A stretch of 64,000 nt of DNA from Trichobilharzia szidati (Eukaryota; Platyhelminthes; Trematoda; Strigeidida; Schistosomatidae). The stretch spans positions 62,717,564 to 62,781,563 of the forward strand of contig OX235279.1 in NCBI GenBank assembly GCA_944472155.2. The letters run 5' to 3'. The notes beneath the pieces were generated by a model. That model saw nothing but the letters and a program-made list of their open reading frames with translations. It was not told where the DNA came from and made no database searches. Below are positions 1 to 64,000 of this stretch, piece by piece (position 1 is the stretch's first letter; each line of letters starts with the position of its first letter). A program made the translations under genes and the position numbers.

Positions 1-191
1 CGTACGATGTGAAATACTCATTTAAGTATCACTGTATGGTTTTTTGAGAAAAAAAGCCAGCTAAAAACAAATTCTCTTGTTACAGTTCTTTTATGCTAAT
101 AAATAAAGAAAATACCAGTTACTCCACCGAGTTAATAGAAACCCAGGATGTCGACATTAATTTTAAAAAATTGACTGCAGTAAAAACTTAC

Positions 192-335
192 TTTATCAAG
201 CAACTGTCCTTCAACTTTCAATTCCCAACCAGGTGCACAATCACCAGGAGTAGGTTGTCCATCAGATCCAACAGGTACAACTGTGGAGCCGGGTTTGAAA
301 GTACTACTCAACATAACTCGCAGTTTACGCTTCAC
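192..335 (-). CDS. SMARCD (BAF60): BAF60 exon 5
   Basis: 48 codons, phase 0 at both ends. The acceptor is TTGTATTGCAG before GTG AAG CGT, and the donor follows LLDK as GTAAGT. It encodes VKRKLRVMLSSTF and ends GWELKVEGQLLDK, the best-conserved match to SMARCD in the window. A Pro/Gly-rich insert of about 15 residues sits where the animal proteins have a short variable loop. Confidence 0.88.
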
Positions 336-3300
336 CTGCAATACAAGTAACTGTTAGTGTGATACAACAAACTACTTTAAAAGGCTTTTTCATTGCCTCC
401 TGAAGTGAGAGGCGTCTACGCATTAGGACGAAATCTAATTTCTTTTCAACTTCCAAAAGTTCCATGTACGACTCAGATTCTGGAATGATTTCACGTACAG
501 TTTTTGTAAGTAGACGATCAGCTAAACGCCGTTTCCGCTTCCTAAAATAACAATCATTGTTCGTAATCAATGAATACAATAAATGACAATATTACCTATA
601 TTCTGACATATAATTTAAAATTTAAAATAAGCAAATGCTTAGTTGAGAGATAAAGAAATATTCATTTTATAACTGCATCAAGTAATTATAGTGAGAAAAT
701 CTTGTCTCAACAGTTGTGACAGATTCATAAAAAATAATGATGACTACAACAGACCCAAATGATAAAAAATCAACAAGACTGTAACAGAGTAAAGGTAAAC
801 CCACAGGACATTAACGCTGAGCCTGTTAACGGTAAATCCTAAAGGCATAATGGTTTAGCTACCAAGTGAGTGGTTACAAATAGGTGGAAGTGGATTTCTG
901 AGAATTGTAACAATTGAAAATCTTCTCAAAAGCATTTCTTTCATGTCATTAAGTTCTTCGTTACAAGTTATTTTCAAAGACAGAAATAACCTGTGACGAT
1001 TGGTGAATATTTGCTTCCTTTGCATTGCTGAAGATTTAGGTACTGAAACAGACAAACCGTATTCATTGAACAACATATTTTGATAAATTTACGTTGAAAC
1101 CAAACCGTGAAGTCAACAGCTGTTGATGTGAGCTGCATGGGAAAGAGTAGGTTAACCGGTTGAGATCTACCTAACTACTAGAGACTATGGCTACAGGCTG
1201 TAGGTGACGATGTTCAGAGCCGATTTCAGTGGTGGTAATGTTTTCAGGATTTATATCTATCCTGACATTTCTCCATCTACTTTATCTTCTTTCCATTGTT
1301 ATATAGCGCTTTAGATATACATTTTTTTTGTTTTTCAATATCTACTTCATATACAAATATAGTATATGGCAACTTGAAACAGTGTACAGTAACGCTTGGT
1401 TTAATGTTGACGACAACCTATGCATACTTGTATTTATGATAAGATCACAACCTTACAGAAGCATGTATACAAGTATACTATCTCATTAATTAACAGTAAA
1501 AATTAATATGAAGATATTTCTAATCTTCAAAATAGTGCAATGAATTATCGTGAATGTGTAGATGAACTGATTTTCAAAGAAAACTAGTAGGTTCCCGTCA
1601 AATACGTTGTTGCAATGAGAGTGTGATTATAATTTGCACTTTTTTTACACATTATACCCTTATAAAATTTGATATTTCTTGGCAAGTAAGCAAAGTGAAC
1701 TAGAAAAAAAAATCCAGTGATTTAAGTTGTTACACTTCACAGCATCACAAAAATGGAGTGGTGCAAGTGGAAATGTATATTAAAGCAATGAGGTGTGAAG
1801 TGTAAATAAAGTTCGATAAGCTATTTAGAACTTTGTTCATTCAGACAATTAAATTAACCTGATCACTTGAAACAGATTTTGAGCTAACACTGGTTGATCG
1901 AATAACACTCAAAAATCCCTACTACAGCAGATACACTCCGACAAACCATTTGTTGATTCCCCTTAGTTATGTTTACTTTTCTCTTTATCTAGCCGTACAC
2001 TAGCTTACATTAAACATTCAAGCAAAGGTGGTTCAGTATTTGCAGTACACAACTTAACTGTCTAAATTTTTTTGTAGTGTAATTCTAGAGGATTTCATTT
2101 CCTTAAAATGTAGTATACATTTAAAAACAACAATGAACAATCTAGCTACCCCTAACGGTAGTTGTGAATGTTTTATCTTATTCCACTCTCATACAGCGCC
2201 TCCACACGCTTATAACACGACCTGTCAACCTTGATCGGTAGGTCCTCTCTTATTTACCCCCATCTATGTGCTGCCGATACTTGAGCTAAAGCGAAGGTTA
2301 GTCATCATTTGGAAACAAGGATAACGAAACATCTGCAAACTTTCATGACTTAGCTGAGTGATATATAATTAAAGTGAGGTGAATCGTTTAAATGTAAAGT
2401 TTTCACTGCCAGTGTTATGTCTTACGTGGAGATACTATGACTGAAACGCAAAAAGAAAACGTAAAAACATACAGGTATAGAAAAAAGAAATGCAAACGAA
2501 CGACGATAAACGAAAATGTTGGGGAGACAGAATAATTACATGGATAAAAGTAAGAATTTAATAAATCTGGAAAATCACAAGGACAAGTGCATCTGCACTA
2601 TTCAGAACCATTTTGATCGATATCACTAACAATCTCCAGCTATTGGACCTTAGCAGCACAAGAACTCCAGACACATAGTCTAGACCTCCCTAAATGGATG
2701 ACAACAACAGTCAAAGACTTCACATGAATTGATGCCATGTTTTGACCTGACTACTCCTAACTCTCATAATGTAATCAATCCTATCAGCCGACATTGATGC
2801 TGATAGACAAGGGAATCGCTGATGATTTAAATAGATGTGCAGAATGTCAGCAACGAGTCGAGCACCCTAAACTGCCACTACTAATCTTCTGATCACAGCT
2901 TGAACACGGGTGGTCGATTTTTCTGAACCAATTGATGAGTGCGATTATCTAATTTTAGTTGATGTTTACACGGAATGGCTGACAGTTCTTAACATTGACC
3001 CTCCAATCACGCTGCATCTTTGCAAGTCCTCCTTAGTACATTTCCCTAACATAGTGAGCCGAAACTACCACTCACGACTGTTCTAAGTTTACATTCGCAC
3101 GCTGCGGAGATTTTGCCCTCAACATGTTATAGAGTATAAACTTTCCCCAAATTAAAATTTACCATTAAGCAAAAATATTTGTGAATACTTCTGATCGAGT
3201 TGTGAAAGCACAAAGAGAAGGGACGTCCGTAGAGATCATCCAAAAGGTCTTGTTTGCAAGCACGACAACACCAACGAGACACTTGTAAACCACTGAATTT

Positions 3301-6300
3301 CATCAGAAGCATTGATGGTGAGAGGGCTGCGAACAGCAAACAACTATTTGTTTTACAAGACTTCTACTAATCACCGCAGAGTTTATCATATATGTGACCC
3401 AAGTATAAGCCAAAAACTGTAGATTAGGATGAAATAAGAGGATAGTAAAATTGATTACCGGATGTGGTAATGTTACTTATCATATCACATCTGGACTGGA
3501 GACTTGGACTCGAAACAAACCCCAAACTAGGACAGCAGAATGTGATACGAGCCAATCAGCTTCTTCCTAATAGGTGCATTCTCGATACTACATGAAAAGG
3601 ATGTCAAAACAACTAGTGAATTCTAGTTAAACACAGAACTACTCGTTCAGCGTCGATCAGATACAAGTAGAAAAAAAGACGGGACGTTTCTAAACCAAAT
3701 AAAATCAACTCTTTTCTGATATAGAAATGGACTAATTAACATTTACTTTGTGTTAAATATCATTAACAGTTAAACTGGCAGACAACCAGTTAATATAATT
3801 CTTTAATGCTATCATTTTATACTATATTTAGTATTCACATACGTAATATAATTCAAAGTTTTCTACCTGCATACACTTTTCTATTAGCCTTAGTGTGTCT
3901 TCTCCATTGATTGCCCGGGTCAGGAAATTAACTCGAAAGTTGTGATACTATTGATAACTGACAGTCAATATTCGTACAGAATTCAACGACTACACCTCAG
4001 CAGCTATAATACAGTGTTAAATTAGGTTTAGTTGGGTTGGAAAAAGAAATCAGTCAGGTCAAGAATGCTCTCAATCCATGAATCCACTTACTGTTGGTCA
4101 CAGAAAAATAGGTGGTTGAAGTTTGGCTCATAGGTGTACTCCAGATATAAAGAATCAATAACTGAAGGCCCTTTGTAAAAAGACTTGCCTGAAGCCCAAA
4201 AGGAGTTCTAAGGTTTATCACAATAGTGACGATGTATTCATTTCTTTTCCTTTTCTGGATTGTGAACATCTTCACTCATTTCCGTCTAATTATTCTCTTG
4301 CTAACGCTCACTTTCGTCTACTGTGATATCATTATACTTGTTTTCTAATTGTCTGGTTTTTAGAAAAATCAAGGTGAAGTACTTTTGTACAAAGTTCTAC
4401 ACTGATTCGCTTGTCACCGTACAAGTGAAAGCACACTGAAATATAAAGTTAATCATTGACGAGAAATGTCTACCCAGTCCACTGTAGAGGTGATATGCCT
4501 TGTTGATCGTCTGCTTCAGATGTAATATTAGTACAGTAATTAGACATTTGCGGTGAGAGTCACAAATCCAGAATCATCGAGCATCCCTATCCGGCAGTTC
4601 ACTAATTACTAGAGTGAAACTTGCACTACTAGACTACAATCTCGTTAATAACCATCCCTGTGTCATCAGATAAAACTCAAAGAATAAAGTTACTGGTAAT
4701 AAGAAGGATATATCTGTCTTTACTGTCTACGTGCCTTGCTATAACCTAGTTGCAATTCAAGAGGAACCCTATATCAACTCGGTAGTGTAATGGAAATTAA
4801 AACTAGTCGAAGTGTTACATGTAAGTCGAGACGCATTCGTTGTCTAAATCACTGACGGGGGATGGACAGTTGCATATGCTACGATAAAAACTGTATAAAC
4901 TGGTTTATGGCCTATTCCTAGCCAACATAAGCTACCAGCATAGCCAAACCGTTGCATCAACCAGTGTTTTTTCTCTCTGCCACTCAATTTCGTGAGATGA
5001 AATTTTTTTGACTTAGCACCTGATGCACCAAGACTAGCTAGGAGGGAACCCCTAGAGTCAGATAACTGAATAGGTTGATACAACACCAGTCACATACAAA
5101 AATAGAGACAAGTGGTTATTATGTGGAAGTTTTGAACTACTAAATCAGTATCATGATCCAACAGTTGAATCATGCTGTCAATGAAATTGAGAGACATAAT
5201 GGGAACAAGAGTATTCAAATAGTGTTTCTAGGCATTACTGACTCGTCCATGTGGATTTACAATAACAAAGAGGATAGATTTGCACCGAGCCACTGAACAC
5301 CACTGAAGACAAAGTATGCTAAGGTGAACCACTCTAGCTTTCTTATAGACAACTGACAACCAAATTTCACATATCTCTAGAAATAGTAACACTTTATCTA
5401 CTCACAGGTGACCAGTTAGCCAATCAACTTGTGAGGTTTTACATTAATCAGTTATTAAATCAGAGTTGCATTTAAAGTAATTTTTTCAATCTTTCAAAAG
5501 TAAACGGCAGACATTACACCGGTAGATGCTACAATATTTGGTTGGATTTACTAGGGACCAAACATAACAATAGTGAAATGCAAAACGAATTTAACATCTG
5601 AATTTCAAGTTCAAACAAATACAAAACAGGTACTTACGCAGCAGCGGCCCGTCCGATGATTTGGTGCAAACGTGGATCAGCTGGTAACACCCTTCTCCCT
5701 CCAAGCTGACTTACTTGGCTAATATCCTGACCGACCATAGATGGCAGAATACTCGGCCCAGATGCACGAGCACCTGTTAAAGTTAAGGTAAAGATTTAAT
5801 GTACATTTATTCGGAAGTACAACCTTAAAATTATGGTAATGTGAGATACTGTGTTAAATTGTAATTCACACAGTAAAAACTAGTACTATTAGTTGAAAAC
5901 CACTTCAGACAAAATGAACTAATTATAGACAATAATTCTCTGAAAACGTGTTTATTGAATGAAATTATTAAAGTAAACTACACCAAGTAAAAAATCTAGA
6001 AAAATGTGTTTAATATCGTAAAACAAAGATAATATCAACAAACAGTCTACACTTGTTTAAAAATATGTCATACATTCGTGTAACAATAAAATACAAGCTA
6101 TTCACAAAATGTAACCGCTGTCGAAAACGCACTGTGTTTCAGTCTTAGGTTATCAAGCATACTGTATAAGTAAACCGAATTCACCTTTAAGTAAACAAAT
6201 GTTTAATATGAACGTTTCTGAAGTGCATCCATTCAAATAACTACCATTTAAATAGTAAAATAAGGGACATCCCGACCGAAAGCTGCTACCTTGACGTGAT

Positions 6301-9300
6301 GGTCGGGCTTGAACACCGCAATGACCCAACAAGCTATACTGGCTGGAACTTACGTTCCTGTAGGTCCCACCATGCCAGAAAGGTTGTTTGGATAGCGGTC
6401 AGCCTAAAAGCAGTTACCCAATCCAATCCTATGACTTCAAATAAATCACAAAATATCATGCCAGATCGGTCGGGGCCCGGATTAACAACGACCGCGCTTT
6501 CTGCTGCCGTGTCACAGGGCAGAAGTGATAAATGTGCTACTGAGACACACCAAATGAAAAACAACAAACAAAAACAGGCCGTGTGTGACCGGTTTCAAGC
6601 AGTTGTCCCCTGGGTTCTGCGGTCACGCAACCAACTTCCACGGTGTGGGCAGCCGGGAAGTAACAATCGCCCTCACAATCCGAAGTGCACGCGAAACCTC
6701 TCTAATCGTCACTCATCTTTGTCTTCATCTTCATCTCTATTATCTTGCCTTCCTTCTACCAATGCAACTCCTCCCCTTAATGGCTCTTCACTTCCTCTTC
6801 ACTGTGTGCACTGATAACGATGGAAGCCAAAAGGCCATCATCGATAGTCTCCTAAAGCCACGCCACCAATTTCATATAGGAGCATTTAATGTTAGGACAC
6901 TTTGCCAAATAGGACAACAAGCATCACTAGTCAAGACTCTAGCATCCCGAGCCATTGATGTATGTTGTGTTTCAGAAACACGCATACAAGACCCAAGTGT
7001 GGTTATTCACCTAACCCCACCTGGCCAACAGGATGAATCTGCAAAATTCACCTTGAGGGTGTCAGGAGATGCCACAGCTAGTTCACGAGGATTAGCTGGT
7101 GTAGGGATAGCTTTGAGTACTAGGGCAGAAAAGACATTACTTGACTGGATCCCGGTAGATAGCCGAGTATGTGCTGTCCGTCTGAACGGATCAGTAAAAA
7201 GGAGAAAGGACTGCACTACTCGCCGATGCCTTTTCGTAATCTCCGCCTACGCCCCCACTGACTGCAGTTCGGATGAAACGAAGGATGAGTTCTACCAAAA
7301 GCTGTCTAGTTTGCTGCGAGAGGCTAAACGCTCAGATATAGTCGTTCTAGCTGGTGACTTTAATGCTCAAGTAGGGAAATTGTGTCAATCTGAGAAGAAT
7401 GTCGGTGGCACATACGGAATTCCGTGCCAGCGAACCGACAACGGTGACCGTCTCCTACAGTTCTGTTCAGATAATCATTTGTTTTTTGTAAGCACTAACT
7501 TCAAACACAAGGAGAGACACTGTTTGACCTGGAGACACCCATAATCAAACCAACGCTGGACACAAATAGACCATATAGCAATAAGCTATCGTTGGCGTGG
7601 GTCGGTAGGGGATTGTCGCTTCTTCTGTGTAGATACCGATCACGCACTGGTCCGCGCTCGTGTGTGCTTACGACTGAACGGACGTAGGAAACAGCTGGCG
7701 GTAAACCCATCACGTCCCCAGCTCGATCAGGAAACTAAGTCCCTATTTGAGGAAGAACTAGCTAAACACATATCTGAGTTCGACAGCTGTGCTCACCCTG
7801 AAGAAGCCTGGAAGAATATTCAGTCAGCCATAGATACAGCTGTAAAAGCTGTGAATAAGGTAAATCCAAAGGTGAGTAAAAACCATTGGATTTCGACTGC
7901 CTCATTCGAACTGATAGATGCTAGAAGACTTATTCCGGCGAGCTCCGAATTCAATGAGGAGCGAAAGCTGCACAAAAGGAAACTTACGAAAAGTCTCCAC
8001 AAGGACCGTGAACAGTGGTGGTTGACAAAGGGGAAAGAGATGCAAAAGCATCGGCGATAGGCAACACTAGGCAACTCTTTAGACTCATCAGGGAAACGGG
8101 TGGGAGAAGGCAAATCATAAGTGAGACTATTTCTGAGAAAAATGGCTCCTTAATTAGCTCTTAGGATAGACGTCTTGAATGCTGGGAAGAACACTTTGAG
8201 GAACAACTTAACTTGCCTACAGCCGCACTGAGCCTCCCCACCATCCAGCACACACCCGAATGGGATATAGAAACTGGCCCGCCGTCTGTAAGTGAGGTCA
8301 CAAAAGCTATCCGTAATTTGAAACGAGGCAAAGCGGCAGGACCCGACGGAATTATTCCGGAGGTGTTTAAATATGGGGGTGACATACTAATATGCAGATT
8401 AACTAAGGTACTACGTAACGTCTGGGAATCAGAGACGGTTCCATCAGACTAGGGTAAGTCACTTATTATACCAGTATTCAAGAAGGGAGACAAGTCCTCA
8501 TGTGATAATCATAGAGGAATCAGCCTAACGAACATAGTCTCTAAAATCCTAGGCTCAGTAATCATGCACAGACTTAGCCGAACTCGGGAGGAACAAACGA
8601 GGGAAAATCAAGCGGGCTTTAGGCCAGGTAGAGGGTGCATAGATCATATCTTCACTCTCCGATAGATCCTAGAACATAGACACACTTTTAGGCGTCCAAC
8701 AATTGCCATATTTCTTGACTTGAAGGCGGCCTTTGACTCCGTGGGTCGAGAGGTACTATGCCAATGTTTGACTATGAAGGGAGTGCCAAGAAAGTACATT
8801 GCACTAATCAAGGCACTCTACTCAAACTCACGTAGCTGTCTAAGGGCTTATGGGGAATTGTCATCTGAATTGATAACAACCAGTGGTGTCCGTCAAGGAT
8901 GTCCACTTTCCCCTTTTCTGTTTAACTTCATCATAGATATGCCAATGGAAGTATCCTTAACTGAACTTAACGACTTAGGAATCGACTTGTTACCAGGGAA
9001 TAGTCTTATGGACTTAGAATATGCAGACGACATAGTCCTGTTAGGGGAGGACGCTGACAAAATGCAGAGTCTTCTGAACACCTTGAGCAGCAATCTTCGT
9101 ATGTTTGACGTGCGATTCGCCCCTGTAAAATGTAAGATGCTGCTACAGGACTGGACTACGTCAACTCCTAGCTTAGTGATAGGGAGTGAAGTGATAGAAC
9201 ATGTTGACCACTTCACCTATTCGGGAAGTTGTATCAGCACCAACGGATTGATTGGTGACGAAATCCCAGCACGGATCCAAAAAGCTCGGGTTGCTTTCGC

Positions 9301-12300
9301 TAACTTACACCGTCTCTGGCGTAGGTGTGACATCCGGCTATCAACCAAGGGACATGTGTACTGCTCAGCAGTTCGCTCCGTCCTTCTCTATGGCGGTGAG
9401 ACGTGGCCAATACGAGTTGAAGACATGAAAAGGTTGACTGCTTTTGATCATAGATGTCTACGATCTCTTTCTCACGTTAGGTGGTATAATAAGGTAAGTA
9501 ATGTTGACGTTAGGCATAGAGTGTTGGGCAAAGAGGGAAAATCAATCGAAGAGGCTATAAAGCTACATAGATTGAGATGACTAGGTCACGTGCTGCGCAT
9601 GCCTAACCATCGCCTCTCCCGACGGACGGCCATTACTAGCTGATATAGGTGCAGGTTGGAAAAGAGTAAGTGGTGGCCAAACAAAAATATGGCATAAATC
9701 AATCTATGAAATCCATGACAGTTAATCTGAGTCAGGTTGGGAGATGCAGACTTCCGGGTTGGGGCCCTCGGGACTCTAAGAATCAATGACTGGAGACAAT
9801 AGGTGACATGGCTCAAAATCGTTGTCAAGGGTGCAGATGTATTCAGTCTCTGTAATCTTTCATATTCCTTTCTACCATTACTCATTCTGTTTCACTCTTA
9901 TACCTGTCAAAACTCTATTGATTCTCTTCACTCATCTTCTTGTCTGCCATTGTGTGCTCTTTGGAACGTGGCAACTCGAACTGCTGCACTTCGGTACCAA
10001 GTTCTATGTTGAATCCAGCCAGCCAGCCAAAATAAGGGACATATATAATACAAAAACATATCTCAATAAGCAATGTGAGGAGAGACAAAAAGCAAATTGT
10101 TAAAACATAGTAGGAAGTAAAATGCATTATGGTCACTTCTAAGCATGTCGCTCAAGATTTATAGGCCATTGAAACTAGTTTCATAGTACACCAGCTACTG
10201 AGTCTCAAGAAACAAGTGATCTTTTATTATGAATAACACACGCCTAGGTCACTTCAGTATGCGGGCAATAACAGGCTCACTGAGAAACTAGTTTTGCAAC
10301 ACAAGCAACTCTGATAAGTTTGGAAAAAATGAATTCAGAAATTTGGATATTCTTAACGCATGACTGTATGGACCACAACTGAATACTCGTTGGAACAATC
10401 CAGGAAGTCCGACCATACTACAAAGTTAGGTTGGATAAGAATTATTATAATAATAAGTAGAGTGATGAGTGCGATCAATAAACCACCTCGTACAGCCGTG
10501 TAGGTAGACTTCAGTCTGCCTCTCAAAATGCCCTCATTTGGCTAAGCATGTATAGCCTCTGGAAAGTCCTATTCACTGTCTTTACGAGACTGGGGTGTTA
10601 GTCACGAGAAAAAAAAAGCAGCTGGTAACGTCTGATGGTTACCACTGGATTGGTGGACATGAAGATCTACCTAGGGGAGCTGGAAAACCCCGAATTCTAG
10701 CCTATGGTGCTCATAGGCTCCAGAATCGAATGACATATGAACCTGTTTTGGTCACAGGCAACCATGGGAACGCAGCTTCCGGCGCTACTCCACTGCCCGG
10801 TGGACCAGACATCAAGGTAAGAGGTCGGGGTGTGACCCCTTGAGTGAACCGCCTGCTTCGGTCTAGGTGTCCGGAAAGTATCCCAGCCCAAGTACAAACT
10901 ATGAGATTTTGTGTGGTGCATGTCTTGGTGTCCATAATGAACAAAGTTTTGTTTCAGTAATAAATTTTTAGGATCTTATGACTCATGGCTATTTTAGACG
11001 GAGCCATTTGTTTGAACTCAGCCAGCCGAGACAGTCTTCATGTTTCAGGCTATGAGCCACGTTTATTGTGTGAAGGCTGATGGTACTATCCAGTCACTCT
11101 TACTGACTAACTGGTTTCAACATAGAACTTTGCAAGAAAGAGCAGCAGTTCGAGTTGCCACACCCAATGAAGCACATAAAGACAAACAAAAGAGAAAAAA
11201 GACATTCGGAATAACCTTAATAAGTAGAAATGGGAGGGAGAAAGAATAGTAACAGGGAAAAACTATAGCATTTTGTCGGATATCGCAGATCATGAAGAGT
11301 GAATGCATCTGTGCCATTGAGAATGACTTTGAGCCATATCTCTAATTGTTACTAGCCATTGGTTCTTAGAATCCTGAGGACCTCAACCAGGCAGTCTAAT
11401 TCTCCCTTCATACCTCAAAATAACTGTTAAACGTTTCCTGAAGAGGTATCAAGTTTTGGTTTGACCCCCACTAGCCCTTTTCCAGTCTAATCCTATGTCG
11501 GTTAGCATTGTCCGTGGAGGAAGGCGATGGCTAGGCATACATAATACATGTCTTAGCCATCTCAGTCGATATTGTTTGACAACTTCATCGACAAATTTTC
11601 CCTCCTTACCTAACACTCGACGCTTGACCTCAATATTACTCACTTTATTATGCCATCTAAAATAGGAGATGGAACAGAGAAACTTATGATCAAAGACAGC
11701 TAACCCTTTCATATCTTCCACTTTTAATAACCATTTCTCACAAACATAAAGTATGATGGAGAGAACTAGTCCTTTCATCGATAACCGGATATCGTGCCTA
11801 CATCATGTGGTGAGAGCTGTCTGCTAGCCAAAATTGGTAGACAGCAATTTACGTCAACGTTTACGTCCCAAATCTTGGTCATGAGAAAAACAAGAACAAA
11901 AACCTAGCGTGGGCGCGTACCATCTGGTCTGACCTTCAAAGAAACGGCCACGAAGAGATGACAGAATAACTTCCAGTGAGAAAACGACCAATCACAAGAC
12001 GCTACTTCTATGCCAATAATAATGAATAATAATGTACATAAGAATATATAAATATCTCTTGATTTTCTCAATAAACGATCTGCTGCCTGGTTCTTGTTTT
12101 ATGTCGTTACAAGCAGAGATGATGTATGTTGGCAAATGGCAAGCGAGCCTTTCGTTGTTGAAATCTCGTCACCAGCTAGCACACTGGGGTTGATGCAACT
12201 TCCCGAATAAGTAAAGTGGTCAAGATGCTATCTTACTAGGAGTCAAAATAGTCCAGTCCTGTAGTATCGTCTTACGTTTGAAGTAAGCAAATCGCATGTC

Positions 12301-13918
12301 AGCCTAGTCACCCAGGTTAAAGGAAGTAGTGGGGTTCGAAACTGAAATCCATCAGCTGTAAGTCTAATGGTCAAGTCAATGAATCACATCTCCACTGGAT
12401 ACATAGAAATCGGAAGAAACAAGCTTGCGAAGACCAGATAGGTTTTACACCCAAGTGAGTGTAGTGATGTAAATTTTGCCCTTCGAAAAGTTAAGGAAGA
12501 CGGATATCATACTTGCCTACTGTTTTTGAACGGAATGTAGCATTTAGTTTCTTTAATGGGTTTTAGCATGTTTTTCTGTTAAGGAGTGTCAAGAAATGAT
12601 ATTATGCTCACCAAGATATCCTACTCTAAAGTATGTAAGCGTGTATGGGAAGTGCTTGAAACGATGATAAGTGCTGTAAGCATTTTTTGCCAAGAAACCT
12701 GAAGGAACGACCTGTTACGCATCTACTTTAGCTTGAAGGCGATGTAGGCAAAATGAAGTCTTGCATAGAGTAAGAGAGGAAATTGAACATTCGTCCATTA
12801 GCTTGCCATGTCCTGTGGACGAAGGGTATAAGTAATGTTTAAGTTAAATGCACCATTAAGTACAGGGTGAATTTTCGCTAAACGAGATGACAGGTACATG
12901 TATTGTGTAGTCAAAGCTGACGAGATCACCGGGAACAAGCAAGAATCCGGCTAGAAAAGATATGACCAACCTAAAAATGACCCAAATCCGTGACTGTTTT
13001 GATTACTGATTTAAGCCATGTAGGTTGCCTTATCAGGGATCCTATATGTTGAAAATCCATGATTTAAAGCTGTTAGTAAGATCATTTAAAATATTTAATA
13101 GTGATGCATTCACTCCACGTAACAATTTCATACAACTGCTCTGCATACCTCAGTCCAATATGGTTGGTCGGCTAAAGGTTACTCGTGTGATCACACCTCT
13201 TGGGACCCTATAGTTAAACTTTGCCCTGTACATTACAGAATAACAGGGTGGAAACGCAAATTGACGCTCAACCGTTGCGAACAGACTACGAAACAATTTC
13301 CAGGTATATGGGGAATCACATCTGCCAACGGCTGACCCAACTTCCCAAACTTACTAGTCACGAAGTATATAGGGAATGGAGATAACGAGTTCAAAAAATA
13401 CTTTGTCTACATTATCCACACAACAATGGTCTAAAAAAAGAATTTTATTGCTAGGTGTTTAGGCAATGTCAATTTAAGTACAGTGTAGTCCAGCACTTGT
13501 AGGAGCTCGTAAATAAACTAGAAACCTAAGGAGAAAACTGTAAACCTTCAAAATATCTAATGATACCAAACATTTTAACTAAAGGATAATCTAAAATCAG
13601 TAAGGTAAACTGAAGAAAAACACTACTCTAAAAACTTGACATTTGATTAAGTATTAGAAAGTTATAAGAACAATCTCATAAGAAAAAATTAAAACCAGTG
13701 TATTTCGACTTTTACCAGTTATCATAGGTCTCCCTGCTGCAGGATACTGAGGCACAGGATGTTGAGGATGGTGAGGAATCATGAGATAAAGGTGACCTTG
13801 AAATCTTTGAAACTTCGCAGGCGGCCTTGTGGATTACAGTGCAACTTACAATCGTACAATAGCCTATATAGTGATTTCCATGTGGCATTCTGTAAAATGA
13901 CCAGCCTGGTGATTCCAT
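192..13918 (-). CDS. SMARCD (BAF60): SMARCD/BAF60 chromatin-remodelling subunit, 5 exons, 3' end beyond left edge
   Basis: BAF60 proteins link SWI/SNF (BAF) nucleosome remodellers to transcription factors in the nucleus. Exons seen on the minus strand are 13850-13918, 13716-13812, 5638-5773, 376-541 and 192-335; the last three join in phase with GT-AG introns. The encoded stretch contains KRKRRLADRL, then PESESYMELLEVEKKLD, then KRKLRVMLSSTF and GWELKVEGQLLDK, which follow the order and spacing of the region before the SWIB domain in animal SMARCD1-3. The SWIB domain itself should lie left of position 1. Introns are 37, 7942, 5096 and 40 bp; the two large ones are full of transposons. The 5' part, rich in Pro, His and Gln, fits the poorly conserved BAF60 N-terminus but is less certain than the core. 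Confidence 0.85.
376..541 (-). CDS. SMARCD (BAF60): BAF60 exon 4
   Basis: 166 bp: one base completing an Ala codon, then 55 codons. The acceptor is TTATTTTAG and the donor GTAGTT. It is separated from exon 5 by an intron of only 40 bp (336-375). It encodes a basic start (KRKRRLADRL) followed by the helical ESYMELLEVEKKLDFVLMRR stretch that aligns with the YMDLLAFERKLDQTIMRKR region of human SMARCD1. Confidence 0.88.
2460..2815 (-). mobile_element. 5'-truncated SR2-like (RTE) LINE tail, degraded
   Basis: On the minus strand this matches the 3' end of the SR2-like element at 6271-10028 and of the copy at 11100-12303: the same order of the 'cattgagaatgacttt'-like block, the 'ccattggttcttagaatcc'-like block and the 'cttttccagtctaatc'-like block, all strongly diverged. 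No open frame survives. The boundaries are approximate. Confidence 0.55.
2824..3600 (+). mobile_element. Fossil LTR-retrotransposon integrase
   Basis: Several broken plus-strand frames together recall a Ty3/Gypsy integrase. First comes a CAEC knuckle remnant near 2840. Next is DYLILVDVYTEWLTVLNID (around 2940-3000), matching the catalytic-core strand. Then FCPQHVIEYKLSPN (around 3112-3153), the stretch before the catalytic Glu. Last is VTYHITSGLETWTR (around 3470-3515), matching the C-terminal domain. Stops and frameshifts are frequent, so this is a relic. The boundaries are approximate. Confidence 0.6.
5638..5773 (-). CDS. SMARCD (BAF60): BAF60 exon 3
   Basis: 136 bp, between acceptor TTAACAG and donor GTAAGT. 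The phase fits exactly on both sides: ACT G + GT ... GCT GC + G. It encodes ARASGPSILPSMVGQDISQV and then a basic stretch ending IIGRAAA, directly before KRKRRLADRL of exon 4. The sequence is not conserved enough to prove the family by itself; the phase continuity and splice sites are the support. Confidence 0.7.
6257..6270. repeat. Left target-site duplication of SR2-like LINE
   Basis: AAAATAAGGGACAT occurs here and again, without mismatch, at 10029-10042. The two copies bracket the element exactly. Confidence 0.9.
6585..7544 (+). pseudogene. SR2-like endonuclease domain
   Basis: An open frame of 319 codons. Residues from about 95 onward form the exonuclease/endonuclease/phosphatase fold: N of FNVRTL, E of VSETRIQD, SAYAPTD and AGDFNAQVG are the expected metal-binding and catalytic blocks. 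The SDH block continues in another frame beyond 7544 ('DTDHALVRARV', about 7630-7665), so at least one frame break separates it. The N-terminal 80 residues are probably untranslated leader. Confidence 0.75.
7662..9580 (+). pseudogene. SR2-like reverse transcriptase, broken
   Basis: Frames 7662-8060, 8213-8452 and 8720-9580 carry successive RT blocks: GKAAGPDGI (fingers), FLDLKAAFDSVGRE (block with the first catalytic Asp), SGVRQGCPLSPFLFN, and LEYADDIVLLG (YADD catalytic pair). The C-terminal region ends HRVLGKEGKSIEEA. In-frame stops at 8161, 8450 and about 8664 break it. Past the 9578 stop the frame continues with a GHVLRMPNHRL remnant. Confidence 0.8.
10029..10042. repeat. Right target-site duplication of SR2-like LINE
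   Basis: A perfect copy of the 14 bp at 6257-6270. Confidence 0.9.
10043..11099. other. Unclassified BAF60 intron 2 sequence
   Basis: No gene recognised. The part from about 10590 to 10930 is richer in G+C than its surroundings (for example AGGGGAGCTGGAAAACCCCG) and looks like part of a repeat I cannot place. An 82-codon frame at 10595-10843 has no recognisable domain. Confidence 0.4.
11100..12303 (-). mobile_element. 5'-truncated SR2-like LINE, split by a solo LTR
   Basis: On the minus strand, 12112-12303 continues into 11100-11805 as one SR2-like sequence once the 306 bp LTR is removed. The order of blocks matches 9110-10028 of the complete copy: the pair CAACTTCCCGAATA / AGTGGTCAA, then ATTTCGTCACC, then VEDMKGLAVFDHKFL and HRVLGKEGK-type protein. 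The tail ends in the shared block GTGGCAACTCGAACTGCTGC, then AAAGTTCTATGTTGAA. It is truncated before the YADD box and diverged. Confidence 0.8.
11806..12111 (+). mobile_element. Solo LTR (family shared with 41681-42015)
   Basis: Begins TGTGGTGAGAGC and ends GTCGTTACA, the TG...CA ends of an LTR, with a polyadenylation signal (AATAAACGATCTGCTGCC) about 45 bp before the end. It closely matches 41681-42015 in reverse orientation. The flanks ATCA and AGCA agree at 3 of 4 positions, as expected for a decayed 4 bp duplication. It sits inside an SR2-like LINE fragment, so it is the younger insertion. No internal retroelement genes adjoin it. Confidence 0.8.
12304..13711. other. Unannotated BAF60 intron 2 sequence
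   Basis: Nothing recognisable on either strand. Short frames only (for example 13025-13213, 62 codons, without a known motif). Confidence 0.5.
13716..13812 (-). CDS. SMARCD (BAF60): BAF60 exon 2 (probable)
   Basis: Encodes a His/Pro-rich stretch (HLYLMIPHHPQHPVPQYPAA) ending MIT plus one base. The donor is ACTG|GTAAAA, and its phase joins exactly to exon 3 (ACT G + GT). The start at 13812 assumes a 37 bp intron (13813-13849) whose acceptor lacks a pyrimidine tract; alternative AGs at 13806 or 13797 would change the start. A Pro-rich, low-complexity N-terminus is usual in BAF60. Confidence 0.55.
13850..13918 (-). CDS. SMARCD (BAF60): BAF60 exon 1 (probable, with start codon)
   Basis: 23 codons beginning MESPGWSFYRMPHGNHYIGY, with donor GTAAGT at 13849. 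Only four bases upstream of the ATG is an acceptor-like TTTGCCTGCAG (ends 13923). This could be the end of a 5'UTR intron or a spliced-leader trans-splice site, which schistosomes use on many genes. The alternative is that this is an internal exon and the true start lies further right. Confidence 0.5.
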
Positions 13919-14264
13919 GTTACTGCAGGCAAAGTTAAACTATAATAGCTAATAACGCAGCGACCTTGCCAAGCGAATCAAAATTCAGATACAAATATGT
14001 CACATAGTCCAATATCCAATATCCTGATTACGAGCTAGTATAAACCAGTGATTTCTTTGAGCTCGCTTCTTGATTGTGAGGTAGAGGTTTCAGATCTTCG
14101 GTGAACTTATGCGAAGTAAATCCCACCACTCGACTGCTTTAGCTCTGGTAGACTCCAAGAGGAGTGGTGCGGGGATTGGTCAAGATTGTGGTTTGTAGTG
14201 TGCAGTATGTTAGGACTCAGCTGCTGCCGTGAATGGAGTTTCACCTAATACCCGTTGGTCATTC
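13919..14264. other. Region upstream of BAF60
   Basis: No TATA box or other promoter element could be identified with confidence. AT-rich with no gene. Confidence 0.4.
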
Positions 14265-15385
14265 GGTGTAGTCATAAAAGTAGAATAATAATAGTAATAA
14301 TAATAGGTTGTAGTGTAGATAATATAGGTTGAGATAAGTGAAATAATAAAGGTGAAATAATAGAGGTGAAATAATAAAGAAAGGAAGAAAAGATAGAGTA
14401 GTCGGTACAGTGGGAGAAGACAGGACGGGTCGTGGGGATTTAGCCTGTATGCTTATCCACTGACAATGTGGTTTCAAATTTTAAGAGGATAAGCTATTGA
14501 GACACAAACCATGCATTTCTGCATGATTGTCCAGCTTCCGCTTAAAAGTCTCCACAGATGGCGCTGTAGTTACGGCTGCCAGTAAAGCGTTCCAGAGACG
14601 GCAAACTCGAGGCGAGAAGAAATGTGAACGCACTCGAGTCTTTGGTCTCTGGTGTGCTATCCTTAGCGGGTTACCTCGTGGAAGCCTATAATCAATTAAT
14701 GGCAGGATGCTTTTATTAGGGTGGGCCTGGTCATTTAAGATCTTATAGACGGTGATGAGCTCTCCTCTGTGACTACAGTAACTAAGTGTGAAAAGACTTA
14801 ATTTCTTCAGTCTTTCCTCCTATGATTTGTTGCGGAGGCCGATCACCCATTTTGTCGCTCGTCTCTAGACACTTTCTAGAATGTTAGCATCCCTTTTGAG
14901 TAACGGAGGAGCAATGATATTATGCACCTCAAGGAGTGGCCTCACGTATGTCGTATACAACGTTAAGAATAGTTCAGGAGTAAGAGCTCCCAGCTGCCTA
15001 TGCATAAAGTGTAAAGTAGCGTAAGCTTTGGCGACGTCCCTCGTGTAATTTACACTGGTGTCTAGCTTTTCTGTTAAAATAAGACCTAGGTCGCGTTCTG
15101 ATGGCACACAACTCTGGCCATCAAGGGTGTAATTTGCACCCTGTGACCTGCCGGAATGAAAAATGCGCTTAACACCACTGAAAACATGATATTGCACAAC
15201 ACAGCTGTCGATTATGTGTTGTAAGAATTTCTGTGGGTTAATACATAGATGATCTGTAGAGAAACTGTACCAAGCACGATAGATGCATTCATCCAGGTGA
15301 CTGTAGTTCATAGTACTTTGAGATCCGTTGATATTTCTGACAATGTTCTTTAACCTCCTCTTAACTGTCACCATAATCCCACCTC
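14265..15385 (-). mobile_element. 5'-truncated CR1-clade LINE (RT C-terminus and tail)
   Basis: On the minus strand, 14865-15374 reads GANYTLDGQSCVPSERDLGL, then a block like LGALTPELFLTLYTTYVRPL, the RT thumb of CR1/Perere elements and the same order as in the intact copy at 46046-48835. The frame continues downstream with stops: an RRATKWV-like block, a 'LIDYRLPRGNPLR' block and FSPRVCRLWNAL, then a tail rich in TTATTATTA near 14280. The catalytic YADD region is missing. The first 60 residues of the open frame do not align well and may be rearranged. Confidence 0.8.
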
Positions 15386-17929
15386 CTAACCCTAATTTTA
15401 GCCCTAATGCTAACCTTAAAATTGAACTTTAATCTTGAAAACCATAACCCTATATTACAGTAAACATGTAGAGAGAAAGTACCTGAGAAATAATTAGAAT
15501 GCTGCATCTATCCTAGGAAAATCCAGAACTGTAGGCGTGATTTGATTCAGAATGATCCTTCATAACATTCCCCATGTCTGATAGATTCTTGAGGGTCATT
15601 TTTTGACGAAAGTTGACTTAGGCTTCGATATTTTATTATCAACCAGTAGGTGTTTAAGAAGGAACGGAGGATGGGATCATTAACCAAGTAGGGAATTTAC
15701 TACACCTGTTGTTTGTAACGGTTCTTTCCTTTACTGAACGGCACCGTGTGATATATGACCTTGCTGGGTTCGACTAATCTTCACTTGCTTGCACTGACTG
15801 AATACCTAATTGACATTAACTGAAGTTTTTCTGCTTCACACAGGTTATCGGTGGGTGGCTGTGAAACAGTTCTGGTACAAGGACTGACCGTGAATAGTTA
15901 TTCTGTTCATACATTCTGTAGCGGACAAACAACATACTGTATTAAGGAGAAGACTTCACAGAATTGAGTACAGTCATTTTAGTGACAACGGTGTATGTTT
16001 GCATGAGTAAAAAATGTCTTTCTGAATCCAGCCTACAGCTCTAGTGGAGTTAGCGAGTAGCACTTAAAACGGATAAGAGTTACTGGGGCTTTATGAACTG
16101 GTACACAGCACATCACTTCTCAGTAGACATTCCTCGATTTGACTGTCCTTAGCTCTTGAGACTATCACTAATAGCATCATAGGACTGCACCTCTTTGTAT
16201 TTAGACAGAATCTGTTCTTTATAAAAAGAGGTAGGTCGATATACTATGTAAAGCATCTTCATACAGCTAAAGGACCAGCAGTCATTCATATTTGCTTTCA
16301 ATAAAGTTATAAAAGCATAAGTATCGGAGGTGGAATCATCAGAGCTTAGGATAATTCCTCTTTTCTGATCACTTCGTCAGCACACATTTCATAGTGAGGT
16401 AAGTAATGGTCACAGTAAGTTACAGTCTGAGTGAGCAGCACAGCGAGGTTTGAATTTGTTGTGGTTGTGTATTGAAACAGTTTCTCGGTATCCCGAATGC
16501 TTAATTTCCTTCCTAATTCGTTTTCCTCATTAATCCAGCTGGGTTAGACGCAGCCTAAACACCAAGTAAAAGTGAGTCAGACTAGAGAGCCAGTCGGTTG
16601 TGTGACCAAGATGCACGTCATCTAAAATGATAATAAGGAAATATACTCCTGCTATGTCTAGCAGGTAAATGGGAACTAAACCATCCACAGATTGTATGTG
16701 ATTGACATTCTGACAAATCTTATCAACATCAGGAAGCTACATAATATGAGGCAGTCTCTGGGTGGCTGCATGATGTGACGGTAATTTTTGAGGAGTCCGC
16801 GGTTTGACTCTTTTCTCATCAGCTTCCATTTAGAGAATTCACTGAGCCTCATTCAGGCTTTGCTGGTGTTTTCAGATAGATGCGTTTCATGACACAATAT
16901 ACTCAGCTGGTGAATTTTCTATCAGCTGTAATTCGCTATGGGCTTTTAGAAGTGGTCTTTTTGAATGCAAAATGTTTCAGGAAAATCATTTCAACTCCAA
17001 AAAGTTATTAGTGGCATCCATTTGTTTGTTTACATATAGATACACCAAAATTGGTTTGATGCGTTACGTATACTCACTGTTTAGTGGTATCGTACCAGCT
17101 TTAAAGACTACTAATCCATTGGTCTTGAAACTGGTGCTGCTACCGGAAGTTTGGTAGGTGAACTCAGAATACTATGAATTGCAACCAAATCGACTGTACC
17201 TCAACCTCAAATTCTTAATCCAAGAAGCTATTTTAGTCTTAGATTTTCTCCTTTGAAAAATGAAATTGTACTTCAGCTACCATTTTCCACTTTGTGCTAA
17301 TCAGACCTTTTGTACTTCATTGAACTCTAGTGCACTTCTTGTTTGAATCGAAATTTTTTAAATTGTGAACCACGGTTTTCATACTGCTTCTCAGAACATT
17401 ACAAAAGCAGTGCCCAGAAACATAATCATGTACAGTGACTAGGGAACGTAGACTTATGTTGCATTTGTAGCAAAACGGAAATCGAAGAAAATGCGGTTCA
17501 TTACTTTGTAGTGTGAATATTTCAAATAGTTCATTTTATGACTTCATGTACTTCAATAATTCTGCCTCTGTGGACAATATAATAATGCCCCTCCTGTCAG
17601 TCTGTAAATCTCAAACTTGAGTTCCTTATTAAATAAGAAGTGTGCAGTTATATATTTTGTAGAAAGTATTGTGTAATTGGTTGAATTAACTATGTGAAAC
17701 TCATTTTGTTACCGCGACGAATAACTGAGAGGTACTGAGCAATATGCTGTTTCTGACAATTAACTTTCCCTATGGTCAAACTACTGGGTGGCCTAACGGC
17801 TTCGACTGGGAAGTGAAATGAATGGCTACATCCGTATAATCAGTCTGTTAGTGGGCGGGAAAATGAAGCACGGCTGAAAATGAAACGACGTCAAAACAAT
17901 TATGAGAACTAAAAATCGTAGTAATTACT
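15386..17929. other. Unannotated intergenic sequence
   Basis: No gene or element recognised. 15370-15420 contains degenerate CCCTAA-like units, too irregular to call a telomeric repeat. A 61-codon frame at 16972-17157 has no known motif. Confidence 0.5.
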
Positions 17930-18400
17930 TAAAAGATGGGTGGAAGTGGGTAACCTTTCATAGCTTGCACACCATCAGGGACTGGCCAGATTCCTTGGCT
18001 GCTGATCAGATCCCCAAGAAATTTCAGTGATGTCAAATTTATTGTTGGCCATCCAATCCTGCTGAAGTCTTTTGAAAACAGTCTTCGGTCGTCTCAGATT
18101 TTCTACACTATCTGCTCTTAAGAGGTCGATCTCGGAGAAAACCTAAACATCCGGCAAATTTCTAGCGAAGTTGTGTTTATGTGGTAGTGGGTATAAATTC
18201 GATACTGTTTCTTTGTTTAGAGCTTGGTAATCATCGCACAACACCATTTCGTCAGAAGACTTTTAGCAAACCATTTGAATTAATGTAGACCGAGAGCTAC
18301 CACATGGTTGAATGATGCCAAGCGCTAATATTTTATCGAATTCTCTTTTGCAGTAACAAGTCGAGGTATGTCGCGGACTAAATGGCTAAGCTCGTTCATA
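17930..18400 (-). mobile_element. Heavily decayed Ty3/Gypsy reverse transcriptase
   Basis: Minus-strand fragments match Gypsy RT in order: EFDKILALGIIQPCGSS, then CDDYQALNKETVSNLYPLPH (DYRALN box), then FSEIDLLRA, then, after an internal deletion, 'SPDGVQAMKGYP' from the end of the connection domain. The YLDD box is deleted. It is related to but distinct from the better-preserved copy at 25385-26296. Frames are broken throughout. Confidence 0.65.
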
Positions 18401-20809
18401 CGCGAAGGGAAATAACAAAACAAATACAAACATGTTGTAAGGTATGCATACATCTATGCATAAAAACAGGAATTCAGTCCACACAAGTACATATATATAA
18501 AATACAGTCACTTAGTGAGCTATAACTGTCTCGAAATACATAAGTAAAGACGTAAAGGATTGTAGTGATGAATTAGTCCTTTTCGATCTTCAATCGCTCA
18601 CTCCACGGAAGAGCATGCCCATAACTCAGGTGTTGCTTGTGGAGAGAAAAGGAGATTGAAGCAAAGGGTACGAAACGTGGATGTACGTCTCAGGTACGGG
18701 CCAGAGAGGATTGACAATAGTGGGAAGCAAGAAGCTGGAGAAAGGAAGATGTGTCGTCCATAGTGCGCGGTGCACAAGGTGGTGCCCTTATTCAATATAT
18801 CAGCTGACACCTATGCTAGCAGTATAACTTGACATTTCGCGTCCTTGACATGTGAACCATTTCGTTGAGGGACTGCAAATCCTGGTGGTCCAGGGGTTTT
18901 AATGTCGTGAACCAGGCTTCGATTCTGTTCAGTTACTCGGAAAGAAGATTGAAGAAGATAAGGGAAATGATTCGCTAATTCGGTCTACAGAGGTGCTTGT
19001 GTGCTTTTATTATCAGATTCGAAGATGTTGCACAAAGGATTGCACCAGCACAGTACGCTTAATGGGGTGAGTCGATAAATTTGGGAGTGATTGGATCTAC
19101 CAATAATTGATGGTAGTGTAAGACATCGCTAAGATTGGTGATGAAACACCTCAGTGGTGTACGGCCATCTATGGACATTCTGGAGACCAAAATCCGAAGT
19201 CGTGCGTTTACGTCAGTACGTTACAATAAAGGACTTGTTCGCAGCTTGGAACAAGACTTTTAGGTCAGTATGTTAACGCCCTTTAATAAACGGAGAGAAA
19301 ACAATCATTACTGCTCCAGTACCGACCGGGAATGAGGCAGCAGCACTTCGAACCGTTGCACTGACAATGACAGGAATTCTTCACAAATCTCGATACCAGA
19401 TTTTTGTCAAAAAATTACAAGGAGGGCTGCGACTCCGTGCACTGCTTCCATAAATACAGTGGTAACACTTGAAATGCTAAGTGACAAGGAGTGACGTCGA
19501 TATGATGACGTCTAGAACGGCTCGATCCCGTGCGTATGGTTAGCGTTGCTAACTGGCAAAGTAAAGCGTCGATTTTATGTTGTAAAGTTTGTATCTAGTC
19601 CTCACTGTGCGTTAAATTTCTAATGGAAGTAAGAAATTTAAATATTGACCTCCCATACATCCAACCGACGATTTCAGAAATTTCACCTGGGTTAATATTG
19701 ACATCTCTAAAGTCAAGAACTCATTGAATGTTTACAGGTGGTCGTCGAGGCCGAGGTAAAAGAGATGGTGATCGATTTCTGTGTCTACTGTGAGGCTTTA
19801 CATGTACCGCATGGGTTGAGACGGCGTTTTATCATGTAACCCAGCATCACTTAATAAATGATTTACTGCGTGCAGCACCATACCTTTTCTTTCAACTTAT
19901 CATAGGCAGATTCTATGCCCGGATGAAGGATGTATCCGCGTACTTCCTGGACGACTTTGTCCGGCAGTACACGACTCAAAATGCCGAAGTTAGTGTTGTC
20001 CGAAGACAGCTTATTGGCAGTGAAATTGTCTTCCAGTAGGGCGAACCAGAGATGGGGTTCTTAGGATTTAAACCTAGTGCATGAAGAGTAAAAGTACTGA
20101 AGAATCTCAACCCACAACTATCAGAGCTCGTAGAAGACATATTACAGTTGGTGAAAAAGTGGTTTGCAAATAAATGAATGTGCTGGAAGACAAAACAAAT
20201 AATGGTATTGGTTACAGCTGAATATGAAGTTTATGCGTTAAGATGCCAACCCAAAAATTAGTTCAAAATATGTAATAAGTGCAGATCAGAGAGAGTTACA
20301 AATATTTCGATACCTCATGTCATTAATTTATGCAGTACTAAATATGATTCCTATCCTAACACTACAGTGCATCCCCGTTTTCATCTTTAGGGTGTACTAA
20401 CGCTGTGTCAAAGGATACAAGAGAAAATTTAAAAAGATGTACTGTTAACGAAATGAGATTTCGAAGAGTGAGAGGGGAACGTAACTGAGTGAAAACACTT
20501 AACATATATGTACAACAAACAAAATCAGTGCTGAAAAATACATTGGCAAATATTTGACAAGCGTATGTAAAATCAGCTTCCGTAAACGTATTATTCTGGT
20601 ACATGAGTCGGTTTTATAGGTGTAAGTTCAGAGTTAATATAATACAAGATCAACATCTTATTGGGTTTGAAATATTAAAACATCCTAAGTTCCTGCAGTC
20701 CATCACGAAGCAGTCTGCTAACTGCAGCATTCAGTGTGTCACTTTTTGAATAGAAGTTTTATGACTCACTATCAGTTGAAAAACAAAAGTTCATTGTGCT
20801 ACGTTATTG
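18401..20809. other. Unresolved sequence, probably old mobile DNA
   Basis: Minus-strand 18440-18810 could be an LTR (it begins TGTCAGCTGATATATT and directly precedes Gypsy-like RT remains in that orientation), but no partner copy lies in the window. 19640-20170 on the plus strand has broken protein-like stretches I cannot assign. Confidence 0.35.
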
Positions 20810-21075
20810 TAATATTCATGACCTCCCTTGGTTCCGAGTGAAATATAAGGCTCCAACAGCATATCTCCACTTTGTTCTGCTCTCTGAGATCCTCTTTGGC
20901 TCGTTCCACGACTTTCCATATTATCTCATCTCCTCTTTGCGCGATCTCCATGCCACACTTTGATGCCCAACCTTCGTCTCCCATTCGAGTTCGACTTGAG
21001 GGCCTGTAGCGCAGTATCAATCGATGGTCTCCTGGGTGCGTGCCCAACCCGTCTTCGTTTGCTTCATCGCACGAG
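20810..21075 (-). mobile_element. RTE-clade LINE 3' end, degraded
   Basis: On the minus strand the sequence ends with a block that would read RTKWRYAVGALYFTRNQG, aligning with [20 protein letters not shown] at the end of the RTE element at 58184-61407. Both are followed by a short A/T-rich repeat tail (ATTACAATAA here). Upstream pieces match the [13 protein letters not shown] region of the same element. Frames are shifted, so it is an old 5'-truncated copy. Confidence 0.6.
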
Positions 21076-21117
21076 AAACAACTAAATATTTCCTTGAAAG
21101 CAAAAAACTCTACCTAT

Positions 21118-21483
21118 TCACGAAGTAGTTGAAGGCGATTTACTGAAAATATATGTGGTATGATAAAATGTTTCTGGTTTACTCTCGGCATTGAAATTCT
21201 CTTGTGTCGCATCTCTAGATACCAATTCAAGCACAGACGCCAATGTGTACTTAAGCATAACTATAAGTGGTGTGACACTTCTTAAATTTGTTCCGCTGAA
21301 TTTATTTTGTTCTCCAATCTGCTGAATATTTCTAATAATTCTTATGAGAAATATGTCTGCGTTATTAAGATTTTCGCTAAATGTCGGTATCACTGCTTTC
21401 ATTAATTTATTATCGCTAAAACTGAAGTGTTCTTCAGTAACAGTTTTATTAGATTCCAGGGTTCGCAGAAAATTTTCCGTCAA
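21118..21483 (-). CDS. Unrecognised 121-codon ORF
   Basis: An ATG-started frame that I do not recognise. It is mostly helical in appearance (leucine-, isoleucine- and asparagine-rich, for example FLIRIIRNIQQIGEQNKFSG) with one cysteine-free hydrophobic patch and no signal peptide. No splice partners or conserved motif are visible. It lies immediately upstream (in its own direction) of an RTE tail, so it could be host exon, unknown repeat protein or chance. In AT-rich DNA a 121-codon frame is longer than most chance frames. Confidence 0.2.
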   Translation of the reverse strand: MTENFLRTLESNKTVTEEHFSFSDNKLMKAVIPTFSENLNNADIFLIRIIRNIQQIGEQNKFSGTNLRSVTPLIVMLKYTLASVLELVSRDATQENFNAESKPETFYHTTYIFSKSPSTTS

Positions 21484-22024
21484 TTATCACTCTGTACACT
21501 AAGAGGAATTTTCTTAGTGGAATTCTTGACTGTCTACCTTTAGTGAGATACAAATTGGAATATTTTATTTGACATTTACTGGCTGATGTCTGTGGGTTGC
21601 TTTAAATTGTCCGCACTGAAAATTGTCGTCAAATAGTCGCAATCGAATATGTTTTCTGTTTGATTTCGTAAGTTATATTCATCCTATTATGTTTTGGCTG
21701 TATTATTTTAATTCATAAGATTGGTTTCGTGCCATTTTGATATCCATCAGGTTAAATAATGCAGTGATGACATTTGAGACATTTTTTGACATTGAGCTGA
21801 ATGGCCCACGATTATGTTGTCTTCTTTTAACGAACACATTGATAAAGATGGTTTTGCAACACCAGTGACCTACAGAAGCTAATAATCCTGTTCGATTGTA
21901 CTGATAGGTGACAGAGCGTCATTGTGAATGAACAGACCCCACAAAGTGAAAGTACTGTAAGGGGTTATCTGGCGTACGTTGGCTAATTTGAACAAAGCTC
22001 AGACGATTCTTCACTGACAGAGAA
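21484..22024. other. Unannotated sequence
   Basis: AT-rich, no gene or repeat recognised. Confidence 0.4.
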
Positions 22025-22156
22025 ATGCCTCTGAGAGCAAATGTCCCGAAATCTAACCTTTCAGTGATGGATTATGATATAAACCACTACTGTACCGTTT
22101 TGTGTAGTTATGCTCTCGGGTTACCTGTGAAGACATTCGATGTTGAAGGATTGAGT

Positions 22157-22169
22157 GAAGCTAAAGGTA
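22157..22169. repeat. Target-site duplication of foldback A (left)
   Basis: GAAGCTAAAGGTA, repeated exactly at 23051-23063. Confidence 0.88.
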
Positions 22170-23050
22170 TGACTCCATTATGGATAAGATTTTATTTTGA
22201 TAAATCACACAGCGCTATACAGTAATATTAATTCATGACGTTTCGAGGACAAACTATTGCTCATAATCATATCAGTTTACTAACACAACTTTTTTCTTTC
22301 ATTTTATACATTAGTGGAGTTGATTAGCTATTGGAATAAAAATCAGTATAGAATAATGTACATTCAGAATTAATATTATGAGTGTTATTGATCAATTACA
22401 ATCAGATGGGAAATAAGACGAGTGTTTTTTATAGTCATAATAAGTAACTTTTTAGAATGTTATGATGTACTTGAATTGGAATAGAATTGTAAGATTATTT
22501 ATTATCCTCCTCTGACATGACTGGTGGTAATAATATCTTCCATATCTCTGGTATTTGCATTGAGTCATTTCTGTTGCATGTGTTGGATGTAGACTGAGTG
22601 AACTAGGATTCAGTGATCAATCTCCCTCTCTCCACCAACATAGATTACTTATTAGAATTTTAACCCTCTCCCACCCTATTGTTTGATTGTGTGTTAATGC
22701 ATGCAGCGCAGTCGCTGAGCGTTTTCTAAATTACTTATCTTCTCGGGGTCAACCATTCTTACCTTAGCTAAATTCTTATGTTCCGACAATCTGACTACCC
22801 CCGATCTACTAGTTTGACCTATATAGTTGACCTCACAGTCATTGCAAGGTATTTTTATTGATTTTATTCAAATGTCTAATCAATTCCACTCATGTATCAA
22901 ATGAAGGAAAAAAGTTTTGTGAGTACCTTGATATGATTATGAGCAATAGTTTATGCTCGAAACGTCATCAGTTAATATTACTGCATAACACTATGTGATT
23001 TATCAAAATAAAACCCAATCTGTAATACAGTTATACTCTATCACAGCGCC
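22170..23050 (-). mobile_element. Penelope-like foldback A (inverted arms around a GIY-YIG remnant)
   Basis: 881 bp bounded by a perfect 13 bp duplication. The left arm (about 22175-22540) and the right arm (about 22860-23040) are inverted copies of each other. Between them, about 22640-22860 on the minus strand matches the GIY-YIG endonuclease C-terminus of foldback B (IPCNDCEV, SEHKNLAKVRMVD, EKISNLEN). The reverse transcriptase is absent. Both arms contain a GAGCA...TGCTC hairpin followed by GAAAC-GTC, a hammerhead-like motif. It is a deletion derivative that would depend on a full Penelope-like element to move. Confidence 0.85.
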
Positions 23051-23063
23051 GAAGCTAAAGGTA
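23051..23063. repeat. Target-site duplication of foldback A (right)
   Basis: An exact copy of 22157-22169. Confidence 0.88.
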
Positions 23064-23385
23064 CTTTTGAAAGAACTTTTTCCTCTGGGATCATTTTCAA
23101 CCCAATGACAAAATACAATCAAAATCTAATGAAGTCAATTAGAAAATAAGGCTTTCGGTTGGTAGTACAAGTTAAAGGTTGTGTATAGGTCACACAGTAA
23201 ACATAGCACCACAAATCCACACGAACTCCTAGGGAAAACGCATTCGCATTATTTATCTTAAAAAAGAAGTGAGGGGAATTATTTACCGCCGCAGCACACT
23301 CTCATTCTATTGGGGTCGTGAGAGGCGTACTACTAAACCAATGAGAAGTCAAACTTGTCCTATTGGGCCTGATCGTCCAGCTATG

Positions 23386-23667
23386 CTAATCTGTCATTTG
23401 TGAATCGCTTTGTTGATGTTCGTCTTTTGTATCTCGCGCTTTGTTTGCCTCTTGTCCAGTGCCCGTCACACCGAGAAAACAAAACAAGAATGTTGAGACT
23501 ATTGTCAAAAAAATGTACCAAAAATAATTTTTAAAATTGGAAAATACATGTTCCAAGCGGAAAATATGATGTCGAAAAACAACTTTTGTAGCGGGTGTTT
23601 CACGCAAAGCCACAAAAATTTGTTTTTGATGCGCTATGCAATAAAAAATAATCTATACACATGAAAA
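23386..23667 (-). pseudogene. Open frame with a membrane segment downstream of Gypsy pol
   Basis: An open frame of about 90 codons without an ATG. It contains a hydrophobic stretch YFWYIFLTIVSTFLFCFLGV followed by a Lys/Asp/Gln-rich tail ending SDSQMTD. It lies between the integrase remains and the 3' LTR-like start, where some LTR elements carry a third ORF. Nothing else identifies it as envelope-like. It may be chance. Confidence 0.25.
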
Positions 23668-23779
23668 GTGTACCACAATAGTGATACATAGATTTCTGAA
23701 ATAAAAAATGGGTGTGTCACTTTTGTTCTATTATAAAAGACAAGTATGATGGTGTTCTTGGAATCTCACAGCTCACCCA

Positions 23780-25330
23780 GAAAGCTTTGTACTTTGTGTC
23801 TCGATGGAGGGCTCGGTTGTCACTTTCCGCGCAGATTGTTTCTCCAGGGATTAACGGGTATTCAGTCATCTGCGTATAATTTGGAATGCTTGGTTAGAGG
23901 TTAGTGGGACTGCCTTCTAAGTAGTTGGGTTTCACACGATAGATACCAATGGAGTCTTCGCAGTCGGAAGGGAGTAGGTTTAACTGAACCCATTGCGTTT
24001 TTAAGTCTGCTGACCTACAAGGAGTGAGCAGATACAGGGTGGAAAACTTTCAACTGGCAGTGGTAACACTGTTGCATATAGAAGCTCAGCAGGAGTACAA
24101 CCGCCATCAGTTTTCAAGGCTTTTCGGATGCCGAGTAGGACTAACGCCAATGGTACAGCCTAATTTACAGCGTTCGCGGCTGATAACCAGGTGTTTAACT
24201 GTCGGCGTAATTGTTATACCATACTATTTGCTTAAGGGTGGTGGGCTGTTATTCTAAGACACATATACCGAGGATTTTACTCAAGGTGAAGAATAAACCG
24301 CTTTCGAACTGCCGCCCGCCATCAGCTGTTGTGGAGGATGGGCATCCAAAATTTGCGGTCCATCATTTTACAGAGACGCGTGTGACCGTTTCAGCAGATA
24401 TCTCTCCGAGGAGTAGTGCTTTAGGTTGACCGTGTGATACTGTCATTGCAGGTCAAGATATAGGTATATCAACGGGATTCTGGGAGGGGTCCAACTAGAT
24501 CTACACGAATGTGTTCGAAACGGGCGTCAGAAGTAAGAAAGGTGCCAAGGGGGCTCCTGGTGTGTTTCGATACCTTGCACTTTTGGTAAGCTCAGCACTT
24601 ATGAGCCCATTCCTTTCTTACTAACATCAGACCGATAAAACCGACTAGTAATGCGCTTGACGGTGGTTCGAATACCTGGGTGAGATAAGTCATGCAACGT
24701 ATTGAAGCCGTGACGACGATACATTTCAGGCACGATGGGGCGAGGAGTTCTCATGGAAATGTCACATAGAATAGTGTCTCTTCCTATGCCTAAGGGTTTC
24801 TCAGCTAACTTCAGAGTTGTTTTCCGCAACTCACGTTGGATCTCGGTATCTTCTTTTAGAAGACGAGCCAGTTCCACAAGGTCTATGCCATCTATTTGGA
24901 CAAGGGAACAAGTGCGCAACAAGGCATCTGCCACAGTGTTGTTCAATTCGGATACCTGGCGAATATCCTGTGTGAACTGTGAAACGCAGTCCAATTATCC
25001 TGATTCCCTTGGTGAATATTTATTTGAAGTTTACTTCAGAGAGTAACTGAGAGGTTTGTGGTTAGTGAAAATTATGGAGTCAGGGCCTTCCGTTGAGTGT
25101 TGGAAATGGTGTATAGCGCTGTACATATTTCGAAGCTCCCTGTCTGATGTGCAGTACTTTACCTCTGCTAACTAAAGGCGTCTCGAGAAAAGGGAGAGAT
25201 ATTGCCAGTTGTCAATGACGAACTATTGCATAACTGCGCCGATCGCAGTGTCGGATGCATCAAGCGATACTTGACGGTGCCGTTGGATATTGATAAATAG
25301 GTAGGGCGGCATCCTCAATGGCTTTTTTGA
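23780..25330 (-). pseudogene. Gypsy RNase H and integrase, decayed
   Basis: Minus-strand blocks in order are: 'SDASDTAIGAVMQ' (RNase H, near 25240); 'HTGYSPG' and NNTVADALLRT at the end of RNase H; then an integrase zinc finger HGFNTLHDLSHPGIR ... SRFYRSD within 24599-24994; then 'FEHIRVDLVGPLPES' (integrase core, near 24500), 'TADGGRQFESG' (near 24330) and scattered C-terminal pieces. The core is full of stops. Confidence 0.8.
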
Positions 25331-25384
25331 ACTGAACGATAGCATTTTAGGGGACGCGTTGAAGTGAAAGGAATTGTTATGCCA

Positions 25385-26296
25385 TCAAAGAAGGTCCACC
25401 AGCTGTAGAATCGAGGAGACACAGTTAAGAACAAACCGTTGGTAATAGCCTACCAAGCTACTAAATGCTGAAAGATTTTTCATCGTATTCGCCTCCGGAA
25501 AGTTTGGAGTGTCCTCAACTTTACCAGCCAGCGGGCGGATACCGTTACAGTCACTGATGTAGGCCAGAAAGTCGAGTGAATTAACGCCTATCTGACACTT
25601 TTGGTTACACCATGTAGGTAGGCGTAACCGTTCTAATGCCAAGTCCAAGTGTCTAAGATAAGTTTCCTTGTCTTGACTAGCAATGAGGTAGTCGTCTAAG
25701 CATGCGTATACAAAGCCGAGACCGCGGAATACTCCGTCAGTGAAACGTTGTGATGATTGTGCTGCATTTTGGAGACCGAATAGCATACGTACAAATTCAA
25801 AAAGTCCGAATGGCGTAATGATAGCCGTTTTCGGAATATCTTCCGTTGCCATCGGGATTTGGTTATACGCTTTAACCAAGTCGAATTTAGACAACATGGT
25901 CGCGCCAGATAATGTTGCCGTCAAGTTGTGTATGTGAGGCAAAGGGTAGCAATCAGGGGTCGTTTCGGTGTTCACTCGCCGGTAATCACCAGTGGGTCGC
26001 CAATCGTTGCTATCCTTTTTCGGTACCATATGTAGTGGGGATGCCCACGGGCTATTAAATGGTTGAATGACGCCAAGGGTTAGCATATGATCGAACTCAC
26101 TTCTAACGATTCTCAATCTGTCAGGAGCAAGTCGTCGTGCTTTAGATGTCACGGGCTGTTCTGAGGTTATGATGTGGTGCATAAAATTGCTGGTTATGCA
26201 CGGTAGATCGTTAGATAGGCAATTAAGTTCTGGATATTTGTAAACAATCTGTTGGAAAGTTGGATCAAGGATTGCTTTCATATCAACGAGTGACAA
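25385..26296 (-). pseudogene. Gypsy reverse transcriptase
   Basis: A 303-codon open frame covering nearly the whole [67 protein letters not shown] (first catalytic Asp) and [11 protein letters not shown]. The usual aromatic residue before LDD (YLDD in most Gypsy elements) is cysteine here, a change that would be expected to weaken the enzyme. The frame ends just after QRFVLNC of the connection region. It was translated originally as part of gag-pol. Confidence 0.88.
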
Positions 26297-26361
26297 GTTG
26301 GGGTATACGTAGATGATGTCTTGATAGACGGCCTAGTAGTACTGTCTATCAGTCGTTTTCG

Positions 26362-26598
26362 TCAGACGTCTACGAGTAAATCATGATGACTGAGTAGGTC
26401 CGTGCCAATGATGGGCACTGTGACGTCAGTGAGAAGGAAAATCCACTGAATAGGTTTGCGTAAAACTGCGTTCAGATAGACGTATTTCCTACTAAGGGTT
26501 GCAATAGGTTTTCCATTAGCAGACTGTAAATGGAAGGTAGATTCCTTCCGTTGACATGCCCTTTTCGCCGGAAGGACGCTGACTTCGACACGTCTCAA
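26362..26598 (-). pseudogene. Gypsy aspartic protease, C-terminal part
   Basis: Minus-strand frame with SVLPAKRACQ near the start, FHLQSANGKPIATLSRKYV in the middle and DVTVPIIGTDLLSHHDLLVD near the end; IIGTDLL is the conserved hydrophobic-G-D/A block of retrotransposon proteases. The catalytic DSG lies upstream in a broken frame. It is separated from the RT frame by stops around 26300-26360. Confidence 0.8.
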
Positions 26599-27129
26599 CC
26601 AAGTATTGGGTGTGGTTGACTACACCTCGGGTGAAAACCAGGCAGATACTGTCCCCGGAGACGGTTGCCGCTTACGCGTGCCGGTGTGATATTTTCCCTC
26701 AGTTTTGAATCTTTGCCAAATTTAAAGGGTTTCAGCAAATATTTCGCTTACTGGCCATAGGTATTATGGTACCGAAACCAGTCAGGGTTTTCAGGTGAAC
26801 ATGGTTTGGATTTTGATCGACCACGTAGGCTTCACTGTTGAGAAGAATTCTGTCGGGGTTAGGGGGAAATACGGGGGCTGTCCGACCTAAGTAGTCCCCT
26901 AGGAGAGTTGCATAGCTTTGTCATTTCAGTGTCACTAATCGAAGACTTCTAGTGATCCAGAATATTTCAGTCACTGGCTGCCGCGATATTTCTAGAATTC
27001 CATCAGTTGAAGTTGTTTAATCGTTGATGACGATACCTTAGAGTGACATGAGCGTAGTGTGTACTAGCTGTGGCAATTTAGACAGAAGCAACGGTCTAAA
27101 GAGTGCCTCATCAAATTGACGTTAGCCGA

Positions 27130-27495
27130 TAACTTCTCACATTCGTGCCATCATATGTGCCGCCGAGTGATTACTCAGTCTGACATTGCGGAACAGTTCA
27201 TCAAGGCTCTGTCGATCCGTGAGATCGTTACACTTAAGGAGGCGTGCTTTAAGCATCTCGAGGGGTCGGCTTAACTTTGGGTTGAACACTTGCCAAGTAA
27301 CGCATCTACTTAACCTCCCCGACGAAGCGCAGAGAGCAGTAAGGGACTTTGAACGTCGGTCAGTGATTCCAAGTTCACTGAAATCAGATTCAACTATAAC
27401 CATGCTTCTACACTCTCTGGTCAAAATGGCATGAGTTGAAAGGTGGTGCTAGTTGGCTGGATAGGGATGAGTTCAGGCGTATGATCACTCACTGT
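27130..27495 (-). pseudogene. Gypsy gag fragment
   Basis: Frames on the minus strand read SVEAW near 27425, then LGITDRRSKSLTALCASSG, CVTWQVFNPKLSRPLEMLKA and DRQSLDELFRNVRLSNHSAA, the capsid-type order of schistosome Gypsy gag. The likely original start near 27495 is GTG rather than ATG (VSDHTPELIPIQPTSTTFQL), and a TGA interrupts the N-terminal part. Confidence 0.75.
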
Positions 27496-27604
27496 TAAAT
27501 AGATATTTAGAATATAGTAAATATAGCTCAAGAGAAAATACAAAATGGAACGAACTCACCAGATTTGTTTAACAAACTTGAATTTCGTGGTAGGGCTCAC
27601 CGGT

Positions 27605-27956
27605 TTCGAGGGTGATTGTGTTGACGTTCATCGATAGTACGGCGTATACCGATGCAAGATTGTATACCCACAGCTCCTGTAGTATTAGTCCCGTATATAC
27701 CAAGGACAAATGAAAACACCAGATTGATCGTCCAAAATACGAAATGTATTCCGGGACCAAAATCGTAATGCGAGGATGATTGCTTAATTATCTACAGATC
27801 GTGCACGAACAACCGAACGTAACATGAAAGTGTCAAGTGGCGTGGATACTTGACCGAGAGTCTTCAACTAAACAATGCGACTTAAACAGTGAGCGTCAGC
27901 ATCCAGTGTTGAGTGATGCATGTTGTAGGCTAATAATTTTGGGGGATTATCAAACA
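27605..27956 (-). repeat. 5' LTR of the Gypsy element
   Basis: It aligns along its length with the solo LTR at 28576-28912. Shared blocks are the start (TGTTTGATAATCCC here), CACTCAACA..GGATGCTGAC, CTCACTGTTTAAGTCG, TTGGTCCCG-AATA and CGTACT-TC-GCGAACGTC near the end. Gag begins about 110 bp downstream. Confidence 0.75.
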
Positions 27957-28575
27957 CTATAACAGTCTCACTGCATAATTAATAGGTTTTTCACCTCAAG
28001 GAAAACAAATGTTTCTGAAACCATGAGAAACAGTATAAAGTTGAGATTCCGAAATACCTCAAATCTGAAAGAATAATGGCTCAAACTTCGGAATAATTTT
28101 AAAGGATAGCTGGTATTTTTGTTCTGGTATTCTTCGTGTCCACCTCTAAACTGTCAAAAATGAGTTTACATACATTTCGCAGTAGTTGGTTAGATTCTTT
28201 ATTTCTGAAAGACTCCCTCCGCTTGTTACAGAACTGAAACTGAGAGAGAAAGCAATTTCGATGGCAGAGTATCTTATTTGGGACTGTTTTTGTCATATGA
28301 CTGCTATTACTTTATCCTAATTTCTTGTAAGCATCTGACAAAATAAATCACAACAAGTGAAATTAAATTTCTTTTAAACTGACAACTTAATCACCCATTT
28401 CGGTAGACAGGTGAAGCAATTCTCTACACCGTTATCATTCAGGCTATTATTGTTTCTTCTTTGAATTCCTAGTGAAAGATGGGGCTTTAGCAACAGTTGA
28501 CAGGGTTCTATGTCATTACTTTTAGTTAAAATGAAGACTGTTCATAAGCTTTTGTTTTCTTAGTGTTTCACTACT
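27957..28575. other. Spacer between Gypsy LTR and solo LTR
   Basis: AT-rich, no gene recognised. Confidence 0.4.
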
Positions 28576-28912
28576 TTAGAGGCTGATGGTATCGACGTTC
28601 GCGGACTGTACGGAGTATACTAACGCAAGATCTAATACCAAAAACTTCTGAGGTATTCGTTCCGCGTAGACCAAAGGCAAAGCAAAACAACAAATTTACG
28701 AGATATATTTCGGGACCAAAAAGTATTGCGAGATGATTGCTTAACTGGCTGGTGATCGTGCATGAACGTGACACGACTGAGTACCGAATGGCATGGATGC
28801 TTGACCGGAAGCCTTCAGCTAAACAAGTCGACTTAAACAGTGAGGGTCAGCATCCAATGTTGAGTGATGATTGCTGTGGTCAATAATTTTAGGGAATTAT
28901 TTACCGCTACAC
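28576..28912 (-). mobile_element. Solo LTR of the same Gypsy family
   Basis: 337 bp beginning TGTAGCGGTAAATAATTCCC on the minus strand, flanked on both sides by CTACT (28571-28575 and 28913-28917), a likely 5 bp target duplication. No gag or pol adjoins it. Confidence 0.75.
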
Positions 28913-29754
28913 TACTATTACATTCCTTTAGGATTACAAAAAGTGAAAACTGTATGAAAGTACTTATAAATCACGATAAATGCTATCTGTTAAACTATAA
29001 CTCAAATGACACTTTTCTTGTATTTTTCGTGTAGATTTGGGTTGCACATTTTCCCTTATACTGCACCAGTAAGACGCAGAAAGTTGTGAAAAGTTTATTA
29101 TGAGAGAGTTAAAATGAATTTTTCAGCCAGTTAATTATATTTCGACTGCTTATACACAAAATCCACTTTCTGAACTAAACGTTTCAGTCAGTCCGAAATG
29201 CCCCAAAATAACAATTCAATAATTTTCATTACACAATGTATTATTCATAGATAAAAGTGGTAAGATATTAAGGAAAACAAATAAGGTCATGAGGAAATGG
29301 CTGAATGCACGTAGAATGTTTATCGCATTAACTTTCACATACAACACAAGAGTGAAGTGTTATGATACTCTACTTTGAAAATAATATATTTTCCGAAAGA
29401 TAATTATGAGGTAAGTATGAAAACTTCTTGATAAACAAGCTTCTAATCTGAAATGCCTTTTTTTTGATAATACTCGAAAATATGTCCGTAAAAATCGATT
29501 TCATTTCAAGTTAACTAACAGCAGCTAAAGTGGGTGCATGAATAATATGTAGGAATGTCTACTAAGAGTTCAGTGGGGATTTAAATTTACTACAAAGAAA
29601 ACGAAAATTAAAAAGTAATGCATTGAGAATCGTTAATGAAAACTTCTTATAGGACAGTATTCAGCTTTATTAAAAAAAATAAAGATATTTGCTGTGTCGG
29701 TCAGTTAATTAAATCCATGCGCTCATGTTCAACATATGTATGATTTACTTAGCG
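28913..29754. other. Unannotated intergenic sequence
   Basis: Very AT-rich; no gene, repeat or element recognised. Confidence 0.45.
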
Positions 29755-29962
29755 AAAACAGTATTTATTTATTTTTTTAAATTTTGATTACAGCTTGATG
29801 CCACACCGTATATTCAGTTCAAGTATGGAATTTTCAGCATGGATATCGGTAGCCCAAATTTGCAGGCCGACCATAGGTATCGGGTGTGCGTCGGCAGGGA
29901 ATCGAACCCCGGACCATGTGCACGGTTGGCGACAGTCCTAACCACTGTGTCACCGACGCACC
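29755..29962 (-). mobile_element. tRNA-derived SINE, type 2 body
   Basis: The minus-strand head GTGCGTCGGTGACACAGTGG is followed by a B box (GGTTCGATTCCC) and CCGACGCAC, a tRNA-like unit able to act as an internal RNA polymerase III promoter. The body (GCAAATTTGGGCTACCGATA and so on) differs from the RTE-related body of the other SINE copies, and the tail is AAATAAATAAATA. It shares only the head with the copies at 34409, 44352 and 54657. Confidence 0.7.
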
Positions 29963-32754
29963 ACAACTATCACAAACGTTTTTGAGTTCCTCCAGCTTAC
30001 AGTACAGAAGGAATGAAGAAAATCAGTAGAAATAAGGGAACAGAAATGGTTTTAAATTTTTCAGGGAGAGTTTTGAAAGTGCTAACATTAGAACTATAGC
30101 ATAAGTGTAACTAAAAAAATAAAAACCAGATACCAGATAATGTCCCCAAATTATGTGTGGTTGTGTCAGAAATACATCTTACGCCTAACATCAACTTATG
30201 TTCCTCCTAAATATAGTTCGTATTTTTGTAATAATTGTATGTGCCAGTTGTCTTCGGTAGTGTTACTTAAAATGCCGTTTCAAGTGTTAGATCTGATTAA
30301 TGGCGAATTTTAACAATAGCTAGTTAGTCTCAGTTAAGTACCTACCATCTCATATTCACGACGTGGATTTTCATTACTTTCTTAAGATGTTTTTATGATG
30401 GCCGTATTATTTCTACCTATAGCTTTAAAATAACCTTAATCGTGATTTTACTGCAATTTAGAAAAAAATATTCCATTACTTAACAAAAAATTTAGTGTAA
30501 TCTGTGTCCTATTAATTCATTTGACACAGTTTGTAGACTTCTTAAGCATAATTTCGATTGCTGCGGTTAATCTGACAAGTCGCAGGGACTATTCTTTCGA
30601 AATTGTGTCCATAAAATAACCCACCACCAACCAACTCCCAAATTTGGTGATTTCAGGTGTAATCAGAGATGATCTGTGAAGATGCAGGAGATACGAAATG
30701 CATATTGCATGAGAATAAAGACGCACTATATGAAGCAATATACTTTCACGTTATTTCTTTTTTCACACTGTAAATCTGTCTTTAACTACCATGGAATCTT
30801 CAGATTTTCCCTTGACCATATGTATTGCTAACCGGTCAACCAAAGGGTTGAAAAAGTTCTGATATAAACAGTTAAGTGAGACACAGTCTTCCAATGAATC
30901 GAATCTATATTACAAGTACATTTATCAACTGAAACAATTCTAGTGATTTATGGCATATTTTCGTTGTTTTCAAGTTTTTTTCTAACTCTCTTTCTGTTAC
31001 ATCTATTCTCTCAGTTTCAGTTAAACAGACATTTTTTAAGGAAATCATTTCTAGAATGGACTATGCATTCTTCACAGAATGCCATGTTTTATCCATATAA
31101 TGAGCCTTGAAGATAAACTCCGAAACAACCATAAGTAAAACAGTATTTTTCTCGCCTGTAGCATAATGCTGTACACAACACCTTCTGCAACCATCACTGC
31201 TGACAGTTATACTATGTTATTGTGATGAACATTTAACGTTTTCAGGTGAGAAAGCACCCCACATACTTAGGTTTTATTTGAAAGTATCTTATCCAGTATT
31301 CTAGCTAATAAAAGTAGATGAGTGACACTATGAACAATAAGGTCAGTAAACCAATAAATCATATGATTACAGTGTTCAGAGATTATGAATTTAGAAGGAA
31401 CTTGAAATCCTGAAAAGATATTTAAACTTTTACTTATTTAGTAAATGTATTCTGACTAGAGAAATCTCTGAAAATCCTTTATTTTTATCAGTGAATTCAA
31501 AAATAATTGTGCATATTTATCACTCTACAAGTACAGCATAGCTTCATATTACTTGGCATCTTCTTCGGAGGAGAATCTTTGGTGTTCTGATACAAAGTTT
31601 ATAAGTTCACTGAATTTCTTTTCTGCCAGCTACACTCAATTTTGATTTAATGGAGATTAACCATCTGGTGGTGGATATATTTTTAACTTAGAATAAACCG
31701 ATTAAACAACCAGGAACACAACGTGATCCTCTGCCGTGACTGGCTAGCTTTCTACCACTGAACCACTGAAAATTCATTGTTAACAACGAAATCACTATTA
31801 CAACCTAAAGGTTTTACTTTTATCTAGTTGCAAAGTATGATATTATTACCAATAAATGAGACACACACACACAAATACAAGCTACTGAATACTCAAAAAG
31901 AAATACTATGTCATAATTCATTTCCAAAATGAGACTTATATTCCCATATGTTTTGAACCAGGACCTGTTTACACTTTATAACTTCAGTGTTACAGTTAAC
32001 ATCTAAGAGACATTGAGATGAACTGGACCTTTATTAGTTAGACATCACACCACAGTGAAAAGGAAAGGAAACAGATCCTAACTAGCGTCCCAGGTAAACA
32101 GTTAAGTAAGGCTGGTGGTAATAACAAACAACAAAACAAAAGTACCAGAAAGTGTAAAATGTCTCATTTGCCATAACTGCTTACAACAATAGAGACACAG
32201 ATACTATAAAACTAGGAATTGACGAATAAACACTCTAATACTATCTGAAGATTATGAGTAGAGAAACACTTAAAAGATATCTCGCTATTCGTGGATATCA
32301 TTGTTTCGAAGAGATCTTAGATACATACTCCTCTTTTTCTGTATTAGTATAATCAGACTCTGAAATTGTAAATACAATGAGCACCCAATTTATGAGTATT
32401 AAATCAGGAGATGAGTTGTAAGGAAATACTCAGATAGAAAAGGATAAAACTTATCGAAACCTGAAGGGAGTAATTATTTCTTACATAGCATAAATAACAA
32501 ACCAGATCCACACTAAATACTCGATTGTAATGTAGACAATCGGTTCACTCCGTTTCACAAAAATATTTGTTATACTTTACAAAGCATACATTTATCATTA
32601 CTCGGAGTTTTTGACTTCTTCAAGCTCCAAAAGCAGTGAATTGATTAGAACTCATTAATTCTTATGCGAAGCACTAACCAGAGAGGAAATCACTTGAAGT
32701 CCCTACTTATATTTTAAGTTTTAGGACGTGTATCCGTCTTTCAGGTGTAGTTGT
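29963..32754. other. Unannotated intergenic sequence
   Basis: AT-rich with no recognised gene or element. Confidence 0.45.
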
Positions 32755-32941
32755 GTTCTCTGACCTGGATGATTTACCGGCGAAGTTTTCATGGCCTTAC
32801 TAGGAAACGTCCTCAGCGCATACTTCAATTTGAAGGGAAGTGGAGAAATTAAAAAGCTCATTTCAAACTGAAGTATACACTGAAGATGTTGCCTAGTAAG
32901 GTGATAAAAGCTGTGCCAGTAAGCCATCCAGGTCAGAGAAC
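32755..32941. repeat. Imperfect palindrome, 80 bp arms
   Basis: 32755-32834 and the reverse complement of 32862-32941 are about 80% identical, separated by 27 bp. Both arms begin GTTCTCTGACCTGGATG. The transcript would fold into a long hairpin. Origin unknown; it may be two inverted copies of a dispersed repeat. Confidence 0.7.
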
Positions 32942-34408
32942 ATAGCGACACCGAAATCATTTATTGACTACAGATCTTCTCTATTATATTTATCAGTCTT
33001 CTTTCCACAAAAGTGACATTTTAAGAATTACTTTAGTAATTTGGAAATTTCACTTTACATAGATAGAAAAAGCAACCAATTAGGCGAAGAAATACGTTCT
33101 TTTTCAGTTAGTCTTTCAACACTGATATATAGTTTTATATCAAAATTATACCAATCACGTGACTATTTTGGACCAAAGTATGGGGGTGTGGTGAAAATGA
33201 GAGATTAGAAATCATCAAAACAATTAACTAGTAGATGTTAGCAAAAAGATATCTAAGTTTTGAGAGAGGGGTGAAAGTAATTATGGAGTGCAAGATCAAT
33301 TAATTCGCAGGGGTTGGCAAAAAGCTCTGATACAGTTAATGATTTGTAAAATAATTATTACTAAAATGAATAGATGAATGGGTTACTTAATAATGCCAAG
33401 ATACAAATAAGTCGATTAAATTGTCTGGAACAGTAATCATAATAAAACAATGCCAGATGATAGTTAACAGGATAGGGGAAAATCATTTGTAACAAAACTC
33501 CATACATGTTGCTTGGATGGTCACGGCAAAGAAAGCGGCTTTACAAATTTCTTTTGAACACAGGTCTAACTTGCTTGAGTGAATTCCGATTGCCTCTGCT
33601 GTATTTAAAAGTTGTAGTTATACAGCATAAGAAAAGTTATGTGAAATACAGTAAAAAAATTTAAAAGTCTTGTCAGTGTCGACTTGACATTCTGCATCGA
33701 CAAGATGAGGTAGTATTTAGCTGTGTATCGCTTCCTTCGGTCCTCTGCCTTACCAAAATAGACGGTGTTCAGCAATTCAGACGCCCAATTTAATCACTTT
33801 AAACATAATAAATGATACTGGACTACTGGTTTACTTCTTGATAGCTTCATGTCTCCTATGAACTATAAATATTTGGTACATTTTGAAGTCAATCGATTTG
33901 TTTGCAGAAAATTAAAAAAAAACAAACAAGTAACAGGCATTAATACAGTAGGATTCAGTGAATTCATCATATTTCGGTAGAACTCCTCAGCTAAACACTC
34001 TGTACACGGTCTTATATGTGCTACGAGACATACATAGGTTAATATATGAATAATAAATAAACTGCAGTGAATTAGCCATGCAAAACGAAAGATGACAATT
34101 TTTTACAGATAAAATTCAGATAGATAGAGAGAGAGGGTGGAATGAGTGTGGAAGAAAATTAAGATTATCACGGATTACGGTTTAGTTACTTCTTCATAAT
34201 AAACAATAGTTTGTCGGTGAAAGGACTTGAAAATGTTAGAAATTGCTAGATGGTTAGTAATAATGAACATAAAACGATTTAATATAATGTTGTTGACAAA
34301 AGATATTTTCAGATGAGATAGTAATAATAATAATAATAATAAGAGATGGAATGGGAAAAAAGTAATAATGACTGTTGGGCAGTAAAAGACATCACTATGG
34401 TACATTCC
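32942..34408. other. Unannotated intergenic sequence
   Basis: No gene recognised; a short GATA/GAGA-rich stretch occurs at 34120-34135. Confidence 0.4.
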
Positions 34409-34491
34409 GTGCGTCGATGGTTCAGCAGTAGAATGCTCGCCAACTACACACGTGGTCCAAGGTTCAATCCTCGGCCGACACACTTCTAAAC

Positions 34492-34502
34492 TCCTCTAAG
34501 CC
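34492..34502. repeat. Target-site duplication of foldback B (left)
   Basis: TCCTCTAAGCC; the right copy at 35651-35661 is TCCTCTTAGCC (10 of 11). Confidence 0.82.
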
Positions 34503-35650
34503 TCCATTATGGATAAGATTTTATTTTGATAAATCACACAGTGTTACACAGTAATATTAACTGATGACGTTTCGAGCATAAATTATTGCTCATAATCATA
34601 TCAAGTTACTCACACAACTTTTTCCTTCATTTATATACATATGTGGAATTGACTAGATATTTGAATAAAAATCAATATGAGATAATGTACATTCAGAGAT
34701 AATAATATGAGTGTTATTGATCAAATACAGTTAGATAGGAAATAAGACGAGTGTTTTTATAGTCATGGTAAATAACTCGTTAGAATGTTGTGATTTGCTT
34801 AATTGAAACAGAATTTTGAGATTATATACTATCCCCTTCTGATTTGACTGGCGGTAATAATATCTTCCATATCTCTGGTATTTGCATAGAGTCATTTTTG
34901 TTGCATGTGTTGGATGTAGACTCAGTGAACTAGGATTCAGTAATCAATCTCTCTCTCCACCTACATAGATTACTTCTTAGAATCTTAACCCTCTCCCATC
35001 CTATTGTGTGGTTGTGTGTTATTGCATGTAGTGCAATTGCTGAGTTGTTTTCTAAATTACTTATCTTCTCGGCGTCAACCATTCTTACCTTGGCTAAATT
35101 CTTATGTTCCGACAATCTGATTAACCCCGATCTATGTAGTTGACTTACCTCACAGTCATTACAAGGTATTTTGTAAATTATATTATTTTGTTTAATTGGG
35201 TCCACCGGGTCTTTAACCTACAAAGCTCAATGCAAATACCAGAAATATGGAAGATATTATTACCACCAGTCAAATCTGAAGAGGATAATAAATAATCTCA
35301 AAATTCTATTTCAATTAAGCAAATCACAACATTCTAACGAGTTATTTACCATGACTATAAAAACACTCGTCTTATTTCCTATCTAACTGTATTTGATCAA
35401 TAACACTCATATTATTATCTCTGAATGTACATTATCTCATATTGATTTTTATTCAAATATCTAGTCAATTCCACATATGTATATAAATGAAGGAAAAAGT
35501 TGTGTGAGTAACTTGATATGATTATGAGCAATAATTTATGCTCGAAACGTCATCAGTTAATATTACTGTGTAACACTGGGTGATTTATCAAAATATAATC
35601 TTATCCATAATGGAGTTATACTCTACCACAGTGCCCAAGTTTTACACTTA
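34503..35650 (-). mobile_element. Penelope-like foldback B with GIY-YIG domain
   Basis: 1148 bp. Inverted arms of nearly 400 bp (34503-34900 and 35230-35640) flank a minus-strand GIY-YIG endonuclease region. The arms end in CTCCATTATGG / CCATAATGGAG, the same termini as foldbacks A and C. Each arm holds the GAGCA...TGCTC hairpin followed by GAAAC-GTC. There is no reverse transcriptase, so it is non-autonomous. Confidence 0.88.
34930..35205 (-). pseudogene. Penelope-like GIY-YIG endonuclease fragment
   Basis: 91 codons: IIYKIPCNDCEV at residues 9-20 (the CCHH-type zinc/GIY lead-in), then a degraded QLHRSGLIRLSEHKNLAKV where intact elements have Y-I-G-Q-T-x-R, and finally HAITHNHTIGWERVKILR, the end of the domain. 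Loss of YIG and missing RT mean no independent activity. Confidence 0.8.
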
Positions 35651-35787
35651 TCCTCTTAGCCTGTAGTAAAGCTGGTTGGGAGTGGGGTTAGTAACCGCAC
35701 CCCGTAAAAAAATAAAACCACTGCTACTGAAACTTCAAAGCCCTAGCTTGAAGCCCTATGTCCCACTCAGAATATAAGGGAATAAAA

Positions 35788-36198
35788 TTAAAGTAAATAT
35801 AATATTGGTAGATTCGAAGCGATCACTATTTCCTTCTGCATACAAAGTCCAGGTTTAAAAATCCTGATTTAACAAGCCTCTGCTATTGCAAGCATCTTAC
35901 TGTTTGTTTTTCTGCTGACAACAGTGAATGACTTGACAGAAACAACATGATGTCTGTGGTACATGAGATGCTTTGTACCTTCAGCTCTTTTCAACCATTT
36001 GAACAAATGCTCTTTCATGTAAGTCGACAGTCGTCTTTCCGTGCAACCAATGTACTTGCTTCCACAAATATACTCAAACAGTTATAAGCAGTTGGAATAA
36101 TCGAAGACTGGTAAGGAGTCTTTTGCCGAATGCTGGAGCATCCACTTGGTAGTGTGAAAGTATATAAGTTTTCGTTTAACTATTCTTGTGCATCATGT

Positions 36199-36251
<53 letters not shown>

Positions 36252-36669
36252 TATATACCTTTCTCTGTGGAACATTTGCTTTTTTAACAACTTAATTCCT
36301 ACTTACGAAACTTAAACATCCAGCTTTTTATTACCTACAAACAGTTGTGAAAAACTGAAGTGATGATGTGCAAGAAAAAGATTCCACTGGAACCTTTTGA
36401 CAGGTAGAGTTCAGTACAGTTTTTTTTTGCTCAACAAGTAAAAAAATAGTACGTAGTCATCTGTCAGATGAAGCTGCAGAAAATACATATTTTGACATAT
36501 ATCAGCCAATCATTTTAGAGAGTAACAGCTACTTCTAATTGGTCCGTTAAATGTGAACTACTGGCGAATTTTGAAACCACACCCTAACTTCAAAAATCTG
36601 AAATATTATTCTGTTCTTAATAAAACAGTAAAATCACCTTGTAAACACAGTTACTTCTTTGTTACAGAA
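35788..36669. other. Upstream region of the TIPE gene
   Basis: Contains the TA repeat (36201-36258). An acceptor-like TTCTTTGTTACAG ends at 36667, two bases before the ATG. It would serve either a 5'UTR intron or spliced-leader trans-splicing. The open frame extends upstream to 36553, but its first 39 codons resemble nothing in TIPE proteins. Confidence 0.5.
36201..36258. repeat. (TA)n microsatellite
   Basis: More than 20 TA units with one interruption near 36246. Confidence 0.95.
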
Positions 36670-37299
36670 ATGACAAACAAACCTGTTGTTCCACAAAATT
36701 CGCAGACACCAACAGATGATACAGTTGAACGATTTGATCCACAGTCGATAAGCTTACGAGCCCAGAAGAAGCTAGTCGGGAGTTTACCGAAAGGAATCAT
36801 TAAATTATTTCTTGACGAATCATCGGCTCGTCTGTTTGAAAATATATTTAGTCTGATCAAGCAATACACAGGATCTAGCAAACTGGCTGCTTATTTAACG
36901 AAACAAGCGATTAAATTAAACGTTAAAGCTCTAATCTTGATATCCAATAACATTTTATCAGATGAAGAACTGAATCATGCCTACGAATTCCATGAGAAAT
37001 GTCATCAAGTAGCTGAGATCAGCCTCCGGTTAGGTCGACCAAAACGGCGCTTATTGCCGGGCGTTGAGCCTTCAATCGATAAACTGATTCAAATGATGAA
37101 AGAAGCGAATCAGACATTAGTAGATGCTGTAAAACAACACATTAGTCAGGCTTCACAGGATAAATTCAAGGAATTTTCTGACTTTTTTTGTCAGCGTGAA
37201 TTTGTTGTTGAAGTGTTCACAAATAAAAACAAATATGCAGCCCATATGGAGAAAATTTACGACGACCTTGAAGATATGATGGATCGAGGTTTATTTTAA
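36670..37299 (+). CDS. TNFAIP8L-like: TNFAIP8/TIPE family protein
   Basis: 209 codons without introns. TIPE proteins are cytosolic helical bundles with a hydrophobic cavity that bind phosphoinositides and affect cell survival, migration and immune signalling in animals. Residues from about 20 match the family in order: LRAQKKLVGSLPKGIIKLF, DESSARLFENIFSLIKQYT, KLNVKALILISNN, the basic loop KRRLLPG, then FSDFFCQREFVVEVF and YAAHMEKIYDDLEDMM at the C-terminus. The total length is close to the 185-200 residues usual for the family, plus a 20-residue Thr/Pro-rich N-terminus. The start at 36670 is chosen over 36553 because homology begins after it and an acceptor-like site directly precedes it. 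A polyadenylation signal follows at 37314. Confidence 0.9.
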   Translation: MTNKPVVPQNSQTPTDDTVERFDPQSISLRAQKKLVGSLPKGIIKLFLDESSARLFENIFSLIKQYTGSSKLAAYLTKQAIKLNVKALILISNNILSDEELNHAYEFHEKCHQVAEISLRLGRPKRRLLPGVEPSIDKLIQMMKEANQTLVDAVKQHISQASQDKFKEFSDFFCQREFVVEVFTNKNKYAAHMEKIYDDLEDMMDRGLF

Positions 37300-37313
37300 T
37301 GTTAGAAACAAGA

Positions 37314-37319
37314 AATAAA
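37314..37319 (+). terminator. Polyadenylation signal of the TIPE gene
   Basis: AATAAA 15 bases after the stop codon, with a run of A at 37337 downstream. Very short 3'UTR if used. Confidence 0.55.
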
Positions 37320-40300
37320 CAATAACTGTTTTCAAAAAAAAAACAGACAGAAACATTATAATTTCTACCTGAAACAAGATGACAATCATAAATATGTTTC
37401 AAATGCTGCTGTGGGGCTCAATCATATGTAAACTCGCATATACAAAATTAAGTCGTTATTATTATGAATGTATTTTTAAGTAAATTGTCATTTTATGCTT
37501 GAAAGATATTTTAATTATAACCTAGCATAACTACAATCAGTAAGTAGTTGGTTTTCGGATCGCTTTGCTAAAGTTTAACTGACTAACAGTTCACCACTTT
37601 TTATTAAACAGTTTACGAAAGCATTCATTCAAAATATTCCTATTTATATCTTACCTTGACAGAGTATGCATAAAAATGTACAATACACTTTTGAATGCGT
37701 CGGGCAACTAGTGTACAAAGGTAAGGAAAAACCAAATAGCTTTTAATGGTTTGAGCAGTTATGAAGTAACATTGTTATCAGGTTTCGAGGACCACACTTA
37801 AAATGCATTAAAAAAAAAGTAAAACTGAAGGCCGTTTCAGAATCTCAAACAAACATCCCCAGTGATCTATCCAACCAACTCTATTTAATACGGACCAATT
37901 AGAAAGCGATACAATACTAAATTTAGTTTCAATCTTTACTGCGAACAACTTAAAGTTTCTTGATACTCTTAACATCTTATCGGTATCTAATTAATGTGGA
38001 ATATCAATAAATAATGACTGTCATTAGAACTAGAAGTTTGACGTATCTCAGAAGTGCGGTTCACATGTTTGACTATGCCGAATAAACGCAAGGACCCAGT
38101 TGTGGATACTTCGCTGGAAGTAATATTGTGTACTTTTACACAGTCAAGATGAATAGGTCTTCATCTGAGCAATAATGGTGTTTTCAGTTAATTTATTGGT
38201 TTGAATCAACTGGGGTTTATCATCAGCTGTTAGGCTTTGTTCGGTGAATCTTCTGATTCAAAAAGGTTTATCAGTGCTCTATGTACAGGCTACGTTCTAT
38301 CCGAAATGACTTGAAACTATCAGAAACAAAACATTAATTTTTTTTTAACTAGTGAAAATACAACCAATGGAATCCTATAGAATAAAGATTAAATCAGATC
38401 CAAGGGTTTAGTTTAAGATGAACAAGTTAATTACTTGGGAATCTATTAAAGTATTGACTGGTTTACTATTTCCACATGGATGTATATTGTAAAATGGGTT
38501 CACTCTACATTAAGATGGTCAGTGATTGTACACTCAGAATTCAGACTGTATGAAAAACAATTTATGTAAAAGCTACATTACAAAACTATGTTTTCGATGT
38601 ATTGTATACTTTAACAATGATCAATACGCTTTTATTTGTCAGGTGTTTACCTTATTTCTATTAGACTCCTCCCTAAGGTGAATGAACTAATTGGAGGTGT
38701 CATACGTATTTGACTGTGTGAATAAGTTGTCGCATAAAATTATTTCTTCTTGATGAATACCATTCAATTTGCAGGTCAGTAATATTACCCTAAGGTACAA
38801 CACTTGTTTTGTTCACTTCAGTAGCCATCCATACAACTCTGATTCGTTTTATAGTGAAATCCATAAGGAAATATTTCACTTTAGACATTTTAATGAATTC
38901 GTAGCGTACAAAATGTAAGAGACGTAACTAGGTACATTAATACAGTGCATACTTCAAGAAAGTCATGACATTACGTACTCCTGGTTGGAAACCATTCACT
39001 TTAGACAGTACTGCTTGCTAGCTAGGTTGAAGTTATCTAAATACCTGGGTTGAGCTTATCACTGTAGTAAAACCGCTAGAATTCTCACTATTCCTTTGAA
39101 AAAACCAGTAGGACATAGAATAAAATTCAACATTTTCAAATTACATAGTTTAGGATAAAAAATTCTTTGCAGGTCACAATATGTGACCTACTTTATACCA
39201 TAAAAGATATCTAAGAGAGCAAATAAAATGTGGTGTACAGATCCATACGAATTTGACTCAAGAAAGATTTTCCTGAGTATAATACTCTGTTGTCTTCATC
39301 ATCTTTGCATAAATTGGTATGTATTGTAAAGCGCGCTTGATCATTTTGTTTCGATGCAACAAATCGGTTGGTTACATACAGCATGATTCCTATTTCAAAT
39401 GTATACCACTAACTATTTCCATTTTTGGAAATTTGTGTGCTACATTTAGCTTTCAATCCTTTCTTGATTATTTTAGCATAAGTGAAATTGAAAGTCTCAA
39501 AGTAACTTTTTCAAAACAAATTCTGCCGATAATATGAAAAGTTAATTCAAGTATATATTGTAACTGGCAAAGTTCAGGATAAAATCCGTCAGTAAATAAG
39601 TTCTTCCGCTGAGTGTAATGTTTAATGTACATGAATAGAACACTGTTACTTTATCACTAGCTACGGGTGTTGCTCAGTAGTGAAGTTTTACTATCCAGTA
39701 AAAGTGGCATCCAGCTATTAATTTTAAACACAAGGTTAATTTGAATAACTAAGAAAATACTGATAAAAATATTTGTTTACGAACTAAACATAAACAAAAG
39801 GTAGGCGTTTTTGTCACTACTGTGATCTTTGGTTTTGCCAAGATGCCAAAAGTGTGAATTTGGAGAATATACAAGAAATTTTGGGACTATACTGTGTAGG
39901 CGTGAAATTACAAAGCTTTACAATATTCCATATATTACCAAGCGATTTCGAAAGCTGGTGCTAGTGCTGTATAACAACTGTTTCACGCAAATGTTCTTTT
40001 CAAAGTACAAAAAAGTGAAATAGTAGAATTATTCCCAACAGAAATATGATATTGTGCTGTTTATAATATTTAAAATGTTTGGTAAACACAAGTATCAACC
40101 AGTAACAAGGTCTTGCAATATTTCAAGCATATATACAGACAGTACACTTAAGATTTAATCAGGAGGAATTCTGAAAAGTCTAACCAAGTGACCACTGAGA
40201 TTCTGATTGATTGAATTTATATGAATGGATAATTGAGTAAAAAGTATGGTGAATTGGATAACAGGACTCTGGTTTGTTAGCTCCTCAGTCCATTTATTCT

Positions 40301-41680
40301 GTGAGTTAGGCGTAATACGTAGGGAAATAGTGCCATCTACTGAATACTAATTTGTTTTCCTTTTAACTGTCCCTATTAATATCTTGGCCACATGACTGTC
40401 TCTGAGATGTGTTCCTCCACCAGCTTGTAGATACCGGATTTCATGACGAAAATGAACACTGATTAAGCGGCCAAATGTTTACCAAAAGTGTAGCCACAAG
40501 CTTTGTAATTATCTTATTTGATAGTCTAAGAGATTCGACTAATTGCAGAATGCTTTTCAGGACTTAAATTCTTCAGAAGATAATTTAATTCTCAAATGTT
40601 TTCCAAGTTCGTCAGTATTTCATACTCACGAGTTTTTCTAGGAGTGGAAAAAAAAACTTTCAGAAAAGTAAGTTGACATTTTTGCAAATATAACTGAGTG
40701 AACACCTACTTCTTTTCACTGATTGCTCAAATGCATTTTAGTTGGGATTGTTTCTGGGAAATGAACTTAAGCATTTCATGCAATTCTGTGATGTATCTGC
40801 ATATTTTAAAATAATTTATTCTTTTAGTTTCTATCTATTAGGATTTCAGAACATATCTCAAACCACGTGGATTTCATTGGCTTAGAATCCTACAGCAGAT
40901 CAGTAGCGAGCTATTAAGTTGGTGCAAAAAACTATCAAATACTTCAGTAATATTAATTACGAAAGCATTAACTCCACTTAGGTTTGAAGATTCCAGTGCA
41001 ATGAAAAGGAATTGGTCAGAGCTTACGAACTTGAAGGCAGGGGAAAACTGTTATTCAGTTTTCGCGGTAGGGCTGCAAAACATTTGCCAATTATTACCTA
41101 AAATGTATTGTGACTTTAAGATAATAATTTACTATCTCTTCTAATCTGTTCTAAATGGATTCTATTATTCGTATTATTATTATTATGATAATGGTTTTTT
41201 TTAACTTCTTCTGTTGCACTGATGTAAACAGTTTCAATCCGATTATGATCATATTAATAATCTTTTTTATTCAATTCACGAATACTAATCTTTCTAAATT
41301 GTAAAAATAATTTTACAATATGCTACTTCTTTATTTTCAGTATATTAAAAAATATGAAACTGAGTACATAAAAGAGTTTATGTGTCAATATTTTTACGTA
41401 TATTGTCTAGTTTTCAATTAGGTATTCTGGGAGAATTCTATGCAACTAAAGATTATCTACAAAAGGAATTCTGTAGTTTAAATGTGTTATTTAGGTATCT
41501 TTTTGTATACAGAAGAAAGTAAGTATACTTATTTTGGGCACTAAATGAACTTATAAGTAGTCCCTAAATTTGTGTTTTAGTTGAATAATAAACTACGGGT
41601 TCATCATTGTGCACACAAATGGTTTCATTTATATTTGGATATTTAAAATGAAATATTATAAATACCAGTAGTAGTAGTAG
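37320..41680. other. Unannotated intergenic sequence (4.4 kb)
   Basis: AT-rich, mobile-element-poor by eye; only short frames (for example 39319-39537 and 39829-40023) without known motifs. Confidence 0.45.
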
Positions 41681-42015
41681 TGTAACAACAGAAGACAAGG
41701 GCCAGGCAACAGATCGTTTATTAAGGAAATCAAAGCATATTTATATATTTTCATGTACATTATTATAGATTAGTTAAGCAAACAAACACAGTCTTCTGAT
41801 TGGTGTTTCTCACTTAAAGTTAATCTTTCATCTCTTTGTGACTGTTTCTTGAATGTCAGATCATCTATGTGTCAACTGTATCCGCCTACGCAAAGTCTGC
41901 TGTGGTCGGTTTTGAATCAATCTTTGTTCATATTTTCTCACGACAAATCTTGAGAACGTAAACATTGACGTAAATTACTGTCTACCAATTTGGCTAGTAG
42001 ACAGCTCTCACCACA
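41681..42015 (-). mobile_element. Solo LTR (family of 11806-12111)
   Basis: 335 bp, beginning TGTGGTGAGAGC and ending GTTGTTACA on the minus strand, with AATAAACGATCTGTTGCC near its end. The flanks are GTAG (41677-41680) and GTAG (42016-42019), a 4 bp duplication, although GTA-type repeats next to it make this less decisive. Confidence 0.82.
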
Positions 42016-43504
42016 GTAGTATTAGTAGTTAAGTCTTTCGTTGGAAATAGGTAAATTAAAAACCTTTAGTTTATTCTAAATTAGCACAAAACTAGAAATA
42101 TCATGCTTCATATGCAAATGGGTACACTGATACACCATGAAAGTGTCTGTGTGAGCTCTTGTTCATTCCAACTACTATAAAGATAGATTACTTTTTCTTG
42201 TGCAATCATCGTGACATTCAGCACTCAATGCACATAAGTGGCATATTTATGACTAGTCTTTTTCAGTTGGTTTTAAAAAAAATGTATGAAGATAGAAAAA
42301 AAGGTGGAATTTCAATGACCATGTATCATCGTACAACGGGACAAAGAGTATAGCATTTATAAATTAAAATGGAATAACACTTTGTATTATTTTCATAAAT
42401 TACTTTTAGTCTATCTCAGACAGATTATGATACAGGCTGTTGAAATCCTCAAAAACCATCGACTTTTTGTTTACATTCTAATAGCAAAATTGAAAAACAC
42501 GGAAAGAAAAGTGTATAATATTATAAAAAAAATAAGTAAATTTTAAATCTCAGAAGGGATATGAGTTCCTTCAAAGTTGCAGATACGCTTTGCTGATGAG
42601 TGCCAGCTAGCACGAAACCTAGGTCCAAGGCTTCCTGCCGATTGTCTCCAACAAATTTTCCTTGAACACGCAATGCTGGTGACTCATCGGTAATGTAATA
42701 ATCAGAACTAAGAGTATAACGTACTTTACTCCTTAGGGAAAAAAGGGATAAATAAACTTCGAAAACATGATATAATCACTGTTATGATCTGTGTGAGGTA
42801 GTATATATATATATATCATATGGTGCTTAAGCTATTGGGTGAAATCAAAAACGGGAAATTTAAGTCCATTAAAAATTCAAGCAATCTAGAGTTCAATATT
42901 TAAAAACTTATTCTGCTGGAATGCATCCTCGAAAGCAGTACTTTTTTTCGTAGTAAATTCAAGCGGTAAACGAAAAGTAGGATAAAAAGTACACGTAAAA
43001 AGCATAATAAACAGTAATTTTATATGGGGCGTGGCGAAAAGTTTATTTCACTGAAAACAAAATTATATATCTGGGAAAAGAAATGATTATACGGTGCGAT
43101 ATTTTATGTTGCCTAGGTGATAATAAAAATTAGTAAATAAGGCTTCGGATTATAATATTCATTACGACTGATTACTTAACAGACTTGGAGAAGACAATGG
43201 TAGTAATTGGCAAATGTTGTGAATAATTTGAGAAATGATGTGGTAACTAAAGTGTCGTTGTCACACTAGGAAAATATCCTTAAAGCCAACTTCAGGTGGA
43301 ATCAATTCTGGATTTCCTTCGAGTTACTAGGTTTCATATACGAATATTTTCTGCCAAGATACGTTAAGCTATATTGGTTCGAAATGAACAGAATGAGTAA
43401 ATTTTCGAACAGTTATGATATGACATAGTATATCCTCCAGCTGCAGTTATACTTACTGGACATGGATCAGAAAACAGTTAGTAAGCCAAATGAGAACTAC
43501 AGTT
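42016..43504. other. Unannotated intergenic sequence
   Basis: Nothing recognised except a short TA run at about 42801-42818. Confidence 0.4.
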
Positions 43505-43728
43505 GGATTGTCCAAAAGACGAAAAAATTTATTTCGGAATCCAAGCTGTTAAGCGGGGATGCATGAACGGCGAACTAGGGAGTGTGTGCGAACAATTGCG
43601 AGTGACACGTTGGCGTGTTCAATGGATTGGAGGCTTGATTGCATACCTTCAACTTAACTGCTGAAAACAAAAAACTCAATGTTGAATGATGATGAGGCCG
43701 TAGTCTAACAATTTTATGGAATTCCAAT
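43505..43728 (-). mobile_element. Truncated LTR of the Gypsy family
   Basis: The third copy of the LTR seen at 27605-27956 and 28576-28912. It shares the GATTGTCCAAAA-ACGA block, AACAATTG..AGTGACACG, AATGGATTGGAGGCTTGA and TCAATGTTGAATGATGATG, followed by the AATTTTATGGAATTCC end. It lacks the terminal 80-100 bp on one side. Confidence 0.65.
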
Positions 43729-44351
43729 ATTTAGAAGACACGGTTTAAGTGTTTAAAATTATTATCTACGCTGCACATACAACTTTTAGTTTCTAACAGT
43801 CAGTAGGTGATATTACGAAAATGTACAGCAGCAGTGTTTTAAAACGATACGTTAGTTTTGTTTGATTTCGCATTACAATTTTGACGAATAGTGTTCCGGA
43901 TCATTATCTTAGTACTAACCCTGTGAAAGCTTTCCAAAATATTGTTTAAAGTCGAAGAGGATTCAACTATTAAGGTTATTTAGCACTTGTGTTAGTAGAT
44001 TTTATAACTGCCTTATGCACACTGTGAAGAGGTAGGTCCTAGAAGTTAAGTAGTATCTGACATAAAATGTAGAGTTTATCACTGAATTAATGTCAGTAAA
44101 AAGTTTGAGCATTGTGGAATAGATCAAATGAAGTAGAGTTATATTTCAGTAGTTTACACACAATGATAAGATTTTGTTTTTGGGTAATAATAAAAAGGCA
44201 TACGTAACCTGTCATATGCTCTGATGGTGTTCTGGCGACTTTTGTTGTTAGATCCGCCAAGGGCAATAGGATAGTACGCAACCTAATGGTTGTGTGCAAG
44301 CTTTGAAGAAGGCTGTGTGCTATATGCATGCACCTCACCCTGATAATGTTT
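43729..44351. other. Unannotated intergenic sequence
   Basis: No gene recognised. Confidence 0.4.
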
Positions 44352-44605
44352 GTGCGTCGGTGGCACGGCGGTAGTATGGTCGCCGACTACGCATGTGGTC
44401 CGGGGTTCGATCTGCGGCCGACGCACCCCTTTACCTCGCTAAGCCAGTAATAAGACTGGTAAAGAGGGAAGATTGGGCATGAGGCTAGCAACCCCATCCC
44501 GTAAAAATCAACACCACTGCTACAGAAACTTCAAGCCTCTAGCTTGAAGCCCTATGTTCCACTGGGAACGTAAAGGAATAAAAAAAGAATAATAATAATA
44601 AAAAG
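44352..44605 (+). mobile_element. tRNA-derived SINE with RTE-related body
   Basis: Head GTGCGTCGGTGGCACGGCGG, B box GGGTTCGATCTGC, closing CCGACGCAC; then GTAAAGAGGGAAGATTGGG, CTAGCAACCCCATCCC and CTGCTACAGAAACTTCA, which resemble the 5' leader of the RTE LINE at about 58235-58312. Then GAAGCCCTATGTTCCACTGG, which resembles the extreme 3' end of that LINE (61356-61378), and an (AATAAT)n tail. It abuts the Penelope-like element at 44606. Confidence 0.85.
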
Positions 44606-44610
44606 CACGA

Positions 44611-44960
44611 ATGACCAATTGGATTGTAAACATGTCAGACGGAAAGCTAACAGAAGCAGAGGAAAGCATACTGATCAAAGGGATGAACTTCAATATTAGT
44701 AACAAAAGATTAAAACCTGAAGATGCTATACCGGCGATTGAAACAGCACTAGAAGGACATGACAAACAAAAAGCAGAATTGGTACGGGCATAATGCGCAT
44801 TAACTTTAAAAAAACAAAAAGCAGACAAACCAAATGTAACGAAGGAGGAACTAAAAGCACTTCAACACATAAAAGCAGACAAACCCATTGTCATTACACA
44901 AAAGTAATACTTAAAAAACAACATATACGGAAAAGATGAACGAACATTTACAATCTGGAC
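44611..44960 (+). pseudogene. Penelope-like N-terminal region
   Basis: The frame 44611-44793 reads NMSDGKLTEAEESILIKGMN, then PEDAIPAIETALEGHDKQKA, then stops at a TAA. The next bases continue in another frame with TLKKQKADKPNVTKEELKAL and HIKADKPIVITQK. The 'LT-E-E--ILIKGMNF' and 'ADKP-VIT' blocks are standard at the start of Penelope-like proteins. The CR1 LINE cuts in shortly after, at about 44965. Confidence 0.75.
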
Positions 44961-45002
44961 CCTATACCCTAATGTGATAACTGCAAGAGATGGTTTCACA
45001 GT

Positions 45003-46079
45003 ATGTGCACAAACCTAACTCCTGCAGCATACAAACGCTGCTGTAAACCTCTAGAAAACTGGTTGTGCAATGACTGTTGTAGTACTACCAAACTCCGTAT
45101 TACAGAAGCCATTGCCACTCTTAGCGGGGCTTTAAAGCTCATGGACTGCAAGGGTCTTCCATCACAGGAGAAGACTAACTGCTTATCAGACACCGAAGAT
45201 GTGACTAGCGTCATCGACAGAACAGTACATGTTCCTAATGAGTCTTTGTCAATGACTGAGTGCCCTTCAGCACAGAAGAGCACTCACCACATTCCAGTCA
45301 CCCAGGCTGCCCCCACGATACTGGATAAGCCCTCTAGTGACAGTAACGGAAAGACTCCCACAAAGAAGAGGCGTACCAGGGGTCGTAAACCCGCAACTCA
45401 AGTCACCCAGGTACTAGTGGATCAAGCCTCGTCCACACCGGTGAGTAGCAGGCAGATAAATCCTGCTACGACTAGTGAAGAGAACGCCAATGAATGGCGT
45501 AACGTAGTCTCTCGCAAAAAGCGAGATAAGGACAATACATTGGCCACACTGCCCACGAAGGACAGGAAGACATTCACGCCGCAGAGCAAGAAAACCACGG
45601 CAAGCAAACCTGATCTCTCTGACAGGTCGCTAATTCTCCACAAAGTGGAAGAGTCATTGGCCCCCGTACCCAAGACTAGATTTGAGCATGACCTTAACTT
45701 GGTTAAGCCCCTCTTAGACAAGCTACTGCCACAAACAGTATCAGGCATCACTATACACAGTGTATATAGAATAGGCCAAAGGCCTGACCCTACAGTAAGT
45801 CAGCCTGTACGTCTCCTCAAAGTCGTACTAAACTCTAAAGAAGAGAGGGATGCTATTCTAAGCAACTCTCATATACTTAAAGGATCAGGCATATATGTCC
45901 GCGCCGACTTAAGCCTGGCAGACCGTATCAAAAGACAGTCTGCGGCCCTAGAATTAAGCGAACGACGCCGAAACGGCGAAAAGAACCTTAAGATTAAGGG
46001 TTTTCGGGTTGTTCAAGTTCGCAGTTTAATGATCCCGAAACCTCTGTGGGTAGGCCGGGGAAGCACCAAACTGGATTAA
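45003..46079 (+). CDS. CR1 LINE ORF1 protein (zinc-finger/RNA-binding), possibly 5'-truncated
   Basis: 358 codons from the first ATG, but the same frame is open back to 44980 and reads CDNCKRWFHSMC, so a PHD-like C-x2-C...W-x-H-x2-C finger begins upstream. CCKPLENWLCNDCC (from about 45030) completes the zinc-binding set. A Lys/Arg-rich linker (TKKRRTRGRKP) follows, and from residue 215 an esterase-free, RRM-like C-terminal block (SGITIHSVYRIGQRPD, PVRLLKVVLNSKEERDAILS). ORF1 proteins of CR1 bind the element RNA and chaperone reverse transcription. It overlaps ORF2 by 34 bp in a different frame, suggesting coupled translation. Confidence 0.75.
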   Translation: MCTNLTPAAYKRCCKPLENWLCNDCCSTTKLRITEAIATLSGALKLMDCKGLPSQEKTNCLSDTEDVTSVIDRTVHVPNESLSMTECPSAQKSTHHIPVTQAAPTILDKPSSDSNGKTPTKKRRTRGRKPATQVTQVLVDQASSTPVSSRQINPATTSEENANEWRNVVSRKKRDKDNTLATLPTKDRKTFTPQSKKTTASKPDLSDRSLILHKVEESLAPVPKTRFEHDLNLVKPLLDKLLPQTVSGITIHSVYRIGQRPDPTVSQPVRLLKVVLNSKEERDAILSNSHILKGSGIYVRADLSLADRIKRQSAALELSERRRNGEKNLKIKGFRVVQVRSLMIPKPLWVGRGSTKLD

Positions 46080-48835
46080 CAGTTTGCTACACAAACGCCC
46101 GCAGCCTGTTAAATAAATGGACTGAGCTGGTTAACATGATAGACTCCGGAAACCCGGATGTAATTATTATCACAGAGACATGGCTCACACCCGATGTCAC
46201 TGACAGCGAACTTAAACTGCCAAACTTTGAAGTGCATAGGGTGGACCGACTAAACCGCAAAGGAGGTGGTGTAGTCATTTACCTCAAGAAATGCTTAACC
46301 GTGCGTAGTATTGAAGCACTCGCTCACGAAAGTGAGTCGTGCGAACTTCTACGCTGCAGACTTAAATGCATAGGCCAAGACATTGACCTCATTGCTATGT
46401 ACCGCAGTCCTAACTGCAGTGCAGATGACTTCCTGATAGAGAAGCTAGGCTCCTGGACCTCGAAATGTCGAAGTCTCGTAGTTGGCGACTTCAATGCCCC
46501 AACAGTTGACTGGACGAGCCTAACAACTCCATCCTCAGTGAACTTCTTTGATTATAAACTGCTGGAATCTAGTATATCGTTAGCTCTAGTCCAACATATC
46601 ATCAAGCCCACGCGCTATGACACACAGCACTCCTCCTCAACTCTGGACCTAGTGTTCTCCCATGGTGAGGATGTAGATCTCATACAACATCTTCCTCCTT
46701 TAGGAAGAAGTGACCATGCTGTGCTCACTTTCAAGTTCACAGCTACGGCAGCAAGGGCCAAAACCCCGTCTCGACCAAACGTTTGGAAAGCTGATATAAA
46801 TGCAATCGTCTCAGCAGCCAACTCAGTAAACTGGTACATCAACCCAGAGTCTCAAGTAGAAGCCGCATGGAACCAATTTAAACAACTTTACGCCCAAGTA
46901 ACTGAACCTTTCATCCCTTGGTCTATCCCAAAGGGTCGGAAACACTGCCCTCCTTGGATAAACCGAGAGATTCGTAAGTTACTTAGACGTAAACACAAAT
47001 GTTGGAACCTGTTTGCCACACTCGAGACTCCTGAGACCAGGAAATTATGTAACACTGCTAGGAATAAAGCTATTGCAGAAATCCCCCAATCAAGGTTGAA
47101 GGTCAAAGCATATCTGGCTCAAAACGCAAAGGCACAACCTAAGAAAATTTTCTCGTACATGAACTTCAGGAATAAAACATCCAATGGTGTCCCAAACCTG
47201 ACTATTGACAATGATACAATCGAAGAAGATCAAGAAAAAGCAGAAGCAATGGCAAACTACTTCTCCCAAGTCTTCACTCAGGAGTCGTCACTGCCTACCG
47301 GATCAGCTCTGGCTGCATCAGAAGAACATGGGATAGATTCCGTTGACATCAACTGCCTAAGGAAACTAGATGCAGGGAAATCAATGGGTCCTGATAATCT
47401 TCACCCAAGGCTTCTCAAGGAGTTATCAGCACACATAGCCGGCCCTTTGACTACGATCTTCAAGCTTTCTCTCCAAAATGGAGTGTTACCGCGTGACTGG
47501 AAAGACGCCATAGTAACCCCCATCCACAAAGGAGGATCAAGGCAAAGCCCTTCAAATTACAGGCCTATCAGTCTCACCAGCACTTTAATTAAGACACTGG
47601 AGAGAATCATCAAGAAAAGCATAATGGCATATCTAGAAAATAGAAGCTTATTATCAAGAGCACAGCATGGCTTCCGAAGGAACCTCTCATGCCTGTCAAA
47701 TCTTCTCACTACAAGAGAAAGCTGGGTTAAATCCAGGGACAACAGAAGACCCGTTGACGTCGTCTTCATAGACTTCAGCAAAGCCTTTGATAAAGTACCT
47801 CACAAAAGACTACTCATGAAGTTGGAAAGTCTTGGTATCAAAGGCAGCTTACTAAACTGGCTCAGGGAATTCCTCATAGATAGGAGGCAGAGGGTTAGGA
47901 TCAACTCGAAACTCTCCTCTTGGACAGCAGCACGCAGCGGAGTGCCACAAGGCACGGTACTTGGACCTCTCCTATTTATTTTGTATATCAATGAGTTATC
48001 TCTGCTCACCGATTCCCCTATGGTCCTATACGCAGATGACTTAAAAATTTGGAGAGAGCTGAAGGGCAACAGTGACACGTCCACGTTGCAAGAGGACCTC
48101 AACAAATTGTCAGAGTGGTCCATAGAATGGATGCTCCCGATAAACGTGACAAAATGTGCAACCATGCGCATTGGACAAGCAAGCACGATCTCTTATGAAC
48201 TAGAGGGAATTACACTTCCATCAGTTAAGACTTACTTGGACTTAGGTGTCATAGTTAGCCACGACTTAAAAACTACAGCACACTGTCGCGCGGTGGCTGC
48301 ACGTAGTTTCAGGTCATTATGGGCAATTCGTAGAGCCTTCACTAGAATCACCAGAGATATGTTCACCTCCTTATATACATCTCTGGTGAGGTCAAGACTG
48401 GAAAACTGCATCCAGGCCGCCAGCCCTTGTCTAAAAGGGGACTCACTTATTCTGGAAAAGGTTCAAAGGAAAGCAACACGTATGATTCATGGCATGACTA
48501 ACTTATCATACGAGGAAAGACTAGACAGTTTAAATCTCTTCTCCTTGTCATACCGTAGGCAGAGAGGAGATTTAATCACAATGTTTAAAATTTTAAATAA
48601 TGACTACGGACCTGACCTATTTTCTCTTTTCCTTCCCACCAGGTCAGAACACCTTAGAGGACATAGCAGGAGAGTTCAAAAGCCAAGAAGAAATCATATT
48701 GCTGTTGAGTACTGGTTCTCACACCGAGTCATAAACTCTTGGAACCGACTCCCAGAAGAAGTGGTGTCTGTAACCTCAGTTGATTCGTTCAAGAAGGGTT
48801 TGGACAACCACAGAATTTTACTAGAAAAGGATTAA
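46046..48835 (+). CDS. CR1 LINE ORF2: endonuclease-reverse transcriptase
   Basis: 929 codons without a stop. Residues 12-235 form the apurinic-type endonuclease that nicks the target (CYTNARSLLNKW, ITETWLTPD, YRSPNC, VVGDFNAPTVDW, GRSDHAVL). Residues about 440-720 are the reverse transcriptase that copies the RNA at the nick: GPDNLHPRLLKEL, IVTPIHKGG, NYRPISLTS, FIDFSKAFDKVPH, SGVPQGTVLGPLLF and LYADDLKIW with the catalytic YADD. A C-terminal domain follows (RRQRGDLITMFKILN, FSHRVINSWNRLPEEV). All visible catalytic residues are present. The frame opens with GTG inside ORF1 (no ATG until residue 31), so initiation is probably by reinitiation after ORF1. Confidence 0.9.
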   Translation: MGRPGKHQTGLTVCYTNARSLLNKWTELVNMIDSGNPDVIIITETWLTPDVTDSELKLPNFEVHRVDRLNRKGGGVVIYLKKCLTVRSIEALAHESESCELLRCRLKCIGQDIDLIAMYRSPNCSADDFLIEKLGSWTSKCRSLVVGDFNAPTVDWTSLTTPSSVNFFDYKLLESSISLALVQHIIKPTRYDTQHSSSTLDLVFSHGEDVDLIQHLPPLGRSDHAVLTFKFTATAARAKTPSRPNVWKADINAIVSAANSVNWYINPESQVEAAWNQFKQLYAQVTEPFIPWSIPKGRKHCPPWINREIRKLLRRKHKCWNLFATLETPETRKLCNTARNKAIAEIPQSRLKVKAYLAQNAKAQPKKIFSYMNFRNKTSNGVPNLTIDNDTIEEDQEKAEAMANYFSQVFTQESSLPTGSALAASEEHGIDSVDINCLRKLDAGKSMGPDNLHPRLLKELSAHIAGPLTTIFKLSLQNGVLPRDWKDAIVTPIHKGGSRQSPSNYRPISLTSTLIKTLERIIKKSIMAYLENRSLLSRAQHGFRRNLSCLSNLLTTRESWVKSRDNRRPVDVVFIDFSKAFDKVPHKRLLMKLESLGIKGSLLNWLREFLIDRRQRVRINSKLSSWTAARSGVPQGTVLGPLLFILYINELSLLTDSPMVLYADDLKIWRELKGNSDTSTLQEDLNKLSEWSIEWMLPINVTKCATMRIGQASTISYELEGITLPSVKTYLDLGVIVSHDLKTTAHCRAVAARSFRSLWAIRRAFTRITRDMFTSLYTSLVRSRLENCIQAASPCLKGDSLILEKVQRKATRMIHGMTNLSYEERLDSLNLFSLSYRRQRGDLITMFKILNNDYGPDLFSLFLPTRSEHLRGHSRRVQKPRRNHIAVEYWFSHRVINSWNRLPEEVVSVTSVDSFKKGLDNHRILLEKD

Positions 48836-49509
48836 CATAGGCTCCAAGCCTTCTATCCTCAACCAATAAATCTGAAATCTGAATCACAAACAAAACGTTG
48901 AAAGAAATAGCAAAGGTGATTAGACATATGAAAGAAGTAACTGGTAAGTCAAAATGGCTTGAAATTATGACAAATGTAATATACCTAGGATATATGGCAA
49001 GATAAGACTGCATAAAGAAGGATATCCGATAAGACCGATTTTAGAAACACACAAAAGTATATGCTGCCAAGATTTCTGTGAACGATACTAAGACCAATAA
49101 GAGACAACTCAAAAGCTAGGAGAATAGATTCATTTGAATTAGTGAGACGACCAAAAAACACTCAAATAGACGAAGAGGAAATACCAGTCAGCTTTGATGC
49201 AAACAGTCTCTATACTGAAATACCCATTCAGATGGCCATGAATGCACTGAAAACTAGACTAAAAGAAGAAGATGGCCTAAAAGACAGGACACAGTTATCT
49301 GTAGAAGAGATAATAAAAGGGGTTGAATTCTGTCTAACAACAACATATTTTACATTTCAAGTAAAAGCATATGAACAAAATGAAGGAATAGCTATGGGAT
49401 CGTCCATTTCACCAATAATAGTTGACATATTCATGGATTTTTGGGAAGGGAATGCACTTAAACCATTCAGGTTATCAATAAAATGTTGGTGGAGATAAGT
49501 AGACGGCAC

Positions 49510-49812
49510 GTTACTAAGGCCCAGACATCGCCGAAGCATTTCCACAAGAAGCCGACATTTCAACCTGAGACCAAGCACTTCGGTCCAGTCAGTCGACGGG
49601 AAAATCCAAAATTGAATAAAATAATTAATATGACTCGTTGCACAAGAGGTGGCTCTCGTGGATAGCATTTTGGCGTTTGAAACTATGGACACTGGGTCCG
49701 AGTCTCAGTAGGAACATCATCACTCACTGCGGAATGCAGGTACATCCAGTGACAAGTCCCAAATAGAACGAAATGCGCACCCTGGGTTCCACTGCTAGTC
49801 ACCATCCACCAG
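49510..49812 (+). mobile_element. Sm-alpha-type SINE with decayed hammerhead
   Basis: Inserted just after the degraded RT catalytic motif. It contains a tRNA-like promoter: A-box-like GGTGGCTCTCGTGGATAGC near 49650, B-box-like GGGTCCGAGTCTC near 49694. A degraded hammerhead ribozyme follows and the element ends in CACCATCCACC. The part from about 49630 to 49812 is clear; the left boundary near 49510 is inferred from where the RT protein breaks off. Sm-alpha repeats with hammerheads are known from schistosomes. Confidence 0.7.
49739..49792 (+). ncRNA. Decayed hammerhead ribozyme (Sm-alpha type)
   Basis: The order is CATCCAG (stem I), TGACAA (core), GTCC-CAAATA-GAAC (stem II), GAAA, TGCGC (stem III), ACC (cleavage triplet), CTGG (stem I). 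Compared with the published schistosome consensus, the core CUGA(N)GA has lost its C and its last G is A, stem II has one mismatch and the cleavage triplet GUC is ACC. It should be inactive. Confidence 0.75.
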
Positions 49813-50414
49813 TTAACTTCCAAAAAGAACGATGCTGAGAAATTCTTCTCACACATACACGGTCATTTATACTCAATAAAATTCACTATGGAAATAGAGA
49901 ATGAAACTGGAGAACTGCCTATGTTAGACTGCAAAGTACAAAGAGTAACAGATGACAGCATAAAAACGACGCTATATAGAAAAACTACACATTCTGGGAG
50001 ATTCCTTGATTATCATTCAGCTCATCTACTCACGGTAAAACGAGGGTTAATACAAGGTCTTGCAGATAGAATACGTAGACTTACAACAACATCAGATGAC
50101 TAGCGTCAAGAAATAAACGTCCTATTCAAAATGTTACTCGACAACAACTACCTAAAAGAATTTATCAGAGATAATATAAAGAAGAGGGTAAAACCAGAGA
50201 ATGACAAGAAGGAGGAAGGCAAAAAAACAGTCACAATACCGTACAAAAATGGTACATCAGAGGCAATTAGAAGAAACCTCAAGAATATTGGGATTAGCAC
50301 CACGTTTAAACCAACGAATCTAATTAAAAAATAAATCAACTGAGAGATAAAATAAAAATGATGGATAAAAATAATGTAATTTACAAAATATCTTGTGCCG
50401 AGTGTCAGACTAAA

Positions 50415-50424
50415 TATGTGGGTC
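50415..50424. repeat. Target-site duplication of foldback C (left)
   Basis: TATGTGGGTC, repeated exactly at 51058-51067. It encodes the Y-V-G of the GIY-YIG motif of the host element. Confidence 0.88.
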
Positions 50425-51057
50425 CAACTCCACTATGGATAATATTTTATTTTGATAAATCTGATGACATTTTGAGCACAAACTATTGCTCATAATCATA
50501 TCAAGTTACTCACACAACTTCTCCCTTCATTTATATACATGTGTGGAATCGATTAGATTTGCGAATAAAAATCAATATAGGATAATGTACATCCAGAATT
50601 AATAATATGAGTGTTACTGATCAATTACAATCAGATGGGAAATAAGACGAGTGTTTATTATTACCACCAGTCAAATCACAGGAGGATAATAAATAATCTC
50701 AAAATTCTATTTCAATTCAAGCACATCACAACATTCTAAAAAGTTACTTATTATGACTATAAAAAATACTCGTCTTATTTCCCATCTGATTGTAATTGAT
50801 CAGTAACACTCATATTATTAATTCTGGATGTACATTATCCTATATTGATTTTTATTCGCAAATCTAATCGATTCCACACATGTATATAAATGAAGGGAGA
50901 AGTTGTGTGAGTAACTTGATATGATTATGAGCAGTAGTTTGTCCTCGAAACGTCATCAGTTAATATTACTGTATAACACTGTGTGATTTATCAAAATAAA
51001 ATCTTATCCATAATGGAGTTATACTCTACCACAGTGCCCAAGTTTTATACTTATATC
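50425..51057. mobile_element. Penelope-derived foldback C
   Basis: 633 bp made almost only of two inverted arms (about 50425-50655 and 50760-51057) round a spacer of about 100 bp. The arms match those of foldbacks A and B, but no GIY-YIG region is left. The left arm lacks about 25 bp present in the right. Both arms keep the hammerhead-like hairpin plus GAAAC-GTC (altered on the left to a TCAAAATGTC form). Confidence 0.87.
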
Positions 51058-51290
51058 TATGTGGGTCAAATGTCCAGATCACTCAACATAAGAGTGAATG
51101 AGCATAAACGCCTGACTAAAGGTCATCCAACAGGAACACAAGCTTACAACAATTTAGAAAAAAATTCGCCTACAGCTGCCCATGCATGGGACAAAAATCG
51201 CAATATTGATTGAAACAATGTTTGTATTCTGAAATCTAATATGAACAAATTGAAAGAGAAAGATAATTTCAAACAGTTGGCATGATGATG
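51058..51290 (+). pseudogene. Penelope-like GIY-YIG endonuclease, second half
   Basis: Reads IYVGQMSRSLNIRVNEHKRL, then NLEKNSPTAAHAWDKNRNID, and ends KEKDNFKQLA before a TGA. These are the YIG, R...EH and terminal helix parts of the domain. The first half (VIYKISCAECQTKYVG) is at 50354-50424, on the other side of foldback C. A hammerhead-like remnant follows the stop: ATGATGA, GGGCA...TTGCTC, GAAAT at about 51282-51325. Confidence 0.8.
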
Positions 51291-51299
51291 GGCAGTAAA

Positions 51300-51807
51300 T
51301 TTGCTCGAAATATTACCAAAAACAGAAACTTATCGTTGTGTGTAAACTAATGAAATATAATTATACTGTATTTATCACTGACGATGAATTTGGCTACTTT
51401 GAGAAATTTTACAAGCTCCTAGAGAAGTTGACAGAAAAAAATAACAAGAACTGGACATTCACAAACTTCAATAAAAGCAGTGTGCTTCAACTTCAGATTG
51501 AGAAAATTGGATAAAGGTGACAGTGAAAACTGACAAGAAAGTTGAAGATTAGAAATCACTGTGACAGATAAATAAAGATAGTTTCAAAATATACGATGGT
51601 ACACATTCTGATTGATACTACTGCAACACCTTAGTTCAGCATTATGACTGCATATTATCAAAACGCTCTTGAAAACAAAAAATGTGATGATATTAACAAC
51701 AACAGAACCAAGGATAATTTAGATGTGTATGTGGAAATGTAATGCACTGAAGTTTCATTTTCAAACTTACTAAAACACTGAATAAAAGACTCAGAAGATA
51801 ATGACAA
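51300..51807. other. Unannotated sequence after the Penelope-like element
   Basis: AT-rich; may still include 3' sequence of the element. No gene recognised. Confidence 0.4.
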
Positions 51808-51821
51808 TGAACTAGTAATTG
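51808..51821. repeat. Target-site duplication of the SINE dimer (left)
   Basis: TGAACTAGTAATTG, repeated exactly at 52529-52542. Confidence 0.85.
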
Positions 51822-51878
51822 GTTACAGGATTTCATCATGAGCTGACATTGGTTAGAGAACCATTGGAAAACCTGGGA

Positions 51879-51924
51879 GTACTGGACAGCTGTTTCGTCC
51901 TAGTTTGGAATTCTTCAGCAGTAC
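51879..51924 (-). ncRNA. Hammerhead ribozyme motif, core intact
   Basis: Minus strand: GTACTG (stem I), CTGAAGA (core, matches CUGANGA), ATTCC-AAACTA-GGAC (stem II, UCC/GGA pairs only), GAA, then ACAGCTGT (very short self-pairing stem III), C, then CAGTAC (stem I, perfect 6 bp). All conserved core bases are present and the cleavage triplet is GUC. Stem II is weaker than in the partner copy at 52396. Confidence 0.8.
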
Positions 51925-52096
51925 GCACCCATGGGGATTCGAACCCAGGACCTTCTGGTTACAAGGCGAGCTCGTACACCATTAAGCCACCGGGACCTGA
52001 TCCAATAGCCCATGAATTTTAACTTCTGCCAATTCACGATATAGCGCAACCGCTAGCAGCAGGTCAGGTGTGAGGACAAATACTCGCCGAAGACAT

Positions 52097-52245
52097 AAGA
52101 ATAAAACTTGGGCACTGTGGTAGAATGTAATTCCATTATGGGTAAATTTTTATTTTGATAGAGTCTCACAGTGTTATACAGTAATATTTACTGATGACGT
52201 TTCGAGCACAATTTATTGCTCATAATCATATGATATCATAATGGA
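52097..52245. mobile_element. Penelope-derived single-arm fragment D
   Basis: 149 bp flanked by a perfect 15 bp duplication ACTCGCCGAAGACAT (52082-52096 and 52246-52260). It contains the terminal GGGCACTGTGGTAGA...TCCATTATGG block and the GACGTTTCGAGC / TGCTCATAATCATAT hairpin of the foldback arms. It inserted into the spacer of the SINE dimer, so it is younger than the dimer. Confidence 0.82.
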
Positions 52246-52395
52246 ACTCGCCGAAGACATTGGCTAGCGGTTGCGCTATATCGTGAATTGGCAGAAGTTA
52301 GAATTCATGGGCTATTGGATCAGGTCCCGGTGGCTTAATGGTGTACGAGCTCGCCTTGTAACCAGAAGGTCCTGTGTTCCAATCCCGGTGGGTGC

Positions 52396-52441
52396 GTACT
52401 GATGAGGAGTCCCAAACTAAGACGAAACAGTTGTCCAGTAC
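52396..52441 (+). ncRNA. Hammerhead ribozyme motif, core C changed
   Basis: Same layout as the inverted copy: GTACTG, ATGAGGA, GTCC-CAAACTA-AGAC, GAA, ACAGTTGT, C, CAGTAC. Here stem II is nearly complete but the first base of CUGANGA is A, and one stem II pair is lost. This copy is probably inactive; the two copies have different defects, so the parent very likely had a canonical hammerhead. Confidence 0.78.
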
Positions 52442-52528
52442 TCCCAGGTTTTCCAATGGTTCTCTAACCAATATCAGCTCATGATGAAATCCTGTAACCA
52501 ATCAACCAAATCCCTACAAACCAGTACT

Positions 52529-52542
52529 TGAACTAGTAATTG
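52529..52542. repeat. Target-site duplication of the SINE dimer (right)
   Basis: An exact copy of 51808-51821. Confidence 0.85.
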
Positions 52543-53202
52543 TTATGTCATCACCAGTTTGCAAGTTATAGTTTAACTTTAATATGTTTCAGTTCAGTTT
52601 CATGGTAGAGGTGTGAGATTAATGAGTAAGATCGATGTGAATGCTTATATAAATAAATATTGATCTCTATTAAGAAACAATCCTCTTAAATTAGCCTTCT
52701 ATTTTTCAAAAAAAACACTGAATATACTCCTTAAATTCTAGATGACCAATTTCAACTGAAACAGGAAAAAAATATTTGTATTACATACAGTTGGTTTCCG
52801 ATGAATAAGATCGTTAACAGAGGAAGTTCAAAACGGACTTACATTTCACTTTACGATGTGGTACTTTGTGAGTACTGAAAAAACAGTTGGGAACTAGATT
52901 GATTAAAAAGGTACGGACGACAACTTAGACTTTAACTTCTATTGTCTAAGCAGCAGCCTTTCTCAGAAAAAAAACTTTGATAGATGTTTCAAAGTCAAAG
53001 CTTTAGTCGTTAGTCTTAAGTATCTGCAATAATTTATTGCAATTTCTGATGTGAAATATCACTATTGTTAAACTTCCACTAACATTCAAATGAACTGTCG
53101 TCAAGATTTGACCGAATAGTTCTAAAATATTTGGGCGCCGAGTGAGAAGTAGACATTTGTAAAAAATTATATTTGTAATATCTCAGCGATATTGAAATGA
53201 GT

Positions 53203-53252
53203 AATTCCACCGTTTCGTTCGGCAATCTGGTCCGAACTTCTTCAGGGAAATT
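53203..53252 (-). ncRNA. Hammerhead-like motif in foldback F, left arm
   Basis: Minus strand: AATTTCC (stem I), CTGAAGA, one extra A, GTTCGG...CCGAAC (stem II), GAAAC, GGTG, GGAATT (stem I). The base expected at the cleavage site is G rather than A, C or U, so self-cleavage is unlikely as it stands. Confidence 0.5.
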
Positions 53253-53650
53253 AATCAAAATTAACATAACAGAGGTTTTATGTATAAAAGGCACATCCTT
53301 TTGTTTTTAAAAACTTTGTCCAATCATGATTCATAAACACAAGTATTAACAAGTATAATAAACAATATTGTATGAGCTGTGATCAAAATTTGACCTCGGA
53401 CTTACAAATATTGGTCTACCTTTGTTAACCACTTTAAACGGAGTGTGCATGCGTGTGTGTGTAAAGTTGTAAAACATTTCTTAACGTCTCCATAGGAAGA
53501 TATAGACAGTCAGGAATTTGACCAAGTATTATTAATTAATTAGTGATACATATCCATATTTATTTATTAATCAGGATTTCCTATGCATCAGCTAACATCA
53601 AAAGGATGTGCCTTTTATATATAAAAACCTCTTTTATGTTAATTTTGATT

Positions 53651-53700
53651 AATTTCCCTGAAGAAGTTCGGACCGGATTTCCGAACGAAACGGTGGAATT
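53651..53700 (+). ncRNA. Hammerhead-like motif in foldback F, right arm
   Basis: The inverted counterpart of 53203-53252, with the same core, stems and unusual G at the cleavage position; only the stem II loop differs. Confidence 0.5.
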
Positions 53701-53752
53701 ACTCATTTCAATATCGCTGAGATATCACAAATATAATTTTTTCCACTAACAT

Positions 53753-54239
53753 ATGTAGGAGTCATTATCTTTAGCATTACCAGATCTCAATTTTTTAGGA
53801 TTTTAACCAAGTTCAACTGCTTTTATCTTCGTATAAAGCGATAACTGAATTTGAAAGACAATTTATGACAAAATTTAAACCAGATATCCGGATGTCTGTG
53901 ATTAGCACTCCTCTGTGTTAGCCACGATAAAGTTCATGAACTCTCTAACAGTTTGCTAGTTTTCTACAAGGACGTATGTCAAGAATTTTATTTGGATAAA
54001 TTCCCAGAGATTAATTGGGTTAGAGCTGAAATCTGTAACTCACCATATAGTGTTCAGACCAATGAATCACAATCAGGTATTGGCTCTAAAGACCACCAAA
54101 GAAATGTTACTGGCAGGATAAAAGGCATACGTATGCCGTCACCATAACTGTTAATTAAAAAGGTTACTCAACAGTGATATGGACAGAATAATTTTCAGAA
54201 TAGACAATAAATGGTATAAATCAGTAGCAGGTATCATGA
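53753..54239. other. Unannotated sequence
   Basis: Contains a 64-codon frame (53953-54147, ending IKGIRMPSP) that I do not recognise. Confidence 0.35.
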
Positions 54240-55080
54240 AATATCACTGTTCATCCTTTCCCAACTACAAACTTGAGAATAAAGAGGACAACTGACTAAC
54301 CAACCGACGTAAAACCCTGAGCAGAAGTACATTAGTTTAGGTTGACACACTTCGTTAACGCATACATGAAAGTAGAGAAAAGAGATGAAACAGACGAAAT
54401 TATAGTGCACAGGAACCATTAAATGAAGACTAGTGAGAACCTTCATAATATGGCTGATGTAAAGTAGTGAATACATCTGCTCCATTGTGAATGATTTTGA
54501 ACCATATCATCAACAGTACTAATCTACTAATTGTTTACGTTCTGACGAACCTGAACAGACACACGAGACCAACTGACAATGTTGGGCATGCCGATAGTTA
54601 GAGATCTCAAGGGTTAGTGCCATGCTTTGACTACTCCCAACCCTTTTCCAATCTAATTTTTTTATTCCTTCACGTTCCCAGTGGAACATAGGGCTTCAGG
54701 CTAGTTGCTTGAAGTTTCTGTAGCAGTGTTTATTTTTACAGGATGTGGTTGCTAGCTTGATGCTCAACCTTTCCTCTTTATCAGCATTTTTGCTAGCTTA
54801 GCGAGGTAAAGGAGTGCGCCGGCCGGAGATCGAACCCCGGACCATGTGCATGATCGACGAGCGTCCTAACCGCTATGCCACCGACGCACAACCTAATCTA
54901 ATCTCAGCTAATATTCGTGGTCAAGGACAGAGACCAACCGTCATGTGTAACACGTATCCCAATCAATGAAGCTCCATAACCGTATTGATTGTCTCTTCCT
55001 TCTTATCCATCACTCTACGTCATCATCATACTACTCCCCTTAACATGAGAAATTGAACAAGGGCATTTTGCATTAGTCTC
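54240..55080 (-). mobile_element. SR2-like LINE 3' fragment, interrupted by a SINE
   Basis: On the minus strand, 54895-55080 followed by 54240-54656 follows the order of the SR2-like tail at 11300-11600: a GTCTTAGCC/GTGTTACACATGA-type region, CCTTTTCCAATCTAA, TCTGACGAACCTGAAC, then ATCTGCTCCATTGTGAATGA. It is strongly diverged. The SINE at 54657-54890 lies between the pieces. Confidence 0.6.
54657..54890 (-). mobile_element. tRNA-derived SINE with RTE-related body
   Basis: Minus strand: head GTGCGTCGGTGGCATAGCGG, B box GGGGTTCGATCTCCGG, then TAAAGAGGAAAGGTTGAGC, CTGTAGAAACTTCAA-like blocks and GAAGCCCTATGTTCCACTGG before GGAATAAAAAAA. It belongs to the same family as 44352-44605. The flanks AATCTAAT and CTAATCTAAT suggest a short target duplication. 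Confidence 0.8.
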
Positions 55081-57100
55081 AAACGTTATATTTTCTATCT
55101 TCAGAGGTGACCTCTTGCATCTGTAGGGGTAGGATAATTAAATATATTGCTGATCCCTGTAAGGAAATTAAATCGAATGAGTTTCATATTTTGGATCAAC
55201 GAACTTTCCCTGGTATAAGTCAATCACTGACATATCGGCGGCGACTAGGGTCACGCGCCAGTAAATCCATAGTGGCAATTATTAAGAGTGATAAAATTAG
55301 TCTTCCCACGGGAATCACTTTCAACGATAACTATAATTATGCCCACATATGACCCCACTTAGTATACAATTAGTAATATTATCAGTCTGATAGTCATATA
55401 ATTATAACAGAAATACTTGTTAGCTCTTTTATAAAATGGAATAATTTACAAGTCTGATAGAACTATCTCGAAATCCTATACCCTAACTAATACTTTAGTT
55501 AATCTGATTAGTAACTGGTCTCCACCAAATTAAAATACCTTCAAAGTAAAACCATCCAGCCCCGCTGCTGCCTTGTCTCGCTCCGGATATCTCTCTTGAA
55601 GTTTTTAGAGGTCCATTTACTTCATACATCATTTCACTCAACAAATCTGTTTAAGAACTCGTTTACCGAACAAGCATATGAAGTTGACCTTTCCACTGCA
55701 TTCTCTCTCCTCACCCAGCACTGAACGCTGTTGTTACGAAGAACTTTAGCTTAATTTTCAGCAGGTTTCGCCTCTCGTTGCGTTTTGAGTTTACCACGAT
55801 TATTTCACTTGATGAGGCGACAGAGAATTATTGGCACTGAATGATATTTAGCTGCAGATCATCATCTGTTTTCATTGCTGTTTCAAAAACAGATTCGATA
55901 TACTATCAGGCTCTCTGGGTATATGCACGAGTATCAAAGTAATTGTTGAGTTAATTACTAAGAGTAGAGATCAAATGTTCTCACCAGTGACTTGAAACAA
56001 TGGGTAATATGCCTCAAAGTCACTTTTGTGCTCTTCCATATGCACTACACTCTCACGTTTTAGCATGTTACTATTCGGTTCATTATAGTTCTTTTCAATA
56101 CCTTTTTTCTTTTTGTTCTCTACCGTCATGCACTATAAAAAGTATGGCGCCTCGAACCACTGCACGTTTATGTATAATTTCGCGTTGAAATTCTGTCAAC
56201 CACATAGCGAACCTTAGCCTCAATACCTTAGAGTTAAGTGATCAGCTTATTTTCATTGTCGGCAGTGGATCTCAGAGACAGGAAGTGATTTTTTAACGTA
56301 AGCAGCTAGTGTTAGATAGTCTTAGCATTGAAAAATAAACATAAGTTGTATCTGTCAGTGATCCCTTAAATACACTGGCCGACACCTGATGCTAAAACCA
56401 TTAAGTAACTTTAAAATCATTACAGTCTTCAATGTGAAGGCTTTACCTCACTTGAGTGGACCTGCGGTAACATTCGTTCCGGTCATTACACCTCGTTCAT
56501 ACATTGCTATGCATCGAGTTAACAGGTTACACAATGGGAATAATAAGCAGGGGGCAAGACCCAACCGAACGACTATTGAACAGTCAGATGAGCCTTACTA
56601 TACAAATATCATCTTGATCCTGATCTTCCCCTGTTTGGATAATAGGCTTTCAGGAGTGTGCAATCACTCAGCACCTTGTGATACACAGAACACCTATCCA
56701 TAAGGATGAATGGAAACGTTACAGACGGTTAACGTCATTCAGCTTTATTGAACGCATTTGTTGATTCGTTGGGTGGCGCCTAAACCAACTCCACAGAACG
56801 ATATCGGAGCCACTAGAAAGGCAATGTCAGAGTGACAAGCGGCTTACGAAATGTGATAATATGAGGTCATCCCGACAAACTGGACTAACGCCTAGGAACT
56901 TGGAGTTATTACGGTTAAGCCACTACTCCAGAAATAAAATTATTTAGGTGGTGAAACAACAAAGAATTCACCATTTAAGAGGGCTATGCATTTTAACTGA
57001 AGCGACATATAAACCTGACATGTGTATACATAAGTCAACTATTACTAAAAATGGCAGGTAACCGCAACAACACAAATGAAAGAAAGAAGCAATATAAAAG
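55081..57100. other. Unannotated intergenic sequence
   Basis: No gene recognised. A 104-codon frame at 56389-56703 and an 81-codon frame at 55107-55352 show no known motif; both may be chance or old repeats. Confidence 0.4.
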
Positions 57101-57106
57101 TTTATT
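57101..57106 (-). terminator. Polyadenylation signal of GAR1
   Basis: AATAAA on the minus strand, 34 bases after the GAR1 stop codon. Confidence 0.7.
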
Positions 57107-57139
57107 ATACAGTATAGTTGTTATGTACAAACGCAAGAA

Positions 57140-57408
57140 TTAATCGTTTTGCGACTTAAATTTTTTACTTTGAGGAGTATCTGATGCGCTGAAGCTAGCA
57201 CCACGTTTCGCCCCACCAAACGAATGGCGCTCGCCACCACGATGACCATTAAATTCTCCTCTCGCGCCTCGAGGCCCACCACGGTTTCCACGACCACCCC
57301 TGTCACTCCACCGACCGGGAAAACTTGCACGACCTCCACGAGATTCACCACGACCACCTCTACCACGGCTTCCCCTGAAATCGCCTCTTGGACCACCACG
57401 TCCTCGCC
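57140..57408 (-). CDS. GAR1: GAR1 exon 4 (C-terminal RGG domain)
   Basis: Starts after acceptor GGAAAATATAG with GG CGA, completing a Gly codon from exon 3 (AGA G + GG). It encodes [22 protein letters not shown] repeats, with 18 or so RG dipeptides, then [16 protein letters not shown] and TAA at 57140-57142. RGG repeats bind RNA and are targets of arginine methylation in this family. Confidence 0.93.
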
Positions 57409-57544
57409 CTATATTTTCCAAAAGAATGACCGCGGATAATGCAACTGAGTTCACAAAAAGTTATATAACAATGAACCAATTCAAAAAGGTGTAGCACAAT
57501 TAAAGGAGATAAACATTAGAAATTACTTCCTGACTAATTGCGAC

Positions 57545-57590
<46 letters not shown>

Positions 57591-60500
57591 CGAGCCCACA
57601 AATCGCATTGTGTAACTGCTACTTAGATGGATCATTAATATCATGTCCTCAGGGTGAACGTAGTCACTGTTGAAATACTAAAGCTGGTAAATATAGCTAT
57701 TCTGTTCGCGTATCATTCAGAAATCTTTAGTTAGAAACAATTGATTTTTTTAAATGCCGCACAGTGCAACATATACTCATACCAAACTATTACAGAATGC
57801 TGATACCAGCAGTTTGCCTTATCGCTCAGCTATTACTGTGATGGAGTGAAATGATCACTGGGATTTTGATCAAATAAAGTAATTAAAATTCCCATAAGAT
57901 CATTAGATTATGGTCTAAATACAAGGCTGACATCAATCAACCAAAACGGTCATACATTTCGCTGAACTGGTGACAATGTGAATCCTGTGAAGATTGGAAG
58001 GGTCTGGATGAAAAATACCACTATCTACGTGTTTATTAATGTTGCCCCTCGCTCAGCACACATTAAAGTGTTCACAGCAAAATTCAGGTACTGTATGCCT
58101 AATAGCAGAACGCGAGTCAGAATTAGGAAAGTGCACAAGGGACGTCACCTGTACACTAATACACTGCAATTAAACATTTAAATAAGGTCACCTAGATTAT
58201 AAGCTGACTAGTTTTCTAGCCGGTCCCAAGCCCGGATAAAGAGGGAGGGTTGGGGTGTGGTGCTAGCAACTCCACCCCCAACACTTAACCAAATTGCTAC
58301 AGAAACTTCAACGCACAAATATATTAAAAATTCTAAAAGTACAAACAATAACCTTATTTTTCGCTGGAATCGGGGAAGTGAAATGACGCAGGCTGGTGAA
58401 AGCCTTCAGGAAGCCAGTCAGCCGATGTGCCTTCTTTCGATGAAAGCAAAAATAAGGATGGGGACGTGGAATATTCGTACAATGTACGAAACTGGAAAGG
58501 CTGCCCAGGTAGCCGCAGAAATGAGGAGATAGAAAATAGAAGTGTTGGGAATCTGCGAGAGCAAATGGAACAGATGTTGAAGGAGCCAAATACCAACTGG
58601 AGAACAATAATCTACTCCGGTCACCCAGAGGACAATCACGAGCACACCGAGGGAGTAGCCATCAGGATGTCACCAACAGCAGCCAAAGCTCTCATGCAGT
58701 GGGAACCAATCTCCTCCAGGATAATAACAGCCAGGTTCAACTCGAAAGGAAGGAAGGTTACAATCATTCAATGCTATGCGCCTACAAACGTCTCAGAACA
58801 AGAGAAGAAGGAGGCCTTCTACAGACAACTACAAACAGTAATGGACAACGTGCCAAATGGCGATGTCAAAATCCTGATGGGTGATATGAATGCGAAGCTG
58901 GGAGGAGACAATACAGGAAGAGAACTCACCATGGATCACGAGGCCCTCGGTGAAATGAACGACAATGGTGAACTCTTCTCAGACTTCTGCGCCTTCAACG
59001 ACTTGTTGATTGGTGGCAGTGTGTTCAAACACAGGGATATACACAAGGCAACATGGATTTCACCAGATGGACACACCAAAAACCAGATAGACTTCATTTC
59101 AATCTCAAGGAAGTGGAGACGGAGCCTACTGGACACAAGGTCGAGGAGAGCAGCAGATGTGGGTTCAGACCACTATCTAGTACAAGGGACTTTCAAGCTG
59201 AAGCTAAAAGCCTCGAAGATAGCTGGGGATAGGTCATCATGCAAGTTCAACACTCAAAAACTGAAGGACACAACCACGAAGGACATTTTCACTGCAACTG
59301 TCAGAGCAAAGCAGGAAACACTACGTGACATCACGGAAGAATCATGCGTGGAAGACCATTGGAACTCTCTGAAGGTGATTTTAAACGAAACGTGTTCAAC
59401 GGTTCTAGGAAGAAAGAAGAGACAAGACAAGGAATGGCTCTCAATGGACACTTGGAAGCTAATAGAGGAGAGGAGAATGGTGAAAGAAAAAATGATTCAA
59501 TGCAAAGACGACAAGAGAAAGAGACACTGAGCTCAACTTACACAGCACTGGAGGAAGAAGTGAAGAAGAGTGCTAGGAAGGACAAAAGACAATTCTACGA
59601 CAACCTGGCCACTGAAGCTGAGAAGGCAGCAGGCAAGAGGGACCTGAGGACACTATATCAGATAACCAAGTCTCTATCCGAGAAGAGATCAACACAAGTG
59701 AAACCTATAAAAGACAGCCAAGGGAACCTAATTACCAAAGAAGAAAGACAGATTAAACAATGGGCGGACCACTTCAAAGGACTCTTGAACCGACCACCAC
59801 CTACAACCCGTCCAGAAATACCAACAACAGCACGTACACAACTGCAAGTTGACACCAATCATCCAAAGAAAACTGAAGTCTTGAATGCAATCAAGCTTCT
59901 GAAAGCTGGGAAAGCAGCTGGACCAGATGGAATACCCCCTGAAGCACTGAAAGCGGACCCAGAGACGACAGCAGATATGCTGACTCCATTATTGCAAAAG
60001 GTCTGGAAAGAGGGAAAGGTGCCTACTGACTGGAGGAAAGGTTACCTGGTGAAACTACCAAAGAAGGGCGACTTAGGACTCTGCAAGAACTGGCGAGGAA
60101 TCATACTCCTGTCGACGCCAAGTAAAATCCTGAGTCTCATCATCCTGGAGAGAATAAAGGACGCACTGGATACAGAACTCAGACCAGAACAAGCTGGATT
60201 CAGGAAAGGCAAATCATGTTCTGACCGAATTGCAACTCTACGCATCATCATCGAACAAAGCATGGAATGGCAATCAAACCTTTACCTCAACTTTATAGAC
60301 TTTGAGAAGGCCTTCGACAGCGTTGACCGCGAAGTAATTTGGAAACTACTCGAGTACTACGGCGTACCCCAAATATTCATCAACCTTATTCAACAGCTGT
60401 ACGACAACGGCACATGTCAAGTGATTCACAACGGAAAACTCAGCGAGGCGTTTGGAGTAAACACAGGAGTCAGACAAGGGTGCTTATTATCACCAATGAT

Positions 60501-62033
60501 ATTCCTAAATGTGGGACTGGATTATGCGTCAGACAATGGGAAACAAGAAGACAGGGATATCCTGGACCGACGTGAAGAACCTAGAAGACCTGGATTTCGC
60601 GGATGATTTATGTTTGATGTCACACAAAATCGAAGACTTACAAGCGAAAACCGACAAACTGGTCGAAGAAGCAGCCAGAGAAGACAGGACTCCAGGTGAA
60701 CATAGACAAGACGAAGGTTATGAAAATAACCAACAACAACAGCAACATCCAGCGCCAATCACCATCAACAGGAGGGATTTGAAAGAGGTTACTTCTTTCA
60801 CTTATCTAGGGAGCATTGTCTCAACTACAGGAGAGGAACGGACGAGGATGTCAAATCGAGAATCAGGAAGGCGAGAAACACATTCATCAACCTGAAACCA
60901 ATCTGGAAATCTTCGTTACTCAACATCAACAACAAAATTCCGATTTTCAATACAAACGTCAAGTCAGTTTTGCTATACGGATCAGAAACTTGGCGGGTCA
61001 CAAAGAATATTTCCAACAGCCTGTTGCATACCTTTATCAACAGCTGTCTTCGCTCTATACTGAAGATCAGATGGCCGGAAAGAATCACCAACAAGAAACT
61101 ATGAGAACAAATAAAACAAGAACCAATCGTGCAACAAATATGCAGGAGAAAGTGGAGATGGATTGGACACTCGCTGAGGAGGCCGCTGGGTGACATCGCG
61201 CGTCAGGCCCTCGAGTGGAACCCAAAAGGAAAGCGGCGAGTGGGACGTCCAAGGGTGACATGGGGAAGATGGTGTGAAGAGGAGCTGAAACAGTATGGAC
61301 TAACATGGATGCAGGTGAAAAGTACAGCAGAAGACAGAACCAAGTGGAGACGTGCGGTTGAAGCCCTATGTTCCACTAGGAACCCAAGGGAACAATAATA
61401 ATAATAATAAACATTTAAATGCTATACCATACGATGACAAAACATCTTAAAAGTCATCGAAAAAGTAGCTGACGCTACTCTAATTAAAAAAATAAGTCGC
61501 ATCATGAACAAGCTGCTTTGAAGATGTGGTGTCAGATAAGGAATATAGTAATACAACGGTTAAAAGGTGGACATACCTCTACTGGGATTCGGGTTAAGGA
61601 CTCGGTCAAGGGTGAGGAACTTTGCAGGGTCCATGAAAAACTACAGGATATATTGAAAATTAACATCAAGTTACTTTCACTCCTTCCTTGAATGACTTGC
61701 TTTTAAGTGTGTCAGATAACTTGATTGAAAAATACTAATTAGGCCATATTAGAGAATATGCAGAGACAGTACTCCATCTTTTATCGGACCAAAAACTTCG
61801 TCAACTTTTCCAATTTCTTCTTTATTCTCCAAATACACTGGGGCATTGGAATAAGGGATTTTCTCAGCAGTTATTTTGCATACAATATCCTCTTGACATT
61901 GGTGAGCGAAAACACCAACCTCGATAACTTCATCAGGAGGACCAGAACTGGAATGATCGAAACGACCACCACCCCTACCGCCTCGGAAGCCACCGCGTCC
62001 ACCACCTCTTGACCCGAACTTTTGGAAACCCAT
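57140..62033 (-). CDS. GAR1: GAR1, H/ACA ribonucleoprotein complex subunit 1 (complete, 4 exons)
   Basis: GAR1 is a nucleolar/Cajal-body protein that binds the Cbf5/dyskerin pseudouridine synthase in H/ACA snoRNPs, which modify rRNA and take part in telomerase assembly. Exons (minus strand) are 61773-62033, 61675-61734, 61577-61640 and 57140-57408; all junctions are GT-AG and phases match (0, 0, 1). The product is 217 aa, the same length as human GAR1. Domains: N-terminal RGG repeats (residues 8-24), central core with [35 protein letters not shown] and [15 protein letters not shown], then a long RGG-rich C-terminus ending KKFKSQND. Introns are 38, 34 and 4168 bp; the last contains an antisense RTE LINE. 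The start is the first ATG, directly before the RGG repeats. Confidence 0.95.
57546..57590. repeat. (TA)n microsatellite
   Basis: About 22 uninterrupted TA units within GAR1 intron 3. Confidence 0.95.
58171..58183. repeat. Target-site duplication of the RTE LINE (left)
   Basis: TAAACATTTAAAT, repeated exactly at 61408-61420. Confidence 0.85.
58427..59530 (+). pseudogene. RTE endonuclease domain, frame-broken
   Basis: The first motif, [18 protein letters not shown], is in a frame that stops at 58530; the rest is in the frame ending at 59530. That frame shows [68 protein letters not shown] and [10 protein letters not shown], i.e. the catalytic Asp-Asn, the DxI block and the SDH triad of endonuclease/exonuclease enzymes. 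Confidence 0.82.
59530..61398 (+). pseudogene. RTE reverse transcriptase and C-terminal domain, frame-broken
   Basis: Blocks in order: [77 protein letters not shown] and [15 protein letters not shown] in the first frame (to 60606). Then, after a +1 shift at about 60510, [20 protein letters not shown] (catalytic FADD), [15 protein letters not shown], and in a last frame [20 protein letters not shown] to [11 protein letters not shown]. The catalytic residues are intact but no single frame joins them. Confidence 0.82.
61408..61420. repeat. Target-site duplication of the RTE LINE (right)
   Basis: An exact copy of 58171-58183, overlapping the last units of the A/T tail. Confidence 0.85.
61577..61640 (-). 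CDS. GAR1: GAR1 exon 3
   Basis: 64 bp between acceptor AATATATCCTGTAG and donor GTATGT. It encodes [20 protein letters not shown] followed by Arg and one base of Gly, aligning with FYIDPYKLLPLQRFLPRPPG of human GAR1. Too short to stand out as an ORF; found by following the splice phase from exon 2. Confidence 0.9.
61675..61734 (-). CDS. GAR1: GAR1 exon 2
   Basis: 60 bp, 20 codons, phase 0 at both ends: [20 protein letters not shown], aligning with human FYFSVKLSENMKASSFKKLQ. The intron before it is 38 bp (61735-61772) and the one after it 34 bp (61641-61674), both GT-AG. Confidence 0.9.
61773..62033 (-). CDS. GAR1: GAR1 exon 1
   Basis: 87 codons starting [18 protein letters not shown] and ending [11 protein letters not shown] before donor GTACTG. 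It contains the beta-barrel core ([37 protein letters not shown]) that contacts Cbf5. No longer in-frame ATG lies upstream before stops. Confidence 0.93.
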
Positions 62034-63243
62034 TGGTCACGCCTCGTAAGTCGAAGCGCCGCCCTTGCCTCAAGGATACAGTTAACCACAAGTGACCTTC
62101 ACAAATAGAAGAAAAACTGCAGACAATGATTTTCGTAATAAATATTGAAAAAGAACACAAATAACCACTTCAAGGTGAATTTATCGTTAAATTTACAAAC
62201 GCGGCTTATACAGTTTAAGGATGAACTTGCGAGTGATTGTGTTCATCCAGTTCGTTCTTCGCTTCGTTCATCTACAGATTACATGTACGTCACACTTATT
62301 TTATATTAAATGTTAAAAAAATTCGAAAAATGCCTTTGGTCGTTTTTTACGTGTTATTCATTTTACTTTTTTGGCATCAACTCTGCGAAATGAGATGTCG
62401 TTGAAGTTGGTGCTATGTCGTAATAGCTATGCACATAAAAACTTCGAAACGTGGCGTTACATTCTAGGAGTGATTAGAGTTTTTCAAGTAGATACTTGGT
62501 ATTTAATAGGTCCCTGCTTAACACTAGTGTTCAGCGCTGAAGTGTTCAAATTATTAACACTGTTGTAAGAGTGCTTTCAGTTAAATTTAACGATAAACAC
62601 ATCGGACGAAACCTTCATTTTTGCCGCGATTCAGTATAATTATTGATATATATACATGGATGGTAATTACAATGTTAGATTCTGTCGTAAATCTTACACG
62701 TATGCTCAGCATTTACATGTTGATACCTTAGGTGTTCAGAGGAAAACATTGGAGAAATTCGATGGATTCAGTCAGCAGGAATTCTTGGGTCTCATATTTG
62801 CTGTCACTCGTTAGGTAGCCTTTTTGCGACAATGCGACTTAAAGCAGTTTCACAAACAGGGTTTTTCTGTTTTCGTAACCCTCCACTCCAACTATATCAG
62901 CTTAGTTGATCTGTTCACACACTCGACTAGGACCTTTCTTCTTTCGCCTGATAGTATAAGAAAAAAAGATGTTATATCTTTTTTGTGCTAAACTGTAATC
63001 TCACACCACAATTTTATGGGTAGTGAATTGTGTCTGAAACTGCATCCAGGAGACATGCCTCCTTGCACTGACAAAGTTGTTACAACATACATTCGAGGTT
63101 TCATTAGGACATAAGGTAATAAATGTAGATTTCAGTAAACAAAGGTCACCGGTTATTTAAAATGTAAAATTTCAGTTGCTATTTCAGCATTTATGGTGTT
63201 TATCTCATACCTATGTTTTCCTGAATTTAATTTACTGCTCCAG
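62034..63243. promoter_or_regulatory. Divergent intergenic region between GAR1 and the CUB gene
   Basis: About 1.2 kb separates the GAR1 start from the first CUB exon seen, so it may hold a shared promoter, although upstream exons of the CUB gene could also lie here. A small ATG frame at 62656-62814 (52 codons, MDGNYNVRFCRKSYTYAQHL at the start) resembles part of a zinc-finger but is unsupported. No TATA box or other site is clear. Confidence 0.4.
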
Positions 63244-63533
63244 ATGTACTTTCTCGTGACTGCCGAGTGCTGCCTAACCAAGACTTTTTACTACACCACC
63301 CTGTTACAAATTATTTGCAAGTTGACAATCTCGAAGGTAGTATGGTTTTGCTGTCCCATAACATGACTTACTACCCGCGGAACTTTTCTTGTGAACTTGT
63401 TGTCCATACACCTATCGAAAATGCCAAAATTATGATGAAAATTGAAGAATTTTATATTCCTTCCAAAACTCCTAGCTGTGTAGAAAACTATTTGTATGTA
63501 TTTGATTCAAACACAGCCAAATCAAAGGCAATG
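63244..63533 (+). CDS. CUB-domain protein, exon a (partial gene)
   Basis: An internal exon of 290 bp between acceptor TTACTGCTCCAG and donor ATG|GTAAGT; two bases plus 96 codons, so an upstream exon must supply the first base. It encodes VLSRDCRVLPNQDF, then YYPRNFSCELVVHTPIENAK, IMMKIEEFYIPS and CVENYLYVFDSNTA, the order of a CUB domain (first Cys, Y-P-x-N-x-x-C, hydrophobic strand, C...YLYV). CUB domains are extracellular binding modules; three Cys and an N-F-S/N-M-T glycosylation pair fit secretion. Which CUB protein it is cannot be told from this fragment. Confidence 0.8.
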
Positions 63534-63710
63534 GTAAGTTTGTTGAATATCCTTAAAATCTTCACAACTTATAACTTTTTCCCTTGGATTCGTGATTTTT
63601 TACTTTGAGAGTTCTGCATCATTGATTTGTATATGCCGTTAATTTGGACATTTTGTGATGCACAATTAGTATTTTAATTCTGAATTTGTTATTTATTGGA
63701 TTATTCGTAG

Positions 63711-63802
63711 CCTGAAGCTGGTGGAGAACGTGGTCTATGCGGACCAGATTATCCAAAACAGCTCATATTTACAACGAAGTCATACATCTGCATCGCTTTC
63801 CA
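63711..63802 (+). CDS. CUB-domain protein, exon b (partial gene)
   Basis: 92 bp, phase 0 start after acceptor TTATTCGTAG, ending CA|GTAAGT. It encodes PEAGGERGLCGPDYPKQLIF and then a strand (KSYICIAFQ), the LCG...P...(I/L)xF part that follows exon a in CUB domains. The remaining exons are beyond the right edge; 63803-64000 is intron. Confidence 0.8.
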
Positions 63803-64000
63803 GTAAGTTGATGTAATGAAATTATTAACATGACAAAAACGCAGATATGGTGCGTTAATAGTACTATTATAATTTTTTATGTTAACACTACCATTAAAGG
63901 CTTTTGATGAAGTTTAAAACATAACGTGTGTGCTATTTTTTTTACTAAAATACACATGACACAAGGTGTTACCATAGTCACTTAGTCAAACAGCGATTTC

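Follow-up and report, generated by a model that had tools for sequence, protein, structure and literature searches.

A common head-to-head insertion pattern of Penelope-like elements and hammerhead SINEs in Trichobilharzia szidati suggests RNA copying into both cut DNA ends

Among hammerhead elements, the nearest to those described here are the metazoan retrozymes, with which the Smalpha SINEs (reportedly described by Ferbeyre in 1998) are ranked. In L1 twin priming, two primers act at one target and the 5′ part is inverted. Metazoan non-LTR retrozymes carry type I hammerheads and have small units with copies extending beyond one unit; their co-existence with Penelope-like elements (PLEs), their hammerhead type and the occurrence of tandem copies led to the proposal of a PLE helper (PMC7229834, PMC7761336, available text). 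The Pen families of Adineta vaga, as set out in the available part of PMC3846280, occur as tandem copies and with pLTRs inverted head-to-head, have flanking duplications of 8–10 bp in the described cases and may carry an optional 31-bp tail on one inverted pLTR; self-priming was proposed to take place on an antisense template. According to the available part of PMC11167929, the protein of the Anolis PLE Poseidon cuts and extends both target strands in vitro, with two internal RNA start sites behind the hammerhead, an optional tail between them and no difference in start site between the strands. The mode of PLE integration and the enzyme that moves animal retrozymes are open questions in this literature, as far as its available text goes.

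Five foldbacks (A, B, C, E and F) surrounded by direct repeats of 10–13 bp are real features of the window, the 64,000-nt stretch of T. szidati DNA that was analysed (Table 1). The inverted arms, the end repeats of 10–14 bp and the presence of at least three sequence families, all noted in the initial annotation, held up: inverted-repeat comparison gave arms 84–97% alike over 122–390 nt, and A, B and C form one family, E a second and F a third. The A/B/C-type insertion nested in the right arm of E was absent from that annotation.

Table 1. Features located in the window; S1 and S2 are the two positions at which outer ends of arms cluster
Feature	Position	Strand	Direct repeats	Arms	Outer ends (left; right)	Basis
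Element A, two-armed, putative PLE deletion derivative	22157..23063	.	22157-22169 and 23051-23063 (13 bp)	175 nt, 84% alike	S1; about 16 nt short of S2	inverted repeat, direct repeats, end mapping
Element B, A/B/C family	34493..35662	.	34493-34503 and 35652-35662 (10/11 alike)	390 nt, 97% alike	S1; S2	inverted repeat, direct repeats, ends, endonuclease-like piece
Decayed PLE (putative), approximate extent	48840..51320	+				RT piece 49082-49495; endonuclease-like pieces either side of C
One-armed decayed copy of genome-wide hammerhead SINE family H	49520..49816	+				84% to H unit; RF00163 31.3 bits, below cut-off
Element C, A/B/C family	50415..51067	.	50415-50424 and 51058-51067 (10 bp)	201 nt, 97% alike	S1; S2	inverted repeat, family comparison, direct repeats, ends
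Element E, hammerhead SINE foldback	51809..52542	.	51809-51821 and 52530-52542 (13 bp)	240 nt, 95% alike	S1; S2	inverted repeat, direct repeats, unit mapping
Hammerhead ribozyme type I, E left arm	51879..51924	-				Rfam RF00163, 46.5 bits
Nested A/B/C-type insertion in right arm of E (insert 52097-52246)	52083..52260 incl. repeats	.	52083-52096 and 52247-52260 (14 bp)	right arm about 15–25 nt	S2; S1	
Hammerhead ribozyme type I, E right arm	52396..52441	+				Rfam RF00163, 42.6 bits
Element F, two-armed, putative PLE deletion derivative	53074..53752	.	53074-53085 and 53741-53752 (12 bp)	122 nt, 96% alike	S2; S1	inverted repeat, direct repeats, end mapping

Of the five foldbacks, E alone matches Rfam Hammerhead_1 (cut-off 34 bits), and does so in both arms. 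The other four gave zero hammerhead matches even at E ≤ 5, so that none of them has covariance support for a hammerhead. The earlier claim of a hammerhead-like motif in every arm, for which a covariance-model check had been proposed, is thus confirmed for E and not for A, B, C and F. In A, B and C, a hairpin is followed by GAAAC and the core is degenerate by eye. Relatives of F carry, as read from the sequence, CTGAAGA, stem II and GAAACGTT; each arm of the window copy has GAAACGGT in place of GAAACGTT. Outside the foldbacks, the window has Rfam hammerhead matches at 42587–42631 (36.1 bits) and 49744–49787 (31.3 bits, under the cut-off). A regular-expression census of the window for CTGANGA-stem II-GAAA found one site, 42593, overlooked E and F, and is not used as evidence. 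The hammerhead SINEs E and H have type I hammerheads above the Rfam cut-off and a tRNA-like head seen by eye, and the two units are 326 and 396 nt; the Rfam tRNA model scores 20.0 bits on one E-like copy (cut-off 29), and ARAGORN found no tRNA in the window. Across the genome, 27 of 28 high-scoring hammerhead loci, picked regardless of structure, are head-to-head insertions with the ribozyme-bearing arm outward, a stronger link between hammerheads and foldbacks than had been claimed. Pairing of closest hits gave 6 divergent pairs among 74 hammerhead places; set against the 27 of 28 obtained on reading the sequence, such pairs alone understate two-armedness. Among 29 independent E-family loci, 20 are hammerhead copies without a foldback (L025, scored one-armed and included here, is ambiguous and retains scraps of an inverted arm); one of 26 H loci is one-armed, and 5 of 25 F loci are one-armed or ambiguous.

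We take A, B and F to be shortened PLE copies, with C assigned by kinship to A and B, and the RT (reverse transcriptase) elements of the genome to be PLEs, partly from sequence comparison and partly from general knowledge of the group. By two-sequence E-values, A and B match the endonuclease region of the genome's own PLE candidates, and the F unit resembles the PLE N-terminus together with C-terminal pieces. Endonuclease-like pieces lie on the minus strand in the spacer of A and in B (against the window PLE, 40% over 67 aa at a two-sequence E of 5e-12). C is inserted in the endonuclease region of the decayed PLE, whose RVT_1 match (17.2 bits) is under the cut-off and whose closest proteins are two from Trichobilharzia, one of them named reverse transcriptase. 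An open-frame relative has RT and GIY-YIG-like parts in a single frame; the RT is of RVT_1 type by its close proteins, the endonuclease part reaches 17.4 bits with Pfam GIY-YIG (cut-off 22.6), and RVT_1 and GIY-YIG occur together in 1 of 36 homologues. A genome search with Pfam GIY-YIG, in which 150 of 2611 candidates were scored, gave two places above the cut-off, and neither is among the PLE RT places listed. The C-terminal part of the PLE had no convincing match in the PDB (best E 0.091). Among the 150 RT places listed, open frames reach 809 aa and neighbours within 6 kb, counted by eye, comprise 8 divergent, 12 tandem and 0 convergent pairs, with tandem places spaced by about 2643 nt. On one side of the intact PLE (flank L090) the element stops, by eye, some 20 nt beyond the start codon, and its end on the other side lies outside the flank L091; the pLTR of L089 has no Rfam hammerhead match. 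A, B, C and F have inverted pLTRs with a flanking duplication. As these elements are probably shortened PLEs and inverted pLTRs are published PLE architecture (PMC3846280), the pairing of motif and palindromic unit, regarded as unusual in the initial annotation, is by itself no novelty.

The outer ends, in one arm as in the other, fall into two clusters on the H, F and E units, S1 about 33–67 nt and S2 about 94–157 nt past the hammerhead cut. Of 58 independent two-armed insertions, 52 combine one S1 end with one S2 end (H 23/25, F 19/20, E 7/9, A/B/C-type insertions of the window 3/4), and three more are nearly so. Against an even independent choice, the binomial P of this pairing is 1.6e-10, with the site ranges set after the clusters were seen. 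The near-misses, scored as failing the rule, are A, L075 (where the left end stops about 13 nt before the S2 cluster and a clear duplication is missing) and L078 (right end at least 5 nt short of S1); the exceptions are L055, with two S1 ends, and L026 and L037, with an outer end at a third site. Duplicate loci were merged (L009/L010, L071/L072, L087/L088, L040/L050, L041/L060, L043/L044, L047/L048 and L052/L053), and L009, L023, L051, L059 and L063 were classified by eye. Most two-armed loci have their two arms enclosed by a single pair of direct repeats. As scored with one mismatch allowed, the repeats are mostly 11–17 bp with a mode of 13 bp (19 of 44 tabulated); L075, L084, L046, L051, L059, L063, L009, L023, L026 and L037, with weak or script-missed repeats, are outside this table. 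Inverted pLTRs and a tail on one of them are already known for PLEs; the one-of-each rule as counted here, and its occurrence in hammerhead SINEs, appear to be new.

We consider it probable that the foldbacks are products of PLE retrotransposition, in which two-strand target-primed reverse transcription copies PLE remnants and, working in trans, hammerhead SINEs (retrozymes) as well. The PLE enzyme would make a staggered double cut, giving the duplication of about 13 bp, and each of the two exposed 3′ ends would prime cDNA synthesis at an internal site of the element RNA, S1 for one end and S2 for the other. The two cDNAs would extend toward each other and be joined at their stopping points, yielding arms placed head-to-head, whose 3′ ends and hammerheads face outward and whose inner ends vary; the foldback appearance would arise where the cDNAs overlap. 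Templates would be PLE deletion derivatives (A, B, C and F) and hammerhead SINEs (E and family H), and the RNA would often be circular or multimeric. This reading builds on what can be read from sequence alone, namely the architecture, the repeats, the fixed ends, the one-of-each rule, arms longer than one unit and PLE copies with long open frames. We infer from it that the PLE protein would act on SINEs, that a single RNA molecule or source copy may underlie both cDNAs, and that the template would be circular rather than linear multimeric. Among 50 mapped insertions (L069 of H, L055 of F, and L026 and L037 of E are left out), 17 have arms longer than one unit (H 8/24, E 2/7), so that the small units of E and H occur as multimers or circles; such arms point to circular or multimeric RNA templates. 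They agree with the earlier proposal that copying of self-cleaved or circular RNA gives rise to foldbacks, except that the fold need not form on RNA before insertion; the ends have the structure expected if cDNA is made from both cut strands of the target. More tentatively, and with rather more doubt than belief, two-strand integration may be obligatory for PLEs and hammerhead SINEs: a single circular or multimeric RNA would offer two start sites; each target strand would use one of them, each site would serve a single time, and the second polymerase would displace the cDNA made first. The foldbacks would then be the normal product, and the footprint would identify PLEs as the engine of animal retrozymes.

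Self-priming (snap-back), in which one cDNA folds back and copies itself into inverted repeats, is published for head-to-head PLEs given palindromes at inverted junctions (PMC3846280, available part), and it would fit the 16 of 50 mapped insertions in which the S2 arm covers the whole of the S1 arm. Private variants common to both arms would also fit, as they do the two-strand reading. Sharing of non-consensus variants between arms, within versus between loci, is 0.163 versus 0.045 in H (23 loci; reached in 0 of 2000 permutations), 0.151 versus 0.008 in F (12 loci; 0 of 2000) and 0.203 versus 0.029 in E (6 loci; 7 of 2000), with the two-armed loci L069 and L077 (H), eight F loci, and L023, L026 and L037 (E) left out; subfamilies or gene conversion could be another source. 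In 34 of the 50, however, each arm extends beyond the other's end (8 of these without any overlap), so neither is a whole copy of the other, which argues against the published self-priming model. That model also leaves unexplained the two fixed outer sites, one of each per insertion, and we regard it as improbable. Classical twin priming by LINE machinery, from one linear RNA with its 5′ part inverted and without true duplication, shares with our insertions two primers at a single target and an inverted 5′ part. It would suit the 8 insertions without overlap, the F loci L057 and L058, in which the S2 arm ends close to S1, and L026, which resembles a plain 5′ inversion. Overlapping arms in 42 of 50 mean that a stretch of the RNA was copied twice, and the second start is a fixed site; a LINE-type insertion with a non-overlapping inverted 5′ part and a random second start was rejected on these grounds. 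A LINE 3′ end, the D8 repeat and a tRNA-like SINE have no divergent pair within 6 kb (41, 40 and 40 hits listed), and twin priming is unlikely as the source of the foldbacks.

These control repeats gave 0 divergent pairs and 1 convergent pair, and the place lists of H, E, F and A/B/C gave 18 divergent and 0 convergent within 6 kb (by eye, full matches only; two A/B/C divergent pairs (C6) have equal spacing and may be one duplicated segment). Independent insertion of two neighbouring copies in opposite orientation might be expected where repeats are this abundant (1628 to 6361 first-look candidates), but the lack of convergent pairs in these lists and the single pair of direct repeats around both arms in most two-armed loci make its probability practically negligible. 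There is slightly more to be said for another enzyme moving the SINEs, the likeness to PLE insertions being convergence: many E copies are one-armed, and binding of SINE RNA by the PLE protein is a prediction. H, E, F and A/B/C nevertheless have similar duplication length, the same outward polarity and the same two-site rule, and we hold convergence to be a slim prospect.

Two-strand copying by a PLE enzyme remains our preferred reading: the head-to-head pattern common to PLEs and hammerhead elements suggests that this enzyme may copy RNA into both cut DNA ends and also move ribozyme elements. The insertions share head-to-head inverted terminal repeats, flanking duplications and tandem copies with the Adineta vaga Pen families as described in the available text, and differ in their longer duplications, in the one-of-each pattern as counted, which extends to hammerhead SINEs, and in the reach of each arm beyond the other. 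The available part of PMC11167929 describes no inverted insertion products for Anolis Poseidon; its two start sites show no difference between strands, whereas mostly one of each is used here, so the one-of-each rule is left unexplained by the in-vitro work. Like the metazoan retrozymes and Smalpha SINEs, as far as the available texts describe them, E and H combine a type I hammerhead with small units and copies beyond one unit; they differ in the tRNA-like head (by eye), the head-to-head insertions and the two fixed ends. The term "inverted" is absent from the available text of PMC7229834. The one-S1-one-S2 footprint offers a countable genomic test for PLE integration and for the mover of retrozymes; it fits the reported in-vitro two-strand extension and disfavours self-priming for inverted pLTRs. 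Of 102 ends examined (the left arms of H and, for F and E, inner or 5′ ends), 6 lie within 2 nt of the hammerhead cut where 1.07 would be expected (P 0.00065), which is only suggestive because F and E hold other inner-end clusters as strong, with 5 ends at F position 730 and 4 at E 197.

The five foldback insertions of the window (A, B, C, E and F) were recovered by an inverted-repeat search where the initial annotation had placed them. The direct repeats at their ends, described as 10–14 bp, are present on all five and measure 10–13 bp. BLAST of the arms bears out at least three sequence families, with C grouped with A and B in one family and E and F forming two others. Hammerhead-like motifs had been described in both arms of every foldback; Rfam supports this for E, where both arms match type I, and gives no support for A, B, C and F, where no Rfam hammerhead matched even at E ≤ 5.

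Further features of the window (RT, reverse transcriptase; H, the genome-wide hammerhead SINE family)
Feature	Coordinates	Strand	Details
Single hammerhead, outside the foldbacks	42575–42648 (match at 42587)	+	RF00163 36.1 bits; HH9 42.0 bits (cut-off 52); no match there to the H, E or F unit
Decayed one-armed H-family SINE within the decayed Penelope-like element	49520–49816	+	decayed hammerhead match at 49744; outside the foldbacks
A/B/C-type insertion nested in right arm of E	52083–52260		own 14-bp repeat; right arm very short
Twister-P1-like match	58179–58253	+	score 45.4 bits, under the cut-off of 67.2; the LINE-type open frame at 58400 lies about 150 nt downstream
Near-palindrome	32744–32952		91-nt arms, 80%; sub-threshold miRNA-model matches on both strands
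Older inverted pairs	9370–11767		71–76% complementary; span about 2.4 kb; adjoining LINE RT frame
Exon-like frame	36526–37299	+	TNFAIP8 domain, 165.8 bits

In the 1.11-Gb genome, RF00163 scored 74 of 368,299 first-look candidates. The 28 loci read, which were the first by list order, accounted for places 1–30 of the 74 and were chosen without regard to structure, belong to one SINE-like family, H, with a unit of 326 nt and, by eye, a tRNA-like head. An inverted arm adjoins the forward arm in 26 of them (BLAST); L077 is one further two-armed locus, with an inverted arm of 12 nt, and L081 is one-armed. Independent loci are two-armed in 20 of 25 cases for F and 9 of 29 for E. Hammerhead copies outside foldbacks are therefore rare among the H loci read and common in E. 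The four arm families gave 18 divergent and no convergent pairs among the best hits listed (divergent pairs per places listed: H 6/74, E 1/40, F 6/43, A/B/C 5/40). Three control repeats, a LINE 3′ end (41 hits), the D8 repeat (40, diverged) and a tRNA-like SINE (40), were the whole control set and, among their best hits listed, gave no divergent pair within 6 kb and, taken together, a single convergent pair plus a tandem partial.

The outer ends of the arms fall at two positions of the element RNA, S1 and S2. In unit coordinates counted from the hammerhead cut, S1 lies at about 33–48 in H, 48–58 in F and 63–67 in E, and S2 at about 147–157, 126–137 and 94–109, respectively; each may occupy either side of an insertion. 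One S1 and one S2 end are present in 52 of 58 two-armed insertions (H 23/25, F 19/20, E 7/9, A/B/C-type in the window 3/4). L078, L075 and A are near-misses with the ends in the right order, and the exceptions are L055, L026 and L037. In the last two, both of the E family, the inverted arm stops at position 192 of the unit, possibly a third start site or a plain 5′ inversion. The direct repeats have a modal length of 13 bp (19 of 44 tabulated insertions).

Several parts of the sequence evidence together point to a Penelope-like element (PLE) as the parent of A, B, C and F: the RT, a sub-cut-off GIY-YIG in the same frame, the domains of homologues and tandem copies. In two-sequence comparisons, the minus strand of the B spacer encodes a segment that resembles, at 40% over 67 aa, the endonuclease region of the decayed PLE in the window, and A encodes pieces similar to that region. 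The F unit contains one stretch that resembles the N-terminus in L089, at 31% over 39 aa, together with short pieces similar to those in L091. The window RT piece, used as a genome query, listed 150 places, where open frames were reported to reach 809 aa; neighbours within 6 kb among these, counted by eye, were 8 divergent, 12 tandem and 0 convergent. Close proteins of the candidate RTs carry RVT_1, and 1 of 36 homologues has both RVT_1 and GIY-YIG. L092, a copy on contig C3 (319 aa), has a GIY-YIG match in the same open frame as the RT at 17.4 bits, below the Pfam cut-off of 22.6. Five RT places lie in tandem on the same strand of contig C752 of this genome (G000; 27257–38242) with 2643-nt spacing. 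Counting against a PLE parent, the Pfam GIY-YIG search of the genome gave just two places, both outside the listed PLE places. PLE-type RT sequences have been reported from T. szidati (PMC4465651).

The arms overlap in 42 of 50 mapped insertions, and an arm is longer than one unit in 17 of the 50. Each arm extends beyond the other's end in 34 of the 50, which contradicts, for this genome, self-priming on an antisense template, the published account of head-to-head PLE copies (Discussion of PMC3846280). Private variants are commoner to both arms of one insertion than to arms of different insertions. As patterns read from sequence, overlap, overrun, arm length and shared variants are compatible with two-strand target-primed reverse transcription. 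A staggered cut in the target DNA would expose two 3′ ends, both priming reverse transcription, with starts at S1 on one target strand and at S2 on the other, and one RNA or one source would template both cDNAs. We infer that a single RNA may be used, with strand displacement and a circular template. The Anolis PLE enzyme reportedly cleaves and extends both strands and starts at two internal sites matching the genomic tail; in the available part of that work (PMC11167929) the start site shows no strand difference, so the one-of-each rule is left unexplained by it.

PLEs have been proposed as movers of animal retrozymes, small hammerhead-bearing retroelements, on the grounds that the two coexist and have type I hammerheads in common, and that tandem copies occur (PMC7229834 and PMC7761336). 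The word "inverted" is absent from PMC7229834, and no description of head-to-head insertion of hammerhead SINEs was found in titles or abstract starts among the literature matches listed. PLE copies with inverted pseudo-LTRs are the ordinary part of these results and are not new. The two-site footprint that hammerhead SINEs share with them, along with the evidence against self-priming, is a useful and testable addition. As for the other features of the window, the near-palindrome is perhaps a small inverted-repeat transposon, and the TNFAIP8-domain frame is likely a host gene.
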